A stretch of 64,000 bases of DNA, taken from assembly GCA_944327285.1 (NCBI GenBank), contig CALVHG010000002.1:29577-93576 (forward strand), in the 5' to 3' direction. The notes under the pieces were generated by a model, which had not been told where the DNA came from, ran no database searches, and was given only the letters and a program-made list of their open reading frames with translations. This DNA is from an uncultured Desulfovibrio sp. (GTDB lineage: Bacteria; Desulfobacterota; Desulfovibrionia; Desulfovibrionales; Desulfovibrionaceae). The translations under genes were made by a program, and so were the position numbers. Below, piece by piece: positions 1 to 64,000 of this stretch; position 1 is the first letter of the stretch; every line of letters starts with the position of its first letter.

Positions 1-613
1 TGCCGGATGCCGAACCGGACGCCAGCCGAAAGCCGACTTTTGGCCGCGCCAGCGCGAGGCGCGTCAGCCATTCCTGCGCGCGCTTGAATTCCGTGGCCGG
101 AGTCTTTAAAAACTTGAGACGGGCCGGAACATTGGCAAACAGATCCCGCACCTCGATGATGGTTCCCCGATGGAGCGCGGCGGGCCCTTCGCTGACACAG
201 CGGCCGAATTCCAGCTCCATATGCCAGGCTTCCGCGTCGCCGCCGTCGGTTGTCCGCGCGGCGGAGGTCAGGGAAAAGCGCGAGACAGAGGCAATGCTGG
301 GCAGGGCTTCGCCGCGGAAACCGTAGGAGCGTATCCGCTCCAGATCTTCCAGACTGGCAATCTTGCTGGTAGCATGCCGCGTCACGGCCAGCGACATTTC
401 CTCCCGGACAATGCCCGTGCCGTTGTCCTGTACCCGGATCAGCCCCTGACCGCCGTTGTCAAGACGGACATCAATCATGTCCGCTCCGGCGTCCAGGCTG
501 TTTTCCACCAGTTCCTTGACGACGCTGGCAGGACGTTCTACGACCTCCCCCGCGGCAATTTGATTACACAACTCAGGCGGCAAGAGACGAATATGACGAG
601 ACGACGCATTCAT
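1..613 (-). CDS. mutL: DNA mismatch repair protein MutL, N-terminal part (cut by window edge)
   Basis: Reading leftward from the ATG at 613, the frame stays open for 204 codons to the window edge, so only the GHKL ATPase half is present. The family motifs are in order: an N-box at about residues 15-42 with catalytic-type Glu34 and Asn38 ([23 protein letters not shown]), then DNGTGI at 63-68, TSKI, and [10 protein letters not shown]. MutL couples MutS mismatch recognition to downstream repair. The start codon lies inside the first codons of the divergent zinc-ribbon gene, so the two 5' ends overlap by 21 bp unless one of them starts further in. Identification is secure; the C-terminal dimerisation/endonuclease part is outside the window. 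Confidence 0.96.
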
Positions 614-1003
614 GGCGGCAGTGTAGCCGCCGGAACCACACCGCGCAAGAGCGGCATCCGCCCCTACGGCAAACGCCATCCCCTGCCCCGGCATTACAGA
701 CTGCGCCGGGAGCCGGCAAAAGGGGCCATCGAGGTTCCCCTTCTGCCCGAAGTGCGCCCCTTTGACGTTGATCTGCTCTATGTTGAATGCAGCCGTTGCG
801 GCGCGCCTGTCATGTGGGAAGGCAATCGCACCGCCCGGCTTCTTGAGGCTGCGGGCATCGATCCGCTGGAGCTGGACGCAAGCTGCCTGCTCATGACCGA
901 CGCCTGCCCCCTCTGCGGCGGCAAGGGCGCGTATACGGTGCAGATATACCGAATCGGCCGCAGCCCGGAAAAATTGCTCCCTCCCTTCTACGGCAATGCC
1001 TGA
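593..1003 (+). CDS. Small zinc-ribbon-like hypothetical protein
   Basis: This is a 136-residue protein beginning at ATG 593, preceded by AAGAGACGA as a weak ribosome site. The N-terminal 45 residues are rich in Arg/Lys/Pro. The C-terminal half carries paired cysteines at 66/69 (CSRC) and 105/108 (CPLC), with an extra Cys98, which suggests a zinc ribbon. The frame is open much further upstream (to 170), but that part is antisense to mutL and reads as a shadow, so the short start was chosen. Function is unknown. Divergent from mutL with overlapping 5' ends; an in-frame later start is possible but no clear one is visible. Confidence 0.7.
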
Positions 1004-1408
1004 GTGAGAGGAGGAGCCCCCCTGCTGTCGATGCCCGCAAGGCTGCGCGTCACCTGGAAGCACGGTCTGCGACCGCGCGTCGCTGCCTGGCTCGCAAGGG
1101 ATTTTAACGCCCCTTCCTTCCCGCGTTTTGTCCGGGAAACTGCGCGGCCCCTTGCCGCAGATCTTTTCCATCGATGCTTGCCCCGGAGAGACAGAGAACA
1201 GCGTGAAGCCGGGGGCGGCAGGGCGCGTAAAAAGTTGTTTCCCCGACTTGCGGCTTCTCCTCGCAATTTCCCTCCGCTCAATGACGTTTTCTCCGACGCC
1301 GCATTCCTTGTCCGGCCCCTGATGTCTGCATGCGCGTTGTCGTCTTCCCGTTGCGGGGAACGGTTGTCGCAAGGAAGGCGGCAGGGGCTCCGTATTTCTT
1401 ATTGCTCT
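1004..1408. other. Gene-free stretch
   Basis: Open frames on both strands here (for example GTG 1004 to 1414) have no recognisable protein character: they are Arg/Pro-rich and lack ribosome sites. At 1022-1044 the minus strand holds a short motif, GGGCATCGACAGCAG with flanks, which recurs at 23130-23151 and 54028-54050. The stretch runs into a truncated family B repeat and then a family A repeat. Confidence 0.5.
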
Positions 1409-1450
1409 GAATAAAGCGCGTTGGGGGAAGGAGAGGAGATCCCTTCCCCC
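1409..1450 (+). repeat. Family B repeat, truncated copy
   Basis: GAATAAAGCGCG matches the left end of family B, followed directly by a short palindrome, GGGGGAAGG...CCCTTCCCCC. The G-rich middle is missing. It abuts the family A copy at 1451. Confidence 0.65.
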
Positions 1451-1598
1451 TAGAGCATTTTTAGTTTGAAACGCTGTGCGTTTCAAACCATACGGCCTGT
1501 CGTTTCGCGGAAAAAACGCGGTTTTTCCGCTTACTTTGGGCCGGGCGGCGCTGTGCCGCCGCCTCGCGTTTCACCTTTTTCAAAGTTGAAACGCTCTA
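1451..1598 (+). repeat. Family A repeat, full copy
   Basis: 148 bp from TAGAGCATTTTTAG to GAAACGCTCTA with all four hairpins present. It ends 39 bp before the cbiA start, so the promoter of that gene lies in or upstream of the repeat; the repeat end creates TAGAAT, a possible -10 element. Confidence 0.9.
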
Positions 1599-1637
1599 GA
1601 ATATCTCTTACCAACCGAACACCATTGAGTCTCGCCG

Positions 1638-3101
1638 ATGATTCCATCCTTATTGCTGGCCGGGGCTTCCAGCAACGCGGGCAAGACGGTCACGATGGCG
1701 GCCCTGTTATGTGCGCTTCAGGCACGGGGTTTTGCTGTGCGTCCTGCCAAGACGGGCCCGGACTATATTGACGCCGCCTGGCATACGGCGTTGTGCGGCG
1801 CGGCTTCCGTCAATCTCGACACGTGGATGGCGGCGGGCGGCCCGCCTGATGCGCGCCCACTGTCTTCGCGGGCGCTGCGCGCGCGGCTGGCGAGCGTGCG
1901 GGAGCGGCTGGCGGAAGACTGCGGCGGGGAATCTCTGCTGCTGGTCGAGGGAGCCATGGGACTTTTTGACGGCGCGGCCGGCCCGGATGGCGGCGGCGAC
2001 GGTTCCTCTGCCCGACTGGCGGCCCTGTGCGCTATGCCTGTCGTGTTGCTGATCAATGTGCGCGGCATGGGGCAGTCGGCCGCGGCGCTGGCCGAGGGCT
2101 TTTTTCGCTTTCGTCCGTCATGGATGAAACAGCGCAGATTGAAATTTCTTGGCGTCATATGCACGCATGTGGGGAGCGAGCGTCATGCGGCGCTGCTGCG
2201 GGACGCTTTTGCGCCGCTGGAGCGACGTCATGACATTCCATTGCTGGGCTGCCTGCCGCGCGCGGGCGCTCCGGATATTGCCTCGCGTCATCTGGGGCTG
2301 ATACAGGCGCAGGAGGCGGCGGAAGGACTGGATCGGGACGCGCTGGGGCGCTGGCTGGAAGAGCATGTGCGCCTGGATGAGATTCTGCGGCGTCTGGGGC
2401 TGCCCGCGCGGGTCGAGAAGAAGTCGCAGGCGTCCGTTCCGCCCAAGCCGACGGCGCGGGCGCGGCGGCACGGGCCCGTTGTGGCCATTGCGCGCGACAA
2501 AGCCTTTTCTTTTTTGTATGCGGATTTGCCGCCCCTGCTGCGTCGGCTGGGGGCTGAAGTCCGTTTTTTTTCTCCCCTGCGGGAGCGGCTGCCTGCCTGC
2601 GACGGGCTGTATCTGCCCGGCGGTTATCCTGAATTGTATGGCGCGGAGCTGGCGGCCAACGTGCCGTTGCGGGAAGACGTGCGCCGGGCTGTGCGGGAGG
2701 ATGCGCTGCCTGTGCATGGCGAATGCGGCGGCTATCTCTATCTGATGCGTCGTCTGCGACTTGGCGACGGCACGGAAATTCCATTTTGCGATCTGCTGCC
2801 GCTGGAGGCGGCTTTGCGCGAGCGGCGCGTGGCGCTCGGCTACAGGGCGGCATGCGCGCGGCCCGGCTGGTTGCCGGACACGGAGGGCGCGTCGCTCTGG
2901 CTGCGCGGCCATGAGTTTCATTATGCCGAGCTGCTGACGCCGATAGCGCCGGAAGAGGCGTTGTGGCAAAGCTATGATGCCGCCGGGCGGAGCCTGGGAC
3001 CTGAGGGGTGCCGCCGCGGTCGTGTCAGCGGCACATGGCTGCATGCCTATCCTCAGGGGGCGCTGGCCTTCTGGCGGGCCTGGCTTCGTCTGCTGCGTTG
3101 A
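1638..3101 (+). CDS. cbiA: Cobyrinate a,c-diamide synthase (CbiA/CobB family)
   Basis: 487 residues, the usual length for the family. It amidates side chains a and c of (hydrogeno)cobyrinic acid using glutamine and ATP during cobalamin synthesis. The N-terminal dethiobiotin-synthetase-like domain has a P-loop (GASSNAGKT, residues 9-17) and the substrate loop KTGPDYID. The C-terminal class I glutamine amidotransferase domain has the nucleophile Cys363 in HGECGGYLYL and a late RGHEFHYAE segment. It is followed by cbiC, also a cobalamin gene, with a family A repeat between them. Whether the product is the CbiA (cobalt-early) or CobB (cobalt-late) form cannot be told from sequence; the CbiA-type is expected in this group. 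Confidence 0.95.
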   Translation: MIPSLLLAGASSNAGKTVTMAALLCALQARGFAVRPAKTGPDYIDAAWHTALCGAASVNLDTWMAAGGPPDARPLSSRALRARLASVRERLAEDCGGESLLLVEGAMGLFDGAAGPDGGGDGSSARLAALCAMPVVLLINVRGMGQSAAALAEGFFRFRPSWMKQRRLKFLGVICTHVGSERHAALLRDAFAPLERRHDIPLLGCLPRAGAPDIASRHLGLIQAQEAAEGLDRDALGRWLEEHVRLDEILRRLGLPARVEKKSQASVPPKPTARARRHGPVVAIARDKAFSFLYADLPPLLRRLGAEVRFFSPLRERLPACDGLYLPGGYPELYGAELAANVPLREDVRRAVREDALPVHGECGGYLYLMRRLRLGDGTEIPFCDLLPLEAALRERRVALGYRAACARPGWLPDTEGASLWLRGHEFHYAELLTPIAPEEALWQSYDAAGRSLGPEGCRRGRVSGTWLHAYPQGALAFWRAWLRLLR

Positions 3102-3103
3102 CA

Positions 3104-3250
3104 CTAAAGCATTTTGCCTTTGAAAAAGCAGAAAGCAAGGCGGCGGTACAGCGCCGGCCCGCCAGAGGAACCGGAAAAAACCGGGCTTTTCGCGAAACAA
3201 CAGGCCGTAGGTTTGAAACGCTTTGCGCTTTAAACTGAAAAAGCGCTTTA
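3104..3250 (-). repeat. Family A repeat, diverged full copy
   Basis: Starts CTAAAGCATTTTGCC two bases after the cbiA stop and ends AAAGCGCTTTA. Several arms are degenerate compared with other copies, so this is probably an older copy. Confidence 0.8.
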
Positions 3251-3280
3251 TGAGTTCTGTTTGATGGAAGGAGACTTCTC

Positions 3281-3970
3281 ATGCCCATGCCGTCGGATAT
3301 TGTTCTTGATGCCGCTTCTGATCCCCATGGGATTGAAGCCCGTTCCTTTGCCCTGATCGATGCCGAAATTCCTGAACCTCGGCCTTTTTCCGGGGCGCTG
3401 TGGACGGTTGCGCGACGCTGCATCCATACGCTGGGCGATGTGGCTGTTGCGACGGAGCTTCGTTTGTCTGCGGAAGGGCTGGCACGCGGGCTTGCGGCGC
3501 TGCGGCACGGTTGCACGATCTTTACGGATACGCGCATGGCGGCGGCAGGGATGCCGCAGCGCCGTCTGGGCCCGCTGGGGGTGACGGTGGAATCCATGAT
3601 GGCCGTGCCTTGTCTGGAGGAAGTGGCCGCCAATGCTGGCGTGACGCGCGCGCGGGCCGCCGTGGAACTCCTCGCGCCGCGGATGGGGGGCCAGATTGTG
3701 GTGATCGGCAATGCTCCCACGGCGCTGCTGGCGCTGCTGGAATATCTGGACGGCATGCCGGAAGACAGTCCTTCTGTACCGGCGCTCATTGTGGGAATGC
3801 CCGTGGGCTTTGTAAATGCCGCTCAGTCCAAGGAGTGGTTGCACCGGACGCGCTGGCCACACTTTACGCTGCTGGGACGCAAGGGGGGGTCCGCTGTGGC
3901 GGCCGCTTGTGTGAATGCGCTGGCAGAGCTGGCGCTTTCGGAGGATGCTTCGGCCGCCTCGAAAAGTTAG
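3281..3970 (+). CDS. cbiC: Precorrin-8X / cobalt-precorrin-8 methylmutase
   Basis: 229 residues, a full-length CbiC/CobH. The enzyme moves the methyl group from C-11 to C-12 of the corrin ring to give (hydrogeno)cobyrinic acid, the substrate of the neighbouring cbiA product. Visible signatures are RCIHTLGD with the catalytic-type His49, FTDTRM, the IGNAPTAL loop and GFVNAAQSKE near the C terminus. The start at 3281 is preceded by AAGGAG with good spacing. It lies 180 bp downstream of cbiA on the same strand, with a family A repeat filling the gap, so co-transcription is likely only if the repeat does not terminate. Confidence 0.95.
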   Translation: MPMPSDIVLDAASDPHGIEARSFALIDAEIPEPRPFSGALWTVARRCIHTLGDVAVATELRLSAEGLARGLAALRHGCTIFTDTRMAAAGMPQRRLGPLGVTVESMMAVPCLEEVAANAGVTRARAAVELLAPRMGGQIVVIGNAPTALLALLEYLDGMPEDSPSVPALIVGMPVGFVNAAQSKEWLHRTRWPHFTLLGRKGGSAVAAACVNALAELALSEDASAASKS

Positions 3971-4100
3971 ACTCGCAGTGCTGGCCGCGGGGCGTTCTGT
4001 TTGTTTCTTGTGAAACATGCATCCAGAGCGAGGTGGCTGCGCAGAGCCCTTGTGTGGGGTGTAGCGCACAATGCGGAGAGGATTTCCCCAGCATGAAATT

Positions 4101-4244
4101 TTAGAACGTTTCAACTTTGAAAAAGTGAAGCGCGAGGCGGCAGCACAGCGCCGCCCGGCCAAAAGTGAGCGGAAAAAACGTGTTCCCGCGAAACAACGGG
4201 CCGTATGGTTTGAAACGTGAAGCGTTTTAAATGAAATGTCTAGA
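4101..4244 (-). repeat. Family A repeat, full copy
   Basis: Starts TTAGAACGTTTCAACTTTG and ends AAATGTCTAGA. It lies between cbiC (+) and the end of sfsA (-), a convergent gap. A short element with GGCAGAG/CTCTGCC arms followed by TTTTTT (about 4260-4290) may serve as a terminator beside it. Confidence 0.85.
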
Positions 4245-4288
4245 TAGCAGTGACGGAAAGGCAGAGTTCGGACGGGGCTCTGCCTTTT

Positions 4289-5068
4289 TTAGCGATAATC
4301 TGGAGCAAGCGGCAGAAGGCCGCCGAGTTCAATGCCTTGCGGGCTGACGTGGGCTCGGTAAGGATACATCTCGACGCCTGCGCGGACAGCCTGAAGAAAA
4401 AGTTCGGCGTATGCGGGATCGATGACGGCGGCGGGCGCAAAGCAGCGACCGTCGGGGCGCTGCACAAGGTAGAACATGGCGGCGCGTTCCCCTGCGGCCA
4501 CAATGTCCATAAGCTCGCGCAAATGCTTCTGTCCGCGTTCGCTGGCGGCGTCGGGAAAGAGCGCCTGATCATCTTCTACCATAGTGACGTTCTTACACTC
4601 TACCCAGAGAGGCGGCAGGGAGGGGCCTGTCAAACAGGCGTCCAGACGGCTGTTGCCGCGGCGCGCTTCCCGGCGGCATTCCGTATACCCTTGCGCAAAA
4701 TCCAGACGGCCGGCCCGAAAGGCGGCTTCCAGCATCTTGTTGGGGATAGCCGTGTTGACGCCGACCCAGAAGCCGTGCAGTCCGGGAAAGGGGGCCTCCG
4801 GCGTCGGAGGCGTGTCTGTCGGCAGGGCGCGGTCTTCCAGCCAGACGGCTTCCTGCGTGTAGGGGAGCTTGCGGGCGGGGTTGGCGGCCGGGGATGCCAG
4901 CAGGGGCGCGCCGGGGCGCGTCAGGCCCAGCATGCTGCCGGAGTTGTTGCTGTGCACCCAGACAGGCTGACCGTCTTTTTCCATCAGAACGCTGAAACGC
5001 TTGTGACGTTGGCGGAATCGGCCCACAATGCAGGCGGGAGGCAGGGGAAGGAGCGGAGAACTGGACAT
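4289..5068 (-). CDS. sfsA: SfsA family DNA/RNA nuclease-like protein
   Basis: From ATG 5068 the product is 259 residues. It matches SfsA (sugar fermentation stimulation protein) in layout: an OB-like N-terminal part ([24 protein letters not shown]), then the nuclease-like core with VNTAIPNKM, a G-x-SRLD motif and VECKNVTM, the E-x-K signature of the PD-(D/E)xK superfamily. The longer frame to 5143 was rejected because its first 25 residues lack family character. The cellular role is still uncertain in all organisms. It is divergent from the aminotransferase gene, with about 116 bp between starts. Confidence 0.9.
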
Positions 5069-5184
5069 GGCAGAACGCGGGCTGGAAAGGGTACGTTTAC
5101 AGGCTACGGGCAAACTGCTACATGTTTTGCACATGCAATGCAAGGCGCGCGTCGTGGCGCGCCGTCACCCAAGGAGCCCTTTTC

Positions 5185-6375
5185 ATGCAGATTTCCGAAC
5201 GCCTGCGCAGCATCAAGCCGTCGTTGACGCTCAGCGTCAACAGCCGTGCCCTGGAGCTGAAGTCGCAGGGAGTTGCCGTTACCAGTCTGGCCGTGGGGGA
5301 ACCGGATTTCCCTACTCCGAAGCATATCTGCGAGGCCGCCAAGGCCGCCATTGACGATAATTTCTGCCGCTATACGGCCGTTCCCGGCATTCCCGAACTG
5401 CGCGCGGCGGCCGGCGCGTACTTTGAGCGCGTTTACGGCGTCCCCGTGCCCGGCGAATCCATTGTCATTGGCGCGGGTGGCAAGCATTGTCTGTATAATT
5501 TTATGCAGGCAACCATTAATCCCGGTGACGAAGTTCTCATTCCGGCGCCCTACTGGCTGAGCTATCCCGACATGGTCATGCTGGCCGGGGGCGTGCCTGT
5601 GCCGGTGGCCGCTTCGGCGGAACAGCATTTCAAGGTGACGCCGGCCATGCTGGATGCGCATTGCGGCCCCCGTACCCGCCTGCTGATTCTCAATTCCCCC
5701 AGCAATCCCACGGGGGCTGTGTATACCCGCGAAGAGTTCGACGCTATCATGGACTGGGCCATGAAGCGCGGTATTTTCGTGTTGTCCGACGAAATTTATG
5801 ATCAGCTGGTGTTTGCCCCCGCGGTCATGAGCAGCGCCATTTCCTGGTTCGCCCGGTATCCCGAACAGGTGGCCGTGCTGAACGGATTGTCCAAGAGCTT
5901 TGCCATGACCGGCTGGCGCGTAGGTTTTCTGGCGGCGCATCCCGAACTCATCAAAAAGATTTCTTCCATGCAGGGGCACAGCACGTCCAACATCTGCTCC
6001 ATTGCGCAGAAGGCCGCGCTGGCGGCGCTGACGGGCCCCATGGATTGTTTGGACGAAATGCGGGCCGCCTTCCAGCGGCGGCGCGATATGGCCATGGATA
6101 TCATCGCGTCGTGGCCCTGGGCTGTCTGCCCTCGTCCTGACGGCGCTTTTTATCTTTTTGTTGATGTGCATCGCTGCTATGGCGGCTCGGTGGCAAATTC
6201 CACGGAATTGTGCACGCGCTTGCTGGATGAGGCGCATGTGGCGCTGGTGCCGGGCGCGGCCTTTGGCGATGATCGGTGCATCCGCTTTTCTTATGCCGTG
6301 GCGGACGACGTGCTGCGCGACGCGCTGGAGCGCGTGGGCGCGGTGCTGAAGACGCTTGCGGCGGAAGCGCGATAG
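5185..6375 (+). CDS. Pyridoxal-phosphate aminotransferase, aspartate aminotransferase type (class I, fold type I)
   Basis: 396 residues from ATG 5185, which has AAGGAG 8 bases upstream; the upstream extension to 5122 has no family content. The family landmarks are NSPSNPTGAVY (contacts the cofactor ring and substrate carboxylate), the SDEIYDQL stretch, the Schiff-base lysine Lys237 in LSKSFAMTGWRVG, and the C-terminal IRFSYA arginine that binds the alpha-carboxylate. It most resembles bacterial class Ib aspartate/prephenate aminotransferases. Substrate preference cannot be read from sequence. The stop codon TAG (6373-6375) is also the first three bases of a family A repeat. Confidence 0.92.
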   Translation: MQISERLRSIKPSLTLSVNSRALELKSQGVAVTSLAVGEPDFPTPKHICEAAKAAIDDNFCRYTAVPGIPELRAAAGAYFERVYGVPVPGESIVIGAGGKHCLYNFMQATINPGDEVLIPAPYWLSYPDMVMLAGGVPVPVAASAEQHFKVTPAMLDAHCGPRTRLLILNSPSNPTGAVYTREEFDAIMDWAMKRGIFVLSDEIYDQLVFAPAVMSSAISWFARYPEQVAVLNGLSKSFAMTGWRVGFLAAHPELIKKISSMQGHSTSNICSIAQKAALAALTGPMDCLDEMRAAFQRRRDMAMDIIASWPWAVCPRPDGAFYLFVDVHRCYGGSVANSTELCTRLLDEAHVALVPGAAFGDDRCIRFSYAVADDVLRDALERVGAVLKTLAAEAR

Positions 6376-6519
6376 CGTTTTGCCTTTGAGGAAGGCAAAA
6401 CGCGAGGCGGCTGCACAGCGCCGCCCGACCCAAAGCGTGCGGAAAAACCGCGTTTTTTCCGTGAAACGACAGGCCGTATGGTTTGAAATGCAAAGCATTT
6501 CAAACTGAAAATGTTCTAG
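6373..6519 (-). repeat. Family A repeat, full copy supplying a stop codon
   Basis: Its TAG is the aminotransferase stop. The tail hairpin reads GCGTTTTGCC / GGCAAAACGC, a fully paired variant of the GCGTTTCACC / GGTGAAACGC arms seen elsewhere. Confidence 0.92.
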
Positions 6520-6605
6520 TCTGTCTGGAGACGGAGCGGTTGCGCCCTGCGCGCAGCCGCTCCTGCGTGCCCCTGATGGGGAAAAGCAAACAACCGGGAG
6601 CAATC

Positions 6606-7772
6606 TTGCTGCGAAGAGTTTTGGCGGGAGTCGGTCTTGCCCTGGGGATGCTTGTCAGTCCCTGCGGCGTGTCAGCGGCTGTTTCGGTCGGATCGGCCGG
6701 GAATGTCGCGTCTCCTCCAACGGCCGGAGAGCCGGGTAAAGCCCCCGGCATAAATGAAAGCTCCTCTTCCCTGGGGCTGGACAATGCCCTGGGAGAACCC
6801 CGCGTCTCGCGGCGCATGACAAAAATTTACGGCGGCCCCGTGACTATTACGCCGCCGACTATCACCATGCCTGTGGTGCAGACGCCGCAGGTCAGCGCGC
6901 CGCGCGTCCCCTCGCCCGCCGCCCCGCAGATCGCGGAACCGGTGCCCGGCACAACCGGCAGAATTGCCGCCGTGGCGGCAGCCAGAGAATGGCGACAGCT
7001 GGAGCCTGGGCTGGAATACGGCGAGTTCCCCTTTATTGCCACCCCTTACGAAGCGCCTACCGGCGAGGCTCGTCCTCCGCGGGCAACGCTGCGCGTTGTG
7101 CGTATTGATCCCGCTCAGTTTGAATTTGTTCTCTGCGCGGCCTCGGATGGCGGCGTTCCCCTGCCGCTTGGGCGCTGGGCAGACCATGAGCATCTGGTGG
7201 CGGCCATTAACGCCAGCATGTATCTGCCGGATGGGCGCACAAGCACCGGCTATCTTCGCGAAGGCGACCATGTGAACAATGCCCGCCACGGCGGGCGACT
7301 CGGAGCGTATTTTCTGGCCGGGCCCGACGCCCTGGCGCGGGCGGCGGGAGCCCCGCCAGCGCTCGTGCTGGACGGTACGCGCATCAAGATGGATGTCTTC
7401 GAGCGGCATTACCGGCTGGTTGCTCAGAATTTCCGTATGATCGGCGAGGATCGGCGTATCGTCTGGGCTTCGGACAGCCGCCCGGTTGCTGTCGCCGCCG
7501 TGGCGCAGACTGGCGACGGGCGCATCCTTTTTCTGCACTGCCGCCAACCCGTGGAACCCTATGTGCTGGCGCAGCGCCTGCTGAATTTGCCGCTGGATGT
7601 GCGCACCGTCATGTACGTGGAGGGCGGAGCGCAGGCCGGTCTGCTGCTGCGTTCCGGGGGAATGCTGATGGAGCTTTATGGCCGCAGCGCCGCCGCTATT
7701 TTGCTGGGCGATCCCCCCGCGCCGTCCCTGCCCAATGTGCTGGGTATTCGTCGGCGGGCCGCGACAAGATAG
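6606..7772 (+). CDS. Exported phosphodiester glycosidase-like (NAGPA/DUF2233) protein
   Basis: The TTG at 6606 has GGGAG five bases upstream and gives 388 residues with a clean signal peptide (LLRRVLAGVGLALGML...GVSA-A). The ATG at 6576 is in frame but has no ribosome site, so the TTG was preferred. After a Pro/Thr-rich linker (to about residue 120) comes a domain resembling the phosphodiester glycosidase / NAGPA family: RVVRIDPAQFEF, AINASMYLPDG, a central Gly-rich strand, and a late MYVEGGAQAGLLLRSGG segment. The family hydrolyses or binds sugar phosphodiesters in cell envelopes; substrate here is unknown. It sits alone between a family A repeat and the desulfoferrodoxin leader. Confidence 0.78.
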   Translation: MLRRVLAGVGLALGMLVSPCGVSAAVSVGSAGNVASPPTAGEPGKAPGINESSSSLGLDNALGEPRVSRRMTKIYGGPVTITPPTITMPVVQTPQVSAPRVPSPAAPQIAEPVPGTTGRIAAVAAAREWRQLEPGLEYGEFPFIATPYEAPTGEARPPRATLRVVRIDPAQFEFVLCAASDGGVPLPLGRWADHEHLVAAINASMYLPDGRTSTGYLREGDHVNNARHGGRLGAYFLAGPDALARAAGAPPALVLDGTRIKMDVFERHYRLVAQNFRMIGEDRRIVWASDSRPVAVAAVAQTGDGRILFLHCRQPVEPYVLAQRLLNLPLDVRTVMYVEGGAQAGLLLRSGGMLMELYGRSAAAILLGDPPAPSLPNVLGIRRRAATR

Positions 7773-7795
7773 CGGGAAAAATGATCGGAGCCCCC

Positions 7796-7823
7796 TTGAC
7801 TTATTGCACAGGATTCCTAATTC
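7796..7823 (+). promoter_or_regulatory. Possible promoter and operator of the superoxide reductase cluster
   Basis: TTGACT, then 16 bases, then TAATTC. The -10 region overlaps an imperfect dyad, CAGGATT-cct-AATTCTG, that could bind a regulator. It leaves a leader of about 140 nt before the desulfoferrodoxin start. This is pattern only. Confidence 0.4.
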
Positions 7824-7971
7824 TGGGCAGGACCGGAAAGTTCCTGGATTTTTCTGGTCCGAGGACGGAAAACTCCCTCCTCCAAAACGCCCTTTTGGGC
7901 TCATTAAGACTGACAGCCGCACTGTGCGGCATGACGGCAATGCCTGCCGATAAACAAAGAGAGGTATTCTC

Positions 7972-8352
7972 ATGGCCGAAAAGCTCGATATCTTCAAATG
8001 CATGAAGTGCGGTAACGTGGTGGAAGTCCTGCACGGCGGTTGCGACAGCATGACCTGCTGTGGCGAAGCCATGAAGCACATGAAGGAAGGCGCGACCGAC
8101 GGCGCGCTGGAAAAGCACGTGCCCGTCATTGAAAAGATTGACGGCGGCTATAAGGTGACGGTGGGCAGCGTTGCCCATCCCATGACCGAGGAACACTACA
8201 TTCCGTGGATCGAGCTCATTGCCGACGGCCAGAGCCTGATGGCCTTCCTTAAGCCCGGCGATAAGCCTGAAGCCGTGTTCAAGACGGATGCCGCCAAGGT
8301 GACGGCCCGCGAATACTGCAATCTGCACGGCGTGTGGAAGGCCGAAAACTAG
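7972..8352 (+). CDS. dfx: Desulfoferrodoxin (class I superoxide reductase)
   Basis: 126 residues, the standard length. It reduces superoxide to hydrogen peroxide without making oxygen, using electrons from rubredoxin. The N-terminal desulforedoxin-like centre I has Cys10, Cys13, Cys29 and Cys30. The catalytic centre II ligands are all present at the family positions: His49, His69, His75, Cys116 and His119, together with the functional Glu47-Lys48 pair. An AGAGAGG ribosome site precedes the start. It is the first gene of a cluster with rubredoxin and the flavodiiron oxidase. Confidence 0.98.
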
Positions 8353-8427
8353 CGGGCTTCTTCCCCTTTTCGCGGGGAGTCCGGCCGGCAGGTCTGGCAT
8401 CAGGAAGAAAAATTCTGTATATATACC

Positions 8428-8447
8428 GGCAGCGGTTTGTCGCTGCC
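8428..8447 (+). promoter_or_regulatory. Small hairpin between desulfoferrodoxin and rubredoxin
   Basis: GGCAGCG and CGCTGCC pair around a GTTTGT loop, 38 bp before the rubredoxin start. There is no T-run, so it may be a processing or partial attenuation site rather than a terminator. Confidence 0.4.
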
Positions 8448-8484
8448 CTGAAAAAATGACAGTTTCACCCCCAAGGAGTGACAC

Positions 8485-8622
8485 ATGGAAAAGTACGTAT
8501 GCGGCGTGTGCGGTTATGAATATGATCCTGCGGAACATGACAACGTGCCCTTTGATCAGCTGCCTGACGACTGGACCTGCCCTGTCTGTGGCGTAGGCAA
8601 GGATCAGTTCTCTGCCGCCTAG
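8485..8622 (+). CDS. rub: Rubredoxin, short 45-residue type
   Basis: 45 residues with the two iron-binding CxxCG pairs at 6/9 ([10 protein letters not shown]) and 32/35 (CPVCGVGK). The loop between them is shortened compared with the usual 52-residue rubredoxins, as in the D. desulfuricans protein. AAGGAG precedes the ATG. The protein passes single electrons to both neighbours: desulfoferrodoxin (superoxide reduction) and the flavodiiron oxidase (oxygen reduction). Confidence 0.98.
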
Positions 8623-8703
8623 GGATTTTCCCGCATCCTTTTTTCTGCCCTGCCGATGACTTCTTTCATTGGCGGGGCAGACCATTTTTTCATGGAGACT
8701 TCA

Positions 8704-9909
8704 ATGCAGTCTGTTGAACTCAAAAAAGATATCTACTGGGTGGGGTGCGTCGATTACGACCATCGCGATTTCCACGGCTACTCCACCTCGCCCGAAGGCA
8801 CCACCTATAATGCCTATGTGATCAAGGACGAAAAGAACGTTCTTTTCGACACGGTTTCTCCGGGCTGCGTCGGGACGCTGCTGTGCCGTCTGGCCAAGAT
8901 CATGGACCCTGAGAGCATTGATTACCTGGTGATCAACCACCTTGAGCTGGACCATGCCGGTTCGCTGGCCGAAGTGGTCGAGCGCTGCAAGCCTGAAAAG
9001 ATTTTCTGCTCCACGCTGGGGCTCAAGTCCATGCAGGGCTACTTCCCCCAGTGCAAGGACTGGCCCGTGCAGGCCGTGAAGAGCGGCGACAGCATCTCCA
9101 TCGGCAAGCGCACCATCGTCTTCCAGGAAACCCGCATGCTGCACTGGCCCGACAGCATGGTGTCCTACATCCCCGAAGACAAGCTGCTGATCAGCCAGGA
9201 TGCCTTCGGTCAGAACATCGCGGGCAGCTGCCGCTTTGTGGACGAGCATGATCCCGCCGATTTCGAGTTCCGCGTGCGCGAATATTACAATAACATCGTG
9301 CTGCCCTACTCGCCGCAGGTGCTGGCTGCTCTGCCCATTGTGGAATCGTTGGATATCGACATGATCGCCCCCGATCATGGTCTGATTCATCGCGGCAAGG
9401 ATTCCGTGAAGCGCATTGTGGACCTGTATCGTGAAATGGCCGAACAGAAGCCCCGTAAGCGCGCGCTGATTTTCTACGACACCATGTGGCATTCCACCGA
9501 AAAGATGGCCTATGCCGCCTGCTCCGGTCTGGAAGAACTGGGTATTCCTACCCGCATCATGTCTGTGAAGCAGAACCATCACAGCACCATCATGACCGAA
9601 CTGGGACAGTGCGGCGCGGTGCTGGCCGGTTCGCCCACGCATAACAACGGCATTCTGCCGCTGGTCGCCGCGCAGCTGACCTACATCAAGGGCCTGCGTC
9701 CGAAGAATCGCGTGGCGGGCGCCTTTGGTTCCTTCGGCTGGTCCGGCGAAAGCGCCAAGTGCATTCAGAGCACCTTTGAGGAAATGGGCTGGGAACTGCC
9801 CGCCGCTCCTGTGCGCTGCTGCTGGCGTCCCGGTCACGACGGCCTGAAGGCCGCGCATGATCTTGGCCGCGCCGTGGGCGAGGCTCTGCTGAAGAAGATC
9901 GAAGGCTAG
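8704..9909 (+). CDS. roo: Rubredoxin:oxygen oxidoreductase (flavodiiron protein)
   Basis: 401 residues from ATG 8704 (GGAG upstream); the extension to 8656 was dropped. It reduces oxygen to water (and possibly NO) with rubredoxin electrons. The N-terminal metallo-beta-lactamase domain has the di-iron ligands His79, Glu81, Asp83 and His84 in NHLELDHAGS, and further ligands around residues 148, 167 and 228 (LHWPDSM, SQDAFGQ, DHGLIHR). The C-terminal flavodoxin domain binds FMN (IFYDTMWHSTEKMA, GSPTHNNGILP, FGSFGWSGE). The stop TAG is the first triplet of a family A repeat. Confidence 0.98.
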   Translation: MQSVELKKDIYWVGCVDYDHRDFHGYSTSPEGTTYNAYVIKDEKNVLFDTVSPGCVGTLLCRLAKIMDPESIDYLVINHLELDHAGSLAEVVERCKPEKIFCSTLGLKSMQGYFPQCKDWPVQAVKSGDSISIGKRTIVFQETRMLHWPDSMVSYIPEDKLLISQDAFGQNIAGSCRFVDEHDPADFEFRVREYYNNIVLPYSPQVLAALPIVESLDIDMIAPDHGLIHRGKDSVKRIVDLYREMAEQKPRKRALIFYDTMWHSTEKMAYAACSGLEELGIPTRIMSVKQNHHSTIMTELGQCGAVLAGSPTHNNGILPLVAAQLTYIKGLRPKNRVAGAFGSFGWSGESAKCIQSTFEEMGWELPAAPVRCCWRPGHDGLKAAHDLGRAVGEALLKKIEG

Positions 9910-10053
9910 AGCGTTTCACCTTTGAAAAAGGTGCAACGCGAGGCGGCGGCACAGCGCCGCCCGGCCCAAATTGAGCGGAAAAACTGCGCTTTTCCCGCGA
10001 AACGACAGGCCGTATGGTTTGAAATGCGAAGCGTTTCAAACTGAAAATGCTCT
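9907..10053 (-). repeat. Family A repeat, full copy supplying a stop codon
   Basis: Begins TAGAGCGTTTCACC with the roo stop codon and ends ACTGAAAATGCTCTG. It is followed by an independent terminator hairpin at 10107. Confidence 0.92.
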
Positions 10054-10106
10054 GGTCTGTCTGATTTCCGGGGAAGGCCCCCGGCGTTCCCCCGGAAGAG
10101 AAAAAG

Positions 10107-10146
10107 AGGAGATATGGAGACGAAAGTTTCCATATCTCTTCTTTTT
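10107..10146. terminator. Bidirectional intrinsic terminator
   Basis: GAGATATGGAGAC pairs with GTTTCCATATCTC (one G-T pair) around a GAAA tetraloop, with TTCTTTTTC on the right and AAAAAGAG on the left. It separates the convergent roo and AraC-type regulator genes. Confidence 0.9.
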
Positions 10147-10216
10147 CATTCGCTGCGATGTCCGAAAATTTTACAGAATCAGACTTTGCTCCGGAAAACG
10201 CGCAGGCAGGCGCGCG

Positions 10217-11119
10217 TTACCGGCGACGTAGGACATCTCTTCGCGGCGGCGCGCCGAACATTCTTTTATATTCCCGGTTAAATTGAGACGGGCTTTCATA
10301 ACCGACGGCAAGCCCCGCGCTGGCGGCATCGGCGTCTTCCATGAGCATAAGCCGCTGCGCTTCATACAGGCGCAGGCGCTTATGGTACTGCAAGGGAGTG
10401 AGCGAGGTTACTTCCTTAAAATATTTATGAAAAGTGGAGGTCCCCATGTTGACTCTGCGGGCCAGCTCGCTGACGTGCAGAGGCTCTTTGTAGTTGTCCC
10501 GCAACCAGGTGACGGCCCGGCTAATCTGATTGCCATGTGTCCCCGTCGTATGGATGTTTCTGAGAGCGTTCCCCAGGGGGCCGACAAGGAAGCGAAAATG
10601 GAGTTCATGGATGATTCCGGGCGCAAGAAACGCAATTTCTTCCGGGGAGTCCAGCAGGCTGGTCAGACGTAGAAAGGCGTTCAGGATGTCGAAGGTGACG
10701 GGAGCGACAGCCGCGCCTTTGTGCGTTTCTCCTCTGACGTCTGGAACAGGAGGCAGCTCGCTGGCCAGACGCGCAATGATGTGCGCGTCCAGATTAAGAG
10801 AAACGGCAAGAAAAGGGGAGTCCGGCTTTGCTCCGGAGACAAAAAAAGAACTGGGCATATCTATACCAATAATCAGACATTGATTTTCGCCATAGATATA
10901 TTCGTTACTTCCGATAATCGATTTTTTCCTGCCTTGAACGACGATGCCTATGGACGGCCTGTAAAAGCAGTTTTCCACATATTCGTCGGACTCGCGACGA
11001 GACAGAAAGAATCCGTCTATAGCTGTGGAATATTTTCCCGGCTTTGTTATCCGTTTAAGCAGCATTCGCTTCAATGTGTCGTTCGTCTTTCGAATCGTCG
11101 CATTTTCACAGACAATCAT
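10217..11119 (-). CDS. AraC family transcriptional regulator (YqhC-like)
   Basis: 300 residues from ATG 11119; the extra 32 codons to 11215 lack family character, and AAAAGAGA precedes the chosen start. The N-terminal part resembles the AraC-type N domain of YqhC-like regulators (YRPSIGIVVQGRK, YIYGENQCLI). The C terminus holds two helix-turn-helix motifs: PLHVSELARRVNMGTSTFHKYF and the following ASAGLAVGYESPSQFNREYKRMFG. It is divergent from the exported hydrolase and short-chain dehydrogenase genes. Such regulators often control adjacent oxidoreductase genes, so these are its likely targets. Base composition is lower in GC than the core genes. Confidence 0.92.
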   Translation of the reverse strand: MIVCENATIRKTNDTLKRMLLKRITKPGKYSTAIDGFFLSRRESDEYVENCFYRPSIGIVVQGRKKSIIGSNEYIYGENQCLIIGIDMPSSFFVSGAKPDSPFLAVSLNLDAHIIARLASELPPVPDVRGETHKGAAVAPVTFDILNAFLRLTSLLDSPEEIAFLAPGIIHELHFRFLVGPLGNALRNIHTTGTHGNQISRAVTWLRDNYKEPLHVSELARRVNMGTSTFHKYFKEVTSLTPLQYHKRLRLYEAQRLMLMEDADAASAGLAVGYESPSQFNREYKRMFGAPPRRDVLRRR

Positions 11120-11267
11120 ATTTGTCTCTTTTCTCTGTTGAAATACGGTGAAGCTGAGCCATATATGGCGCTGGCATCGTTTGCTCAGGCAAGCGTCGCT
11201 GATTTCCTGTCGCACAGTCTGAATATAAAAATTTTTGCGCAGACGGCCGTCGCAGTATTTCTTTTCA

Positions 11268-11414
11268 TAGAATATTTTTAGTTTGAAACGCGGTGCGTTT
11301 CAAACCATACGGCCTGTCGTTTCGCGGAAAAAACGCGCTTTCCGCTCGCTTCTGGCCGAGCGGCGCTATGCTGTTGTCTCGCGTTTAACCTTTTTCAAAG
11401 GTAAAACGTTCTAA
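11268..11414 (+). repeat. Family A repeat, full copy
   Basis: TAGAATATTTTTAG to AAAACGTTCTAA. The tail hairpin is the variant GTTTAACC / GGTAAAAC. It lies upstream of the AraC-type gene and of the hydrolase. Confidence 0.85.
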
Positions 11415-11614
11415 AAAATTTCCTGCTTCGGCAATAGATTGTATGTAACTCATTAGTATTTTTTGATATGTTATGTTTTGCTTTGTCTGCGAAGAGAATC
11501 AGGCAAGCATACAAGAGAATCATGTCTGTGCAAAGATAAACGGATACGCATATCTTAAGTCGGTGAGAACCGGAACGCGTCTGTCATGCGGGAAGTTCTT
11601 CCGCTTCCGACTTT

Positions 11615-11761
11615 TAGAGCATTTTCAGTTTGAAATGCTGTACGTTTCAAACCATACGGCCTGTCGTTTCGTGGAAAAAACACGGTTTTTCCGCTCACTT
11701 TTGGCCGGGCGGCGCTGTGCTGCCGCCTTGCGTTTCACCTTCTCAAAGTTGAAGCCATCTA
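11615..11761 (+). repeat. Family A repeat, full copy
   Basis: TAGAGCATTTTCAG to GAAGCCATCTA. It ends 109 bp before the hydrolase start and is in the same orientation as the copy at 11268. Confidence 0.88.
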
Positions 11762-11870
11762 GAGTCTCTGCCTTTTTAAAGGCAAAGCGCTTTAAAGTTG
11801 CAATAATGATGCTGGCAGTTGAAAATTTTTTCAACTTCAGCGCGAATGGTAAAAAACACGAGAGGACGCC

Positions 11871-12977
11871 ATGAAGAAAAGATTGAGTCTGCTGTTCCTG
11901 TCTTTTGCCTGTCTGGTTGCGGCGCTGTTAATCATGCCTGCTGTGACCGGCATTCAGGCTGCTGCCGCTCAGGAGGTGACCATGAAGCGCGTCACCTTCC
12001 CCAACAAGGACATTACGCTGGTTGGCAATATATTTTTGCCGAAAGATTTTGACAGCGCCAGAAAATATCCCGCCATTATCTGCGTGCATCCCGCAGGCAG
12101 CGTCAAGGAGCAGACCGCGGGATTATACGCACGAAAACTGGCGGAAAAGGGTTTTATTTCCCTGGCGTTCGACGCCTCTTATGTGGGAGAAAGCGGCGGC
12201 GAACCCAGATATACGGAAGATCCTTTTGCGCGCATGGAAGATATCCACTGTGCCGTGGACTATCTGACGACGCTTTCCTATGTCGACGAACGACGGATAG
12301 GGGCTCTGGGACTGTGCGCAGGCGGAGGGTATGTCATGGGCGTGACGCCTACGGAAAGGCGCATCAGGGCGGCTGTGGGAATCAGCACTGCCGACATCGG
12401 CTCCACCAATCGGGACGGATGGAGCGGCGGAGCGTCCATTGAAGATCAGATAAAGAAACTGGAAGCCGTAGCCGAACAGAGAACGAAAGAAGCCCGCGGG
12501 GCAGCGCATCTGCTCCACCCCATTGCACCGGATACTCTGGAAGGAGACTCTGCGGACGCTTTTAAAAATCCTGCTCTCCGTAATCTTGCGCGCGGGAAAA
12601 GCGCTGGAGAAACGTTTCCGGCTTCATTTATTGAAGCGCACGACTACTATTGCACTCCCCGCGGCCGACATCCCCGTGCTGTCAACAGAATGCTTTTCAT
12701 CAGCGGCGATAAAAAAATGCTATTTTCTGCTGTCAATGTTACAACAAAACTTTTTACTCAGCCCGCATTGTTCATAGTCGGAAGCAGGGCTGATTCGCGT
12801 CGTCACAGCCAGGCCATATATGACGCCATCCCTGGAAAAAATAAGGAAATGTATGTTGTAGACGGCGCCTCGCATGTCGATCTGTACGATATTCCAGAAT
12901 ATGTTGATGAAGCCGTCAACAAGACAGCGGATTTTTATGCCAGGGCTTTTTCCCTCTCCGGCCTACCTTTGCGATAA
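11871..12977 (+). CDS. Exported alpha/beta hydrolase, dienelactone-hydrolase-like, with Cys nucleophile
   Basis: 368 residues. Residues 1-31 form a signal peptide (MKKRLSLLFLSF...GIQAAA). The hydrolase core follows: VHPAGSVKE oxyanion loop, a nucleophile elbow GLCAGG with Cys149 where most hydrolases carry Ser, and a late His335 in GASHVDLYD. A Cys nucleophile is known in dienelactone hydrolases and in YcjY-like proteins. The substrate is unknown. It is followed after 35 bp by a short-chain dehydrogenase and is divergent from an AraC-type regulator, so the three probably form one unit. Composition is lower in GC than flanking core genes, suggesting acquisition. Confidence 0.85.
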   Translation: MKKRLSLLFLSFACLVAALLIMPAVTGIQAAAAQEVTMKRVTFPNKDITLVGNIFLPKDFDSARKYPAIICVHPAGSVKEQTAGLYARKLAEKGFISLAFDASYVGESGGEPRYTEDPFARMEDIHCAVDYLTTLSYVDERRIGALGLCAGGGYVMGVTPTERRIRAAVGISTADIGSTNRDGWSGGASIEDQIKKLEAVAEQRTKEARGAAHLLHPIAPDTLEGDSADAFKNPALRNLARGKSAGETFPASFIEAHDYYCTPRGRHPRAVNRMLFISGDKKMLFSAVNVTTKLFTQPALFIVGSRADSRRHSQAIYDAIPGKNKEMYVVDGASHVDLYDIPEYVDEAVNKTADFYARAFSLSGLPLR

Positions 12978-13012
12978 GGGGCGCGTCAGGGCTTTAAAGC
13001 GAGGAAAGTAGT

Positions 13013-13843
13013 ATGAAGGATGTGCTGATGTTGACCGGCGCGGGGCAGATAGGCATGGCCATCGCCCGCAGAATGGGCTATGGAAAAAAAATTGTGATTG
13101 GCGACAGGAAAATGGAAAATGCTCTTGCCGTAAGCGCCATTCTGAATGCGGCGGGTTTCGATGCAGCAGCTGTGGAGACGGATATTTCCTCTCGGCAGTC
13201 CATTCTTGCCCTGATTGGCGAAGCGCAGAAACATGGCGACATCTCCATGTTCGTTAATGCCGCCGGAGTGTCTCCCAGCCAGGCCTCTGTGGAAGCCATT
13301 CTGAAGGTCGACTTATACGGTACGGCCGTGCTGCTCGAAGAGGTGGGAAAGGTCATTAGGGAAGGCGGAACTGGCCTCACCATTTCAAGCCAGTCTGGCC
13401 ATAGAATGGCCGCTCTCAGCGTCGAAGCTGACGAACAACTTGCCATGACGCCCGCGGAAGAACTGCTGAACCTAGATCTTCTGCGGCCTGAAAATATACG
13501 GGATTCCCTGCACGCTTATCAGATGGCCAAACGCTGCAATGTAAAAAGAGTTATGGCCGAGGCCGTCCGCTGGGGCGCCAGAAAGGCCCGCATCAATTCC
13601 ATTTCGCCCGGCATTGTCGTGACGCCTCTGGCCGTGGATGAATTTAACGGCCCACGCGGCGACTTTTATAAAAACATGTTTGCAAATTGTCCTGCGGGAC
13701 GCCCCGGTACCGCGGATGAAGTCGCCAATGTTGCCGAGTTGCTCATGAGCGACAGAGGCGCCTTCATTACCGGCGCGGATTTTCTTGTCGACGGCGGCGC
13801 GACGGCATCGTATTTCTACGGGCCGTTAAAGCCCGCCGCGTAG
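13013..13843 (+). CDS. Short-chain dehydrogenase/reductase (SDR) family oxidoreductase
   Basis: 276 residues. The Rossmann motif is TGAGQIG (8-14), followed by NAAG at 82-85. The catalytic Ser is in ISSQSGH (about 125-126) and Tyr169/Lys173 are in the YQMAK motif. Between the Ser and Tyr is an insertion of about 30 residues, longer than in classical SDRs. The C terminus has the usual PGRPGTADEVA and GADFLVDGG features. The gene starts 35 bp after the exported hydrolase, with AGGAAAG upstream. NAD(P) preference and substrate are not evident. Confidence 0.88.
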   Translation: MKDVLMLTGAGQIGMAIARRMGYGKKIVIGDRKMENALAVSAILNAAGFDAAAVETDISSRQSILALIGEAQKHGDISMFVNAAGVSPSQASVEAILKVDLYGTAVLLEEVGKVIREGGTGLTISSQSGHRMAALSVEADEQLAMTPAEELLNLDLLRPENIRDSLHAYQMAKRCNVKRVMAEAVRWGARKARINSISPGIVVTPLAVDEFNGPRGDFYKNMFANCPAGRPGTADEVANVAELLMSDRGAFITGADFLVDGGATASYFYGPLKPAA

Positions 13844-13900
13844 TATCTTTCTGGCTGGCGGCAGCTGCCCCCCGGTCGGCCATTTCCCCTTGTCGGCCTT

Positions 13901-14043
13901 TTAGGGCTTTTTCAGTTTGAAACGCTTTGTATTTCAACCATACGCCTGTCGTTTTGCAGGAAAAGCGCGGTTTTTCCGCCTGCTTCGAGCCGGACGGCGC
14001 TTTGTGCCGCCCGGCTCTGCCTTTTTCAATGACAAAGCGTTCT
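13901..14043 (+). repeat. Family A repeat, degenerate copy
   Basis: TTAGGGCTTTTTCAG to GACAAAGCGTTCT, with small deletions in the head hairpin and the central G/C hairpin. It follows the SDR gene. Confidence 0.8.
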
Positions 14044-14937
14044 CTGCGAGCACGAAGCCCCGGAGAGCCGGTCGTTGCCTTCGCGGAGTTTTTGCCCTGC
14101 CTGTCCGCGCTCCGGACTTTTCAGCGAAAGTGGGAATGGAGCGTTTTTTTTGATAATAAGTATATGTTTGTAATTATGAAAATAAATTTAATAAGTTATT
14201 GATGTTTTGCACAATTGTTCCTGTCTTTTTTCCCATGTTGGACACAGGCCGGGCGATCTTGCGCGGTGCAGGCCGCCGCACCGGTAAAAAGAGAAAGAAA
14301 AAAATTTTTTTGTTTTTTATCTTCTTTTTTTGTGCATAAAAAAATTTGGGAAATAAGCTGGTTAGTTATGATAGAAACAATTTTTGCCTGTTCCTTGCGG
14401 AACTGCCCCTGTGCGTAAAATGTTTCTTTTGTCTTTTTTTTATAAAATGTTTAGATATATTGTATAGTTAATGTAGATAGCGATTTTTCTGCCCCGCAGG
14501 CGGGGGGAGAATCGCCGGGCTTTGTGTCTAACGCCTCGGTTTTGCATTCATTTTGAAAATGGGCTTTCCGCTGCGCCCGATTAGAAGTGTTCTCGTGTCT
14601 ATGTAGATAAAAAATATTGTTATTCTAGATAATTGTTAGCGTTAGCTACACTGGTTTCCGAGGTGACAGCAAGGGGCGAGGAGGTCGTGTTGACAAGCTG
14701 TTGGGGCTAGGCTAGCTTTTTGCCAGATAAGAATTCGGCATTGGCGCGCGTCTGTCGTGCGGTGCCTTTGCGGTTCCCGCTGCGGGGCCGACTGCTGTTT
14801 AAACAAGGTCAAGCTGTTTGCTTTGCAGGTGCATGGGCAGGAAGATGATCCTGCATCGCTTGCGGCAGGATTTTTCTTCCGACGGAGCAAGGGCACACGC
14901 GCCAGGGGCTTGCGTCGTTACAGGTCGAGGAGAGAGG
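14044..14937. other. AT-rich gene-free stretch
   Basis: About 900 bp. Between roughly 14140 and 14650 the sequence is strikingly rich in A and T (long T and A runs, TATATTGTATAG) against a GC-rich background. No ORF looks real; the 67-residue frame at 14215-14418 has no ribosome site or family character. It may be a remnant of acquired DNA at the right end of the AraC/hydrolase/SDR block, or an upstream regulatory region. Confidence 0.55.
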
Positions 14938-15315
14938 ATGAGCGCCGATACCACCATGGAAGACATCTGTCTGGCACAAGACAGCGGGAGCGATTTGCGT
15001 TTCCGTGGGCGTCTTTTTTCGGAATGTTCATGGTTTGACGAGGAGAGCGGCGTTCTGACGCGCCAGAAGCTCTACACCACCGAAGACAAAGGGCAGGTTT
15101 ATTATATCGTGCGCTCCGGGGGCAAGGAACGCACGCGGCACGCCTATCAGCTGAACGTTCAGGACGACATGTGCGTCATCCATAACGGCAATACGGAAAT
15201 GCGTATTCAGTTTGATATGCTGATGCTGGCCGTGCGCAGCCTGTGCGGGCTGGCGGACGGCGCGACGCCCAGCCTTGAGCAGGTGGAAGAAATGCTCAAG
15301 GCCGCCAATGCCTAG
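14938..15315 (+). CDS. Conserved-looking hypothetical protein
   Basis: 125 residues from ATG 14938, which follows a strong GAGGAGAGAGG ribosome site; the frame upstream to 14818 has no such site. The protein is acidic and soluble, without signal peptide or membrane segments. It looks like a small beta-rich domain (RGRLFSECSWFDEES, KGQVYYIVRSGGKERTRHAYQLNV) followed by a helical C terminus. I do not recognise the family. An intrinsic terminator follows 33 bp after the stop, so the gene forms a single transcription unit. Confidence 0.75.
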   Translation: MSADTTMEDICLAQDSGSDLRFRGRLFSECSWFDEESGVLTRQKLYTTEDKGQVYYIVRSGGKERTRHAYQLNVQDDMCVIHNGNTEMRIQFDMLMLAVRSLCGLADGATPSLEQVEEMLKAANA

Positions 15316-15347
15316 CTGACAGATACGGCGCAGCCGCAGAAATTTAC

Positions 15348-15381
15348 AAAGCCCCGGAAGCGATGCTTCCGGGGCTTTTTG
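15348..15381 (+). terminator. Intrinsic terminator
   Basis: AGCCCCGGAAGC pairs with GCTTCCGGGGCT around GAT and is followed by TTTTT. It ends the hypothetical gene at 14938. Confidence 0.93.
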
Positions 15382-15499
15382 TATCTTCCCTGTTTTTTCA
15401 GGAATTGGCGTGGAGAGAGTTTTTCCTGCTTGCTGGCAAGGGAGTCTCCCCAGGAAAAGAAAATTTTTTGCGATACAGCCTTAAGAGGGGAGTAGCCTG

Positions 15500-15583
15500 A
15501 ATGAAAAAGCGCGCTGGGGAAGGATGGGGGGCTGGGGGGAAGGGAACCGCTCTCGCGCCAGCAGAGGGGTTCCCTTCCCCCCA
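15500..15583 (+). repeat. Family B repeat, full copy
   Basis: GAAAAAGCGCGCTGGGG, a G-run block, then the long hairpin ending in CCCTTCCCCCC. It lies in the convergent gap before the membrane-protein gene. At 15600-15608 a remnant of a family A tail (AACCGCTCTAG) supplies that gene's stop codon. Confidence 0.88.
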
Positions 15584-15605
15584 GAATAATCACGGGTAAA
15601 CCGCT

Positions 15606-16469
15606 CTAGGACGAGGGTTTGTCGGGAGCAAAATGCGAGGTTGTCCAGGTCAGGGCCAGCACGTAGACGGCGGCGAAAATGCTGATGGCGGTATCCCAGG
15701 GGGCCGTGGCCGAGAGGGAGAGGCGCATGAGCAGGGTGCCGATCACGAAGCCGGAGTTGCGGAACACGGCGTGGAAGCTGGGCATGTAGCGCTGGGAGAT
15801 GAGCACCAGCGCGATGTCGGCAAAGACAAGCACTGTGTAGATGGTTTCAAAGAAGCGCGGCGTCTGCCCCAGCATGAAGTGCAGATAGGCGTCGCGGATG
15901 CCGATGCCTACAAAGACGCAGAAAAGCAGCAGGGCCAGCAGCTTCTTGCTCATGACAAAGCGCATGCGGAGTTCCGGGGCCTGCAGGAAGCGCAGGCTGC
16001 CGCCGATACGGTTGTAGATGCCCAGGGCGACGAAGATGATCAGCGCCCCGGATGCCGATGTGGCGATATGGACGACGGGCTCGATGGCCGTTCCGATGCT
16101 GATGGGTTCGGGCAGGTGAGAAAGTTCCTTGAAGGCGTTGCGCAGGAGAATGAGCGCCAGAATTTCAAACTGCTTGCCTACGGCGCGGGAAAACGAACTC
16201 GATATGGAGAAGATGAGACTTATGACCTCCATAATCAGAATGAGCGTAAAGGCCAGCTGAATAGCGTCAAAATGGTTGGTGGGGGCCAGGTGCGCCCAGG
16301 GTTCGGGAAGCCAGCCCTGCCTGTTCATTTCGATGCCGATCATTCCGACGAGGTAGATGACGAGCGTAAGGAAGGCCATTCGCTTCTGAGAGGTGGGGCT
16401 TTCCCAGAACTGATGGAGCCAGTCGAAAGCGTCCGTCAGCGGCTGCATGCGGTCTATGAGTTGTGGCAT
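15606..16469 (-). CDS. Multi-pass membrane protein of unknown function
   Basis: 287 residues from ATG 16469, preceded by CGGAGA; the longer frame to 16580 reads into upstream regulatory sequence. About seven hydrophobic segments are visible (AFLTLVIYLVGMIGIE; AIQLAFTLILIMEVISLIF; the GALIIFVALGIY segment; LLALLLFCVFVGIG; the IYTVLVFADIALVLIS segment; FVIGTLLMRLSL; AISIFAAVYVLAL). No transport or enzymatic motif is recognised. It is divergent from the FAD/Fe-S oxidoreductase gene, with 289 bp between starts. The stop TAG is part of a family A tail remnant. Confidence 0.75.
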   Translation of the reverse strand: MPQLIDRMQPLTDAFDWLHQFWESPTSQKRMAFLTLVIYLVGMIGIEMNRQGWLPEPWAHLAPTNHFDAIQLAFTLILIMEVISLIFSISSSFSRAVGKQFEILALILLRNAFKELSHLPEPISIGTAIEPVVHIATSASGALIIFVALGIYNRIGGSLRFLQAPELRMRFVMSKKLLALLLFCVFVGIGIRDAYLHFMLGQTPRFFETIYTVLVFADIALVLISQRYMPSFHAVFRNSGFVIGTLLMRLSLSATAPWDTAISIFAAVYVLALTWTTSHFAPDKPSS

Positions 16470-16758
16470 AGGTATCTCCGAAGTTGTTTTGCGCCCGAAA
16501 GGGCAGCGCCAGCATAGCCGCGTGCCGTTAAAAGTCAAAACAGCGTTTGGGGCCGCGCGCATGAACTTGCATTGCGTCAAGGTTAGCGATAAGATAACAG
16601 TTTATTCCATATGCTGCCGGAACATGCGGCGGCTTCCCGACGGGGGCTCCGTTTTGAGAGCCTTTGCCGGGAAAGAACGCGCTCTCCCACGGCCCGGAGA
16701 TGCGCAGACGAGAACAGCGCGAATTTCCGGGAGTCCGCTCCCGTAACGAGGTGACGTC

Positions 16759-19700
16759 ATGCCCCACAAGGGTCCGCACATATCCATTGCTCCCGATTAC
16801 GTGGTCAACCGTATCTTGCGCATCAATATCGACGATTTCGCAGAATGGCCCGAATCGGTGCGCCTGCTGGCTATTGCCATCGCGGAAGAACTTTTTCTTG
16901 TGGCCTACAATCCCTTTGTGGATGCCGAAACGGTGCGCGCCAGCGTGCATTCCCGCTTTGAGCGGGAGTCTTTGTCTCTGGCCCATTACTACGCCAACGC
17001 CATAGGCGAAGGCATCACCATGTTCTGGTCCGCCTATCAGGCCGAAAGTGCCTTCCGTCAGAAGCTCGTGGAACGCCTGCGCGAATTCATGAGCCCGGAA
17101 TGCGTGCTGGATTCGCCGGTTGCCCTCATCGCCATGGCGACGGACGCCACCGACTTGCGGATGGAGCTCCCCCTGCTGGTGGTGGAGCCGGATTCCGCGG
17201 AGCAGGTGTCCCGGATTGTCAAACTGGCCAATGAAATGAAGTTCGCCCTGATCCCGCGCGGCGGCGGATCTGGGATGACCGGGGGGGCTGTTCCCGCGCG
17301 CAAGCGCGCGGTGGTCGTGAGCCTGACGCGCCTGACGCGCATCGGGCCCATTGATTTGGACGCCATGACGGTCACCTGTCAGGCCGGGGCCATTACCCAG
17401 GATGTCACCAATGCCGTGAGCAAGGCCGGGGCTCTGTTCTCCGTGGACCCGGCATCCAAGCAGGCGTCGAGCATCGGCGGCAACATCAGCGAAAATGCCG
17501 GCGGCCCTATGGCCTTTGAATACGGCACCACGCTGGACAACCTGCTGTGGTGGCGCATGGTGACGCCTACCGGCGAGATCATTACCGTGGAGCGCGAAGA
17601 GCATCCGCGTCACAAGATTCTGCCTGACGAGACGGCCGTGTTTGTCGTTAAGGACATCAGCGGCGGCGTGCGCAACGTGGTGCATCTGCGCGGGGACGAG
17701 ATCCGCCTGCCCGGTCTGGGCAAGGACGTGACCAACAAGGCGCTTGGCGGACTGCCCGGCATGCAGAAGGAAGGCGTGGACGGCATCGTGACCGAGGCCT
17801 GCTTCATCCTGCATCCCAAGCCCAAATTTAAGCGGGTGATGGTCCTGGAATTCTTCGGCCGCTCCATGCATCCCGCGGCCGTGGTTGTGCGGGAACTCGT
17901 CGAGCTGCGCAACCGCATCCGGGAGGAAGGGGATTACGCCCACCTCTCGGCGCTGGAAGAGTTCAACGCCAAATACGTGCAGGCCATCGATTACAAGCGC
18001 AAGTCCGACAAGTACGAGGGCACGCCCATTTCCGTCATCATCCTGCAGGTGGACGGCGACGATCCCTATCTGCTGGATCAGTGCGTGGGCCACATTGTGG
18101 ACGTGGTTGAGCGTCAGGATAATGTGGATATCATCGTTGCCGCCGATGAGAAGGAAGGGGAACGCTTCTGGGAGGACCGGCACCGTCTGTCGGCCATCGC
18201 CAAGCGTACCTCCGGCTTCAAGATGAACGAGGACGTGGTCATTCCCATGGATCGGATTCCCGACTTCGCCCTGTTCCTCGAAAAGCTCAATCTGGAGTGC
18301 ACCGCGCAGGCCTACCGCCACGCTCTGCAGGAAGTGGGACGCCTCCAGGGCTTCCCCATGGAAGACAAGGAATTCAACAGAGAATTTTCCTTTACCTCCA
18401 AGCTGGCGGCTGGCGAGGGTGGACCGGAGGAACTGTCGGACACGGAACTCTGGGAGCGCGCCGGGCATTTCTTCGAGGCGCTGGCGGCAAAGTATCCCTT
18501 CCTTGCCAGACGCATTGCCGTTATCCGCGACTACATGGAAAGCAGTCGTATTGTTGTGGCCAGCCACATGCACGCGGGCGACGGCAACTGCCACGTCAAT
18601 ATTCCCGTCAATTCCAATGACGCCCACATGCTGGAGGAAGCCGAAGAAACGGCCGCGCGCGTCATGGCCGAATGTCAGGCCATGGGCGGGGAAGTTTCCG
18701 GCGAACACGGTATCGGCATCACCAAGATTTCCTTCTTCAGCAAGGAAAAGATGGATGCGCTGCGGGCCTTCAAAGAGCGCGTGGACCCGCGCGACGTTAT
18801 GAATCCCGCCAAGCTGGTCTACAGGGAGCTTCCTGTCCGGCCCTTTACCTTCTCCTTCAATCGCCTGATTCAGGACATCAGCCAGTCGGGCCTGCCCGAC
18901 AAGGACAAGCTCATCAGCCTGTTGTCCACCGTGCAGATATGCACCCGCTGCGGCAAATGTCGTCAGGTCTGCGCCATGTGCTACCCCGAACGCTCCATGC
19001 AGTACCATCCGCGTAATAAGAATATGGCGCTGGGTATGCTCATTGAGGCCGTGTATTACTCGCAGGTCAACAAGGGGCGCATTGATGACGTCCTTCTGCG
19101 CCGTCTGCGCGATCTGGTAGAGCATTGCACGGGCTGCGGTCGCTGTATGGCAAACTGCCCTGTTAAGATTCCTTCAGGCGAAGTGGCGTTGCAGCTGCGC
19201 GCCCTGCTGGAGCACGAAGGCGCGGGCGGGCATCCTATTAAGGAACGGGCCCTGGAATGGCTCGTGCGCGATGTGGAACGTCGCGTGCCCACGGCGGCGA
19301 AGATGGCTTCTGTGGGCCAGAAGATGCAGAATCGCTTCCTGGGCTTCCTGCCCAGCTTCTGGAAGAAGCGTCTGCAGAGCCCGCTCTTTACGGGGCCCGG
19401 TCCCAAGACCGGCTACACCAACCTCTACGAAGCCCTGAAACTGCATCGCGGCAATGTCTTTGCCCCGGCGCAACCCGCGCAGGGCATGCCGTGCGTGCTC
19501 TACTTCCCCGGCTGCGGGGGGGCGCTGTTCTTTGATCGCATTGCCCTCTCTTCCATCATGCTGATGCTTAAGGCCGGTTTTGCCGTTGCCGTGCCGCCCC
19601 GCCATCTTTGCTGCGGCTATCCTTTGCTGGCTGCCGGTCTGGATACGCAGTTCGAGGACAATATGGCGCAGAACCGGCAATATCTGGCGTCCATGATTCG

Positions 19701-20340
19701 GGCCCTGAAGCGTCAGGGCTTCGATGTGCGTCATCTGGTATCCGCCTGCGGTTCCTGTCGGGACGGTCTGTCGCGCATGAAGTTGCAGGAGCAGTTCCCG
19801 GAACTGACGCAGAAGGATGTCACGCAGCTGGTGTTGCCGCTCCTCAGCTCGGATGAGGTCAAAGCCATGCGGGCCGCGCCGTTGGCTGCGGGAACGCCTG
19901 TCGTCTATCACAGTGCCTGCCATTGCGAATGGGCGGACGTGCATCCCATCAAGGCCCGGCCCCAGATAGCCGCGGCGCTGTCCGAATTTAGCGGAGCGGC
20001 GGTCACGCTTTCTCAGGGCTGCTGCGGCGAATCCGGCATGGGGGCCATGACGTCTCCCAGCATTTATAATATGCTGCGCCAGCGCAAGCAGCAGAACCTT
20101 GCCGACATGTTCACTCGTCTCGCGCCGGAAGGCGGCGCTTATGAGGGGCCCGTGCTGGTGGGCTGTCCCTCCTGCAAGCTCGGTATCGGCCGCTGCCTCC
20201 TTAATATGAATGAAGGAAAGCGTCCGGTATTGCATGTGGTAGAATGGCTGGCAGGTCAGTTTGACGGTGAAGACCGGCGGCAATCCTTCCGGCGTCGGGC
20301 CAATGACGCACGAGGCGATGTCCGTGTCGTAGAAGCCTAA
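16759..20340 (+). CDS. FAD-linked oxidase fused to Fe-S/CCG domains (D-lactate/glycolate dehydrogenase-like)
   Basis: 1193 residues. An N-terminal segment of about 120 residues precedes an FAD-binding type 4 domain (about 135-330; LLVVEPDSAEQV, PRGGGSGMTGG, IGGNISENAGG). Then comes a C-terminal FAD-oxidase domain with SHMHAGDGNCHVN and GEVSGEHGIGITK. Two 4Fe-4S motifs follow near residues 728 (CTRCGKCRQVC) and 790 (CTGCGRCMANCP), then two CCG domains (FPGCGGALFF...HLCCGYP; HSACHCEW...GCCGESGMG). Separate GlcD/GlcF- or Dld-type subunits are thus joined in one chain, an architecture seen in sulfate reducers as candidate lactate dehydrogenases. It probably oxidises a 2-hydroxyacid and passes electrons to the membrane. 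An intrinsic terminator follows at once. Confidence 0.9.
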   Translation: MPHKGPHISIAPDYVVNRILRINIDDFAEWPESVRLLAIAIAEELFLVAYNPFVDAETVRASVHSRFERESLSLAHYYANAIGEGITMFWSAYQAESAFRQKLVERLREFMSPECVLDSPVALIAMATDATDLRMELPLLVVEPDSAEQVSRIVKLANEMKFALIPRGGGSGMTGGAVPARKRAVVVSLTRLTRIGPIDLDAMTVTCQAGAITQDVTNAVSKAGALFSVDPASKQASSIGGNISENAGGPMAFEYGTTLDNLLWWRMVTPTGEIITVEREEHPRHKILPDETAVFVVKDISGGVRNVVHLRGDEIRLPGLGKDVTNKALGGLPGMQKEGVDGIVTEACFILHPKPKFKRVMVLEFFGRSMHPAAVVVRELVELRNRIREEGDYAHLSALEEFNAKYVQAIDYKRKSDKYEGTPISVIILQVDGDDPYLLDQCVGHIVDVVERQDNVDIIVAADEKEGERFWEDRHRLSAIAKRTSGFKMNEDVVIPMDRIPDFALFLEKLNLECTAQAYRHALQEVGRLQGFPMEDKEFNREFSFTSKLAAGEGGPEELSDTELWERAGHFFEALAAKYPFLARRIAVIRDYMESSRIVVASHMHAGDGNCHVNIPVNSNDAHMLEEAEETAARVMAECQAMGGEVSGEHGIGITKISFFSKEKMDALRAFKERVDPRDVMNPAKLVYRELPVRPFTFSFNRLIQDISQSGLPDKDKLISLLSTVQICTRCGKCRQVCAMCYPERSMQYHPRNKNMALGMLIEAVYYSQVNKGRIDDVLLRRLRDLVEHCTGCGRCMANCPVKIPSGEVALQLRALLEHEGAGGHPIKERALEWLVRDVERRVPTAAKMASVGQKMQNRFLGFLPSFWKKRLQSPLFTGPGPKTGYTNLYEALKLHRGNVFAPAQPAQGMPCVLYFPGCGGALFFDRIALSSIMLMLKAGFAVAVPPRHLCCGYPLLAAGLDTQFEDNMAQNRQYLASMIRALKRQGFDVRHLVSACGSCRDGLSRMKLQEQFPELTQKDVTQLVLPLLSSDEVKAMRAAPLAAGTPVVYHSACHCEWADVHPIKARPQIAAALSEFSGAAVTLSQGCCGESGMGAMTSPSIYNMLRQRKQQNLADMFTRLAPEGGAYEGPVLVGCPSCKLGIGRCLLNMNEGKRPVLHVVEWLAGQFDGEDRRQSFRRRANDARGDVRVVEA

Positions 20341-20347
20341 GTAATTC

Positions 20348-20379
20348 AAAAAGGCCGTGCAGAAATGCACGGCCTTTTG
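20348..20379 (+). terminator. Intrinsic terminator
   Basis: AAAAGGCCGTGC pairs with GCACGGCCTTTT around AGAAAT, just after the FAD/Fe-S oxidoreductase stop. Confidence 0.93.
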
Positions 20380-20452
20380 TTTCGTGTGAAACGAGTCCCT
20401 TGTTAACTGTCTTTTCCCGGAATAGTCTCCCCCTCCGGTACGGGAACGCCGC

Positions 20453-22537
20453 ATGCAACCTCCCTCTTCCTCTAAAGTAGCAAAAGCCTGGTTTGTTTTT
20501 CTCTTCTGCGCCCTGCTCCCCTTCTGCTGGGCCCTGGGCTTTTTGTATCCGCGTGGCGATGATTTTGACTATGCGGCCCGGTCTATGTTCCTGCTGGATG
20601 TGCCGGGGGGGCTCCTCGAATCCGTCAGGGAATGGCTTTTTCAGAGTGGACGCTATACCTATCACTTCCTGGCTGTTTTGCTGGGTAAGGCGGGAGTCTG
20701 GCCCCTGCTTTCGGCGCTGGTGTGCGCTGCGGTACTGGCCTTGCACGCATTGGCGGGCTATGTGCTGGCGCGCGCTCTGGGCGGCTCTCGTTCCTGGTCC
20801 GCGCTTTGGGGACTCTTTGCTCTGTTCTGCCTGCTGACCTGTCATCAGGCGCTGAACCTTTTCTATATGCAGACCGAGGCTCTTTCCATTGGTCTGCAAA
20901 GCGGAGCGGGGCTGTTGTTTATGGCGCTGCTGTGCCGCCTCTGGCGCGCGCACCCGGCGGAAGCCGTGCCGCGTTCCGGGGTTCGCCACGGAGCCATGCG
21001 CACGCAGCATGGGTTGCGCGGTTTCTGGCGTCGTTGTGCCGCTCCTACAGTCTGGGCCGCAGGGCCGCGTCGAGCTGCTGTGATCGCGGGCATTCTTGCT
21101 GTGGGCGTGTATGAGCAGGCCGCTCTGGCTGTCTGCCTGGCCGCCGCTATGACTGCCCTGCTGGCCTGGCGCTGCCGCCATCCGCTGGCGCGGGACATCT
21201 CGCGCGTGGTCGCCTGGGTGCTTATCGCGCTTGTTCTGTCCTTTCTCGCGCCGGGCAATGTCGTGCATCGTGCCGTGCGGCATGTGGATGCGGCGGTCTT
21301 GTGGCAGAATCTTTCTTCTCTGCCCGCTGATTGGCTGCACCATGCCTTCTGGTGTTTCTCTCTGCCCTGGCTGCTTGCCGTGGTGGCGCTGACCCTGCTG
21401 CTGCCCCGTCCCGCGCGAGAAGAGCGGGAAAAAACTCCTTCGCCCTACCCCTGGCTCTGTCTGGCGGCGCCGCTGGCCTATGTGCTCTTTACGCTGTGCA
21501 TTGCCCTTTTGCAGGCGGGAACGTCCGCTCCTGTCGGCTCCGCTCCCCGATACGCGGCCAGCATGGCTCCCTACGGCGCGTTTGCGCTGGGCGTCGCTCT
21601 CTATCCTTTTGTCGGCTGGCTTGTCCGGCGTCTGCAAGGTATGGCGCATGCGCGGGATATGCGTCTCTGGCTGATTCTTCTTCCGGCTGTGCTGCTGCTC
21701 TGCGGCGGCGGCAACTGGCGGCTGGCGACTGTAAATGCCTGCAACGGGGCTTTTACTGATATCGCCGATCGGCTTTCCCTGCGCTATGCCTTTTTGAAGA
21801 CCGAAGGGCGCATGGCAATGTCCGGCGATCCCGACTTTCGTTTTGGTCTGCTTGGCGAGCTTGCCCGTCCTGACAGGCGCCCTGACAGCATCGATACGCA
21901 ATTGCCCGGTATGGCGGTGCGGCGGCTGGACTACGGCGTTTTCCCCGTGCATGCGGAAGAGGCCTTGCCGCAGGACCCCGAAGTCTGGCCCAATCTTCGG
22001 GTGGCCTGGCTCTATGGTCTTGGCAGCGTGCGTAGCGCTTCGGGAAATGCCGCAGCGGCAGGCGCGGCGGCGTTGCAACCTTCAGCCCGACCGCTTTCTC
22101 TGTCGCCGCAGCTGGAAGAGCTCGGTATCCGCTCGGCCTGGCTTGCCGGAACGCAGGGGGAGAATGCCACCTTTGCGGAAGTCTGGCTCGTGCTGCGCTG
22201 TTCAGGTCCCCTGCCGGAATCCTGGTGCATCTGGCGGCAAAGCCCTGTGGATATGCGCCGTTTGCCTCCCCTGCCCCTGCAACGCTGGTGGGGAATGAAA
22301 GCCTCGGATTTTGCCCGCCGTCAGGAGGCGCTGCCTGACTGGCTGGCGGATATGGCGGGCGTGCGTCTGAATGTGCGCCCCGAACAATGGCGTATCCCCA
22401 ACCCTGAACAGGGCACGGAACTTTTCTACGCATTTCCCCTGCTCCCCCGTTCCCCGCTGACCGACGCCCTGCCCCCTGTCCGGCTCTGGGCGGAAACGCC
22501 GCAGGGCTTTATGCCCTTTGGCGAGAGCGGCGACTGA
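20453..22537 (+). CDS. Large multi-pass membrane protein, possible GT-C-type glycosyltransferase (DUF6056-like)
   Basis: 694 residues. The first two thirds contain about ten hydrophobic segments. An acidic motif in the first extracytoplasmic loop (YPRGDDFDYAARS, about residues 32-44) has the position and Asp pairs typical of GT-C membrane glycosyltransferases that use lipid-linked sugars. The last 240 residues are soluble and extracytoplasmic-looking. A role in surface polysaccharide or glycan transfer is therefore possible but unproven. It stands alone, between a terminator and a repeat-rich gap. The start ATG 20453 lacks a strong ribosome site. Confidence 0.72.
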   Translation: MQPPSSSKVAKAWFVFLFCALLPFCWALGFLYPRGDDFDYAARSMFLLDVPGGLLESVREWLFQSGRYTYHFLAVLLGKAGVWPLLSALVCAAVLALHALAGYVLARALGGSRSWSALWGLFALFCLLTCHQALNLFYMQTEALSIGLQSGAGLLFMALLCRLWRAHPAEAVPRSGVRHGAMRTQHGLRGFWRRCAAPTVWAAGPRRAAVIAGILAVGVYEQAALAVCLAAAMTALLAWRCRHPLARDISRVVAWVLIALVLSFLAPGNVVHRAVRHVDAAVLWQNLSSLPADWLHHAFWCFSLPWLLAVVALTLLLPRPAREEREKTPSPYPWLCLAAPLAYVLFTLCIALLQAGTSAPVGSAPRYAASMAPYGAFALGVALYPFVGWLVRRLQGMAHARDMRLWLILLPAVLLLCGGGNWRLATVNACNGAFTDIADRLSLRYAFLKTEGRMAMSGDPDFRFGLLGELARPDRRPDSIDTQLPGMAVRRLDYGVFPVHAEEALPQDPEVWPNLRVAWLYGLGSVRSASGNAAAAGAAALQPSARPLSLSPQLEELGIRSAWLAGTQGENATFAEVWLVLRCSGPLPESWCIWRQSPVDMRRLPPLPLQRWWGMKASDFARRQEALPDWLADMAGVRLNVRPEQWRIPNPEQGTELFYAFPLLPRSPLTDALPPVRLWAETPQGFMPFGESGD

Positions 22538-22570
22538 TGCGGTAGATGCGGCAAAGGATGTTTGTGTGCC

Positions 22571-22655
22571 GGGGGAGGGGGAACCCCTTTGGCTGGCGCA
22601 CAAAGTGGTTCCCCCTCCCCCAGACACCCACCCCTTCCCCAAACGCGCTTTATTC
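22571..22655 (-). repeat. Family B repeat, diverged copy
   Basis: GGGGGAGGGGGAACC ... GGTTCCCCCTCCCCC with an altered loop, then CCCCTTCCCC and CGCGCTTTATT. It is reversed relative to the copy at 23023. Confidence 0.82.
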
Positions 22656-22739
22656 TGGAGAATGAGGCGTTGCGGTGATGCGGCTGCTTTCCATCGATGC
22701 CCGTCTCCCGGTGATACAGAAAGTTTTTTGAGTGAAACA

Positions 22740-22777
22740 GAACGGCCCCGCAGGAGTAGAATCCGTGCGGGGCCGTT
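22740..22777 (+). terminator. Strong hairpin, possible terminator
   Basis: AACGGCCCCGCA pairs with the GCGGGGCCGTT arm, and GGA pairs with TCC inside it. It is followed by GCAGTGTT rather than a true T-run, so termination strength is uncertain. Confidence 0.6.
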
Positions 22778-22868
22778 GCAGTGTTATCTGCGGGCGGGAT
22801 GGATGATTCCCCGTTTGTGTTACCGGGGGACGGGTATTTGCGGCAGGCGTTTGTGTCGCCGTACCGTT

Positions 22869-23016
22869 TAGAGCATTTTCAGTTTGAAATGCTGCGCGTT
22901 TCAAACCATACGGCCTGTCGTTTCGCGGAAAAAACGTGTTTTTCCACTCACTTTGGGTCGGGCGGCGCTGTGCCGCCGCCTTCGTGTTTCACCTTTTTCA
23001 AAGTTGAAACGCTCTA
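22869..23016 (+). repeat. Family A repeat, full copy
   Basis: TAGAGCATTTTCAG to GAAACGCTCTA. The central hairpin carries GGAAAAAACGTG / TTTTTCCAC. Confidence 0.9.
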
Positions 23017-23022
23017 ATTTTT

Positions 23023-23174
23023 CAGAATAAAGCGCACTGGGGAGGGTGAGGGGGCTTGGGGGAGAGGGAACCCCTCTCGCGCCAGCAGCGACCGAAGGCG
23101 GCCGCAGGCCGTGCCCGTTGCGACGAAGGAAGCTACGGGCATCGACAGCAGAGATGAGGGGTTCCCTCTCCCCC
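23023..23174 (+). repeat. Family B repeat with about 70 bp inserted in its loop
   Basis: The flanks and hairpin arms (GAGAGGGAACCCC / GGGGTTCCCTCTC) match the family, but the loop after TCTCGCGCCAGCAG holds about 70 extra bases. These end in ACGGGCATCGACAGCAG, a motif also found near 1030 and 54040. The copy ends 15 bp before the YkgJ gene. Confidence 0.8.
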
Positions 23175-23189
23175 AATTATACAGCTTGG

Positions 23190-23975
23190 TTATTCGTGCT
23201 TCTTCAGGCCTTCGCTCTGGCCGAAGATGATGAGTTCCATCCAGTCGAGGGCGAAGTCGAGCGTATCCTCGTCTCGACTCATAATAGCGTTACGGCGTTC
23301 TTCGGAGATGTCCACGCGCGAGAAGATGTGCATTTGCGTGATGAGTTCGCGGAACTTGTCCAGCTGGTAGAGACAGAGGACGGCCATAGTGGCCATGCGG
23401 GCTTCCAGCGGCTTACCGGAGGCGCGGACCATGGACATCAGGCGCATATAGCGGTCGTTGGCGGCATTGAAGGTCCTCACACCCTGATCCGCCAGCCATT
23501 CCTGCGCCGTCCAGTCCCTGCCCTGATCAAAACCGTGGCAGTGGGGTTCGCGCACGATGAAGAAGCGCTCTTCCACGCCGTCGTGAGCCATCTTGGCCCC
23601 GCGTCCCAGCGGATAGCAGCGACAGGCGCCGGGTCTGTCCTCATAGACGGAGCAGCCGGCGGGCGTCACAAAGGGGCAGGGTTCGCCGGGACCTTCCAGC
23701 ATGCGCAGCAGCGGCAGGGGGAATCCCGTATCCGGGAAGGTGCGCATGCGGGTATGCGTGTTGAGGAAGGTTTCGCTGTCCATGCCGAAATGACGCCGCA
23801 GGCGCAGCACGTCATAAGGGGTGAGCGGCAGAGTCAGTTCCGCACAGCAGCGATTGAAACAGGGCACGTCCGGGTTGCAGGCAAAACAGAAAGTTTTGCC
23901 GGGCTCCAGCTCCGGCAGGTTTTCGAGAAATTCGCGGCTGGCATCATCCATTACGGCTTCGGGGGTTTCGCTCAT
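23190..23975 (-). CDS. YkgJ family cysteine-cluster protein
   Basis: 261 residues with the YkgJ pattern of cysteines: CFACNPDVPCFNRCC at about 30-44, then CPFVTPAGCSVYEDRPGACRCYPLG in the middle, and a further PHCHGF. The family is thought to bind zinc or an Fe-S cluster; its role is unknown. AAGGA precedes ATG 23975. A second, more compact YkgJ protein is encoded at 42660. It lies between the hisG unit and a repeat-filled gap, transcribed in the same direction as hisG. Confidence 0.88.
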   Translation of the reverse strand: MSETPEAVMDDASREFLENLPELEPGKTFCFACNPDVPCFNRCCAELTLPLTPYDVLRLRRHFGMDSETFLNTHTRMRTFPDTGFPLPLLRMLEGPGEPCPFVTPAGCSVYEDRPGACRCYPLGRGAKMAHDGVEERFFIVREPHCHGFDQGRDWTAQEWLADQGVRTFNAANDRYMRLMSMVRASGKPLEARMATMAVLCLYQLDKFRELITQMHIFSRVDISEERRNAIMSRDEDTLDFALDWMELIIFGQSEGLKKHE

Positions 23976-24135
23976 GGAAAAATCCTTGGTTTGTGGGCAT
24001 TGCGGCTGCGGCGGGGCGCGGCATTAGCGCGTGGGCTGAGTGCTACAGGAATAAACCCCGCAAGGCCGTTGATTTTGCCTTCGGGGGACTGTCGCCGCCG
24101 GGAGGGCGACGATAGTCCCGCACCGTTTCATCCTT

Positions 24136-24222
24136 CAGATAAAAGCGCGCTGGGGAAGGGATGGGGGGCTTGGGGGGAAGGGAAACCCTTCTCGCGCTAG
24201 CAGAAGGGTTTCCCTTCCCCCC
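24136..24222 (+). repeat. Family B repeat, full copy
   Basis: CAGATAAAAGCGCGCTGGGG, then GGGATGGGGGGCTTGGGGGG, then the hairpin AAGGGAAACCCTTCT / AGAAGGGTTTCCCTT. It lies just beyond the 3' end of hisG. Confidence 0.92.
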
Positions 24223-24247
24223 AACATTTTACGAAGATAGTTCCCCT

Positions 24248-25141
24248 CTAGATGACCTTGTTCAGGGCGTATTCAATGATGCCTTCGGCGCCGGCCTTAC
24301 GCAGGCGCGGGATCAGATCGCGCACGACGTCAATATTGACGACGGTTTCCACGGAGAGCCAGCGGTTGTCCTGAAGGGGGGAAACCGTGGGCGAATTGAG
24401 GGAAGGCAGCATGCCGAGGATGGCGTCGAGATTGTCGGCGGGCGCGTTCATCTTGATGGCCACGAGGCTTTCGGCGCGCAGCGCGCCTTCCAGCAGCAGA
24501 GTGATCTGCTCGATCTTGGCGCGCTTTTCGGGATTGTTCATGGCGTCCTTGTTGGCGATAAGCACAGGATAGGAGCACATGACTTCGTCGATGATGCGCA
24601 GGCCGTGGGCGCGGATGGTGGTTCCGGTTTCGGTCACTTCCACAATGCCGTCGGCCAGGCCTTCCACCACCTTGGCTTCGGTGGCGCCCCAGGAATAGAA
24701 GATATTGACGTTGATGCCCAGACGGTCGAAGTAGCGGCTGGTCAGTCCCTTAAGTTCCGTGGCAATGCGCTTGCCTTCGAGATCGCGGGGGTTCTGATAG
24801 GGGGAATCCCCGGCTACGGCCAGCACCCAGCGGCAGGGGCGGTTGGAGGTCTTGGAGTAAACGAGATCCGCAATGCGCACGACCTTGTCCTCAAGGCCAC
24901 ACTCCATGAGCCAGTCCAGACCGACGATGCCGAGATCGAGAATCCCCGCCTCGATATAGCCGCCGATTTCCTGCACGCGGCAGAGCGAAGCGGCGATGGT
25001 GGGATCGTTGATGTCGGGGAAGTAGTTGCGGGTATGCTTGCGGATTTTCCAGCCGGCGCGTTCAAACAGGTTGATGGTGGCGTCTTCCAGCGAGCCCTTG
25101 GGCACGCCGAGCTTGAGAATGGTCTGGCTTTCAGCGGTCAT
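24248..25141 (-). CDS. hisG: ATP phosphoribosyltransferase, long form
   Basis: 297 residues from ATG 25141, which has AAAGGAAA upstream; the 34 extra codons to 25243 were dropped. It catalyses the first step of histidine synthesis, joining ATP and PRPP. Visible features are LGVPKGSLEDAT at the start, GIVGLDWL, the PRPP-binding VVEGLADGIVEVTETGTTIR region, and a C-terminal ACT-like regulatory domain of about 75 residues, so this is the long form that does not need HisZ and is feedback-inhibited by histidine. The preceding gene on the strand is hisI, with a family A repeat between. The stop codon reads TAGAG. Confidence 0.96.
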   Translation of the reverse strand: MTAESQTILKLGVPKGSLEDATINLFERAGWKIRKHTRNYFPDINDPTIAASLCRVQEIGGYIEAGILDLGIVGLDWLMECGLEDKVVRIADLVYSKTSNRPCRWVLAVAGDSPYQNPRDLEGKRIATELKGLTSRYFDRLGINVNIFYSWGATEAKVVEGLADGIVEVTETGTTIRAHGLRIIDEVMCSYPVLIANKDAMNNPEKRAKIEQITLLLEGALRAESLVAIKMNAPADNLDAILGMLPSLNSPTVSPLQDNRWLSVETVVNIDVVRDLIPRLRKAGAEGIIEYALNKVI

Positions 25142-25289
25142 GATACATTTCCTTTGAGGCGATCCTGCGGGGCAGGACGTGAAACTGTGGCGTCGTGGCA
25201 TCGGGCGCGGTTGCGCCCCTGCGCAAGCGTGACGCCGGAGCATGGCGCGGACGGTACGGCTGCGTCACGAATGCGTGACGTCGTGCATC

Positions 25290-25436
25290 TGGAGCATTCT
25301 AGTTTGAGACGCGCGTTGCGTTTCAAACCATACGGCCTGTCGTTTCCGGAAAAAGCGCGGTTTTTCCGCTTTCTTCAGGCCGGGCGGCGCTGTGCGGGCG
25401 CCTCGCGTTTTACCTTTTTGAAAGATAAATGCCTTA
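25290..25436 (+). repeat. Family A repeat between hisI and hisG
   Basis: Runs from GGAGCATTCTAG to the TTA that is the complement of the hisI stop codon TAA. It lies inside what would otherwise be a compact hisI-hisG operon, leaving 292 bp between the genes. Confidence 0.85.
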
Positions 25437-25832
25437 TTTGCCGTAGACCGCAGCCGGATCAAAGACCTGCGGCGAGCACATGTGTTCCTCGCCGTTTTTC
25501 CATTCGCGGAAAAAGCAGGAGCGCCGTCCCGTATGGCAGGCAGCCCCGCCAATTTGCTCTATCAAAAGCAGAATCGTGTCGGCGTCGCAATCAAGGCGTA
25601 TGGCCTGAACCTTCTGGACATTGCCCGATGTGCCGCCCTTATGCCAGAGTTCCTGCCGGCTGCGGCTCCAGTAATGGGCCTCGCCCGTGCGCAAGGTCGC
25701 GTTCCAGGCGTTTTCATCCATATAGGCGAGCATCAGCACTTCCCCGGTGGCGGCATCCTGCGCAATGGCAGGGACCAGGCCTTTGGAGAAATCAGGGGCA
25801 AAGCTCGGCGGCGGCAAGGGGGCGTGAGACAC
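25434..25832 (-). CDS. hisI: Phosphoribosyl-AMP cyclohydrolase
   Basis: 132 residues from GTG 25832, which has GGAGG five bases upstream. A TTG 15 bases further up is in frame but lacks a ribosome site. The enzyme opens the purine ring of phosphoribosyl-AMP in histidine synthesis. Typical features are [29 protein letters not shown], the metal-binding DCDADTIL, and [10 protein letters not shown] with the zinc cysteines. The pyrophosphohydrolase (HisE) domain is absent, so this is the stand-alone HisI. The stop codon is the outer triplet of the family A repeat. Confidence 0.95.
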
Positions 25833-26279
25833 GGGGTCCTCCGGCAAGAGATAGTTCTGGTGATCGTGGTGTGCGTCCGAACAGGGCTGTCCGAGGCGTC
25901 AATGCCTTGGCAGCCTAGCGCCAAAGCCCGGCCAACGCAAGGCGCGAAGGGGCAAAATACCTGCGCGGGGCGCCGTTGCGGGCAGCGATAGCGTCGCTTC
26001 CGCCGCCGACGGGCAAGGCTTTACACAAGGGAGAGAACTCGCTAGAACTTGTCTAGAAGTTGTTTCGTCAGCTCCCTGCCTGATGCAGTTGCCGATGGCG
26101 GCCTTCCCCGGCTTTCCGGCGGCGCGGCGTCCGCTGTGTCGCCTGATCTTTTTGCTGCCTGTCTTCTTTTTTGTCCCAGGGCTGCCGTCTGTCTGCCGCG
26201 ACATTCAGACATGCGGGACGGGCAACACAGAACTTTTTCAATCCCGTCGGCGTGTTTGTCCCGGCGGAGCGGATATTCC
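25833..26279. other. Divergent regulatory gap hisI / helicase
   Basis: About 450 bp without a convincing gene. Near 26040-26062 it holds two nearly identical 9-base units, TAGAACTTG and TAGAAGTTG, which together also form an AACTT...AAGTT dyad. The rest may be a long 5' leader of the helicase mRNA. Confidence 0.45.
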
Positions 26280-27971
26280 ATGACTCAGGAACATAACGAC
26301 GAGTATTCTTCTTCCGACGATCTTTCTTCTTTTGCCATCAGCGAGCCCGAAAATGCCCTGCCGCGCGTGGGGCTGAACGATGTGCCGGAGACTTTGCGCG
26401 CAGCCTGCGCGCGGGCCGGCTGGACGCAGCTCATGCCGGTGCAGTCCCTGGCGCTGCCCTATCTGCTGGCCGGGCGCGATATCATGGTGCAGTCCCGCAC
26501 AGGCAGCGGAAAGACCGGCTGCTATCTGCTGCCCATGCTGCCGCATCTCGATCCTGCGTTGCTGGCCCCCCAGGCGCTGGTGCTGGTGCCGACGCGCGAG
26601 CTGGCGGTGCAGGTGGAACACGAGGCCGCGACGCTGTTTGAAGGGACCGGCCTGCGTACCGTGGCCGTCTATGGCGGCGTAGGTTACAAGAAACAGATTG
26701 AAGCGTTGCGCGGCGGAGCTCAGGTGCTGGTCGGTACGCCGGGGCGCGTGCTTGACCACCTGCTGCGCCATACGCTCGATCTTGAGGCCTTGCGGGTCCT
26801 GGTCTTTGACGAGGCGGATCGCATGCTGTCCATCGGCTTCTATCCCGATATGAAGGAAGTGCAGCGCTATCTGCCGCGTCGGCGTATTCATACCTGCCTG
26901 TTTTCGGCAACCTATCCCCCGCATGTGCTCAAGCTGGCGGGCGAGTTCATGACCAGCCCCGACATGCTGTCGCTGTCCTGCAAGGAAGTGCATGTGGCGG
27001 AGGTGCAGCACCTTTTCTGTCGCGCCAAGCCCATGGAAAAGGACCGCGTGCTGGTGCGCCTGCTGGAGACGGAAAATCCCGCTTCGGCTATTATTTTTTG
27101 CAATACCAAGGCCAACGTGCATTACGTGACCGACGTGCTGAAGGGCTTCGGCTATAATGCTGACGAGCTTTCGGCCGATTTGAGTCAGAATAAGCGTGAA
27201 GCTGTGCTGGACAAGATCCGGCAGGGACGGCTTCAGTATCTGGTGGCGACCGATGTGGCGGCGCGGGGGATCGATATTCCCCAGTTGTCGCACGTCTTTC
27301 TGTACGAGCCGCCGGAAGATCACGAGTGTTATATTCACCGCGCCGGGCGCACAGGTCGCGCCGGGGCCGCGGGAACAGTTATTTCTCTGGTCGATGTCAT
27401 GCAGCTTATGGAGCTTGAGCGCATTGCCGGGCATTTCCGCATTGGCTTGCGGGAGCTGGCGGCGCCTTCCGAGGCGGATGTGGCGGCGGCCGTGGGGCAG
27501 CGGCTTGTCACTGTGCTGGAGGCGCGCTTCCGGGGCATGACCGGCCTGGAAAAAATGCGCGCCGCGCGCTATGTGCCGCTGGCCCGAACGCTGGCGGGCA
27601 TGTCGTCGGGCGAGACCGACGTCGCCGCTGCCGACGAGGACGATACTCTGCTTCTGGCGATGCTGCTGGATGCCTGCCATCAGCAGAGTCTGCGTGAAAC
27701 GCGCTTCCCCGATGCCGGGAACGAGGACAGCGGGCAGGCGCGCAAGGAACGCAGCCGCGGCGGTCGCGGACGCAGACGCCGCGAAAGCGGCCGCAAGGAA
27801 AGCTCCGCGGAACCGGAGGCAAACGGCGGGGCAGACGCCGTGCCGCAGGATTCCGCCGAGGGGGGCGAACAGGCCGGGAAAAAGCGTCGCCGGCGTCGGT
27901 CGCGGCGTTCTTCGGGCGGCAATTCCGCGCGGGAGGCAGCCGCGGCGGATGCGCCGGGGCAGGATTCCTGA
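26280..27971 (+). CDS. DEAD-box ATP-dependent RNA helicase
   Basis: 563 residues from ATG 26280 (GGAG upstream). All helicase motifs are in order: Q-motif region (GWTQLMPVQ), motif I SRTGSGKT, Ia PTRELA, GG, Ib TPGR, II DEAD in VFDEADRM, III SAT, IV IIFCNTK, V ATDVAARGID and VI HRAGRTGR. The C-terminal 130 residues are charged and rich in Arg/Glu/Gly/Ser, ending in a KKRRRRRSRR basic tract, a likely RNA-binding tail as in RhlE/CsdA-type proteins. Roles could include ribosome assembly or mRNA decay. Exact subfamily is not assigned. Confidence 0.93.
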   Translation: MTQEHNDEYSSSDDLSSFAISEPENALPRVGLNDVPETLRAACARAGWTQLMPVQSLALPYLLAGRDIMVQSRTGSGKTGCYLLPMLPHLDPALLAPQALVLVPTRELAVQVEHEAATLFEGTGLRTVAVYGGVGYKKQIEALRGGAQVLVGTPGRVLDHLLRHTLDLEALRVLVFDEADRMLSIGFYPDMKEVQRYLPRRRIHTCLFSATYPPHVLKLAGEFMTSPDMLSLSCKEVHVAEVQHLFCRAKPMEKDRVLVRLLETENPASAIIFCNTKANVHYVTDVLKGFGYNADELSADLSQNKREAVLDKIRQGRLQYLVATDVAARGIDIPQLSHVFLYEPPEDHECYIHRAGRTGRAGAAGTVISLVDVMQLMELERIAGHFRIGLRELAAPSEADVAAAVGQRLVTVLEARFRGMTGLEKMRAARYVPLARTLAGMSSGETDVAAADEDDTLLLAMLLDACHQQSLRETRFPDAGNEDSGQARKERSRGGRGRRRRESGRKESSAEPEANGGADAVPQDSAEGGEQAGKKRRRRRSRRSSGGNSAREAAAADAPGQDS

Positions 27972-28163
27972 CCCCGGAAACGACGCTCGTTCCGACATTG
28001 TCCTGACGCGGCGATACTGTTTTTCGTCGGTCGGGCTGTTGTGGCAGGACGTTTCCAGGAGCGGGTTCAGCGCTGGAGGAAAACCGTCCGGGCGACATCC
28101 TTCAGGGGGATGTCGACTGTCCTGTTGCGGCATCGGCAGAGGCGACACAAGGAGCGGAGAGGG

Positions 28164-28652
28164 ATGCAAGAGGATTGCAGCGCGGCTGTCGCCCTGAGCG
28201 ACGAGGAGACGTACGCGCGACAGGCTCGGGAGAATTTTCGCGCACTCCTGAATGACATGTGTTTTTTTGAGGAACTGTCCATTCTGGGACTGGGACGTTT
28301 TCAGTTTTCGCGGCGTCGCAGAATGGTTGCCGAGTTCCGCAGCGTGTATATGGCGGTCTGGCGTCTGGCGCTGGGCTCGTCCTTTCCGGAAGAAGCGGAC
28401 GCTATTTTTGCCGCCTTTTGCCAGGAGTATTTGCGGCGTTCCCGTGATCGGCAGGCTCAGGACATCGTGCGGAAGGCGGAAGAGTACTGGCATATGCTGC
28501 GCGATGCTTCCGCAAAGGATTTTCGCAGTCTTGCAGAGCATCTGGCGAATCTTTCGGCGCGCTGTGACGAGGAACACAGGCAGGCCGTCACGCTCAAACT
28601 GGCCCTGCATATTCGGACTGTATATCGTCTGATTTTTGATCGCCTCATATGA
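28164..28652 (+). CDS. Hypothetical helical protein
   Basis: 162 residues from ATG 28164, preceded by AAGGAGCGGAGAGGG. It is soluble and largely alpha-helical, with many Arg and Glu residues (YARQARENFRALLND, FQFSRRRRMVAEFR). There is no signal peptide or metal motif. I do not recognise the family. It lies 190 bp after the helicase and before a family A repeat and ribF. Confidence 0.65.
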   Translation: MQEDCSAAVALSDEETYARQARENFRALLNDMCFFEELSILGLGRFQFSRRRRMVAEFRSVYMAVWRLALGSSFPEEADAIFAAFCQEYLRRSRDRQAQDIVRKAEEYWHMLRDASAKDFRSLAEHLANLSARCDEEHRQAVTLKLALHIRTVYRLIFDRLI

Positions 28653-28679
28653 TGCCGGCGACGACATCGGATTGCGAAA

Positions 28680-28824
28680 TAAGCGTTTTACCTTTGCAAA
28701 AGGTAAAACGCGAGGCGGCGGTACAGCGCCGCCCGGCCGAAGCGAGCGGGAAAACGCGCTCTTTCCGCGAAACGACAGGCCGTATAGTTTGAAACGCAAC
28801 GCGTTTCAAACTGAAAATGCTCTA
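28680..28824 (-). repeat. Family A repeat, full copy
   Basis: The tail hairpin is GCGTTTTACC / GGTAAAACGC and the head hairpin GTTTGAAACGC / GCGTTTCAAAC, both perfectly paired and both different from the commonest sequence. It lies between the hypothetical gene and ribF. Confidence 0.9.
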
Positions 28825-28914
28825 GTGCATGGAAAAGGTGCGGGTACGCCCCGCCAGTTCGCCCTGTTCGTTTCATGGGAAACAGCGGGTATTTTCAGCA
28901 GGTAGTGTGTCAAA

Positions 28915-29850
28915 ATGATGAAGCAGACGAATTTTCCCACGGAACAGATGCCGGTCATTGACTCGGAACGCGGATGCTGTGTCACCATCGGCAACTTTGA
29001 CGGTGTGCACAAAGGGCATCAGACTCTGATTTCCCATGCGCTGGATTTTGCCCGTAAGGTGGGAATGGCCTGCGTTATCGTGACGTTCTGGCCTCATCCG
29101 CGTCTGGTGCTGGGTAAGGAGCATGTCCCGCTGATGACCCGCGCCGCGCGTCTGGAAGCGCTGCGGGCATTGCAACCCGACCACGTCTGGGAGATTCCCT
29201 TTAATCGCCTGGTTGCGGGACTCTCCCCTGAGGATTTCGTCAAACAGTATCTGGTGCCGCTTTCCATGCGACGGCTGGTGGTGGGCCATGACTTCTCGCT
29301 GGGCAAGGGGCGCGCAGGCCAGCCCTGCATCCTTCAGAGCCTGGGCCGCGCCTACGGCTACACTATGGAACAGCTTGCGCCCGTGATGGAAGGCGGGAGC
29401 GTTGTCAGCTCCAGCCGTATTCGCCATTTTGTGGAACAGGGCGGCGTGGAGCTGGCGGCTCGTATGCTGGGGCATTATCATTTCTGCGACGGCGAAGTTA
29501 TCCGCGGCGAAGGGCGCGGGGCCGGACTGGGCTTCCCCACGGCCAACCTGGCCCTGCCGGAAACGCTGCTGCCGCCTTCGGGGGTGTATGCTTCCCTGCT
29601 GGAAGTGAATGGCAAACGTCATGCCGCCGTGACTAATATCGGCAATAATCCTACCTTCGGCGGACAGAACATCGGCGTGGAAACCTTTGTGCTGGATGCT
29701 TCCGGCGATATGGATCTCTACGGCAAGCAGGTTCGCGTTCGCTTTGTGGAACAGCTGCGCCGGGAAAAACGTTTTTCCGGGCCGGAAGAACTGGCGGCCC
29801 AGATTGCTCGCGATGTGGAACAGGCTCGCGGCATTCTGGCGGGTATCTAA
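28915..29850 (+). CDS. ribF: Bifunctional riboflavin kinase / FAD synthetase
   Basis: 311 residues. It converts riboflavin to FMN and then FAD. The N-terminal adenylyltransferase domain has TIGNFDGVHKGHQ (24-36, nucleotidyl-transferase HxGH type), the VGHDFSLGKGRAG loop and SSSRIR. The C-terminal kinase domain has GEGRGAGLGFPTANL, PPSGVYAS, the TNIGNNPTFGG motif and a late VRFVEQLRREKRF. Two adjacent ATGs (28915, 28918) are possible starts. FAD and FMN serve several enzymes here (roo, the FAD/Fe-S enzyme, nitroreductase). The stop TAA is the first triplet of a truncated family A repeat. Confidence 0.96.
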   Translation: MMKQTNFPTEQMPVIDSERGCCVTIGNFDGVHKGHQTLISHALDFARKVGMACVIVTFWPHPRLVLGKEHVPLMTRAARLEALRALQPDHVWEIPFNRLVAGLSPEDFVKQYLVPLSMRRLVVGHDFSLGKGRAGQPCILQSLGRAYGYTMEQLAPVMEGGSVVSSSRIRHFVEQGGVELAARMLGHYHFCDGEVIRGEGRGAGLGFPTANLALPETLLPPSGVYASLLEVNGKRHAAVTNIGNNPTFGGQNIGVETFVLDASGDMDLYGKQVRVRFVEQLRREKRFSGPEELAAQIARDVEQARGILAGI

Positions 29851-29899
29851 AGCATTTTCAGTTTGAAATGCCTCGCGTTTCAAACCATACGGCCTGTTA
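29848..29899 (+). repeat. Family A repeat, truncated (head only)
   Basis: TAAAGCATTTTCAG through CATACGGCCTGT, then the match stops. The TAA is the ribF stop. The break occurs inside a 13-base inverted repeat (29891-29903 with 30102-30114). Confidence 0.88.
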
Positions 29900-30114
29900 A
29901 CACTATTCGTAAGTTGTTTTGGGGGGAAGGGAACCCCCTCTGCTAGCGCGAGAGGTGTTTCCCTTCCCCCCAAGCCCCCCATCCCTTCCCCAGCGCGCTT
30001 TTATCGGGGAAAAGTCAGGAATATGAGGCGACCCTGCCACCAAAGACAAGTGGCACGTGTGCAGCCTGTTTATTTTGTCTATTGAAATTATTGTAAAATT
30101 TGTGTTAACAGGCC
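29891..30114. repeat. Segment bounded by a 13-bp perfect inverted repeat
   Basis: GGCCTGTTAACAC at 29891-29903 and GTGTTAACAGGCC at 30102-30114 enclose 198 bp. Inside are a complete reversed family B copy and an AT-richer stretch (30020-30100). The segment lies between a truncated and a complete family A copy, and could be an inserted or rearranged unit. Confidence 0.6.
29921..30005 (-). repeat. Family B repeat, full copy
   Basis: GGGGGGAAGGGAAC ... GTTTCCCTTCCCCCC hairpin with a CTGCTAGCGCGAG loop, then CCCCCCATCCC and CAGCGCGCTTTTATC. Confidence 0.9.
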
Positions 30115-30115
30115 C

Positions 30116-30263
30116 TAGAGCATTTTCAGTTTGAAACACTGCGCGTTTCAAACCATATGGCCTGTCGTTTCGCGGAAAAACGCGGTTTTTCCGCTCGCTT
30201 TGAGCCGGGCGGCGCTGTACCACGCGCCTCGCGTTTCACCTTTTTCAAAGTTGAAACGCTCTA
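30116..30263 (+). repeat. Family A repeat, full copy
   Basis: TAGAGCATTTTCAG to GAAACGCTCTA. The central G/C hairpin is slightly altered (GGCGCTGTACCACGCGCC). Confidence 0.9.
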
Positions 30264-30340
30264 AAATTATCGCCGCGAGCAGCGTTTTTGCGGGGGGCCT
30301 CCTCCTGGCGGGCGCGGGCGATAGCATCTCCATCAACAAA

Positions 30341-30392
30341 CGCCCCCGACAGCGCGACATATTGCGTCGCGCTGTCGGGGGCGTCGTTTTTC
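30341..30392. terminator. Very strong intrinsic terminator, convergent gap ribF / ppx
   Basis: ACGCCCCCGACAGCGCGAC pairs perfectly over 19 bp with its complement around ATATTGC, followed by CGTTTTT. It probably acts for both convergent genes, although the T-run on the minus strand is weaker (GTTTGTTG). Confidence 0.95.
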
Positions 30393-30411
30393 GCGGAGTG
30401 ACCGGCGCGGA

Positions 30412-32025
30412 TCAGGCTTCGCGCTGGCATTCCAGTTCGATGTCTTTGGAGCCGAAAACCTTGCGGATGTTTTTCAGGCTGTGCCGCAGCTGTTCCATTT
30501 CAATGGGGCAGTCGTCGGCGGCGCTGACGCGCAGCAGGAGCCTGTCTTCCTGCTGGAGAAAGCGGGCTGTGCGGATAATCTGGCGATGGCTCTTGTCCAT
30601 GCGTTCCGCCAGCAGCAGAAAGAGGGAGAGAGGACGGACCTCGGCGCGCATGTCGTCGTCGAGTTCGGTATACACGGGCGTCTTTTTGGTCGGGCGCTTG
30701 CGGTGAAAATAGGCCAGCGCCGCCAGCAGTTCCACCTCGCGCGCCGTGAAGCCCAGCAGTTCCGTATTGCGGATTAAATAGTGGCTGTGGGCATTGTGGC
30801 GGGAGAAGGAAATGAAGATGCCGATATCGTGCAGCAGTCCGGCATAGTGGAGTATCTCCCGCAGGTTGGGAGACAAATCGTGCAGTCCCAGACTGCGGGA
30901 GCTGTCGAAGAGATCAAGCGCCAGACGGGCGACATGGCGGGAGTGCTGTTCTTCGTAACCGCACTTGCGGGCCAGATGGAGCACGCTTTCCTTCCGCACG
31001 GGGTGAAAGCTGCCTTCCTTGTGCGGCTGGCGTCGGGTAATGTAGTCCACCAGCAGACCGTTTTGCAGATTGCGGTTGCTGATGCGCACGCTGTCGAAGC
31101 CCTGATCCTCCATGATGGTCTGGAGGATTGCCGCCCCGGCAATGATGACGTCGGCGCGGTTGGCGTTGATGCCGGGCAGGGCCTTGCGTTCCTTGAGCGT
31201 GCGGGCGCAAAGTTCCCGCACCACGCGGCACAGGCCCGCATAGCTGAGAAGATCGCGGCGCTCGACCGGCTTTCGCCCCTGGGCCTGCGCGTCGGCCTCG
31301 TCCAGCGCGGCGGAGATTTCCGCGAGGTTCTGAGCCGTGCCGGAGCTGCCCACAGCTTCCGCGATAGTGAAGTCGGCGATGCGCTGGAAAGAATGCAGCG
31401 CGTTGTTGCGAATATAGTTCTGCAACGCCGTATAGCGCTTGACGGGAACCGGTTTTTCTCCGTCGTCAAAGAACAGGTTCGACAAACGCACGCAGCCCAG
31501 TTTCATGGAGTCCAGATTGCGGCATTCGTCGGAGCTGCCGACTATGAGTTCCGTGCTGCCGCCGCCGATGTCGATGAACAGACGCAGCGCGTCGGTATGC
31601 TCCAGTCCGCTGGAAACGCCGAGATAAATCAGGCGGGCTTCTTCCTGCCCGGAAATGGCCGTGAAGGTGATGCCGGTCTTTTCCTTGACGCGGGCGAGAA
31701 AGTCTTCGCCGTTGGCGGCGTCGCGCACGGCGGCGGTGGCCACGGCAATGGTCTCGGTGACGCCGTAGACCTCGCACATGGACGCCATGCCCCGCAGTAC
31801 GGCAATGGTGCGCGCCATGCTTTCTTCGCGAAGGCGGCCGTGCTGGAAGGCCCCTTCGCCCAGACGGACCATCTGTTTTACCTGATTGAGCACGGCATAA
31901 GAGCCGTCGGGTTGAACATGCGCCAGCATGAGACGCAGGGAGTTGCTGCCCAGGTCCATGATGGCGATGGTCTTTTCCTCCAGCACGGCGCGCGGATCGA
32001 CGGTTATGCTTCCCGGCATGTGCAT
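30412..32025 (-). CDS. ppx: Exopolyphosphatase / pppGpp phosphohydrolase with C-terminal HD domain
   Basis: 537 residues from ATG 32025, which has AAAGGA seven bases upstream; an ATG two codons later is also possible. The frame is open to 32283 but that part is antisense to no real product and overlaps the HD gene in another frame. The N-terminal actin-like ATPase domain has IMDLGSNSLRL (phosphate 1), RDAANGEDF, EEARLIYLGV and IDIGGGSTEL. The C-terminal domain is HD-type (YAGLLHDIG, AYFHRKRP, LLLAERMDKSHRQ). It removes terminal phosphates from polyphosphate and possibly pppGpp. It overlaps the preceding HD-protein gene by 22 bp and is part of a ppk-HD-ppx cluster. Confidence 0.93.
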   Translation of the reverse strand: MHMPGSITVDPRAVLEEKTIAIMDLGSNSLRLMLAHVQPDGSYAVLNQVKQMVRLGEGAFQHGRLREESMARTIAVLRGMASMCEVYGVTETIAVATAAVRDAANGEDFLARVKEKTGITFTAISGQEEARLIYLGVSSGLEHTDALRLFIDIGGGSTELIVGSSDECRNLDSMKLGCVRLSNLFFDDGEKPVPVKRYTALQNYIRNNALHSFQRIADFTIAEAVGSSGTAQNLAEISAALDEADAQAQGRKPVERRDLLSYAGLCRVVRELCARTLKERKALPGINANRADVIIAGAAILQTIMEDQGFDSVRISNRNLQNGLLVDYITRRQPHKEGSFHPVRKESVLHLARKCGYEEQHSRHVARLALDLFDSSRSLGLHDLSPNLREILHYAGLLHDIGIFISFSRHNAHSHYLIRNTELLGFTAREVELLAALAYFHRKRPTKKTPVYTELDDDMRAEVRPLSLFLLLAERMDKSHRQIIRTARFLQQEDRLLLRVSAADDCPIEMEQLRHSLKNIRKVFGSKDIELECQREA

Positions 32026-32786
32026 TCCAGCGTCCTTTCTGTCAGGTGTTCCAGAAGATCGCCCTTTTTGACGGCCCTTGCCTGCTCCGGCCCGCATTCG
32101 CCGCAGGAGCGCAGTTGCAGGCGGATGGCGTTGTCCGTCACTTCGGCGGAAACATCCTGAATATTGCCCAGATGGCGATAGTCCAGACCGTCTGCAATGC
32201 GCAGCAGGGCCGCCGCCTTGCAGATGGCGTCGCGCTTCTTGCCGGAAAGATCCGCAAAGCGTTTGTGCTTCTGGGAAGGCCACGCCTTGCGATGATAGCG
32301 GGCCAAAAGCGCTACCAGCGGCCGATCCTTATCCGCAATGCCCAGCGTCGTGTCCGTCTCAATGCGGCGCATGCTGATCTTGTGGTGCTTTCTGCGACCT
32401 TCGGCAAAGCCTATATCATGCAGGAGCGCCGCCAGATGCAGGCGACGACGCCATTTCTTGCCGAGTCCGTGCAGCTCCGCCAGCTCGTCAAACAGGCGAT
32501 CCGCCAGAAAGGCCACATGGCGGCCGTGTTCCAGCGAGGCGTCCTGTTCGGGGCCGGAAGCGGGCGCCGCGATTTCTGTGGCCTGCGCTACCTTTTGCTC
32601 GTTTTTCTCGGCCGCCGCGGGGGCCGCTTCTTCCGTTTTGGGGAGCTCCTGCACTTCCGGCTCTTTCGGCGCGGGAGTCTCGGCAGACTGCGCCGGGGCT
32701 GCGTCCGGCGCCGGCGCGGCTGTCAGAGCCGCCGGAACACTGTCGGGAGACACGGTTTTCTTTCTTCTTCGATTGCTTGTGACCAT
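32004..32786 (-). CDS. Stand-alone HD-domain protein related to the Ppx C-terminal domain
   Basis: 260 residues. Residues 1-85 are a low-complexity Ala/Pro/Glu linker starting with a basic SNRRRKK. The rest is an HD domain: EHGRHVAFLADRLFDEL, LAALLHDIGFAEG, LLARYHRKAWP, and LLRIADGLDYRHLGN. These segments run in the same order and wording as the HD domain at the end of Ppx. It lies directly upstream of ppx with a 22-bp overlap, which implies translational coupling. A regulatory or catalytic role in polyphosphate/(p)ppGpp turnover is inferred. AAGGA lies 11 bases before the ATG. Confidence 0.85.
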   Translation of the reverse strand: MVTSNRRRKKTVSPDSVPAALTAAPAPDAAPAQSAETPAPKEPEVQELPKTEEAAPAAAEKNEQKVAQATEIAAPASGPEQDASLEHGRHVAFLADRLFDELAELHGLGKKWRRRLHLAALLHDIGFAEGRRKHHKISMRRIETDTTLGIADKDRPLVALLARYHRKAWPSQKHKRFADLSGKKRDAICKAAALLRIADGLDYRHLGNIQDVSAEVTDNAIRLQLRSCGECGPEQARAVKKGDLLEHLTERTLECTCREA

Positions 32787-32814
32787 GACACTGCTATCCT
32801 TATTATCTTGCCTG

Positions 32815-32918
32815 TTAGAGCTTTTTTCAGTTTAGAGCATTTTCAGCTTGAAATGCTTCGCATTGCAAACCATACGGCCTGTGCTGCCGCCTCGCGTTTC
32901 AGAATGGTAAACGCTCTA
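32815..32918 (+). repeat. Family A repeat, internal-deletion copy with duplicated head fragment
   Basis: A 19-base head fragment (TTAGAGCTTTTTTCAGTTT) is followed by a second head, TAGAGCATTTTCAG. After CATACGGCCTGT the sequence jumps to GCTGCCGCCTCGCG, losing the central 50 bases between two CTGT words. The end is AAACGCTCTA. Confidence 0.88.
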
Positions 32919-33003
32919 GCCCAGTTGCATGTCTTCGTCCCCGTTTTTCCGGGGGACAAATGCGGCGAGAAAAGCGGCGGCGTCCCCGAACCGTTCCATT
33001 CTC

Positions 33004-33090
33004 CAGATAAAAGCGCGCTGGGGAAAGGATGGGGGGCTTGGGGGGAAGGAAAACCCTTCTCGCGCGAGCAGAAGGGTTTTCCTTCCCCCC
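33004..33090 (+). repeat. Family B repeat, full copy
   Basis: CAGATAAAAGCGCGCTGGGG, G-run block, then AAGGAAAACCCTTCT / AGAAGGGTTTTCCTT hairpin: both arms carry matching changes compared with the copy at 24136. It lies downstream of ppk. Confidence 0.92.
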
Positions 33091-33109
33091 AAAAGAAGCT
33101 GCACAGAAG

Positions 33110-35248
33110 CTAGACAGGGAGCCCCCGCATCATGACGGCCTGAGCGTTGACGGCCTCCTCGCCCTTGGCCGGGACGAGGCGTTCATAGGTGGCGTCGCTG
33201 CGCAGACGCCATGCCTGCACATTGTCCCGCAGGTGGCATTCGAGGACGCGGAAGAGCGTCGCCCGCAGCTGCGGGTCCGTAATCGGCGCCAGGACCTCAA
33301 TGCGGCGGTCAAGGTTGCGGGGCATGAGATCGGCGCTGCCTATGTAAAGAATGCCCTCCCCGCCCGCGTTGAACCAGTATATGCGGGAATGTTCGAGAAA
33401 GCGTCCCACAATGCTGGTCACTTCTATATTGTCGCTGATGCCGGGCAGGCCGGGACGCAGACAGCAGATGCCGCGCACCTGCAGACGAATGCGCACGCCG
33501 GCCATGGAGGCCCGGTACAGGGCCCGAATGATGAGTGGATCAACCAGCTGATTGCACTTGAAGATGATGGCCCCGTCGCCGTAGCGGCGCTGGCGTTCCT
33601 CTTCCCGCTGTATCAGCTCAATAAGGGGATTGCGCATGACCAGCGGGGAAACGAGCAGGCTGCGGTAGGTGTCGCGGCAGGCGTACCCCGTCATGACGTT
33701 GAACAGGTCCGTCACGTCGGCGCAGATATCGGGATTGGCGGTCAGCAGGCCGAGATCCGTGTATATTTTTGCGGTGGAGGCATTGTAGTTGCCGGTGCCG
33801 ATATGGACGTAACGCCGGACAAGATCACGTTCCCGGCGCACCACAAGACAGAGCTTGGCATGAATCTTCATGCCTACAAGTCCGTAAACGACGTTGACGC
33901 CTTCTTTTTCCAGCTCTTCGGCCCAGGTGATATTGCGCTCTTCGTCAAAGCGGGCCTTGAGCTCCACTACGGCCACAACCTGCTTGCCGCGTCGGCGGGC
34001 CTCAATCAGCGCCTTGACAATGGGCGAATCGTTGCCCACCCGGTACAGCGTCTGCTTGATGGCGATGACGTCCGGGTCCTCGGCGGCGCGGCGGATGAAG
34101 TCCAGAACGGAGATGAAATTGTCATAGGGATGGAACAGCAGGATGTCCTGCGAGCGGATAGCCGCAAAAAAGTTGCCGTCGCTCAGGGCCGGATGCGTGC
34201 GCGCATAGAAGGGCGTCTCCTTGAGTTGCGGCTTGTCCACATTGTACAGGGTCATGAATTCGGGGAAGGCCATGGGCCCCTTGACCCGGTATATTTGGAA
34301 GGGCTGCAATCCCAGGCGGGAGGAAAGAAAGGCGATCAGGCTCTTGGGGGCGCGATGGGCAATTTCCAGGCGCACCACGTCGCCGAAGCGGCGTTGATCC
34401 ACAAAATCCTTGACGGCCTCCAGCAGGTCGTCGGCCTCGTCCTCCTCAATTTCCAGATTGGTGTTGCGCGTGATGCGGAACAGGGCCGCGCTTTCTACCT
34501 TGTGGCCGGGAAAGAGCATGGGCAGATACTGGGCCACAAGGTCTTCGAGCGGCAGGATGTCGTCGCCGCGCACATTGGGATCAAAGCCCAGCGAGGCATA
34601 GGTCTTGGCCTCCTTGTTGCGCGGAATGAAGATGAAGCGAGACAGATTGCTGGGGACCTTGAGGCGCACAAAGCGGGTGACGCCGTCCCGGCAGTGCAGC
34701 TGAATAATGAAGTTGAGACAGGTCGTGGAGATCATGGGGAAGGGATGCCCCGGATCAATGGCCTGCGGCGTCAGGATGGGATAGACTTCATTTTTGAAAT
34801 AGCCGTCGAGAAAGCGGCGCTGCTTTTCCGAAAGCTCGTCATAGTCCACGATGCGCACGCTGCGCTCCGCCAGCTGGGCGCGCAGGGTCTTGTTCCAGTG
34901 GGACTGGGCTCTGGCGGTATGCAACAGCACGCGGCGGCGGATTTCCGCCAGCTGACGGGCTGGCGTCATGCGATCCGGCGAGGTGTTGCTTGCGCCGTTG
35001 CGATACTGGCGCAGAATGTTCGCCACGCGAACCATGAAAAACTCGTCCAGATTGTTATAAAAAATAGCCAGAAATTTCAGCTGTTCCAGAAGGGGAAGGC
35101 CCGGCTTGAGCGCCTCTTCCAGCACCTTGAGGTTGAAATCCAGCCAGCTGATTTCCCTGTTCAGGTAGAGGTTGGGGCAGGAAAGATCCTGCATTTCTTC
35201 CAGAGAGCAGGGTTGTTCCGGATAGTGAAGATTGGTTTTGGTCGGCAT
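33110..35248 (-). CDS. ppk1: Polyphosphate kinase 1
   Basis: 712 residues, full length. It polymerises the gamma-phosphate of ATP into polyphosphate reversibly. Domain N starts with LYLNREISWLDFN and VLEEAL; DEFFMVRV follows. The two PLD-like catalytic histidines are His463 (KIHAKLCLV) and His482 (YVHIGTGNYNAST), 19 residues apart as in the E. coli enzyme. AGAGGGAA precedes the ATG. It heads a cluster with the HD protein and ppx on the same strand, but a 323-bp gap holding one family A and one family B repeat separates it from them. Confidence 0.97.
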   Translation of the reverse strand: MPTKTNLHYPEQPCSLEEMQDLSCPNLYLNREISWLDFNLKVLEEALKPGLPLLEQLKFLAIFYNNLDEFFMVRVANILRQYRNGASNTSPDRMTPARQLAEIRRRVLLHTARAQSHWNKTLRAQLAERSVRIVDYDELSEKQRRFLDGYFKNEVYPILTPQAIDPGHPFPMISTTCLNFIIQLHCRDGVTRFVRLKVPSNLSRFIFIPRNKEAKTYASLGFDPNVRGDDILPLEDLVAQYLPMLFPGHKVESAALFRITRNTNLEIEEDEADDLLEAVKDFVDQRRFGDVVRLEIAHRAPKSLIAFLSSRLGLQPFQIYRVKGPMAFPEFMTLYNVDKPQLKETPFYARTHPALSDGNFFAAIRSQDILLFHPYDNFISVLDFIRRAAEDPDVIAIKQTLYRVGNDSPIVKALIEARRRGKQVVAVVELKARFDEERNITWAEELEKEGVNVVYGLVGMKIHAKLCLVVRRERDLVRRYVHIGTGNYNASTAKIYTDLGLLTANPDICADVTDLFNVMTGYACRDTYRSLLVSPLVMRNPLIELIQREEERQRRYGDGAIIFKCNQLVDPLIIRALYRASMAGVRIRLQVRGICCLRPGLPGISDNIEVTSIVGRFLEHSRIYWFNAGGEGILYIGSADLMPRNLDRRIEVLAPITDPQLRATLFRVLECHLRDNVQAWRLRSDATYERLVPAKGEEAVNAQAVMMRGLPV

Positions 35249-35432
35249 GAGGTTCCCTCTTGCGAATCATCATAGGAGGGGAATATGACGATGCCGTGAC
35301 AGGCAGGATTGTCAGCGGCAGACGGCATCGCTGCGTTTCCTCGTTTTCCTCGCATTGCTATCTTGGCGCATGGACAGGCAAATTGCAATTCCCCGCCTTG
35401 CCTTGCGCGGGGCTCGGTGGCATAGTGCCGCT

Positions 35433-36131
35433 ATGCGCGCCATACTGACATCCCATCCCGTTTCGACGGAATACATCTGTGGCCGGCATCCTCTGGATGC
35501 CCTTCCCGAAGCGTCGCTTGCCGGGCATGCCGCGCTTGCGGCGCAGCCGGACGCTGCCGTCATTCCCGATGACGAGGCCTGCTTCGCCCTCTGGGATAAG
35601 TACGAAATGCTCGACAATGTTCGGGCGCATTCCCTGCTGGTGGCGCATATTGCCACGGAGCTGGCGCGACGCGCCGCGGCGGCGGGCAGGCCCGTGCATG
35701 TGGGCGCGGTGCGCGCCTCCGCCCTGCTCCACGATCTGGCCAAGACTTACTGCATCCGTCACGGAGGCAGCCACGCCGTGCTGGGCGCGGGCTGGGTCAT
35801 GGCCGAAACGCATAATCCCCTGATTGCCCAGGGGGTGCTGCTGCATGTGCACTGGCCGTGGGCCGTGCCCGTGCATGAGCCGGATCGCCTGTGCAGCCTG
35901 CCCTTTTTTGTCATCTATGCCGACAAGCGTTCCATGCATGATCGCTGCGTTCCTCTGGAGGAACGCTTTCAGGATTTGCTGGAGCGTTACGGCAAGACGG
36001 AAAAGGCGCGTTCCGGCATAACCGATTCCTACCGGCAGGCCAATCTTATTGAAAGCGCGCTGGAAGCGCAGCTGGGGTGCCATCTTCATGAAGATTCTTT
36101 TGATAGCGGGCGGCTGGTCCACGGAGCGTGA
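35433..36131 (+). CDS. HD-domain phosphohydrolase
   Basis: 232 residues from ATG 35433; an upstream in-frame ATG at 35370 is possible but adds a segment without family character. The HD core is visible: MLDNVRAHSLLVAHIA, ASALLHDLAKTYC, a HAVLGAGWVM His, and LPFFVIYADKRSMHDRCVPLEER. This order matches metal-dependent HD/HDIG phosphohydrolases (YqeK/HDIG-like); the substrate is unknown. Its last 44 bp overlap the start of ddl, so the two are probably translated together. It is divergent from ppk. Confidence 0.83.
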   Translation: MRAILTSHPVSTEYICGRHPLDALPEASLAGHAALAAQPDAAVIPDDEACFALWDKYEMLDNVRAHSLLVAHIATELARRAAAAGRPVHVGAVRASALLHDLAKTYCIRHGGSHAVLGAGWVMAETHNPLIAQGVLLHVHWPWAVPVHEPDRLCSLPFFVIYADKRSMHDRCVPLEERFQDLLERYGKTEKARSGITDSYRQANLIESALEAQLGCHLHEDSFDSGRLVHGA

Positions 36132-37005
36132 CGTTTCGCTTGCCGGGGCGCGCGGCATGGAAAGCGCCCTGCGCGAGCGCGGCCATGACGTAACCTTTTT
36201 TGATCTGCGCGACAATTTTGACCGGCTGCTGGAAACGGCCCGCGAGCATGATTTCTGCCTGATTAACCTGCACGGCGCTCCCGGCGAGGACGGTCTTGTG
36301 CAGGCGATGCTCGAACAAGCGGGATGCCCCTATCAGGGTTCGGGCCCGGCGGGCTCTTTTCTTGCTCTCAACAAAGCCGCGGCAAAGCAGATTTTCCGCA
36401 GGGCCGGTCTGCCCACAGCCGACTGGGAGTTTCTCCCCGTGCCGCCGCCGGCCGACTGGGAACCCCGTCTGCCCTGGCCTCTGTTCGTCAAGAGCAATAC
36501 GGGGGGCTCGTCCCTGCGCCTTGGCCGCGCCGCGAACCGTCAGGAGCTGGATGCCCTGCTGGCGGAAATCTTTGCGGCGGGCGACAGCGCCCTGCTGGAA
36601 CCGCAGCTGGAGGGGCGCGAGGTGACCTGCGGGGTTCTGGGCGATCAGTCCCTGCCGCCCATTCTTATTGAGCCCGCTGCCGGAGACTTTTTTGACTATA
36701 CCAGCAAGTACGCCAAGGGCGGCGCACGGGAAATCTGCCCCGCGCCGCTGCCGCAGGAAGTGCTGGACGAGGCCGGGCGACTGGCGCTTGCCGCGCATAA
36801 GGCTCTGGGCCTCGCAGGCTACAGCCGCACGGACTTCATTCTGTCGCCGGAAAGACGTCTGACCTTGCTGGAAGTAAACACCCTGCCCGGCATGACGCCT
36901 ACCAGTCTGGTGCCGCAGGAAGCCGCCGTTATCGGGCTGGACTTCGGCGCGTTGCTGGAGCGTCTGATGGAACTTGGTCTGGAGCGGCACGGCGCGCGGC
37001 GGTAA
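36088..37005 (+). CDS. ddl: D-alanine--D-alanine ligase
   Basis: 305 residues from ATG 36088. It makes the D-Ala-D-Ala dipeptide for peptidoglycan. Family features are the GGWSTERDVSLAGA opening (usually GG.S.EREVSL), INLHGAPGEDG, the ATP-grasp lysine in LFVKSNTGGSS, the omega-loop around DYTSKYAKGGA, and the metal ligands in YSRTDFI and LEVNTLPGMTPTSLVPQ. The start overlaps the HD phosphohydrolase gene by 44 bp. A family A repeat and a terminator follow. Confidence 0.96.
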   Translation: MKILLIAGGWSTERDVSLAGARGMESALRERGHDVTFFDLRDNFDRLLETAREHDFCLINLHGAPGEDGLVQAMLEQAGCPYQGSGPAGSFLALNKAAAKQIFRRAGLPTADWEFLPVPPPADWEPRLPWPLFVKSNTGGSSLRLGRAANRQELDALLAEIFAAGDSALLEPQLEGREVTCGVLGDQSLPPILIEPAAGDFFDYTSKYAKGGAREICPAPLPQEVLDEAGRLALAAHKALGLAGYSRTDFILSPERRLTLLEVNTLPGMTPTSLVPQEAAVIGLDFGALLERLMELGLERHGARR

Positions 37006-37047
37006 TGCCGGGCAGCGGCCGTACAGACAAATCTCCGCGATTGTTTT

Positions 37048-37195
37048 TAGAGCGTTTCAACTTTGAAAAAGGTGAAACGCGAGGCGGCGGCACAGCGCCG
37101 CCCGGCCCAAAGTGAGCGGAAAAACCGCGCTTTTTCCGCGAAACGACAGGCCGTATGGTTTGGAATGCGAAGCATTTCAAACTGAAAATGCTCTA
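37048..37195 (-). repeat. Family A repeat, full copy
   Basis: TAGAGCGTTTCAAC to TGAAAATGCTCTA, close to the commonest sequence. It lies between ddl and the terminator at 37208. Confidence 0.93.
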
Positions 37196-37207
37196 TAAGA
37201 ATATATG

Positions 37208-37247
37208 CGACCGGAAGCGCCTCGCGCGCTCCCGGTCGTTGTTGTTT
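37208..37247 (+). terminator. Intrinsic terminator after ddl
   Basis: CGACCGGAAGCGC pairs with GCGCTCCCGGTCG (one A-C mismatch) and is followed by TTGTTGTTT. Confidence 0.8.
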
Positions 37248-37263
37248 GGGGCAAAGGGCTTCC

Positions 37264-37292
37264 TTGACCGTAGGGCGGGAGTGCCCTACTAT
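37264..37292 (+). promoter_or_regulatory. Predicted promoter with dyad operator upstream of hflK
   Basis: TTGACC, 17 bases, TACTAT. A perfect dyad, GTAGGGC-GGGAGT-GCCCTAC (37270-37289), fills the spacer and overlaps the -10, the right place for a repressor or for a DNA-distorting activator. Confidence 0.6.
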
Positions 37293-37314
37293 AAAAGAGA
37301 TTATGTCGAGAACG

Positions 37315-37343
37315 GAAGGCCATGTATGGCGGCCTTCGTTTTT
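37315..37343 (+). terminator. Terminator-like hairpin in the hflK leader
   Basis: GAAGGCC and GGCCTTC pair around a 9-base loop, then GTTTTT. It lies only about 20 bases downstream of the predicted start point and 130 bp before hflK, so it could attenuate hflKC or end a very short RNA. Confidence 0.65.
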
Positions 37344-37474
37344 GCAGGAGATATGCCGGGGACATGCCGCGTCGTAGTCGTCCTCCGGCAAGGCGTGTCG
37401 TTCCCCCTGCCGCCTTCCGGCGTCCTCTTTTGCTGCGCGCCGGGAAAGGCGCAGCCCGAAACAAGGAATCTTTG

Positions 37475-38590
37475 ATGAACTGGGATTGGGATAAACTACA
37501 GGAAAAAAAGAAGAAACAACAAGGCCAGACACCGCGGCCGCAACGCCCTCTTTTTGATGACGACGATATGCGGGATGAGCCGCGCGCCCGGCGTCATACC
37601 TTCCGCAAGAACAGCGATGACGGATTCCGTCTGCCTTCGCTGGGAAACGGCGGCGGCAAGCTCGTTGCCTGGGGGGCCGTTGCCGTGGTGGCTCTATGGC
37701 TGCTGTCAGGAATTTATATTGTTAATCCTGACGAAGTGGGTGTGGTCATGCGCTTCGGCAAGTATGATCGCACTGTGGGGCCGGGCCCTCACTATGCTCT
37801 GCCCATGCCTATTGAAACTGTGTTCAAGCCGCAGGTGTCGCGCGTGCTGCGCGCCGAAATCAGCGGCGGCAACCGTTTCTCCCGCCGCGATAACGGCCCC
37901 GTGGCCAATGGCATCGACATGCTGACCGGCGATGAAAACATCGTCAATGTGCAGTTCAGCGTTCAGTATCGGATCAAGGATCCGGTTCTCTATCTCTTTA
38001 ACGTGCTGAATCCCACGGAAATGGTGCGCAGCGCGGCCGAAGCCGCCATGCGGGAAGTCATTGGCAACAACAGAATCGAGGCTGTCATCACCGACGGCAA
38101 GCTGCAGATTCAGAATGATGCGGCCGTGCTGCTGCAAAGTCTGCTGGACAGCTACGGCGCGGGCATCAATGTCATTGCCGTGCAGTTCCAGGGCGTCGTG
38201 CCGCCGCCGGAAGTTTCCGCCGCCTTCAACGACGTGACCAACGCCCGCGAAAACAAGAATCGTTTCATCAATCAGGCCGAAGCCTACCGCAATGAGCTTC
38301 TGCCCAGGGCCCGCGGCGAAGCTGCGGCCATCCTCAACGATGCCAACGCCTACAAGGCGACGCGCATTAATCAGGCACAGGGCGACGCCGCTCGCTTCGA
38401 GGCGCTGCTGGAACAGTACCGGCAGGCTCCGAAGGTGACGGAACAGCGCCTGTATTATGAAGCCATGGAAAATATCCTGCGCAATGCCACGGACAAGGTC
38501 CTGCTGGATGCGGGAGCCGCGGGCAAGATGCTGCCCTACATGGCGCTGCCGGAACTCAGGCAGGACCCGCAGAAGATGGAGAAGCGCTGA
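37475..38590 (+). CDS. hflK: HflK, SPFH/band-7 membrane protein subunit
   Basis: 371 residues from ATG 37475 (AAGGA upstream); the longer frame to 37322 crosses the leader hairpin. The N terminus is polar and cytoplasmic (DWDKLQEKKKKQQGQ). One membrane segment lies at about 62-82 (LVAWGAVAVVALWLLSGIYIV), followed by the SPFH domain (NPDEVGVVMRFGKY) and a coiled-coil C terminus rich in Ala/Glu. HflK and HflC form a large cage around FtsH in the inner membrane and modulate its proteolysis. The gene overlaps hflC in a TGATG junction. Confidence 0.95.
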   Translation: MNWDWDKLQEKKKKQQGQTPRPQRPLFDDDDMRDEPRARRHTFRKNSDDGFRLPSLGNGGGKLVAWGAVAVVALWLLSGIYIVNPDEVGVVMRFGKYDRTVGPGPHYALPMPIETVFKPQVSRVLRAEISGGNRFSRRDNGPVANGIDMLTGDENIVNVQFSVQYRIKDPVLYLFNVLNPTEMVRSAAEAAMREVIGNNRIEAVITDGKLQIQNDAAVLLQSLLDSYGAGINVIAVQFQGVVPPPEVSAAFNDVTNARENKNRFINQAEAYRNELLPRARGEAAAILNDANAYKATRINQAQGDAARFEALLEQYRQAPKVTEQRLYYEAMENILRNATDKVLLDAGAAGKMLPYMALPELRQDPQKMEKR

Positions 38591-39447
38591 TGGCCAAGAA
38601 TCCTCTGACCTATGTGGTCGCCATATTCCTTATTGTTCTGGCTGCCACACAGTGCCTGTTTATTGTGCGGCAGACGGAAACCGCGCTTGTGCTGCAACTG
38701 GGCGAACCGCTGCCGGAAGTCCGCAAGCCCGGTCTCCATGTTAAGCTGCCCTTTGTCCAGAATGTGGTCTACTTTGATGCGCGGGTGCTGGAATACGCCG
38801 ATTTGCGCGCCAGTGAACGCCAGTTCTTTACGGTCGATCAGAAGGCTATTAAGCTGGACAGCTATGCCCGCTGGCGCATTGTGGAGCCTCTGCGTTTCTA
38901 TACGGCCATGCGCAGCATCGATCAGGCCCTGGCCCGTATCGATGACGTGGTCTTTTCGCAGCTGCACGCCATGGTCGGCACCTATACGCTGACCGAGGTC
39001 GTTTCCTCCCATCGCGCGGCCATTATGAAGGATGTCTGCGAAAAGGTAACGGCGCTGATGCGGCCCTTTGGCATTGAAGTGCTGGATGTGCGCATTAAGC
39101 GCATGGACTTCCCGGAACAGAACCGCAGCGCCATTGTGGAGCGTATGCGTTCCGACCGCGAGCGGGAAGCCAAGAAGTACCGCTCGGAAGGCGAGGAGGA
39201 AAGCACGCGCATTCGCTCCGAGGCAGACCGGCAGAAGGCCGTCATTCTGGCCGAGGCGCGTCGTGATGCGGCAGTTATCCGCGGCCGCGGCGATGCCGAT
39301 GCCGCGGGCATTTATGCTCAGGCCTTCGGCAAGGCGCCGGAGTTCTATTCTTATCAGCGCTGGCTGGAGGCCTTGCAGGCCTCGTTCCGCGACAGGAGCC
39401 GCATCGTCATTTCCAGCGAAAAACCCATGCTGCAACAGCAGCGCTAA
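38590..39447 (+). CDS. hflC: HflC, SPFH/band-7 membrane protein subunit
   Basis: 285 residues. A membrane segment is at about 6-24 (TYVVAIFLIVLAATQCLFI), followed by VRQTETALVLQLGEP of the SPFH domain and a charged helical region (RMRSDREREAKKYRSEGEEES) as in E. coli HflC. The start codon shares the A of the hflK stop (TGATG), so the two are translationally coupled partners of one complex. A repressor-like gene follows after 50 bp on the same strand. Confidence 0.95.
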   Translation: MAKNPLTYVVAIFLIVLAATQCLFIVRQTETALVLQLGEPLPEVRKPGLHVKLPFVQNVVYFDARVLEYADLRASERQFFTVDQKAIKLDSYARWRIVEPLRFYTAMRSIDQALARIDDVVFSQLHAMVGTYTLTEVVSSHRAAIMKDVCEKVTALMRPFGIEVLDVRIKRMDFPEQNRSAIVERMRSDREREAKKYRSEGEEESTRIRSEADRQKAVILAEARRDAAVIRGRGDADAAGIYAQAFGKAPEFYSYQRWLEALQASFRDRSRIVISSEKPMLQQQR

Positions 39448-39497
39448 CGTCCGTTTTTTTTCGCGATATCATCGTTCTAACCTCCGAGAGGGAAATC

Positions 39498-40193
39498 ATG
39501 CCTGATTTCAACGATATTTATGAACGCATGCGCATAGCTACCGGCTGCCGTACGCAGATGGAACTGGCCGATGTGCTGGAAATTCGTCAGTCGAGCATTT
39601 CCGATGCCAAGCGGAGGGACTCCGTGCCCGGCGACTGGTATATGAAACTTTTTGATCGCTTCGGTCTGAATCCGGACTGGCTCAAGCAGGGGGTGGGCCC
39701 CCTGTATCTGCGCGCTAACGGCCAATACGGGGCCTTTGACGCCTCGGCGGGGCTGTCGGAGCAGGCCGCGGCCTTTGGCGAGCCCCGCACCAAGGGGCAG
39801 CTCGTTTCCGTATACGACATGCGCTGCGACTACAGCGATCGCAAGGCCCGCCCTACCCTCAGTTCGCACCGTTCCGTGTGCCTGCCCATGTCCTGCCTTG
39901 GGGAAAAAACCGTGGTGCTGGAGATGGCGGGCGACAACATGCGTCCCATGGTTGCGGCCGGCGCGCTGCTTGGCGTGGATACCGGCGATGCGAGCGTGGT
40001 TTCGGGTAAACTTTATGCTCTGTTTGCGCCGCATGAAGGGTTGATTGTCCGCCGTATTTTTTTGGATGAGGCCCAGAGCGGCTACCTGCTTCGTTCCGAA
40101 GCGCCTGAATTCCCCGAAACCCATTTGCAGCCCGACGCGCTGGCTAAGCGTCTTTTCGGGCGTATTGTCTGGATTTTTCAGGAGCTGGCATGA
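39498..40193 (+). CDS. CI/S24-like repressor lacking the peptidase catalytic pair
   Basis: 231 residues. The N-terminal helix-turn-helix is of phage CI repressor type (TQMELADVLEIRQSSISDAKRR, followed by WYMKLFDRFGLNPDWL). The C-terminal domain follows the S24/LexA-CI fold, but the nucleophile motif GDSM is GDNM (Asn in place of Ser), and the Lys position in the later strand reads IVRRI (Arg). Self-cleavage should therefore be impossible, and the protein is probably a ligand- or state-sensing regulator, or a stable dimeric repressor. It overlaps the transglycosylase gene by ATGA. There are no phage genes nearby. GAGAGGGAA precedes the start. Confidence 0.85.
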   Translation: MPDFNDIYERMRIATGCRTQMELADVLEIRQSSISDAKRRDSVPGDWYMKLFDRFGLNPDWLKQGVGPLYLRANGQYGAFDASAGLSEQAAAFGEPRTKGQLVSVYDMRCDYSDRKARPTLSSHRSVCLPMSCLGEKTVVLEMAGDNMRPMVAAGALLGVDTGDASVVSGKLYALFAPHEGLIVRRIFLDEAQSGYLLRSEAPEFPETHLQPDALAKRLFGRIVWIFQELA

Positions 40194-41302
40194 AAACTTC
40201 GTCCATTTTGCTTGCGCTGGCCCTTGTGGGCGTGCTGGGAAGCGGTTGCAGCACGTCTTCCGCGCCTGTTGATGATATCGCGGCCCCCGGCGCGCTGTTG
40301 ACGGAACCGCCCGTCCGTACGACGCCGGAAGGCGGCGACGTGCAGGGACGGGATCTGCCCGGCGTCAATGTTGACCCCGCCGTGCTGCGGAAGCCCGCCC
40401 CCGCGGCCGCTCCGCCTGCCGCGGCTCCGGCAATAAAGCCGGTAACGCCGCGGGCGGCTGCGCCCGCCTCCGCCCCGTGGGGGGAACTGGCGCGGCGTCT
40501 GGCGGCGGATGGCGTTTCCGGGCCGCAGGTGGATGCTCTGCTGGCGACCCTGCCCGCTACGCCCACGCAATCGCCTATGGGGCGCAAGATCAACGCGTTG
40601 TATCAGCGTCGTTTTTTCCCCAAGCCCCCTTCGACGGCTCCGGCCGCCCGCTACTATAAGGGCGTGCTGACGGAGGCCAACGCGCAGGCCTGCCGGGATT
40701 TCCTCGCGGCCAATGCCGCGGCCTTTGATGTGGCGGAGCGCCGCTATCAGGTGCCGCGCAATATTGCCGTGGCCCTGCTTTTTGTGGAAACCCGTCTCGG
40801 TAAGGTGCTGGCCGACGTTAAGGAAAACGCCTTCTACACCCTGGCCAGCATGTCCGTGACGCGCACGCCGGAAAGCATTTCCGGCTGGCTGCCTAAGATG
40901 AAGGATTATGAAAAGCACCGCGACTGGTTCGCGCAGACCATGCCCAAGCGGGCTGATTGGGCCTATAAGGAAACCAAGGCCCTTGTGATTTACATGGCGC
41001 GCGAAGGCATCCGGCCCGATCAGCTGCCCAGCTCCGTTTATGGCGCTGTGGGGCTGTGCCAGTTCATGCCGTCCAATATCGACGTATACGGCGCGGACGG
41101 CAACAATGACGGGCGCGTTAATCTCTTTGAAATCCCCGATGCCGTGGCAAGCCTTGCCAATTACCTTTATCGCCACGGCTGGCGCGCGGGCATCGACCGC
41201 TCCCGTCAGCACAAGCTGCTCATGGCCTACAACCACTCCTCTGTTTACGCCAATACCATTCTGGCCCTGAGCGATATGGTGGAAGGCCGGACCGTGGCTT
41301 AG
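40190..41302 (+). CDS. Lytic murein transglycosylase, MltB-like lipoprotein
   Basis: 370 residues with a lipoprotein signal peptide (LALALVGVLGSGC; Cys about residue 20). A Pro/Ala-rich linker runs to about 100, and the catalytic domain follows: VPRNIAVALLFVETRLG with the likely catalytic Glu near residue 200, YTLASMSVT, GAVGLCQFMPSNI and NDGRVNLFEIPDAVASLANYL, as in MltB/SLT family 3. It cleaves peptidoglycan glycan strands to anhydro-muropeptides at the outer membrane. It overlaps the repressor-like gene, which suggests that regulator controls envelope turnover. The stop TAG starts a family A repeat. Confidence 0.92.
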   Translation: MKTSSILLALALVGVLGSGCSTSSAPVDDIAAPGALLTEPPVRTTPEGGDVQGRDLPGVNVDPAVLRKPAPAAAPPAAAPAIKPVTPRAAAPASAPWGELARRLAADGVSGPQVDALLATLPATPTQSPMGRKINALYQRRFFPKPPSTAPAARYYKGVLTEANAQACRDFLAANAAAFDVAERRYQVPRNIAVALLFVETRLGKVLADVKENAFYTLASMSVTRTPESISGWLPKMKDYEKHRDWFAQTMPKRADWAYKETKALVIYMAREGIRPDQLPSSVYGAVGLCQFMPSNIDVYGADGNNDGRVNLFEIPDAVASLANYLYRHGWRAGIDRSRQHKLLMAYNHSSVYANTILALSDMVEGRTVA

Positions 41303-41447
41303 AGCGCTTCAACTTTGAAAAAGGTGAAACGCGAGGCGGCGGCACAGCGCCGCCCGGCCCAAAGTGAGCGGAAAAACCGCGTTTTTTCCGCGAAACGACA
41401 GGCCGTATGGTTTGAAATACGAAGCATTTCAAACTGAAAATGCTCCA
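41300..41447 (-). repeat. Family A repeat, full copy supplying a stop codon
   Basis: TAGAGCGCTTCAAC to TGAAAATGCTCCA. The TAG ends the transglycosylase gene. The head hairpin is GTTTGAAATAC / GCATTTCAAAC. Confidence 0.93.
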
Positions 41448-41456
41448 ATGTTCTGT

Positions 41457-41538
41457 GGGGAAGGGAAACCCCTCTGCTAGCGCGAGAGGTGTTTCCCTTC
41501 CCCCCAGGCCCCCCATCCCTTCCCCAGCGCGCTTTATC
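41457..41538 (-). repeat. Family B repeat, nearly full copy
   Basis: GGGGAAGGGAAACC ... GTTTCCCTTCCCCCC with the outer G-run shortened by two, then CCCCCCATCCC and AGCGCGCTTTATC. It directly follows the family A copy. Confidence 0.9.
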
Positions 41539-41957
41539 AAGGCGTCGAATTATCCGGGGTATGTGGCTCCGCGCCAGTCTTCCGGGCTTTGAAGAAGTAG
41601 TTTTTTGATCCGCTGATAGTTTCTTATAGAGTCTTCTGACTCGCGGGTTGTTTGGAAAAAAGGGAAATGCCCTCCCGTGGAAAGGCCGTTTTTGGGGGGG
41701 CGGGAGTCTGTTTTTTAGGCGGGGTGTATGAAACTCCCATAGAGCGTTTTGCTATTGAAAAAAGGCAGAACGCGAGGCGGCTGCGCAGCGCCGCTCCGGC
41801 CAAAAAGTGAGTGGAAAAAAGGCTTTTTCCGCGAAACGGCAGATCGTGCGCTTTGAACCGCAAAGTGTTTTAAACCGAAAATGTTTTAGTGCGGCTATGT
41901 CTCCTTTTTCGCGGAAAAAGGCGGCTGGCCCCGATTCTCTCTTCCGGGCATCGGGGC
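41539..41957. other. Gene-free stretch before the ferredoxin promoter
   Basis: Contains the degenerate family A copy at 41740 and two hairpins just before the promoter: CCTTTTTC-gcg-GAAAAAGG (41903-41921) and CCCCGAT...ATCGGGG (41930-41957). Nothing coding is visible in 41539-41739. Confidence 0.5.
41740..41889 (-). repeat. Family A repeat, degenerate full copy
   Basis: TAGAGCGTTTTGC to CCGAAAATGTTTTAG. Many substitutions in the head region (TGCGCTTTGAACCGC) suggest an old copy. Confidence 0.8.
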
Positions 41958-41986
41958 TTGACAGCATGCAGCACGGACGCTATGCA
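41958..41986 (+). promoter_or_regulatory. Predicted sigma-70-type promoter of the ferredoxin gene
   Basis: A consensus TTGACA is followed by a 17-base spacer and TATGCA. It leaves a leader of about 65 nt with AGGAGGAAG as ribosome site before ATG 42058. Confidence 0.75.
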
Positions 41987-42057
41987 GGGAGTACGACAAC
42001 TGTCGCGTCGGCAAAAGCGTCTGACTTTTGCAGACATCATACTTCTGGAGGAAGACA

Positions 42058-42246
42058 ATGGGCTACAATGTGAATGTCGATACCGACAAGTGCGTGGGCT
42101 GTGGTGAATGCGTGGACGTGTGCCCCGTGGAAGTGTACAAGATCGAAGACGGCAAGTCCGTGCCTGAAAACGCCGAAGAGTGCCTGGGCTGCGAATCCTG
42201 CGTGGAAGTGTGCGAAGCCAACGCCATTTCCGTTGAAGAACAGTAG
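42058..42246 (+). CDS. 2[4Fe-4S] ferredoxin
   Basis: 62 residues, very acidic. Two cluster motifs are present: CVGCGECVDVCP (residues 12-23) and CLGCESCVEVCEANA (about 42-56). In the second motif the usual Pro after the last Cys is Glu. Each provides the four cysteines for a 4Fe-4S cluster. It serves as a low-potential electron carrier, for example for pyruvate:ferredoxin oxidoreductase or hydrogenases in sulfate reducers. A consensus promoter and two terminators bracket it as a single-gene unit. Confidence 0.96.
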   Translation: MGYNVNVDTDKCVGCGECVDVCPVEVYKIEDGKSVPENAEECLGCESCVEVCEANAISVEEQ

Positions 42247-42258
42247 TCGTCTCTTCGG

Positions 42259-42292
42259 GAGGGCCGCCAGAGCGGCCTCCTGATAGTTTTTT
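42259..42292 (+). terminator. Intrinsic terminator after ferredoxin
   Basis: GGCCGC pairs with GCGGCC, extended by weaker pairs, and TTTTTT follows after a short spacer. Confidence 0.75.
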
Positions 42293-42293
42293 G

Positions 42294-42332
42294 GTGCCGC
42301 CGGGTGCGAGAAGCGCCTGGCGGCACTTTCTT
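42294..42332 (+). terminator. Second terminator hairpin after ferredoxin
   Basis: GTGCCGCC pairs with GGCGGCAC, followed by TTTCTT. The T-run merges into the TTAGAGC start of the next family A repeat. Confidence 0.75.
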
Positions 42333-42478
42333 AGAGCGTTTTGCCAGTGAAAAAGCAAAGCGCGAGGCGGCGGAACAGCGTCGCCCGGCCCGGAGTGAGC
42401 GGAAAAAACGCGTGTTTGCCGCGAAATGACAGGCCGTATGGTTTGAAATGCGAAGCGTTTCAAACTGAAAATGCTCCA
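42332..42478 (-). repeat. Family A repeat, first of a tandem pair
   Basis: TAGAGCGTTTTGCC to TGAAAATGCTCCA. The next copy begins at the same base where this one ends, sharing the junction CTCCAGAGC. Confidence 0.93.
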
Positions 42479-42623
42479 GAGCGTTTTGCCTTTGGAAAAG
42501 GCAAAGCGCGAGGCGGCGGCGCAGCGCCGCCCGGCCCAAAGCGAGCGGAAAAACCGCGTTTTTTCGCGAAGCGACAGGCCGTATGGTTTGAAATGCGAAG
42601 CGTTTCAAACTGAAAATGCTCTA
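42478..42623 (-). repeat. Family A repeat, second of a tandem pair
   Basis: AGAGCGTTTTGCC to TGAAAATGCTCTA. Same orientation as its neighbour but with a different tail hairpin loop and central arms, so it is not a recent duplication of it. Confidence 0.93.
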
Positions 42624-42659
42624 ACGGTTCGCTCTCCCGTTGCGGCGGGACAGGGGCGC

Positions 42660-43343
42660 ATGAGAAAAGGCATGATACCCGATCTTACTCCCATTTTTCA
42701 GGAATACGAACGCCTCCGCAGCAGCGCCGATGCGCTTTTTGAAAAGATCCGCAGCGATTTCCCCAGCTGCGTCAGCTGTCGCGAGGGGTGCAGCGACTGC
42801 TGCAACGCCCTCTTTGATCTGCCGCTGGTCGAGGCCATGTATATCAACAGGGCCTTTGGCGCAAAGTTCGGCTACGGTCCTGAACGGTCCGCCATACTGG
42901 AGCGGGCCTCGGATACGGACCGCCAGCTGACGCGCATCAAGCGCGATCTTTTCCGCGCCGAAAAGGCCGGCGAAGCGCCGGAAAAAATCATGGAAGACGC
43001 CGCCCGCATCAAGTCCCGCTGCCCGCTGCTGGGGAGCGACGATCGCTGCGTCCTTTATGAAGCGCGTCCCATCACCTGCCGCGTTTACGGCGTGCCTACT
43101 GCCATCGGCGGGCGCGGCCATGTCTGCGGTCTGGCCGCCTTTGAAAAGGGCTCGGCGTATCCGACCGTGTTCATGGACAAGATGTATGAGCGCCTTGACG
43201 CCCTGAGCCGCGATATTCAGCAAACCGTGGGCAGCCGTTTCACCGAGCTGCATGAAGTGTATGTGCCCTTGTCCATGGCGCTGCTGACCAGCTACGATGA
43301 AACCTATCTGGGCATAGGTCCCGCTCCCCGCGAAAAGGCCTGA
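42660..43343 (+). CDS. YkgJ family cysteine-cluster protein
   Basis: 227 residues from ATG 42660 (AGGGG upstream); ATG 42672 is an alternative. The frame runs back through the family A repeat to 42471, but that part is repeat-derived. Cysteine groups are CVSCREGCSDCCN (about 37-49), CPLLGSDDRCVLYEARPITCRVYG and HVCGL, the pattern of the YkgJ (Fe-S/zinc-binding) family. The biochemical role is unknown. A conserved-looking small gene and a TPR gene follow on the same strand, suggesting a three-gene unit. Confidence 0.88.
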   Translation: MRKGMIPDLTPIFQEYERLRSSADALFEKIRSDFPSCVSCREGCSDCCNALFDLPLVEAMYINRAFGAKFGYGPERSAILERASDTDRQLTRIKRDLFRAEKAGEAPEKIMEDAARIKSRCPLLGSDDRCVLYEARPITCRVYGVPTAIGGRGHVCGLAAFEKGSAYPTVFMDKMYERLDALSRDIQQTVGSRFTELHEVYVPLSMALLTSYDETYLGIGPAPREKA

Positions 43344-43428
43344 TGCTTCCGTGCGCGTCACGCGCGGCCTGCGGCTCTTTTGCGTCGCGGCCCGGCGTGT
43401 TCCCCGGATTTTTACAAGGAGATTTTCC

Positions 43429-43830
43429 ATGCCGCACTTGTTCGGCTCCATTCCGGCGACTGTCTTTCGCGACGGGACGCCGCAGCAGCTCACCGATGAT
43501 CAGGAAGAGCAGAAACGCCAGATCTACGAGCGCATGAATCCCCGCCGGCGCAAGTTTGTCGATCGTATCGGCTATGACAACTGGGACCCCTTCCAGAAAC
43601 CCAATGATCCGCTCGATTTGCGCATGGACGTGACCAAGCGCACCACGCAGCAGCTGGTGCGCGAGTTTTTGCAGCAAGCGGCCAAAAAAGGCCAGTACAG
43701 CAACGATTACGCCCGCGGCGCGCTGGAGTGCGCTCTCGGCGTGGTAAACCGGGACGAGAAATACCTGGGCACGCTGGATTTTTGCCTCTGGTATCGTGAC
43801 CTCCTGAAAAAGGAAGGACATCTCCTATGA
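43429..43830 (+). CDS. Hypothetical protein upstream of the TPR gene
   Basis: 133 residues from ATG 43429 with a strong AAGGAGA ribosome site. The protein is charged and soluble (ERMNPRRRKFVDRIGYDNWDPFQKPNDP; residues 35-62), without membrane segments or metal motifs. I do not recognise the family. Its end overlaps the TPR gene by ATGA, so the two are translationally coupled and probably act together. Confidence 0.78.
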   Translation: MPHLFGSIPATVFRDGTPQQLTDDQEEQKRQIYERMNPRRRKFVDRIGYDNWDPFQKPNDPLDLRMDVTKRTTQQLVREFLQQAAKKGQYSNDYARGALECALGVVNRDEKYLGTLDFCLWYRDLLKKEGHLL

Positions 43831-44456
43831 AAGACCGTTACGACGATATTGACGAGTACATCGCCGATCTCAAGAGCGAGATCGAGGCCAACGATCAGTG
43901 CGCTACCCACTACTACAATCTTGGTCTCGCCCTTCTGAGCAAGCGCGATTTTGTGGGCGCGGAAGGCGCTCTTCTGCAGGCTGTGCGCAATTCGCCGCAC
44001 CTTGCCGAAGCCTATGTGCAGCTGGGCGGCATTTGCCTTGAACGCGGCGATCTGGACGGCTGCCTGCGCTACAACGAAGAAGCCGCCAACTGTCGCGCCA
44101 AGTTCCCCGTGCCCTGGAGCAATATCGCCTTTGTGCATCTGCAGCGCGGCAATCCCGACAAGGCCATCACGGCCCTGAACAAAGCCCTGAAATGGGACCC
44201 TGATTTTGTGCAGGCGCAGAATGCTCTGGCTACGGCCTATTTCATGAAGGGCGAGCTGGACGCCTGCGAAAAGCAGTGCAAGGCCATCATCGAAAAGCAG
44301 CCCGGCTTTGCCCCTGCGTGGAATAATCTGGCTCTGTGTCATCTGGATCAGGGCCGTGTTGCCGAAGCCCGCGATGCCGCGGCCAAGGCTGCCGAACTGG
44401 GCTTTGAAGTGCCGCAGGGCCTTCTTGACGAGCTGGCGGCCGCTCAACAGGCCTAG
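43827..44456 (+). CDS. TPR-repeat protein
   Basis: 209 residues with about four to five tetratricopeptide repeats: ATHYYNLGLALLSKRDFVGAE, PHLAEAYVQLGGICLERGD, PVPWSNIAFVHLQRGNPDKA, VQAQNALATAYFMKGELDA and APAWNNLALCHLDQGRVAEA. There is no signal peptide, so it is cytoplasmic. TPR domains mediate protein-protein contacts; the partner is unknown, but the overlapping upstream gene is the first candidate. A clear terminator follows. Confidence 0.9.
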   Translation: MKDRYDDIDEYIADLKSEIEANDQCATHYYNLGLALLSKRDFVGAEGALLQAVRNSPHLAEAYVQLGGICLERGDLDGCLRYNEEAANCRAKFPVPWSNIAFVHLQRGNPDKAITALNKALKWDPDFVQAQNALATAYFMKGELDACEKQCKAIIEKQPGFAPAWNNLALCHLDQGRVAEARDAAAKAAELGFEVPQGLLDELAAAQQA

Positions 44457-44479
44457 CCTTTTTTCCACTGTCTTGCGAG

Positions 44480-44522
44480 GGACGGAAAGCTCTTTCTGAG
44501 AGGGCTTTCCGTCCTTTTCTTT
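44480..44522 (+). terminator. Intrinsic terminator after the TPR gene
   Basis: GGACGGAAAGC pairs with GCTTTCCGTCC around 13 bases and is followed by TTTTCTTT. Confidence 0.92.
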
Positions 44523-44542
44523 GGCAACTTTTTGTATCGGGC

Positions 44543-44689
44543 TAGAGTGTTTCAACTTTGAAAAAGGTGAAACGCGAGGCGGCGGCACAGCGCCGCTCGG
44601 CCCAAAGTGAGCGGAAAAACCGCGTTTTTTCGCGCAACGACAGGTCGTATGGTTTGAAACGCGCAGCGTTTCAAACTGAAAATGCTCTA
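44543..44689 (-). repeat. Family A repeat, full copy
   Basis: TAGAGTGTTTCAAC to TGAAAATGCTCTA. It lies beyond the terminator in the convergent gap between the TPR gene and the MFS exporter. Confidence 0.93.
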
Positions 44690-44840
44690 AGGCTGCCCCG
44701 TGATGTCCTTTTCGCAGATATGCAACAGCGCGTCGCTTCCAAAGATCAGTATTCGGGAGCCGACGCGTTGTCTTTTTGTCAGGGGACATTTTTCAGATGC
44801 TATCCTTCAAAGAGATAGCTGCCGATATTCCCGCAGTCCC

Positions 44841-44925
44841 AGAAAAAGCGCGCTGGGGAAGAGATGGGGGGCTTGGGGGGAAGGGAAACCCCTCTCGCGC
44901 AAGCAGAGGGGTTTCCCTTCCCCCC
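44841..44925 (+). repeat. Family B repeat, full copy
   Basis: AGAAAAAGCGCGCTGGGG, GATGGGGGGCTTGGGGGG, then AAGGGAAACCCCTCT / AGAGGGGTTTCCCTT. It ends 29 bp from the MFS stop codon. The 150 bp between it and the family A copy show nothing beyond a weak GCTATC/GATAGC hairpin. Confidence 0.92.
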
Positions 44926-44953
44926 AAAAAAGAATAACCGCCCAAGGCGGGCG

Positions 44954-46141
44954 TCAGTCCGCGAAGCCGCGGGCGACCGCCAGCCGCCAGCCGACAAGGC
45001 TTGCGACACCGGCAAGGCTGGTGATGCCGGCCATAGCCGCAACGCCGTCGCTCCAGCAGGGCAGGCTGCACAGGAACATGGAGGCGCTGCCGAACAGCAA
45101 ACCGCCGCTGTTGATGAGCGCCGTCATGGTGCCGGTGTCCGTGGAGAGCTGGTTCAGCATGAGCACGGTGGACGGCGGACGTGTGGCGCTGGAGCAGAAG
45201 CTGATGGGCGCGCACAGCAGGGCAAAGAGCACGGGATGCCAGCGCCCGGCCAGCAGCAAGCCCAGACCGGCCAGAGTAATGCAGGCGAGAAAGACGGTCG
45301 TAAAGCGGCGCAGGGGCCAGGCCGCGAACCAGCGGGCATAGCAGACCGGGCCGAGCAGGCTCATGCCGGCATTCAGGGCAAAAAACAGGCTGTAGGTCTG
45401 GGGCGAAACGCCGAACAAGCCCTGATAGACATAGGACGAGACGGCGAGAAAGGCCATGAAGGGCATGCAGACGATGGAAAATATCACGAGCAGACTGCTG
45501 AAGTTGCGTCGGGACAGCACGTAGACAATGCGCGAGAGCATGCTGCCAATACCGCCCTCCGTCCGTTCGCGCAGCGTTTCGCGCAGGAGCAGGGCTCCCG
45601 CGCCCGCAAGCAGGCCGCAGGCGGCGAGGCAGACGAAAATACCCCGCCAGGAGGTGAACTCCAGCAGCAGGCCGCCGATGACCGGCGCCAGCATGGGGGC
45701 AAGAATGGTGATGGTCTGAATCCAGGTAATGACTCTGGCCATGACCGGGCCGCGCAGCACGTCCTTGACGATGGCCAGCGACATGGCGCTGATACCGCCG
45801 CTGCCTACGGCCTGTATGCCGCGCCAGAAAAGCAGGCTCTCAATGGACGGAGAAAGGACGATGGCGATGCTGGAGATTATATAGAGGACAGAGCCGAGCA
45901 GCAGGACGGGCCGCCGTCCGGCTTTGTCGCTGTAGGGCCCCCACAGCAGCATGGACAGGGCGAAGAGCAGCAGAAAACAGCTTATGCTGAGGCTGGACAG
46001 GGCGTCCGTCGTTTGCAGGGAGGCGGCCATGCTGGGCAGGGCCGGAAGGTACATGTCGGTTGAAAGAGGCGCAAAGGCGCTAAGAGAGGCAAGGTAGACA
46101 ATAAGCCAGCGGTTGCCCGGCAGAAAAACGCGTTGAGACAT
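44954..46141 (-). CDS. Bcr/CflA-type MFS drug exporter
   Basis: 395 residues from ATG 46141, which has AAAGGA upstream; the longer frame to 46195 is less likely. Twelve hydrophobic segments are visible. The MFS signature between segments 2 and 3 reads GPYSDKAGRRPVLLLG, and the first loop has the STDMYLPALPSMA motif typical of Bcr/CflA proteins, which export drugs such as bicyclomycin or other small molecules by proton antiport. Same strand as serS, 146 bp downstream of it, with a probable terminator between. Confidence 0.92.
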   Translation of the reverse strand: MSQRVFLPGNRWLIVYLASLSAFAPLSTDMYLPALPSMAASLQTTDALSSLSISCFLLLFALSMLLWGPYSDKAGRRPVLLLGSVLYIISSIAIVLSPSIESLLFWRGIQAVGSGGISAMSLAIVKDVLRGPVMARVITWIQTITILAPMLAPVIGGLLLEFTSWRGIFVCLAACGLLAGAGALLLRETLRERTEGGIGSMLSRIVYVLSRRNFSSLLVIFSIVCMPFMAFLAVSSYVYQGLFGVSPQTYSLFFALNAGMSLLGPVCYARWFAAWPLRRFTTVFLACITLAGLGLLLAGRWHPVLFALLCAPISFCSSATRPPSTVLMLNQLSTDTGTMTALINSGGLLFGSASMFLCSLPCWSDGVAAMAGITSLAGVASLVGWRLAVARGFAD

Positions 46142-46220
46142 CTCGATCCTTTGTGAACGGCCCGACCCGGCGTCTTGCTGGGAGGGGCCGGGCAAGAGAC
46201 CGCAACAAAAGCCGGGCCTG

Positions 46221-46265
46221 AAAAAGTTCAGGGGAGGAAGGCCGTGTGCGACAACCTCCCTCCCC
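46221..46265 (-). terminator. Probable terminator after serS
   Basis: On the minus strand GGGGAGG pairs with CCTCCCC across a 21-base loop, followed by TGAACTTTTT. Confidence 0.55.
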
Positions 46266-46286
46266 GTTCAGGCATGGAATCGGGGG

Positions 46287-47561
46287 TTATTTGGGTTCGA
46301 TGACTTCCTGCCCGCCCATATAGGGGACAAGGGCCTTGGGAATGACGACGCTGCCGTCCTTCTGCTGATAGTTTTCAAGAATGGCGGCCAGCGTGCGGCC
46401 GGTGGGCAGGCCGGAACCGTTGAGGGTGTGGGCATAGGCCGTCTTGCCGCCCTTGGGCTTGAAGCGGATGTCCGCGCGGCGGGCCTGGAAGTCCTTGCAG
46501 TTAGAGCAGGACGAGATTTCCCGATAGGTATTCTGGGCGGGGAGCCAGACTTCCACATCATAGGTCTTGGTGGAACCGAAGCCCAGATCGCCTGTGCAGA
46601 GGGAAATGACGCGATAAGGCAGTTCCAGCAGTTCCAGCAGGTTGCGGGCATGGCCCACCATGATTTCCAGCTGATTCATGCTGTCGTCGGGGTGGGCGAA
46701 ACGCACCATTTCCACCTTGGTGAACTGATGCAGGCGGATGAGGCCGCGCGTATCCTTGCCGGCGGCTCCCGCTTCGGAGCGGAAGCAGGGCGTTGCCGCG
46801 CAATAGGCGCGGGGCAGATCGCTTTCGTCCAGCACTTCGCCCGCGTGCAGATTCGTCAGAGGCACTTCGGCCGTGGGGATGAGGTAATAGTCCCAGGCGG
46901 GCATTTTGAAGAGATCTTCCTCAAATTTGGGCAGCTGCCCTGTGCCGGTCATGGTAGCGCGGTTGACCATGAAGGGGGGGCAGACTTCGATATAGTCCTC
47001 GTGCAGCGTATGCTGATCGAGGAAAAAGTTGATCAGCGCGCGATCCAGACGCGCGGCCCAGCCCTGATACACGACAAAGCGGCTGCCAGCCAGCTTGGCG
47101 GCGCGGTCAAAGTCCAGACCGCACAGGGCCGTGCCCACTTCCCAATGCTGTTTGGGCGAAAAGTCAAACTCGCGCGGCGTGCCCCAGCGCAGACGTTCGG
47201 GGTTTTCCGTTTCGTCCTTGCCCACGGGAGTGCTCTCGTCGGGAATGTTGGGGACGCCCATGAGCCATTCTTCCACGGCGGCCTTGGCTGCGGCGGTCTG
47301 GGTGTCCAGCGCCTTGATGCGGTCGGACAGTTCGCCCAGTTCCGCCATCATATGGGCGGCGTCCTTGCCTTCGCGCTTGAGCTGGGCAACCTCGCGGGAG
47401 GCGGCGTTCTGTTTCTGCTTCAGGGCTTCCACTTCGGCCAGCAGGGCACGGCGACGACCGTCCAGCTTGAGAAATTCGTCCACGCTCAGGGAAGAATGGC
47501 GGTCGGCAAGGGCCTTTGCCAGCAGTTCGGGATTTTTCTGCACCAGTTTGAGGTCTATCAT
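46287..47561 (-). CDS. serS: Seryl-tRNA synthetase
   Basis: 424 residues, full length; ATG 47561 follows TAGGAG. The N-terminal coiled-coil arm that grips the tRNA long variable arm spans about residues 28-105 ([23 protein letters not shown]). The class II catalytic core has motif 2 ([22 protein letters not shown]), the serine-binding [15 protein letters not shown] region and motif 3 ([19 protein letters not shown]). It charges tRNA-Ser and tRNA-Sec. Divergent from the lipoprotein gene. Confidence 0.98.
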
Positions 47562-47736
47562 GAATTTGTGCTCCTACGGCATTTTCTGTCTGATCGGCGG
47601 TCTGTGGCAACGCCGGACCGGCATTGACGACGCTGCACGGTATCATCCCCGCCCCTTGCCTTGCAAGAAGGCAAAGGAACGTATATAGACATTCTCTGGA
47701 CTTTTGACAAACTTCAACCCCATGTGTGAGATGATT

Positions 47737-48318
47737 ATGAAACTGATCCGCCTTGCGCCGCTTTTTGTCCTGTCGCTGGCCCTGCTGCTTTCGGCTTGCG
47801 GCCCGAGCAATACCGTCCGTCTGCTGCCCCTGCCGCAGCCTGGGGTATCGGTGCTGCCCGCGCCCAATGCGCCGCGTATCAGTGTTGTCCCCTTTGAGGA
47901 CAAGCGCATGGATGCCAACCTCGGCACGCGCCGTGACGGTTCGGCCTTTGTGGCGACCGAAGACGTGGCCCAGTGGGTCAGCCGCGGCCTTGCCGATGAA
48001 CTGACCCGCGCCGGCCTGCAGGTATCCTATGCACTGACCCCCGGCCAGGCCCGCAGCGGCAACCCGGACTACATCATTACCGGCAAGCTGGAAGAAGTCT
48101 GGATCAAGGAAGTTTCGTCCACCGAACTGACGACCGGCATGCGCGCCACCTACGTGCTGGCCAGCCGCAGCGGCAAGGTTTCGAGCGAAACGCTGACTTC
48201 CGGCCAGAGCCGCAACGGCCTGCCCGGCGGCTCGGTTGCCGACGATCTGATGCGCCAGACCATGCTGGATCTCGTGCAGCCCATGGCCGCCAAGATCAAG
48301 CAGACGGTATCCCACTAG
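47737..48318 (+). CDS. Lipoprotein, YajG-like
   Basis: 193 residues from ATG 47737. The lipobox LLLSAC places the modified Cys near residue 21. The mature part resembles YajG-type outer-membrane lipoproteins in order: a PRISVVPFEDKR opening, VSRGLADELTRAGLQV in the middle and a regular beta/alpha layout to the end. Function is unknown in the family. Two in-frame ATGs upstream (47704, 47731) are possible but would lengthen the n-region. It is followed by an exported protein gene after 200 bp. Confidence 0.8.
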   Translation: MKLIRLAPLFVLSLALLLSACGPSNTVRLLPLPQPGVSVLPAPNAPRISVVPFEDKRMDANLGTRRDGSAFVATEDVAQWVSRGLADELTRAGLQVSYALTPGQARSGNPDYIITGKLEEVWIKEVSSTELTTGMRATYVLASRSGKVSSETLTSGQSRNGLPGGSVADDLMRQTMLDLVQPMAAKIKQTVSH

Positions 48319-48518
48319 CGCGACTGTCCGTTGAAATCATGTAGCATGCAGCAATGCCGTACCGACAGGGGCGAGCGTCGTCGCGTCGGCGCCCGCTCCT
48401 GTCGGGAGGCCCTGCCCTCGAAAACGGCCGGAAGACGGCTGGCAGGATCTGCGTCCGCGCCCCTGCGCGTGTGTCGTCATCGCTGCGCGTCCGGAGCCTT
48501 TTCCGTGCAGGTGCTTTC

Positions 48519-49856
48519 ATGCGCATAAAGCCTGCTTTCTCTTTCTGGAGCGATCGTCTTGCCCGTCGCGTTCCTTCGCGCCCTGGTCCGGGGTGCGCGG
48601 GGCGCGGCGGGCTTTTGCGTCCCGCGGGACTGTCTGTCCTTTGTCTGCTGTCGTTCCTTGTGTTCCCGCCCTGGCTGTCTGCCCGCGCTGAATCCGCCTT
48701 TGAGCCGGTGGCCTTGCGCGTTGTGGTGCCGCAGGCGGCGCAGGGAGAGGAACGCGAGATTCAGTACTGGCGGGCCGTGGGGCAGGGCTGGCTGCGCGCG
48801 CTGGCTCTGGTCGCCCCCCGGTTGCCCGGCGTCGGAGAGATCGCGGCTGGCCCTTTCCCCGCGCAGTTTCGGCTGGCGCTGGCGGCGGCCGCCAGCGATA
48901 TTTCCCGCGGAGCGCTCCGAGTCTGTGAGCCGCCGTCCGAGCCGGGCGTGCCTCTGGATACGGCGGGGACGCCGTCCATGTGCGTGCTTCGTCCCGGCGC
49001 AATCACTATCACCGTGCGCGCCCTGCCTGACGCCCGCGACCGTATTTCGCGCCTGCTGGCGGACAATGAGCAGGCGGCTGTCTGGCAGCGCCTTCTGACG
49101 GAAATGGAGCAGGCGGTGCGGATTCTCGGCACGGATGGCGCGGACGCGGAGCATCGGCGCGCTGCGGCATGCGCCGTGCAGGCCCTGCTGGGTGACGTGC
49201 GGCAGCTTCTGCCGGAAGCGGCCGATGGCTGGCTTGCCGGAGCGCAAAGCATGCCGTTGCTGGAGGATCTGGCGGAGCGCGTGCCGGAAAGCGCCCTTGT
49301 GCGTCTGCTGCTGGCGGAGGCGCGTCTGCGCGCGGGCTTGCCGCAGCAGTGTATGGAGGCTGCGTCGGCGGCGTTGCGCCGTGCGCCGGATATGACGCGG
49401 GCGCGCTATGTGCGCGCGCTGGCGCATTGGCGTTTGCAACAGCTGGCCCTTGCGGAGGAAGATCTGGATGCGGCCCTGCGGGCAACGCCCGCGCCGGTGG
49501 GGTCCGCGGCGCACGACGCCCGGCGGCGCGGCATTTTGCGCGCCCGCGGGGCGCTGCGTATGCTGCGCGGCAATACCGAAGGCATGTGCGAGGATTTGAC
49601 GGCCGCCTGTGCGCTGGGGGATTGCGAGGGGCTGGCTGCGGTGCGCGGGCGCGGGCAGTGCCTGCCGCCCGACGGGTTGCCGGACTCGGCGTCGGACAGT
49701 CTGCCGCCGCGTCTGCCTGCCCTGGATGTGGAAGCGCGGCGAGATGTGCCTGTCTGGCCGCCGGTAACGGCGGAAACGGCGCGCGCCGTGGCTCGTCAGG
49801 TGCCGGTGCGTGTCTATCCCCTGCCTGATCCTTTTGTTTTTTCTCCGAGGCCCTGA
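48519..49856 (+). CDS. Exported protein with TPR-like helical region
   Basis: 445 residues from ATG 48519. An N-terminal signal sequence of unusual length (basic n-region of about 30 residues, then AGLSVLCLLSFLVFPPWLSA) ends near residue 56. The mature part is Ala/Arg/Leu-rich; residues 240-350 look like tetratricopeptide-type helices (SALVRLLLAEARLRAGLPQQC, TRARYVRALAHWRLQQLALAE). It ends in a Pro-rich tail. The family is not recognised. It shares a TGATG junction with the next small gene, so they are co-translated. A later start within the n-region is possible. Confidence 0.72.
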   Translation: MRIKPAFSFWSDRLARRVPSRPGPGCAGRGGLLRPAGLSVLCLLSFLVFPPWLSARAESAFEPVALRVVVPQAAQGEEREIQYWRAVGQGWLRALALVAPRLPGVGEIAAGPFPAQFRLALAAAASDISRGALRVCEPPSEPGVPLDTAGTPSMCVLRPGAITITVRALPDARDRISRLLADNEQAAVWQRLLTEMEQAVRILGTDGADAEHRRAAACAVQALLGDVRQLLPEAADGWLAGAQSMPLLEDLAERVPESALVRLLLAEARLRAGLPQQCMEAASAALRRAPDMTRARYVRALAHWRLQQLALAEEDLDAALRATPAPVGSAAHDARRRGILRARGALRMLRGNTEGMCEDLTAACALGDCEGLAAVRGRGQCLPPDGLPDSASDSLPPRLPALDVEARRDVPVWPPVTAETARAVARQVPVRVYPLPDPFVFSPRP

Positions 49857-50194
49857 TGCGTGATCCTCTTATAAAGGCTTACGGGCATGTCTACCCTGCC
49901 GACGCCGCGCTGGAAGATGCGCTGCGCGTCGCGCTGGCGGACGCCCTGCCCGATAATGATGACATTCCCCTGCTGGAGCGCGACGGCGACATGTTGCGTA
50001 TTTCCTTTGAAGGAAGCTATTTCCCCGAAGATGAAGTGGTTGCCGCCCTGCGCGCGGCCACAGGCATGCCGCAGGGCAAGCTGGACGTGCTTGATCTGGA
50101 AAACTGGCGCATGACGCGCCATGCCTTTCGTGACGGCGTGCTGCATTCCAGCGCCGCGCCGCTCAACAACGTGCTGGACTATTCCGGGCATTAG
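49856..50194 (+). CDS. Small hypothetical protein
   Basis: 112 residues, acidic and soluble, with a compact alpha/beta pattern (IPLLERDGDMLRISFEG, EDEVVAALRAATGMPQGKLDV). No motif is recognised. The start codon overlaps the stop of the exported TPR-like protein (TGATG). Its stop TAG is the first triplet of a family A repeat. Confidence 0.75.
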   Translation: MRDPLIKAYGHVYPADAALEDALRVALADALPDNDDIPLLERDGDMLRISFEGSYFPEDEVVAALRAATGMPQGKLDVLDLENWRMTRHAFRDGVLHSSAAPLNNVLDYSGH

Positions 50195-50310
50195 AGCGTT
50201 TCACCTTTGAAAAAGGCGAAACGCGAGGCGGCGGCACAGCGCCGCCCGGCCCAAAGTGAGCGGAAAAAACCGCTTTTTTCCCGGAAACGACAGGCCGTAT
50301 GGTTTGAAAA
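50192..50310 (-). repeat. Family A repeat, copy lacking the head end
   Basis: TAGAGCGTTTCACC to CGTATGGTTTGAAA; the last 28-30 bases of the element are missing. The TAG ends the small hypothetical gene. It lies 50 bp before argB. Confidence 0.9.
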
Positions 50311-50359
50311 GTGATGTTACTTTGTTTCATTCGTTGCTGACATACAGGGAGAGAAGACT

Positions 50360-51142
50360 ATGAAGCAGGAAACCGTCGTCGTGAAATTTGGCGGACACGC
50401 TATGGACAAGGAAGATCTGTGCGCGGCCTTTGCCGGCGATGTGGCGCGTTTGCAGCAGGACGGCGAGAAGCTGGTCGTGGTGCATGGCGGCGGCCCGCAG
50501 ATCGGCGCGTTGTTGCAGCGGCTGCATATTGAAAACCGTTTCGAGAAGGGGCTGCGCGTGACGGACGAAGCCACTATGGAAGCCGTGGAAATGGTGCTGT
50601 GCGGCCAGGTTAACAAGGATGTGGTCGCCCGCCTTGCGGCCGCCGGTTGCCGCGCCGCCGGCGTCAGCGGGCGCGACGGCGGCCTGCTGCGCGCTCGGAT
50701 TAAGGACGCCGCGCTGGGGCTGGTGGGCGATGTGACGGAGGTGGACGCCTCTCTGCTGGCCTGCCTGCTTGACGGCGTATTTGTGCCCGTAGTTGCGCCG
50801 GTGGCATCCGGCCCGCAGGGGCAGGCGCTCAATGTCAATGCCGATACGGCCGCGGGGGCTGTGGCCGGCGCGTTGCGCGCCGATTGTTTTGTGCTCATCT
50901 CTGACGTGCCGGGCGTGCTCGACGGCGACAAACGACTTTTGCCGCGCCTTAATCGGGCGGAGGTGCAGCGCCTTATTGAAAGCGACGTCATCAACGGCGG
51001 CATGATTCCCAAGGTGCAGTCCTGCCTGCACGCGCTGGATCGGGGCTGCGGGCGTTCCCTTATCCTGGATGGACGGCAACCCTCCAGCCTGCTGCGCTTC
51101 CTGCGTGACGGCGAGGCCCTGGGAACTGTCATCGAAAACTGA
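50360..51142 (+). CDS. argB: Acetylglutamate kinase
   Basis: 260 residues. It phosphorylates N-acetylglutamate in arginine synthesis. The amino-acid-kinase features are VVKFGGHAM (usually KYGGNAM, so Asn is His here), VVHGGGPQI, GLRVTDEATMEAVEMVL, NVNADTAAG, LISDVPGVL and INGGMIPK. The N-terminal arginine-sensing helix of feedback-inhibited forms is absent, so inhibition by arginine is not expected. GGGAGAG precedes the ATG. The SRP RNA gene follows directly. Confidence 0.95.
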   Translation: MKQETVVVKFGGHAMDKEDLCAAFAGDVARLQQDGEKLVVVHGGGPQIGALLQRLHIENRFEKGLRVTDEATMEAVEMVLCGQVNKDVVARLAAAGCRAAGVSGRDGGLLRARIKDAALGLVGDVTEVDASLLACLLDGVFVPVVAPVASGPQGQALNVNADTAAGAVAGALRADCFVLISDVPGVLDGDKRLLPRLNRAEVQRLIESDVINGGMIPKVQSCLHALDRGCGRSLILDGRQPSSLLRFLRDGEALGTVIEN

Positions 51143-51156
51143 GGGGCTTTCCGGGC

Positions 51157-51186
51157 TTGACAAGCGCCGTCCGGCTCTGCTAGAGC
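51157..51186 (+). promoter_or_regulatory. Predicted promoter of the SRP RNA
   Basis: TTGACA with CTAGAG 17 bases downstream. The expected start point, about 51191, coincides with the first base of the folded RNA. Confidence 0.65.
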
Positions 51187-51188
51187 AA

Positions 51189-51273
51189 GGCCAAGCCGGG
51201 CGGCGGCCGCACTGCCAACCCCGTCAGGTTCGAAAGAAAGCAGCGGTAACAGATGTTGCCGGGTGCCCGGCCC
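51189..51273 (+). ncRNA. ffs: Signal recognition particle RNA (small bacterial type)
   Basis: About 85 nt. The closing helix is GCCGGGC (51195-51201) with GCCCGGC (51265-51271). The apical domain carries the SRP signature: GTCAGG on the 5' side and AGCAGC on the 3' side of the symmetric loop, with TTC-GAAA-GAA at the tip where E. coli has TCC-GGAA-GGA, so the tip pairs change together and the tetraloop stays GNRA. It binds Ffh for cotranslational membrane targeting. A promoter precedes it and a strong terminator follows at 51275. Ends are estimates, good to a few bases. Confidence 0.9.
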
Positions 51274-51274
51274 A

Positions 51275-51315
51275 CGGAAACCGCGAACAGCAATGTTCGC
51301 GGTTTCCGCGTTTTC
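51275..51315 (+). terminator. Intrinsic terminator of the SRP RNA
   Basis: CGGAAACCGCGAACA pairs perfectly with TGTTCGCGGTTTCCG around GCAA, then CGTTTT. Confidence 0.95.
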
Positions 51316-51362
51316 TGCCTCGGACACATCGCGAGCGCGGTTCCCGGCAGCCGCGGCGACGA

Positions 51363-52178
51363 CTACCAGAACGTATGATAGCCCTCGACCTGCATGGCGA
51401 TGTTGGCAAGCAGACAAGCGCCTTCGCGGGCGGGCCACAGCGTCAGCGGATTGATGTTCATGCGCGTGAGGTGTCGCAGGCACTCCTGCGCCGCACCGCG
51501 CGTAAAGGGGATGCGGATGCGCACGAGGTTTTCGTCCTCTTCGCAGCCGTTGGCCGCGAGCCAGTCTTCCAGGGCGACGCCGTAAGGCGTTTTGGTAAAG
51601 AAGGCGCTCTGGCTGGTCAGACGGCAGGTGATGGCCTGATAAGGATAAAAGGCATCGACGCAGGTTCGCGTGCATTGCTGGGCGTAACGTTCGGGATCAT
51701 GCTCCATGATATGCGAACGCAGCCGGGCGTTGATGTGATCCAGCGGCGGCAAGCCCCAGATGCAGACAAAGCTGCCCCGGCTGTCATCGAATTTCCAGAA
51801 ATGATGTATGGCAAAGTAGAGCGCCACATAGGGCGATGCCGTCCAGCTGAGAAGCGGCGTGTTCAGGCCGTGCTGCTGGCCAAGCGCCCACCAGTCATTA
51901 TCCTGACGGCGACGGCTCAGAGCCAGCTCCAGCGACTCGTCCAGCTGGCCGCGCATTAAATAGCGAAAACGCTCCAGATGTTCATAGGCTTTGGCTTCCC
52001 GTTCGTTATAGGGCGCGTCGGCTGGAAAGCTGCGGTCGAAGGCCGAAAGCAGCGGCCAGTCTTCCCGGCGCTGTCCGCGCCAGACATAGGCGTTACGCCC
52101 TTGCAGCGATTCGGAAAACGCTTCCCAGCCGCTCAGCGTCAGTGTCCTTATGCCATGTGCAAAATCTTCGGAACTCAT
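51363..52178 (-). CDS. FRG-domain protein
   Basis: 271 residues from ATG 52178, which has GAGG five bases upstream; the frame continues to a TTG at 52217. An FRG domain is visible: NAYVWRGQRREDWPLLSAFDR at about 27-47 (the F-R-G signature reads WRGQ), then YLMRGQLDE, the WWALGQQHGLNTPLLSWTASPYVALYFA stretch (about 95-122; usual QHYGLPTRLLDWT) and a C-terminal HLTRMNINPLTLWP. FRG domains occur in phage-defence and toxin-like genes but also in proteins without known function. It stands alone between the SRP RNA and a MATE transporter. Confidence 0.85.
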   Translation of the reverse strand: MSSEDFAHGIRTLTLSGWEAFSESLQGRNAYVWRGQRREDWPLLSAFDRSFPADAPYNEREAKAYEHLERFRYLMRGQLDESLELALSRRRQDNDWWALGQQHGLNTPLLSWTASPYVALYFAIHHFWKFDDSRGSFVCIWGLPPLDHINARLRSHIMEHDPERYAQQCTRTCVDAFYPYQAITCRLTSQSAFFTKTPYGVALEDWLAANGCEEDENLVRIRIPFTRGAAQECLRHLTRMNINPLTLWPAREGACLLANIAMQVEGYHTFW

Positions 52179-52421
52179 CCCGACCTCGTTGGCTGAAGTG
52201 GTATGGCTGAATGACAAATGTCCTGTTTGTCTATATCTTATAAATGTATCTTTGTAAAAGGGAAGCGATATTCATAGTCGGAATAAAATATTTCTTTTTA
52301 TATTGCATGCCTGGAGGCATGCGCGGGTCCCTGCCCGTCCTGCCGTGTCCGGAAGGCGCTCCCCCGCCCTTCCTCTCCGGCTCCGTTTTCGTGACCCTGC
52401 GACGCAAACCAAGGGAACCAT

Positions 52422-53822
52422 ATGAAAAAAATGTCGATGTCTTCATCCAGTTCTGCCGGGGGGGCTGCGGCCCTGGGCTCGGCGCCTGTCGCCGGGCTGC
52501 TGCTTCGTTATTCCCTGCCCGCCATCGCGGGAATGATCGCTGTTTCGCTGTACAATATCGTTGACAGTATTTTTATTGGCCGTTGGGTGGGGCCGGAGGC
52601 CCTGACGGCGCTCGGCGTGGCCTTCCCTCTCATGAATGTGGCTTTTGCCTTTGGCATGCTGCTGGGCGTCGGCGGGGCCGCCGTCTGTTCCATCCGCATG
52701 GGAGCCGGGGATATGGACGGAGCGCGCCGGGTGCTCGGCAATGTGGCCGTTCTCAATGTTCTTGTCGGTATTGTCTTCTGCTGCGCGGGGATGGCGGTGC
52801 TGGACCCGGTGCTGCTGCTTTTTGGCGCCAGTGCGCAGACGCTGGAACCGGCCCGCGATTTTATGCGCGTTTTTTTGTGTTCGCTGCCCATTGGGTACAG
52901 TCTGTTCAATCTGACGCACATCATGCGGGCCAGCGGCTACCCCTACCGGGCCATGTGCTCCCTGATCCTGACGGTGGTCTGCAACGCCGCCTTTGCTCCT
53001 GTGCTGATCTGGTGGCTGGGCTGGGGCATCTTCGGCGCGGCGCTGGCCACATTATGCGCGCAGGCCGTGGGGCTGGTATGGGTGCTGTCGCATTTTTGCA
53101 GATCGTCTTCGTCCCTGCATTTCGCGCGCGGTTTCTGGGGATTGCGTAAAAAGGCCGTCTGCGCTGTGGCAGCCATCGGCCTTGCCCCTTGTCTGATGAG
53201 TCTGTGCGCTTGCGCTGTGGTGGGCATCATCAACATCGTGCTGAAGGAGCACGGCGGCGATGCGGCCATCGGCGCATTCGGCCTGATCAATCGCGTGCTC
53301 TTTCTGTTCGCCATGATTGTCATGGGACTGTCGCAAGGGATGCAGCCGGTGCTGGGATACAATTTTGGCGCGCGGCGGCCTACGCGCGTCAGGGCGGCGC
53401 TGCGGATCGGGGTGCTGGCGGGGACGGTGATAACGAGCGCGGGCTTTCTGGCCGCCGAGCTCTTTCCCGACGCCATCATCAGCATGTTTTCCGAAGACGG
53501 GCCGCTGGCCGAACATGCCGTGCGCGGTCTGCGTCTGTGCGCGCTGGCTATGCCGCTTGTGGGACCGCAGATTATCATCAGCAACTTTTTTCAGTCCATT
53601 GGCCGGGCCGGGCTTTCGGCCTTTCTGGCGCTTTCGCGTCAGTGCGTTTATTTGATTCCCTGCGTGCTGATTGCGCCGCATTTTTTGGGCGTGGACGGCG
53701 TCTGGCTGGCCTTGCCGATTTCCGATGTGCTGGCCTTTGCAACGTGTCTGCTGGTGTTCTATCTGGCCCGGCGATCTCTGTGGGGTGTGCCTCTGCTCCA
53801 TGTGGCGCGGCACCAGGGATAG
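52422..53822 (+). CDS. MATE family efflux transporter
   Basis: 466 residues with twelve hydrophobic segments. Typical MATE features are RYSLPAIAGMIAVSLYNIVDSIFIGRWVGPEAL at the start (residues 29-60), the matching second-half SLCACAVVGIINIVLKEHGGDAAIGAFGLINRV, and GLSQGMQPVLGYNFGARRP. It resembles the MepA/NorM-type group and would extrude cationic drugs or metabolites with Na+ or H+. AAGGGA lies before the ATG. It is a monocistronic-looking gene with 200 bp of leader, AT-rich around 52200-52300. Confidence 0.93.
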   Translation: MKKMSMSSSSSAGGAAALGSAPVAGLLLRYSLPAIAGMIAVSLYNIVDSIFIGRWVGPEALTALGVAFPLMNVAFAFGMLLGVGGAAVCSIRMGAGDMDGARRVLGNVAVLNVLVGIVFCCAGMAVLDPVLLLFGASAQTLEPARDFMRVFLCSLPIGYSLFNLTHIMRASGYPYRAMCSLILTVVCNAAFAPVLIWWLGWGIFGAALATLCAQAVGLVWVLSHFCRSSSSLHFARGFWGLRKKAVCAVAAIGLAPCLMSLCACAVVGIINIVLKEHGGDAAIGAFGLINRVLFLFAMIVMGLSQGMQPVLGYNFGARRPTRVRAALRIGVLAGTVITSAGFLAAELFPDAIISMFSEDGPLAEHAVRGLRLCALAMPLVGPQIIISNFFQSIGRAGLSAFLALSRQCVYLIPCVLIAPHFLGVDGVWLALPISDVLAFATCLLVFYLARRSLWGVPLLHVARHQG

Positions 53823-54148
53823 TCGTGGTAGTGGACGTTGGTTTGTTTGTAACATGCTGAAAATAAAAATATTTTTCAGAAATAAAAACTCCGTCTCTCA
53901 CGTGTCTGTAAAGAAGTGGCGGGCTTTGGGGAAATGGGAATTTGAGGGGAAAGCACGGGAACGCCTTTCCGTGCTTCGCTGCGGAAAGGCCGGGCCCTTT
54001 TGGCGCAGAGCGCGCCCGTCAGGCGACAGCCTTACGGGCATCGACAGCAGAGCAAAGGGAGCCTTCTCCTCAAGGCAATGCGCCCAGCCCCTGAGACTCC
54101 GCCCCTTCTGTTGCGGTTCGGAGCGCATTACCGTATATCTGGGGCGAT
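53823..54148. other. Gap before the M23 peptidase gene
   Basis: No gene. It contains a hairpin, AAGCACGG...CCGTGCTT, near 53960-53985, a second CGGAAAGGC unit after it, and at 54028-54050 a motif ending GGGCATCGACAGCAG that matches 23130-23151 and, on the minus strand, 1022-1044. Confidence 0.5.
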
Positions 54149-55045
54149 ATGCTTTTCGGCAAATACCACATCGTCATTTTCAGGGAAGGCTCCAGCGGCA
54201 GCCGCAATATGCGCATGCGGGGCTGGTTCTGCGTTCTTGTCGTGCTCGTCTTCACGGCGGTGCTGGCCTGCAATGTCTGGCTCTGGCGCGAATGGCTGCA
54301 AAATCGTCATCTGCGTTCGGAGGTGGAGGCCGGCAACCGTCAGCTTGAAGAGCAGCGCCGTCGGCTTAGCGGCATCAGCGGACGCATTGACGAGATTTCC
54401 GAAGATCTGGAGCGTGTTCGCAACTTTGACGCCAAATTGCGCATCATGATGAATATGGAAAAGGACGTGCCTGAGACCAGCGGTCCCGCGGCAACGTCCT
54501 TTGCGCGAACCTATGTTCCTATGCACCGCCAGGAACTGGCAGTGCGCAAGATTCAGGAATTTCTCTCCTCCCTTCAGGAAAGCGCCCGGCTGGAAGAGGT
54601 TGTGCAGCAGGATCTGCTGCGCGCTCTGCGGGAACACAAGGACACGCTGGCGTCGCTGCCGACCATCTGGCCTACCAACGGCTTTATTTCCTCGTCATTC
54701 GGAAGTCGCAGCTCTCCCTTCGGGGGCGGGCGGGTACAGTTCCACAAGGGCATGGATATCAGCGCCCGCAGCGGAACGCCCGTGGTTGCCACGGCGGAAG
54801 GCACGGTGCAGCAGGCCGGACGCGACGGCGCGTATGGCAATAGCGTGGAAGTGAATCACGGTTCGGGTATTGTCACCAAGTACGCCCATATGCAGCGCTT
54901 TGTCGTGGAGCAGGGGCAATGGGTGCGGCGCGGGCAGGTCGTGGGCTATGTGGGGATGACCGGCCGCGCGACAGGGCCGCATCTGCACTACGAAGTGCGG
55001 CTCAACGGAGTGCCCGTCAATCCCATGCGCTATATTCTGGATTAG
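54149..55045 (+). CDS. Membrane-anchored M23 family metallopeptidase
   Basis: 298 residues. One membrane segment at about 26-46 (FCVLVVLVFTAVLACNVWLW) is followed by a coiled coil (about 50-95) and then the peptidase M23/LytM domain: FGSRSSPFGGG, the zinc ligands in FHKGMDISA, GNSVEVNHGSG, YAHMQRF and GPHLHYEVRLNG. All His/Asp ligands are present, so it should be an active endopeptidase cutting peptidoglycan cross-bridges, or an activator as in EnvC/NlpD. The stop TAG starts a family A repeat. Confidence 0.93.
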   Translation: MLFGKYHIVIFREGSSGSRNMRMRGWFCVLVVLVFTAVLACNVWLWREWLQNRHLRSEVEAGNRQLEEQRRRLSGISGRIDEISEDLERVRNFDAKLRIMMNMEKDVPETSGPAATSFARTYVPMHRQELAVRKIQEFLSSLQESARLEEVVQQDLLRALREHKDTLASLPTIWPTNGFISSSFGSRSSPFGGGRVQFHKGMDISARSGTPVVATAEGTVQQAGRDGAYGNSVEVNHGSGIVTKYAHMQRFVVEQGQWVRRGQVVGYVGMTGRATGPHLHYEVRLNGVPVNPMRYILD

Positions 55046-55186
55046 ACGTTTTACCTTTGAAAAAGGCAGAACGCGAGACGGCGCATAGCGCCGTCCGGCC
55101 CAAAGCGAGCGGAAAAACCGCGTTGTTCCGCAAAACGACAGGCCGTATGGTTTGAAACGCACAGTGTTTAAACTGAAAATGCTCCA
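55043..55186 (-). repeat. Family A repeat, full copy supplying a stop codon
   Basis: TAGACGTTTTACC to TGAAAATGCTCCA. The TAG ends the M23 peptidase gene. The central G/C hairpin is shortened (GACGGCGCATAGCGCCGTC), still perfectly paired. Confidence 0.9.
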
Positions 55187-55268
55187 GGCTCCGGATGTCT
55201 CAAACCCTGCCGGTGATCTGTGCGGCTGAGACGGAAGCCTGTTACGGGCAATAGTTTTTTCAGAAAAT

Positions 55269-55312
55269 GCGACGTGCTGCGAGGGTGTCCGCCGCAGGAC
55301 GTCGCGTTTTTT
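55269..55312 (+). terminator. Intrinsic terminator between M23 peptidase and nitroreductase
   Basis: GCGACGT pairs with ACGTCGC and CTGCG with CGCAG, with one G/G mismatch between, then GTTTTTT. Confidence 0.85.
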
Positions 55313-55373
55313 ATGCGGCGTGTCGGAAAGGAAACAGGCTTTTCCGATGCCTGCGCTGTAAAGGAGGTTTGCG

Positions 55374-55934
55374 ATGGATGCTCTGCAATGTATTGCCGGA
55401 CGGCGTTCCTGTCGTTCCTATGAGGAACGGCCCGTGCCTGCGGCGATGATTGACGAATTGCTGCGCCTTGGCACAAAGGCCGCGACCGGTTCGGGCATGC
55501 AGCCCTGGGGCTTTGCGGTGCTGGAGGGGCAGGAGGCTCTTCGCGTCTTGTCTGACGAAATTAAGGCCTGGCTGCTGCCCCGGCTGAAGGAAGAGCCCTG
55601 GCTGGCGCAGTACGAGGAGTGGCTGCGTAAGGATTCCTACAATATCTTCTACAATGCGCCTGCGCTGGTGGCGGTGTACGGCGATCCCGCGTCGCATTGG
55701 CACGTCTATGACGCCAGCTTGTGCGCGGCCAACATCATGCTGGCTGCGCATGCGCAGGGTCTCGGAACCTGTTGGATCGGTTTTGCCGAATCCTTCATGA
55801 ACAGGAGCGATATCAAGTCCCGCTATCATGTGCCGGAAGATTTCCGGCTGATCAGCGTGCTGACGCTCGGTTTTGCGCGCGGGCATCTGCCGGAGGCGGA
55901 GCGCCGGACGCCGCGCGTCTTTTATCGGGGATAA
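55374..55934 (+). CDS. Nitroreductase family flavoprotein
   Basis: 186 residues; AAGGAGG precedes the ATG. The FMN-binding features of the nitroreductase fold are present: RRSCRSYEERPVP at the start, a TGSGMQPWGFAVLEG segment, SLCAANIMLAAHAQGLGTCWIG and a late TLGFARG. Such enzymes reduce nitro or quinone groups, or other substrates, with NAD(P)H; the natural substrate here is unknown. It is convergent with the EamA transporter gene, only 14 bp apart. Confidence 0.93.
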   Translation: MDALQCIAGRRSCRSYEERPVPAAMIDELLRLGTKAATGSGMQPWGFAVLEGQEALRVLSDEIKAWLLPRLKEEPWLAQYEEWLRKDSYNIFYNAPALVAVYGDPASHWHVYDASLCAANIMLAAHAQGLGTCWIGFAESFMNRSDIKSRYHVPEDFRLISVLTLGFARGHLPEAERRTPRVFYRG

Positions 55935-55948
55935 CGCGGCGCTCGGCG

Positions 55949-56779
55949 TCAGGCCAGTCTGAGCAGCATGCCGCCGCAGGCGACGAGCACAACGGCCAGC
56001 GCCCGCAGGGGGGAGAAGCGTTCGCCAAGAAAGGCGATGGCCAGCAGCATGCCGAAGATGACGGACGTTTCGCGCAGGGCAGCCACCAGAGCAATGGGCG
56101 CCTGCGTCATGGCCCAGATGGCGATGCCGTAGGACGCCAGACCGCATACGCCGCCGGACAGGCCGGGCAGGGCCCGGCCGCGCAGGTAGCGCAGATACTC
56201 TTTGCCGTCTCTGCACAGGATGAGAATGTGCAGCGGGAAGATATTGAGAACGAAGATCCAGCAGGCATAGCCGACGGCGTCGCCGCTGTGCTGTGCGCCA
56301 AAGCCGTCGGCCAGCGTATAGCCCATGATGACAATCGAGGTGCGCAGCGAAAGCAGCAGGCCGCGTCTGGTCGGCGGGTGATGTCCCAGCGTCAGGCAGC
56401 CGATGCCCGCGCAGATGGTCAGCAGTCCGGCCCAGCCTGCCAGCGAGAGCGGCGCTCCCCAGACCGTCATGAACAGCGCTGTGAGCAGCGGGGCGGTGCC
56501 GCGCATGATGGTGTAGCCCACGGAAAGGTCTACCTCGCGATAAGCGGCCGCAATGCAGATATAATACGTAAGATGACAGAGGCAGGACAGCGCCAGCAGG
56601 GGCCAGGCCTCCGGCGCGGGAAAGGACACGAACGGCACGAGGAAGAGCGCGCCCAGCCCGCCGCCGAGACAGTTCATGGCCGATTCGTAGAGCTTGTTTT
56701 GCCCGCCTTTAACGATGCTGTTCCAGGTGGCGTGCAGCAGCGCCGCCAGCAGCACTGGAATGATAAGAGAAAGGGACAC
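55949..56779 (-). CDS. EamA/DMT family transporter
   Basis: 276 residues from a GTG at 56779 with GGAGG about 10 bases upstream. Ten hydrophobic segments make two EamA halves (first: LHATWNSIVKGGQNKLY; second: GVCGLASYGIAIWAMTQAPIALVAALRETSVIFGMLLAIAFLGERFS). The second-half ending ETSVIFG...FLGERFSPLR is the classic DMT signature. The substrate is unknown (metabolite or amino acid export is typical). Confidence 0.9.
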   Translation of the reverse strand: MSLSLIIPVLLAALLHATWNSIVKGGQNKLYESAMNCLGGGLGALFLVPFVSFPAPEAWPLLALSCLCHLTYYICIAAAYREVDLSVGYTIMRGTAPLLTALFMTVWGAPLSLAGWAGLLTICAGIGCLTLGHHPPTRRGLLLSLRTSIVIMGYTLADGFGAQHSGDAVGYACWIFVLNIFPLHILILCRDGKEYLRYLRGRALPGLSGGVCGLASYGIAIWAMTQAPIALVAALRETSVIFGMLLAIAFLGERFSPLRALAVVLVACGGMLLRLA

Positions 56780-56984
56780 GACGGAAGGCCTCCGGGGTAT
56801 CGGCGCGGAAACAGCGTCGCCACGGCGTTGGCGTCCGGCGACGCCTTTGCCGCAGCCGCGTCAGCGCGAACCATTTTCTATAAAAAAGGGAAAGCTCCCT
56901 GATTTCTCCACAGAAAAGAGCTTTCCCTTGAAAAAGGCGCGTTGTCAGGCCGGGTATGGTTTTTGTCAGGTCTGGTATCGACCT

Positions 56985-57107
56985 TAGAGCATTTTGCCAG
57001 CAAAAAGAGCAAGACGCGAGGCGTCCAGCGCCGTCTGGCCCGAAGTGAGCGGAAAAACAGCGTTTTTTCGCAAAACGACAGGCCGTATGGTAACTGAAAA
57101 TGCTCTA
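56985..57107 (-). repeat. Family A repeat, copy lacking the head hairpin, supplying a stop codon
   Basis: TAGAGCATTTTGCC to ACTGAAAATGCTCTA, but the 22-base palindrome TTTGAAATGC...CAAA near the head is gone (CGTATGGTAACTG). The last triplet, CTA, is the complement of the fliM stop codon. Confidence 0.9.
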
Positions 57108-58085
57108 CGTATACTGCGGTTCCATTTCCTTGACAATCTGGAAGCACTTCATGGCCTTGGCCGTGCCGGCAATGCCTTCGTATTTCTTGACGCCGGCAAC
57201 GGTGCAGGGCAGCAGATCTTCCACATCGGTATCCAGCACCAGCACGTCGCCGACCTGCATGCGCAGCAGCTGATTGCCGGTAATGGTTGTGCTGCCGAAG
57301 TGCACCTTCAGTTCCACGGGCGTTTCCATGAGGCGTTCCTTGAGGCGGGCCACCCAGGCGTGGTCCACTTCGAGGCGTTCCGTCTGGAAGCTGGCGTGCA
57401 GTTTGGAGCGGATGGGTTCGATGGTCGCGTAGGGCAGACAGACGATCATGGAGCCCAGGGCCGTGTCCAGTTCCACTTCAAAGGTAATGACAACCACCAC
57501 GTCGCTGGGGGGAACAATGGCGGCGAACTGCGGGTTGATTTCGCTGCGCACCAGCTCCAGTTTCACGTCGTGCACCGGGCGCCAGGATTCTTCCATATTT
57601 TCCAGCGCCAGCTTGACGATGTGATCGACGACCGCCTGTTCGATGCGCGTGAATTCGCGGCCTTCGATCTTGGGTTGACTGCCGGAACCGCCAAAAATAT
57701 TTTCCACCAGAGCGAAGACAAGCCGGGAGTCCACAACCATGATGGCATTGCCGCGCAGGGGGTCCATCTTGAAAATGTTGATGGACGTGGGCACGGGCAG
57801 CGAGCGGATGAACTCGCCGAATTTTGTCATATCAATGGAAATGGGGTTGAGCTCCACGCGCTTGCGTACGGCATTGGACAGGGCATTGGTACACAGGCGG
57901 GCGAAACGGTCATTGACGATTTCGAGAACCGGCATGCGCCCGCGAATGATGCGATCCTGATTGGCAAGGTCAAAGGCGACAATATCGCCTTCGTCTTCCG
58001 TCTCGTCCTTGGCTGTGTCGATTTCGCCGCCGGTAAGCCCCCGCAACAGGGCATCAACTTCATCTTGCGCCAGTACTTTGTTCAT
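57105..58085 (-). CDS. fliM: Flagellar motor switch protein FliM
   Basis: 326 residues, full length, with AGGGACG before the ATG. The N-terminal LAQDEVDALL motif (residues 4-13) is the CheY-P-binding peptide. The middle domain has the GGXG-type loop (ENIFGGSGSQP), and the C-terminal SpoA domain runs through VELKVHFGSTTITGNQLLRMQVGDVLVLDTD. It forms the rotor switch with FliG and FliN. No other flagellar gene is in the window. The stop TAG belongs to a family A repeat, reached from its head end. Confidence 0.97.
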   Translation of the reverse strand: MNKVLAQDEVDALLRGLTGGEIDTAKDETEDEGDIVAFDLANQDRIIRGRMPVLEIVNDRFARLCTNALSNAVRKRVELNPISIDMTKFGEFIRSLPVPTSINIFKMDPLRGNAIMVVDSRLVFALVENIFGGSGSQPKIEGREFTRIEQAVVDHIVKLALENMEESWRPVHDVKLELVRSEINPQFAAIVPPSDVVVVITFEVELDTALGSMIVCLPYATIEPIRSKLHASFQTERLEVDHAWVARLKERLMETPVELKVHFGSTTITGNQLLRMQVGDVLVLDTDVEDLLPCTVAGVKKYEGIAGTAKAMKCFQIVKEMEPQYT

Positions 58086-58307
58086 CGAACGTCCCTTTTA
58101 CACTGAACCTTCTTCCGGGAAGAAGGGGAATTGCCGAACGCGAAGCCGCAGGCTTCGTCACAAGAGGCGTCAGCTTGCCGACGCTCCCGCACTGATGCGT
58201 AGAATGCAAGAACAAGGCCACTTTGGCAAGCATGTTGAAAACGCCGCGCCGGAAGAGGCGAATTTGTCGCGGGGAAGACGGCGGGCCGTAGCGAAAAGGA
58301 GACCGTA

Positions 58308-59945
58308 ATGCGTTTGATGCTTCGTTTTTCTGACGCGGACGCGACACGGGGGGGAACGGCGGGCGAATGCGTTGCCGAAAGCGGCGACAATCTGGCGCGG
58401 GCGGTCTGGCTGTCCGGCCTGGTGCCTCCCGTACCTCTCTGCTCCGGTTTGGGGCGTTGCGGCCGCTGTCGCGTGCGTGTGGAGGCCGCGCAGGCGGCGG
58501 TCCTGCCGCCGCAGCCGGAAGAGACGCGCCTGCTCGGCGAGGACGCTGTAGCCGCAGGCTGGCGTCTGGCCTGCCGTCACAGCGTGCCCGATGTCCCGGT
58601 GTTGGCGCTGGAGGTGCCGCGTCCTCCTGCGCGGGGTTCCCGGCGGTTGCTCCGCAAGGCCGATGACGCGCGTTCTCTGACGCTGGCCGTGGATCTCGGC
58701 ACCACGTCCGTCTGGTGGCGCGCTCTGACGCGGGACGGCGCCCCTGTTGCCGACGGACATTTTCTCAATCCGCAGGCGGGCGCGGGGGCTGACGTCATGT
58801 CGCGTCTGGCCGTGGCGCGGGTTCCCTCGGCCCGGACTCGTCTGGCTTCGCGTGTTCGCGAGTCCCTGCGGGAGCTGGTTCGGCAGCTGGCCGAAGAAGG
58901 CGCGGGCAGGGTTGCCGCTCTTTGTGTGGCGGGCAATACGGCCATGACGGACATCTTTCTGGATCGCGATATTTCCGGCCTGTGCGCCGCGCCCTACCGT
59001 TGTAGTCACAATGGCGATAGTCTGGAGCAGGTTCCGGGGCTGCCGCCCGTCTATATTCCGCCCCTGCCCGCTCCCTTTGTGGGCGGCGATATCAGCGCCG
59101 GAGTGGCGGCGCTGGCGGCAGCGGAGATCCCGCGCCCCTTCGTGCTGGCGGATATGGGCACCAATGGAGAGCTGGCGCTGCTGGATAGTGAGGATCGTCT
59201 GTTTCTGACCAGCGTGCCGCTGGGGCCCGCGCTGGAGGGCATCGGTCCGGAATGCGGACATATGGCCGGGCCGGACAGCATCACGGATTTTTCCCTCTCG
59301 CCCCTGGGGCTCGTCGGAGAGACCGCGGACGGACGCCGTATTGCTGTCGGCGCGGGACAGCCGGGCAGGGGCGCGCCGCCTGTGGCGGAGCCGCTGCCCA
59401 CAGGCATCAGCGCCACCGGCTATCTTTCGCTGCTGGCTGTCCTCCTGCAGCTCGGCATTCTCGACGAGGACGGCCGATTCCGTTCGCCTGAAGGCGGTAT
59501 GCCCGTGGCGCGGGCGCTGGCCTCCCGTATTGAGACGCATCCTTCGGGCGTCCGTCTGTCTCTGCCTGCCGGTCTTTGGCTGTCCGCCGCCGATGTGGAG
59601 GAACTGCTTAAAGTCAAGGCCGCGTTTTCGCTGGGGCTGGAAACCCTGCTGCGGGGGGCCGGGCTGGCCGCGTCCGATCTGGCCTGCCTCTGTCTTGGCG
59701 GCGCGCTCGGAGAGCATGTCCGGCCGGGCAGTCTGGCGCGTCTCGGTTTTCTGCCCGCCGTTCTTCGCGGGCGCGTGCGTGCTGTGGGCAACAGCTCCCT
59801 TGACGGGGCGGCATTGCTTGCCGTAGACGAACAGGCCCGCGCCGCGCTGCGTCGCCTCTGCGATGGCGCGCGTCTGCTGTCGCTGACGGATGCCCCCGAT
59901 TTTCATGAAGCCTATGTCAGGCATATGCGTTTTGTCTGGCGCTGA
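58308..59945 (+). CDS. ASKHA-domain ferredoxin protein, reductive activator of corrinoid enzymes (RACE/RamA-like)
   Basis: 545 residues. An N-terminal 2Fe-2S ferredoxin domain has Cys45, Cys51, Cys54 (CSGLGRCGRC) and Cys89. From about 120 the ASKHA (actin-like ATPase, DUF4445) domain begins with LAVDLGTTSVWW and continues with VAGNTAMTDIFL, LADMGTNGELAL, the GPECGHMAG segment and CLGGALGEH. Proteins of this type re-reduce inactive Co(II) corrinoids to Co(I), as RamA does for methylamine methyltransferases. The corrinoid partner is not in the window. Next is an Rsm22-like gene 37 bp downstream. Confidence 0.9.
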   Translation: MRLMLRFSDADATRGGTAGECVAESGDNLARAVWLSGLVPPVPLCSGLGRCGRCRVRVEAAQAAVLPPQPEETRLLGEDAVAAGWRLACRHSVPDVPVLALEVPRPPARGSRRLLRKADDARSLTLAVDLGTTSVWWRALTRDGAPVADGHFLNPQAGAGADVMSRLAVARVPSARTRLASRVRESLRELVRQLAEEGAGRVAALCVAGNTAMTDIFLDRDISGLCAAPYRCSHNGDSLEQVPGLPPVYIPPLPAPFVGGDISAGVAALAAAEIPRPFVLADMGTNGELALLDSEDRLFLTSVPLGPALEGIGPECGHMAGPDSITDFSLSPLGLVGETADGRRIAVGAGQPGRGAPPVAEPLPTGISATGYLSLLAVLLQLGILDEDGRFRSPEGGMPVARALASRIETHPSGVRLSLPAGLWLSAADVEELLKVKAAFSLGLETLLRGAGLAASDLACLCLGGALGEHVRPGSLARLGFLPAVLRGRVRAVGNSSLDGAALLAVDEQARAALRRLCDGARLLSLTDAPDFHEAYVRHMRFVWR

Positions 59946-59982
59946 CGCCCTTTTCCGTCCCCTTTGTCAAAGGATGTGCCGT

Positions 59983-61536
59983 ATGCCTCCCCATTCCCGT
60001 CCCCCTGCCGACAGGCGTCCCGCGCCGCGTTCCTTCCCTCGCAATAATCCCCGGAGCAACGGGCGCCCCGAAGAAGGCGAATTCCGGTCGCCCCTGCCTT
60101 CGCCGTGGCCCGCCCCTGCTCCCCTGCTGCCGCCCCTGTCCGCCGATGCCCGGAAGCTGCTGGAGACGCTGAGCCGGGCGCTGGCGACGGTGCGACCGCT
60201 GCGCACGGCGCACCGCAAGGCCCTTCCCCGCGATATTGCTGATCTCTCCCGCCTGCTGACCGTGGATCGCGCGGAGCTGCATCATCCTTATTGGGGCTCG
60301 CCGGGGCTTGCCAGCGCGTATCTGCACTATTTTCTGCCCTGGAATATTGTCCGACTGGCGCGGTTGCTGGCCGCCCTTCCCCTGCCCGATCCCCGTCTCT
60401 GGCTGGATCGGGGGCTGCGTCCCTGGCTGCTGGACGCCGGTTCCGGCCCGCTGACGTTGCCGCTGGCGCTCTGGCTGGCCCGTCCCGACTGGCGTTCCCT
60501 GCCGCTGGGCGTGCTGGCGCTGGATACGGCGGCCCTGCCGCTGGACCTGGGGCGTCGTCTCCTTCAGGTCTGGGCCGAGCTTGCCGGACAGCCGCTCGCC
60601 TGGACGCTTTCGACCGCGCGCGGCCCGCTGGAACATCTGCCGCGTCATGCCGCGCGTCTGCTGCGTGAGCGCGGCGACAATGCGCCGTCCGTCTGGATGG
60701 TCAGCGCGGCCAATGTTCTTAATGAATTGTACGGTAAGGGCGCGGATCATGAGGCCGCCGCGACCGGCGACAGCGACGCGGCGGACGCGGAAGAAGAAAG
60801 CGCCGCCGCAGCCGGACGTCTGCCCGGCGTGCTGGACGCCCTTGCTCCCCTGCTCTGGGAGGGGCCGGAGGGCGACGACGCGCCCGCTCCGGCGGCGCTC
60901 TTTGTGGAGCCGGGAACCCGTCTGGGCGGCAAGACCATCATGCGGCTGCGGACGCTGGCGCTGGAAGGCGGACTGTCCTCTCTCGCCCCCTGCCCGTGCG
61001 ACGGCGAGTGTCCTCTGCTGGCGGATCGCCGTCGCGGCTGGTGTCATTTCACCTTTGACAGTAACGGGGCTCCCGGCTGGCTCCGCGCGCTTTCGGAGCA
61101 GGCGGGCCTTGCCAAGAGCAGTCTCAGTCTGGCCCCGCTGCTACTGGTTCCCGCAGACAAAGCCGCGCCGCCCGCGGCGGATGCCGTGCGAATTCTTTCC
61201 GCGCCCTTCCGGGTTCCGGGCCTGCGCGGCGAAGCCCGCTATGCTTGTTCCGCGCGGGGGCTTCTGCTGCTGGAACGGGCCGAAGCCCTGCCTTCAGGGG
61301 GGCTGCTCCATGCCGCTGTGCCGCAGGAGCCCGCCGTAGACGCCAGAAGCGGCGCTCTGGTGCTGACCGCGCCCGCGCCGAAGCGCCCGCCTGCGGGAAA
61401 GGCTCGCGGGCCGCGACCGTCGCGTCCGCAGGAACGCCGCGAGGAGCAGAATACCGCGCCGCAGCGCGTCCGTCGCCCGGCCGGAGATCGCGGGCGTTCG
61501 GGAAAGTCCGGGGCCCCTTTTCAGAAGGGCCGTTGA
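59983..61536 (+). CDS. Rsm22-like small-subunit rRNA methyltransferase
   Basis: 517 residues from ATG 59983 (AAAGG upstream; ATG 59974 is also possible). A Pro/Arg-rich N terminus of about 45 residues precedes an S-adenosylmethionine-dependent methyltransferase-like domain with LLDAGSGPLTLPLALWL (SAM motif I, about residues 148-164), VSAANVLNELYG and a cysteine cluster PCPCDGECPLL...RGWCHF (about 335-356), which is the Rsm22/mS22 family hallmark and may bind an Fe-S cluster or metal. The C-terminal 60 residues are basic. The family is linked to small ribosomal subunit assembly in mitochondria; the bacterial role is unproven. Confidence 0.8.
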   Translation: MPPHSRPPADRRPAPRSFPRNNPRSNGRPEEGEFRSPLPSPWPAPAPLLPPLSADARKLLETLSRALATVRPLRTAHRKALPRDIADLSRLLTVDRAELHHPYWGSPGLASAYLHYFLPWNIVRLARLLAALPLPDPRLWLDRGLRPWLLDAGSGPLTLPLALWLARPDWRSLPLGVLALDTAALPLDLGRRLLQVWAELAGQPLAWTLSTARGPLEHLPRHAARLLRERGDNAPSVWMVSAANVLNELYGKGADHEAAATGDSDAADAEEESAAAAGRLPGVLDALAPLLWEGPEGDDAPAPAALFVEPGTRLGGKTIMRLRTLALEGGLSSLAPCPCDGECPLLADRRRGWCHFTFDSNGAPGWLRALSEQAGLAKSSLSLAPLLLVPADKAAPPAADAVRILSAPFRVPGLRGEARYACSARGLLLLERAEALPSGGLLHAAVPQEPAVDARSGALVLTAPAPKRPPAGKARGPRPSRPQERREEQNTAPQRVRRPAGDRGRSGKSGAPFQKGR

Positions 61537-61646
61537 GGATTATATACCTAGGCGCGTCTCTGGCGCATAATTGAGAAGCATCATCGGGGAAGCCATCCTT
61601 TGGGGTGCCTTCCCCTTTCCGTGTCCCATACAACGAGGTCTTTTGC

Positions 61647-63908
61647 ATGCTGACCATGCCTGTGGAGCTGCCCGAACCGCAGCTCAAGCCCCATACCGAT
61701 ATCGTGCTGCGCAAGCGCTATCTGCATAAAAGTCTGGACGGCGCCACCGTGGAAACCCCCCGCGATTTGTTCTGGCGCGTGGCCGCTTCCGTTGCCGAAA
61801 GCGAACGTGCCTATCCGGCGTCGCCCTATGCGCCGGAGCAGCTGGCCCGCGAGTTCTATGATCTTATGACCTCGTGGAAATTCCTGCCCAACTCTCCGAC
61901 ACTGATGAACGCCGGGACGGATCTGGGGCAGCTCTCGGCCTGCTTTGTGCTGCCTGTGGGCGACTCCATCGAGGAAATCTTCGACGCCGTGAAGTATGCG
62001 GCCATGATTCACAAGTCCGGCGGCGGCACGGGCTTTTCCTTTTCCCGCCTGCGCCCGAAGGATAGCCGCGTGGGCTCCACCGGCGGCGTGGCTTCCGGCC
62101 CTGTGTCCTTCTTGCGCATCTTCAATACCGCAACGGAGCAGATAAAGCAGGGCGGCACGCGGCGCGGCGCGAATATGGGCATCCTGCGCGTGGATCATCC
62201 CGATATCGAGGACTTCATTCGCGCCAAGGAAAAGGAAGGCGAGTTTAATAACTTTAATTTGTCCGTGGGCCTGACGGAAGACTTTATGCGGGCCGTGGAA
62301 AAGGACGAAGAATATGCCCTGCGTTCGCCGCACAGCGGCAAGGTTGTGCGGCGGCGTCGTGCCAGGGAAATTTTCGATCTGCTGGTGGACAAGGCCTGGT
62401 CTTCCGGCGATCCCGGCATCGTTTTTCTGGACAGAATCAATCGCGACAACCCGACGCCGGATCAGGGGGAAATAGAATCGACCAACCCCTGCGGCGAACA
62501 GCCGTTGTTGCCCTTCGAGGCTTGCAATCTGGGCTCCATTAATCTGTCCTGCTTCCATGTGCCTGGGCATGAGCAGGATGCCGATCCCTTTGAGGGCGGC
62601 ATTGACTGGGAGGAATTGCGCCGCGTCATTCGTCTGGCCGTGCGTTTCCTCGATAATGTCATCGACGCTTCGCGCTTCCCGCTGGACCGCATTGCGGAAA
62701 CTGTTCGCCGCAACCGCAAGATCGGGCTGGGCGTCATGGGCTTTGCCGACCTGCTCTTCCTGCTGGGCGTGCCCTACGATTCCCCGGAAGGAACGGCGCT
62801 GGCCGAACGCATTATGAGTTTTATCAATGCGGAAGGGCATGCGGCGTCCGCCATGCTGGCCGAGGAGCGCGGTCCCTTCCCCGCCTACGAAACTTCCGTC
62901 TATGCCCGGCAGGGCCTGGGCCCCTACCGCAATGCGACAGTCACCACCATTGCGCCCACGGGGACCCTCTCCATCATCGCGGGGTGTTCGTCCGGGGTGG
63001 AGCCGCTCTTTGCTTTGTGTTTCACGCGTAACATTCTTGACGGCGAGCGCCTCGTAGAGATCAACCCGCATTTCGAGGCCGCGCTGCGCCGCGTCAACGA
63101 AGCTACGCCCGAACTCATGGAAAGCGTGGCCCGCACCGGCTCCATTCAGCAGATGGATTTCCTGCCCGCGTCGCTGCGCAAGGTTTTTGTGACGGCTATG
63201 GATATCGATCCCGTATGGCATCTGCGCATGCAGGCCGCATTTCAGCGCCATACCGACAACGCCGTTTCCAAGACGGTCAATCTGCCCAACAGCGCCACGC
63301 GGGAAGACATTCACTCCATCTACTGGATGGCCTACGAGGAAGGCTGCAAGGGCGTGACCGTTTACCGCGACGGCTGCAAGAACTTGCAGGTGCTGGCTAC
63401 CGGCGAAGGGCAGCAGAAAATGGACGGCAACGCCGCTCCCGCGGAGCCCGTATCCACCGTGCGCAAGCGCCCGGATATTCTGCAGGGCTTTACCCAGAAG
63501 GTACAGACCGGCCTTGGCGCCATGTATCTCACCGTCAACGAGGTGGACGGCAAGCCCTTTGAAGTCTTCGCCACCATTGGCAAGTCCGGGCGTTCCATTA
63601 CCGCCAAGGCGGAAGCCATCGGGCGGTTGGTGTCGCTGGCCCTGCGCTCCGGCGTGAGCGTCCGCGACATCGTGACCCAGATCAAGGGTATCGGGGGCGA
63701 GCATCCCGTTTTTCGCGGCAAGGGCTTGCTGCTCTCCATCCCTGACGCCATCGCCTGGGTGCTGGAACGGCGTTACCTCAAGGATCAGCCCGTCAGTATG
63801 CTGGCCCCCGATCTGGAAGAACATCGCTGCCATGAATGCGGTGGCGAACTCATCTTTCAGGAAGGCTGCCTGATCTGCCCGCAATGCGGGTACTCCCGCT
63901 GCGGCTAG
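61647..63908 (+). CDS. nrdJ: Adenosylcobalamin-dependent ribonucleotide reductase (class II)
   Basis: 753 residues from ATG 61647 (CGAGG upstream). It reduces ribonucleotides to deoxyribonucleotides with adenosylcobalamin as radical source, independent of oxygen. Motifs in order are FLPNSPTLMNAG, QLSACFVLPVGDS (substrate-site Cys), SGGGTGFSFSRLRPK, NPCGEQPLLPFEACNLGSINLS (second site Cys and catalytic Glu), RKIGLGVMGFADLLF, TTIAPTGTLSIIAGCSSGVEP and DNAVSKTVNLPNSAT. The C terminus has a zinc ribbon CHECGGELIFQEGCLICPQCGYSRC (residues 725-749). It depends on the cobalamin made with the cbiA and cbiC products encoded earlier. Confidence 0.97.
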   Translation: MLTMPVELPEPQLKPHTDIVLRKRYLHKSLDGATVETPRDLFWRVAASVAESERAYPASPYAPEQLAREFYDLMTSWKFLPNSPTLMNAGTDLGQLSACFVLPVGDSIEEIFDAVKYAAMIHKSGGGTGFSFSRLRPKDSRVGSTGGVASGPVSFLRIFNTATEQIKQGGTRRGANMGILRVDHPDIEDFIRAKEKEGEFNNFNLSVGLTEDFMRAVEKDEEYALRSPHSGKVVRRRRAREIFDLLVDKAWSSGDPGIVFLDRINRDNPTPDQGEIESTNPCGEQPLLPFEACNLGSINLSCFHVPGHEQDADPFEGGIDWEELRRVIRLAVRFLDNVIDASRFPLDRIAETVRRNRKIGLGVMGFADLLFLLGVPYDSPEGTALAERIMSFINAEGHAASAMLAEERGPFPAYETSVYARQGLGPYRNATVTTIAPTGTLSIIAGCSSGVEPLFALCFTRNILDGERLVEINPHFEAALRRVNEATPELMESVARTGSIQQMDFLPASLRKVFVTAMDIDPVWHLRMQAAFQRHTDNAVSKTVNLPNSATREDIHSIYWMAYEEGCKGVTVYRDGCKNLQVLATGEGQQKMDGNAAPAEPVSTVRKRPDILQGFTQKVQTGLGAMYLTVNEVDGKPFEVFATIGKSGRSITAKAEAIGRLVSLALRSGVSVRDIVTQIKGIGGEHPVFRGKGLLLSIPDAIAWVLERRYLKDQPVSMLAPDLEEHRCHECGGELIFQEGCLICPQCGYSRCG

Positions 63909-64000
63909 GGCGATGTTACGGGGGGAAGGGACCTAAAAAATACGGAGGGGTATATAAAATGGGTAAAAATAACAAGAGGGAGAGGAGGGTCATTACAAAA
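63909..64000 (+). other. Right-edge segment with possible start of an ORF
   Basis: Composition turns purine- and A-rich. ATG 63959, with GGAGGGG about nine bases upstream, opens a frame of 14 codons (MGKNNKRERRVITK) that is still open at the edge. Just before it, ACGGGGGGAAGGGACC resembles the start of a family B hairpin that is then interrupted. Confidence 0.35.

Follow-up and report, generated by a model that had tools for sequence, protein, structure and literature searches.

A short repeat that forms the stop codons of neighbouring genes in an uncultured Desulfovibrio and probably inserts at TA with an IS630-type transposase

Stop codons borne by small repeats have been described in Streptococcus pneumoniae, in which the stop codon of 36 CDSs is encoded by a BOX repeat at their end, with no strong evidence of truncation (PMC3049150). 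RUP of the same species, 107 bp long and present in 108 to 110 copies, inserts in or near IS elements (PMC2229807, PMC3049150). Correia, ERIC/RU-1, and QMITE are small TA-ended MITEs with folded transcripts, some of which are fused to the 3' ends of genes (PMC2229807, PMC2759123, PMC5896051). IS630 of Shigella sonnei prefers the TA within CTAG, according to the title of Tenzen and Ohtsubo (1991) as cited in PMC2170065. In the open-access literature, represented by titles and the starts of abstracts and with subscription papers outside its range, we found no report of stop codons as a target of IS630, and the words "stop" and "IS630" are absent from the covered text of a 2024 review of prokaryotic MITEs (PMC10969869).

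Here we describe family A, a repeat found in a 64,000-nucleotide stretch (the window) of an uncultured gut Desulfovibrio sp., whose genome is hereafter called G000. The consensus is a single, non-coding unit of 148 bp with the ends TAGAGC/GCTCTA, which are terminal inverted repeats reading TAGAGC inward from either side. In being short, non-coding, repeated, and bounded by terminal inverted repeats, family A has the form of an IS630-type MITE. We counted 230 copies in 864 kb (26% of the genome), a non-random sample made up of the window and 20 kb from the start of each of contigs 1 and 3-41. Judging from the published accounts covered, family A resembles the pair of RUP and IS630-Spn1 in its short non-coding form, TA ends, probable TA-containing targets, and co-occurrence with an IS630-family IS whose ends match, but it differs from RUP in having 230 copies in a quarter of a genome, 48 of them in stop codons. 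The 3' fusions described for Correia, ERIC/RU-1, and QMITE lengthen the protein or do away with its usual stop, whereas family A leaves the protein end as it was. The pneumococcal BOX repeats are the closest precedent that we found. Unlike family A, BOX is modular (boxA-boxB-boxC) with ISSpn2 as its proposed mobiliser, and the covered part of the BOX account (PMC3049150) reports no rebuilding of TA to TAG, no stop-containing target motif, and no element-free stops.

We consider it highly probable that family A, at 148 bp, is a miniature element which relies on an IS630/Tc1-mariner-type transposase acting in trans, enters TA within YTAR, and rebuilds the stop codons that it enters. The TA, presumably the universal target, would be duplicated, and a TAA or TAG preceded by a pyrimidine would be a suitable site. 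A copy landing in a stop would join TA to its own G, giving TAG and an unchanged protein, while the old TAA or TAG would be left to decay at the far end. CTAG and CTAA, the preferred sites, are scarce in the coding DNA of G000, and copies inside genes would be lost, presumably by purging, so that the survivors lie at stops and in intergenic DNA. The element-borne stop would then be maintained by selection. YTAR would be fixed at integration, although what is observed is a preference among surviving copies. Comparative evidence for this scheme consists of the element ends and a transposase gene whose own element has matching ends, stops that lack the element in relatives, protein ends that have not changed, the preferred target, and retention of the near stop.

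The first-pass annotation of the window had named eight genes whose stop codon is the terminal triplet of family A, and in all eight the stop indeed lies at the terminal TA(G/A) of the element; for hisI, where the copy is decayed, and ribF, where a remnant is left, it reads TAA. Pfam supported the aminotransferase, the roo-type protein (ODP and flavodoxin domains), hisI, ribF, the SLT_2 transglycosylase, the M23 peptidase, and FliM, and gave no family for the 112-aa gene with its stop at 50192. For comparison we used stretches of three related genomes (G022, G020, and G094), selected for orthology to the window. The aminotransferase gene (called 5185-6375, plus strand) ends in the TAG at 6373-6375 of a plus-strand copy (6373-6518) with a shortened terminus (TAGCGTTT); family A is also present there in G022, a different repeat starting with TAGGGCCTG in G020, and an element-free TAG in G094. 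The roo gene (called 8704-9909, plus) ends in the TAG at 9907-9909 of a plus-strand copy (9907-10054), and all three relatives have TAA and no element. For hisI (25434-25847, minus), the TAA at 25434-25436 on the minus strand belongs to the decayed minus-strand copy at 25290-25436; G022 and G020 share family A at this position, and G094 lacks it. The ribF gene (called 28918-29850, plus) ends in the TAA at 29848-29850 of a minus-strand remnant (29848-29897, far end approximate; model positions 99-145), and in G020 the copy at this stop is complete. The transglycosylase gene (called 40208-41302, plus) ends in the TAG at 41300-41302 of a plus-strand copy (41300-41447) with CAATGTTCTGTGGGG on its far side; the site is element-free in G020 (TAATGTTTTGTGGG) and in G022, where TAAT stands at a contig end, so that TAAT in these relatives corresponds to TAG[element]CAAT in the window. 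The 112-aa gene takes the TAG at 50192-50194 from a 3'-truncated plus-strand copy (50192-50316, far end approximate; model positions 1-125). The M23 peptidase gene (54149-55045, plus) ends in the TAG at 55043-55045 of a plus-strand copy (55043-55186). At this stop G020 has family A, G022 a remnant, and G094 a TGA with no element. Finally, fliM (57105-58085, minus) takes its TAG at 57105-57107, read on the minus strand, from the right end of a plus-strand copy (56985-57107); G094 has an element-free TAA, G020 a family A copy of opposite orientation at the same stop, and G022 a remnant. A ninth case, a tail remnant at the TAG stop of the gene called 15606-16448 (minus), is plausible but not proven: TAGAGC is present (TAGAGCGGTTTACC, 15606-15620, minus strand, extent uncertain), but only about 14 nt resemble family A before another repeat begins. 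Family A copies away from stops lie at 1451-1598 (minus) and 44543-44689 (plus), and two plus-strand copies stand head to tail at 42332-42623, sharing one terminal dinucleotide, CA, at their junction.

An IS630-type transposase with TAGAGC ends is present in the same genome; the annotation had proposed to look for one with GAGC-ended inverted repeats. The gene (contig C4 of G000, 36771-37709; 313 aa) matches DDE_3 (PF13358, E 1.4e-33) and sits within an element of about 993 bp, one end of which is identical to the left end of family A over the first 20 bases (TAGAGCGTTTCACCTTTGAA) and the other end of which (TAGAGCAATTCAACTTTGA) is similar. Sleeping Beauty was the only PDB sequence match. G000 contains one close transposase gene and, on contig C140, a second, partial DDE_3 match; in G022 the gene is split into two frames. 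The matching ends suggest that the transposase encoded at C4:36771-37709 moves family A.

How often genes end in a copy was counted with gene calls from our own dicodon caller, leaving out 16 genes without a called stop. In the 864-kb sample, 48/671 genes (about 7%) end exactly at a family A terminus; seven of the eight named genes were taken in by this automated count, hisI being left out since the terminus of its copy is too diverged (model positions 9-145). Where a stop falls inside a copy that retains the relevant end, the position matches the stop frame in 48 genes (42 with offset 0, and six with offset 1-2 owing to small terminal indels), and a single gene has another offset (11). Four further genes end 3 or 6 nt ahead of a copy. 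The expectation that stop insertions exceed chance was borne out: they account for 48 of the 221 stop-plus-intergenic copies against 8.2% expected if every intergenic and stop TA were equally likely (binomial P 4e-10). For the target and far-end tests, 93 of the 230 copies were dropped because they lack one or both ends, which left 38/48 stop copies and, away from stops, 99 intergenic copies. The latter lie in YTAR in 67/99 cases, compared with 710/4,940 empty intergenic TAs. The ratio of filled to empty intergenic sites is 17:127 for CTAG, 36:290 for CTAA/TTAG, 14:293 for TTAA, and 1:632 for GTAA/TTAC. Thus the preference for CTAG known from the family member of S. sonnei is present, but family A has a wider one (YTAR), in which CTAG and CTAA/TTAG rank about level and TTAA below them. 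When only sites of like four-base target were compared, the odds ratio for stops fell from 4.3 to 1.75 (bootstrap interval 1.1 to 2.8), and most of the stop excess is explained by a target that contains the stop codon. Copies inside genes are rare, one wholly and eight partly, compared with 166 expected at intergenic rates. The idea of stop codons as safe landing sites stands in that proteins are unchanged, but most of the excess reflects the YTAR preference and loss of copies from genes. The residual 1.75-fold use could mean that the transposase or target complex is drawn to stops, for instance by terminating ribosomes or transcript ends. We regard such attraction as improbable, because the excess is small and the intergenic set includes promoters, where copies would be lost and the comparison rate lowered. 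TAG is also the commonest stop among genes not ended by family A (240/623), and we do not attribute the TAG usage of the genome to the element.

Element-free orthologous sites bear on whether the repeats were inserted at all. At the stops of hisI, ribF, the M23 peptidase gene, fliM, and the aminotransferase gene, family A or a remnant occurs in at least one relative, as would be expected if the repeats were ancestral at gene ends and had spread by recombination. This reading was rejected, and we give it almost no weight, in view of the element-free sites at roo, the transglycosylase gene, and two plus-strand copies that are not at stops: 28679-28824 and 37048-37195, both absent from G022, which has TC and CA, respectively, in place of TA. 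The prediction of a TA at empty sites was only partly supported, and empty sites without TA, named in the annotation as a sign against its reading, do occur. Element-free stops do contain it at the transglycosylase gene (TAA in G022 and G020), roo (TAA in G022, G020, and G094), fliM (TAA in G094), and the aminotransferase gene (TAG in G094), though at the last three the gene side alone aligns. Of 168 copies tried, 17 aligned across the junction and eight independent two-sided sites were used, after setting aside five in head-to-tail arrays, three that aligned poorly, and the fliM copy, which has remnants in the relatives. TA was found at 2/8; the other six have TT, TG, CG, TC, TC, and CA in the nearest relative. 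This is low, since the relatives retain ordinary intergenic TAs of the window in 150/194 (G022), 134/185 (G020), and 79/131 (G094) cases, or 60-77%. These six sites, which leave a two-base gap as a two-base target would, could indicate that no TA is needed, the terminal TA being borne by the element or replacing another dinucleotide so that any stop, including TGA, is rebuilt as TAG. A kinase gene that has TAG[element] in G022 only and TGA in the other three genomes is consistent with this. We nevertheless hold it to be quite unlikely. At the transglycosylase gene, TAA became TAG...CAA, and orthologues of element-ended genes stop at TAA or TAG in 54/69 pairs, close to ordinary TAA/TAG genes (241/297) and far from TGA genes (56/228), although among G000, G022, and G020 only, the orthologue has TGA in 5/26 pairs of element-ended genes compared with 8/113 of ordinary TAA/TAG genes. 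Moreover, ISY100, of the same family, is reported to have entered TA with normal duplication in 34/39 products and with one end shortened in three further products (PMC2170065). TA is present at 142/197 ends of non-stop copies. Under the preferred reading of insertion at TA, the other empty sites may be ones where TA was gained on the branch that carries the copy; alternatively, dinucleotides other than TA may be tolerated by the transposase.

Any in-frame TA, for example that of a Tyr codon, would give the same TAG, so genes might simply have been cut short by copies landing at coding TAs. We compared C-termini for the 14/48 element-ended genes with an orthologue in the fetched stretches, leaving out orthologues ending TAGAGC, although a few whose ends lie at remnants or at repeats of another kind stayed in. 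In G000, 25/26 pairs agree within 5 aa and 20/26 exactly, compared with 160/176 controls within 5 aa. A protein more than 5 aa shorter than its orthologue occurs in 1/26 pairs, and in 2/12 for Desulfovibrio sp. ZJ369, from which ten stretches were taken (six picked for transposase-matching contigs and four from C30 for fliM). For roo and the transglycosylase, aminotransferase, and fliM genes, relatives free of family A stop at the same codon. Truncation was rejected because the protein ends of the orthologues match, and appears very improbable. A purine directly follows the far TA in 37/38 stop copies, as expected of a former TAA or TAG, but this comparison is partly confounded because the YTAR preference also places a purine at non-stop ends (164/197; Fisher P 0.02). 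A stop is still readable at 48/49 near ends, compared with 19/38 far ends and 140/198 ends of non-stop copies (Fisher P 7e-8 and 9e-6). The element-borne stops in G000 thus appear to be under selection.

Another explanation is that copies are kept at gene ends for a job such as transcription termination or protection of the mRNA 3' end, the stop being incidental. The single-sequence fold of the consensus is a closed structure of four hairpins (-75.4 kcal/mol, z -7.8). When this fold was imposed on a MAFFT alignment of 129 copies, 146 cells at paired columns were changed on both sides, compared with a mean of 63 and a maximum of 78 in 200 shuffles, counts that rest on a consensus-derived structure and on copies that are not independent. 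RNAalifold on the same alignment yielded a structure of only four pairs and was set aside, and Rfam at gathering thresholds gave no match to family A over the whole window, finding only a bacterial small SRP RNA (51192-51277). Copies are oriented with the genes in 61 cases and against them in 23 for non-stop copies between co-directional genes, and in 35 and 13, respectively, for stop copies; being equal in both sets, this bias gives no account of the stop position. In addition, the roo insertion is absent from 3/3 relatives, that at the transglycosylase gene is absent from both relatives with the same tail, the fliM copies of G000 and G020 are oppositely oriented, and transcripts of bacterial MITEs are described as generally highly base-paired (PMC2229807). 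On this evidence a 3'-end role seems unlikely to be why the copies persist at gene ends, and we retain insertion into YTAR. Stop and non-stop copies have diverged equally from the consensus (34 and 95 copies, median 7.6% each, P 0.82), and the notion that stop copies are older was dropped.

The relation between ends and targets was also seen more widely. Among 20 IS630 relatives with clear ends (30 of 80 loci and one further locus, L122, were examined, of which 11/31 had no clear ends), elements with TAG ends lie in YTAR in 13/15 cases, those with TAT or TAC ends in 0/3, and those with TAA ends in TTAA in 2/2. It is conceivable, and we put it forward only tentatively, that the ends and target preference of this IS630 branch amount to a harm-avoiding design: TAG termini and YTAR would permit entry into stops in either orientation with rebuilding, both junctions would again be YTAR so that one stop could be used repeatedly, also by different families, and a sizeable share of stops would come from mobile DNA. 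A target that contains the stop, together with an element that brings the replacement, would offer a testable reason why some small bacterial repeats crowd gene ends, and work on such genomes needs to allow for element-borne stops when annotating repeats and 3' ends and when assessing stop-codon usage. In nine other Desulfovibrio genomes, meant as a low-copy comparison, 12/340 genes end TAGAGC; this set is no clean negative control, since several of these ends again precede hairpin-like repeats. The pattern recurs in ZJ369, where 25/137 sampled genes (18%) end TAGAGC and are followed by repeats other than family A.

Mobile repeats supply the stop codons of many genes in this Desulfovibrio genome (G000; 3.33 Mb in 179 contigs, the window being C2:29577-93576), and the proteins are left unchanged. 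All eight genes that the first-pass annotation had named in the window (the aminotransferase, roo, hisI, ribF, the transglycosylase, the 112-aa gene at 50192, the M23 peptidase, and fliM) stop at a terminus of family A, the 148-bp repeat. A profile made from the window copies was searched in the window and 40 stretches of 20 kb, and 230 copies were found, 137 of them with both ends. The dicodon gene caller gave 687 genes in the G000 sample, 671 with a stop. Where a gene in this sample stopped inside a copy and the near end (the terminus adjoining the gene) was present, the stop was the terminal TA(G/A) in 48 genes, and only one, in stretch L048, read beyond it (offset 11). The stop share, 48 of 221 stop-plus-intergenic copies, compares with 8.2% expected if every intergenic or stop TA were equal, which agrees with the predicted excess over chance. 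In the relatives G022 (Candidatus Desulfovibrio intestinigallinarum, a near relative whose transposase locus L121 is 100% identical to DXFI01000071.1 over 3,423 bp), G020, and G094, 10 of 43, 10 of 26, and 2 of 9 copies supplied a stop, counts that are not independent because these stretches were picked as orthologous to the window. One G022 gene stops within a copy at offset 101.

For 14 of the 48 element-ended genes, the stretches retrieved contained an orthologue without a TAGAGC end, and the protein ends were compared; among these orthologues are some whose own end is a remnant or another repeat. The C-termini agreed within five residues in 25 of 26 pairs and exactly in 20 (control pairs: 160 and 119 of 176), as expected from the proposal that insertion at a stop leaves the protein unchanged.

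Element-free stops in the relatives provided insight into the insertion. The transglycosylase gene ends GTGGCT TAG [element] CAATGTTCTGTGGG in the window and GTGGCT TAA TGTTTTGTGGG in G020; in G022, TAAT lies at the contig end. On a simple reading, the original TA would have been doubled, the near stop becoming TAG and the far TA later changing to CA. The element-free roo stop is TAA in all three relatives, and in G094 those of fliM and the aminotransferase are TAA and TAG, respectively. The fliM gene of G020 carries family A at the same stop in reversed orientation relative to the window; inversion of a resident copy could be an alternative source of it. At the aminotransferase end, where G022 has family A, G020 uses the same stop with another repeat family (TAGGGCCTGTTAACAC..., L097 3799 onward). 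This second family, in which the start is often followed by GGGGGGAAGGGAAACCCC, begins with TAG and supplies some genes' stops; further sites are window 29885-30110, L120 105, L106 5311, and L102 18569.

Rebuilding of the stop upon insertion is well supported by these sequence comparisons, except for the proposed TA target, which most empty sites aligned on both sides did not support. For 168 copies with both ends present, the two flanks were joined round a single TA, and the joined sequence was sought in the other three genomes; 17 copies aligned across the junction, and eight sites were left after arrays, poor alignments, and remnants had been set aside. TA was present at two (window 41300 and L094 1863), and the nearest relative had another dinucleotide at six: TT at L081 6571, TG at L084 8219, CG at L089 6775, TC at L097 5345 and window 28679, and CA at window 37048. 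Two of eight is low, because G022 (150/194), G020 (134/185), and G094 (79/131) retain most of the window's ordinary intergenic TAs, and also most of its intergenic YTAR sites (21/27, 16/28, and 13/19; Y, pyrimidine; R, purine). The shortfall would be explained by TAs newly arisen before insertion or by a transposase tolerating other dinucleotides. The stop classes of orthologues, by contrast, favor TA as the probable target at stops: TAA or TAG was found in 54 of 69 pairs for element-ended genes (orthologues themselves ending in TAGAGC left out), as against 241 of 297 for ordinary TAA/TAG genes and 56 of 228 for TGA genes. In the three nearest genomes the counts were 21/26, 105/113, and 6/86, TGA being somewhat over-represented among orthologues of element-ended genes there too. 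The copy at L084 8219, found only in G022, ends a kinase gene; its orthologues in G000 (window 50360-51142), G020, and G094 all have TGA as their stop.

Stops had also been proposed as safe landing sites, and the excess there is real. YTAR flanked 67 of 99 non-stop copies, compared with 710 of 4,940 empty intergenic TAs in the G000 sample, and YTAR gives TAA or TAG on either strand. Coding DNA has few of the best targets: of its 14,272 TAs, 55 lie in empty CTAG sites and 225 in empty CTAA/TTAG sites. The ordinary stop codons, by comparison, include 81 CTAG and 83 CTAA/TTAG. If genes were hit at intergenic per-target rates, they should contain 166 copies; one was seen inside and eight partly inside. 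Target choice and loss of copies from genes thus explain most of the pattern. A modest excess remains: 38 both-ended stop insertions against 25.1 expected (Poisson P 0.01), with a stratified odds ratio, stop versus intergenic, of 1.75 (1.1 to 2.8 from resampling the 41 stretches).

Selection on the element-borne stop predicts its retention, and the near-end stop was kept in 48 of 49, a count that misses genes that lost the stop and read through the entire copy. At the far end, a stop was still read in 19 of 38 stop copies, compared with 140 of 198 ends of non-stop copies. The inward stop was lost more often at these far ends (19/38 versus 58/198, P 0.02), and stop copies were no more diverged overall despite these losses.

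The IS630-type transposase that had been suggested, with GAGC-ended repeats, was found at G000:C4:36771-37709 (313 aa; DDE_3 and HTH domains) in an IS of 993 bp, by position about C4:36759-37751. One IS end shares its first 20 bases with the left end of family A and the other is similar; a family A copy adjoins the right end, with TA in common. The PDB match was the Sleeping Beauty transposase (5cr4, E 8e-8), and matches at E up to 1e-30 occurred in 9 of 79 genomes of the genus, including G000. Among 31 IS loci (30 of 80 related loci from several phyla, plus L122, whose entry covers the IS and the adjacent copy), the ends were clear at 20 and TAG at 15, with YTAR flanks at 13 of the 15. Two TAG-ended IS border long open frames closing at the terminal TAG (L176, 844 codons; L133, 445 codons); a third case, L148, is ambiguous. 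In Ca. D. intestinigallinarum, the IS630 copy, itself broken (L126, DXFI01000071.1), appears to supply the TAG stop of a neighbouring transporter-like frame just before 2950.

Repeats of Desulfovibrio sp. ZJ369 have the same ends as family A and different cores, and its transposase is 54% identical to that of G000 over residues 82-309. In ZJ369, TAGAGC closes 25 of the 137 genes sampled (0.9 expected with AGC after TAG at 1 in 64); such ends numbered 5 of 169 in genome G025 and 12 of 340 in nine further genomes combined. ZJ369 C-termini agreed within five residues in 10 of 12 pairs, two being shorter. The kind is already known, from IS630-type MITEs and from BOX repeats, which end 36 pneumococcal CDSs (PMC3049150). 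Within the literature searched, four points are new: stops free of the element in relatives, an explanation of the pattern by target choice, indications that the borrowed stop is under selection, and the number of genes affected.

The predicted fold of the family A consensus has four hairpins and is closed by the ends of the element (z -7.8), and double changes at paired positions exceeded shuffles in 129 copies, mainly at pairs 11-27, 12-26, and 119-127. Between co-directional genes of the G000 sample, 61 of 84 non-stop copies were aligned with the genes and 23 against; for stop copies the numbers were 35 and 13. The fold and the orientation bias hint that the copies may have some effect through RNA. 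A bacterial small SRP RNA gene lies at window 51192-51277 on the forward strand. Five head-to-tail copy pairs were seen (window 42332-42623, L035, L042, L101, and L032); in four, both copies share a single terminal dinucleotide, as expected if the junction itself is a target.
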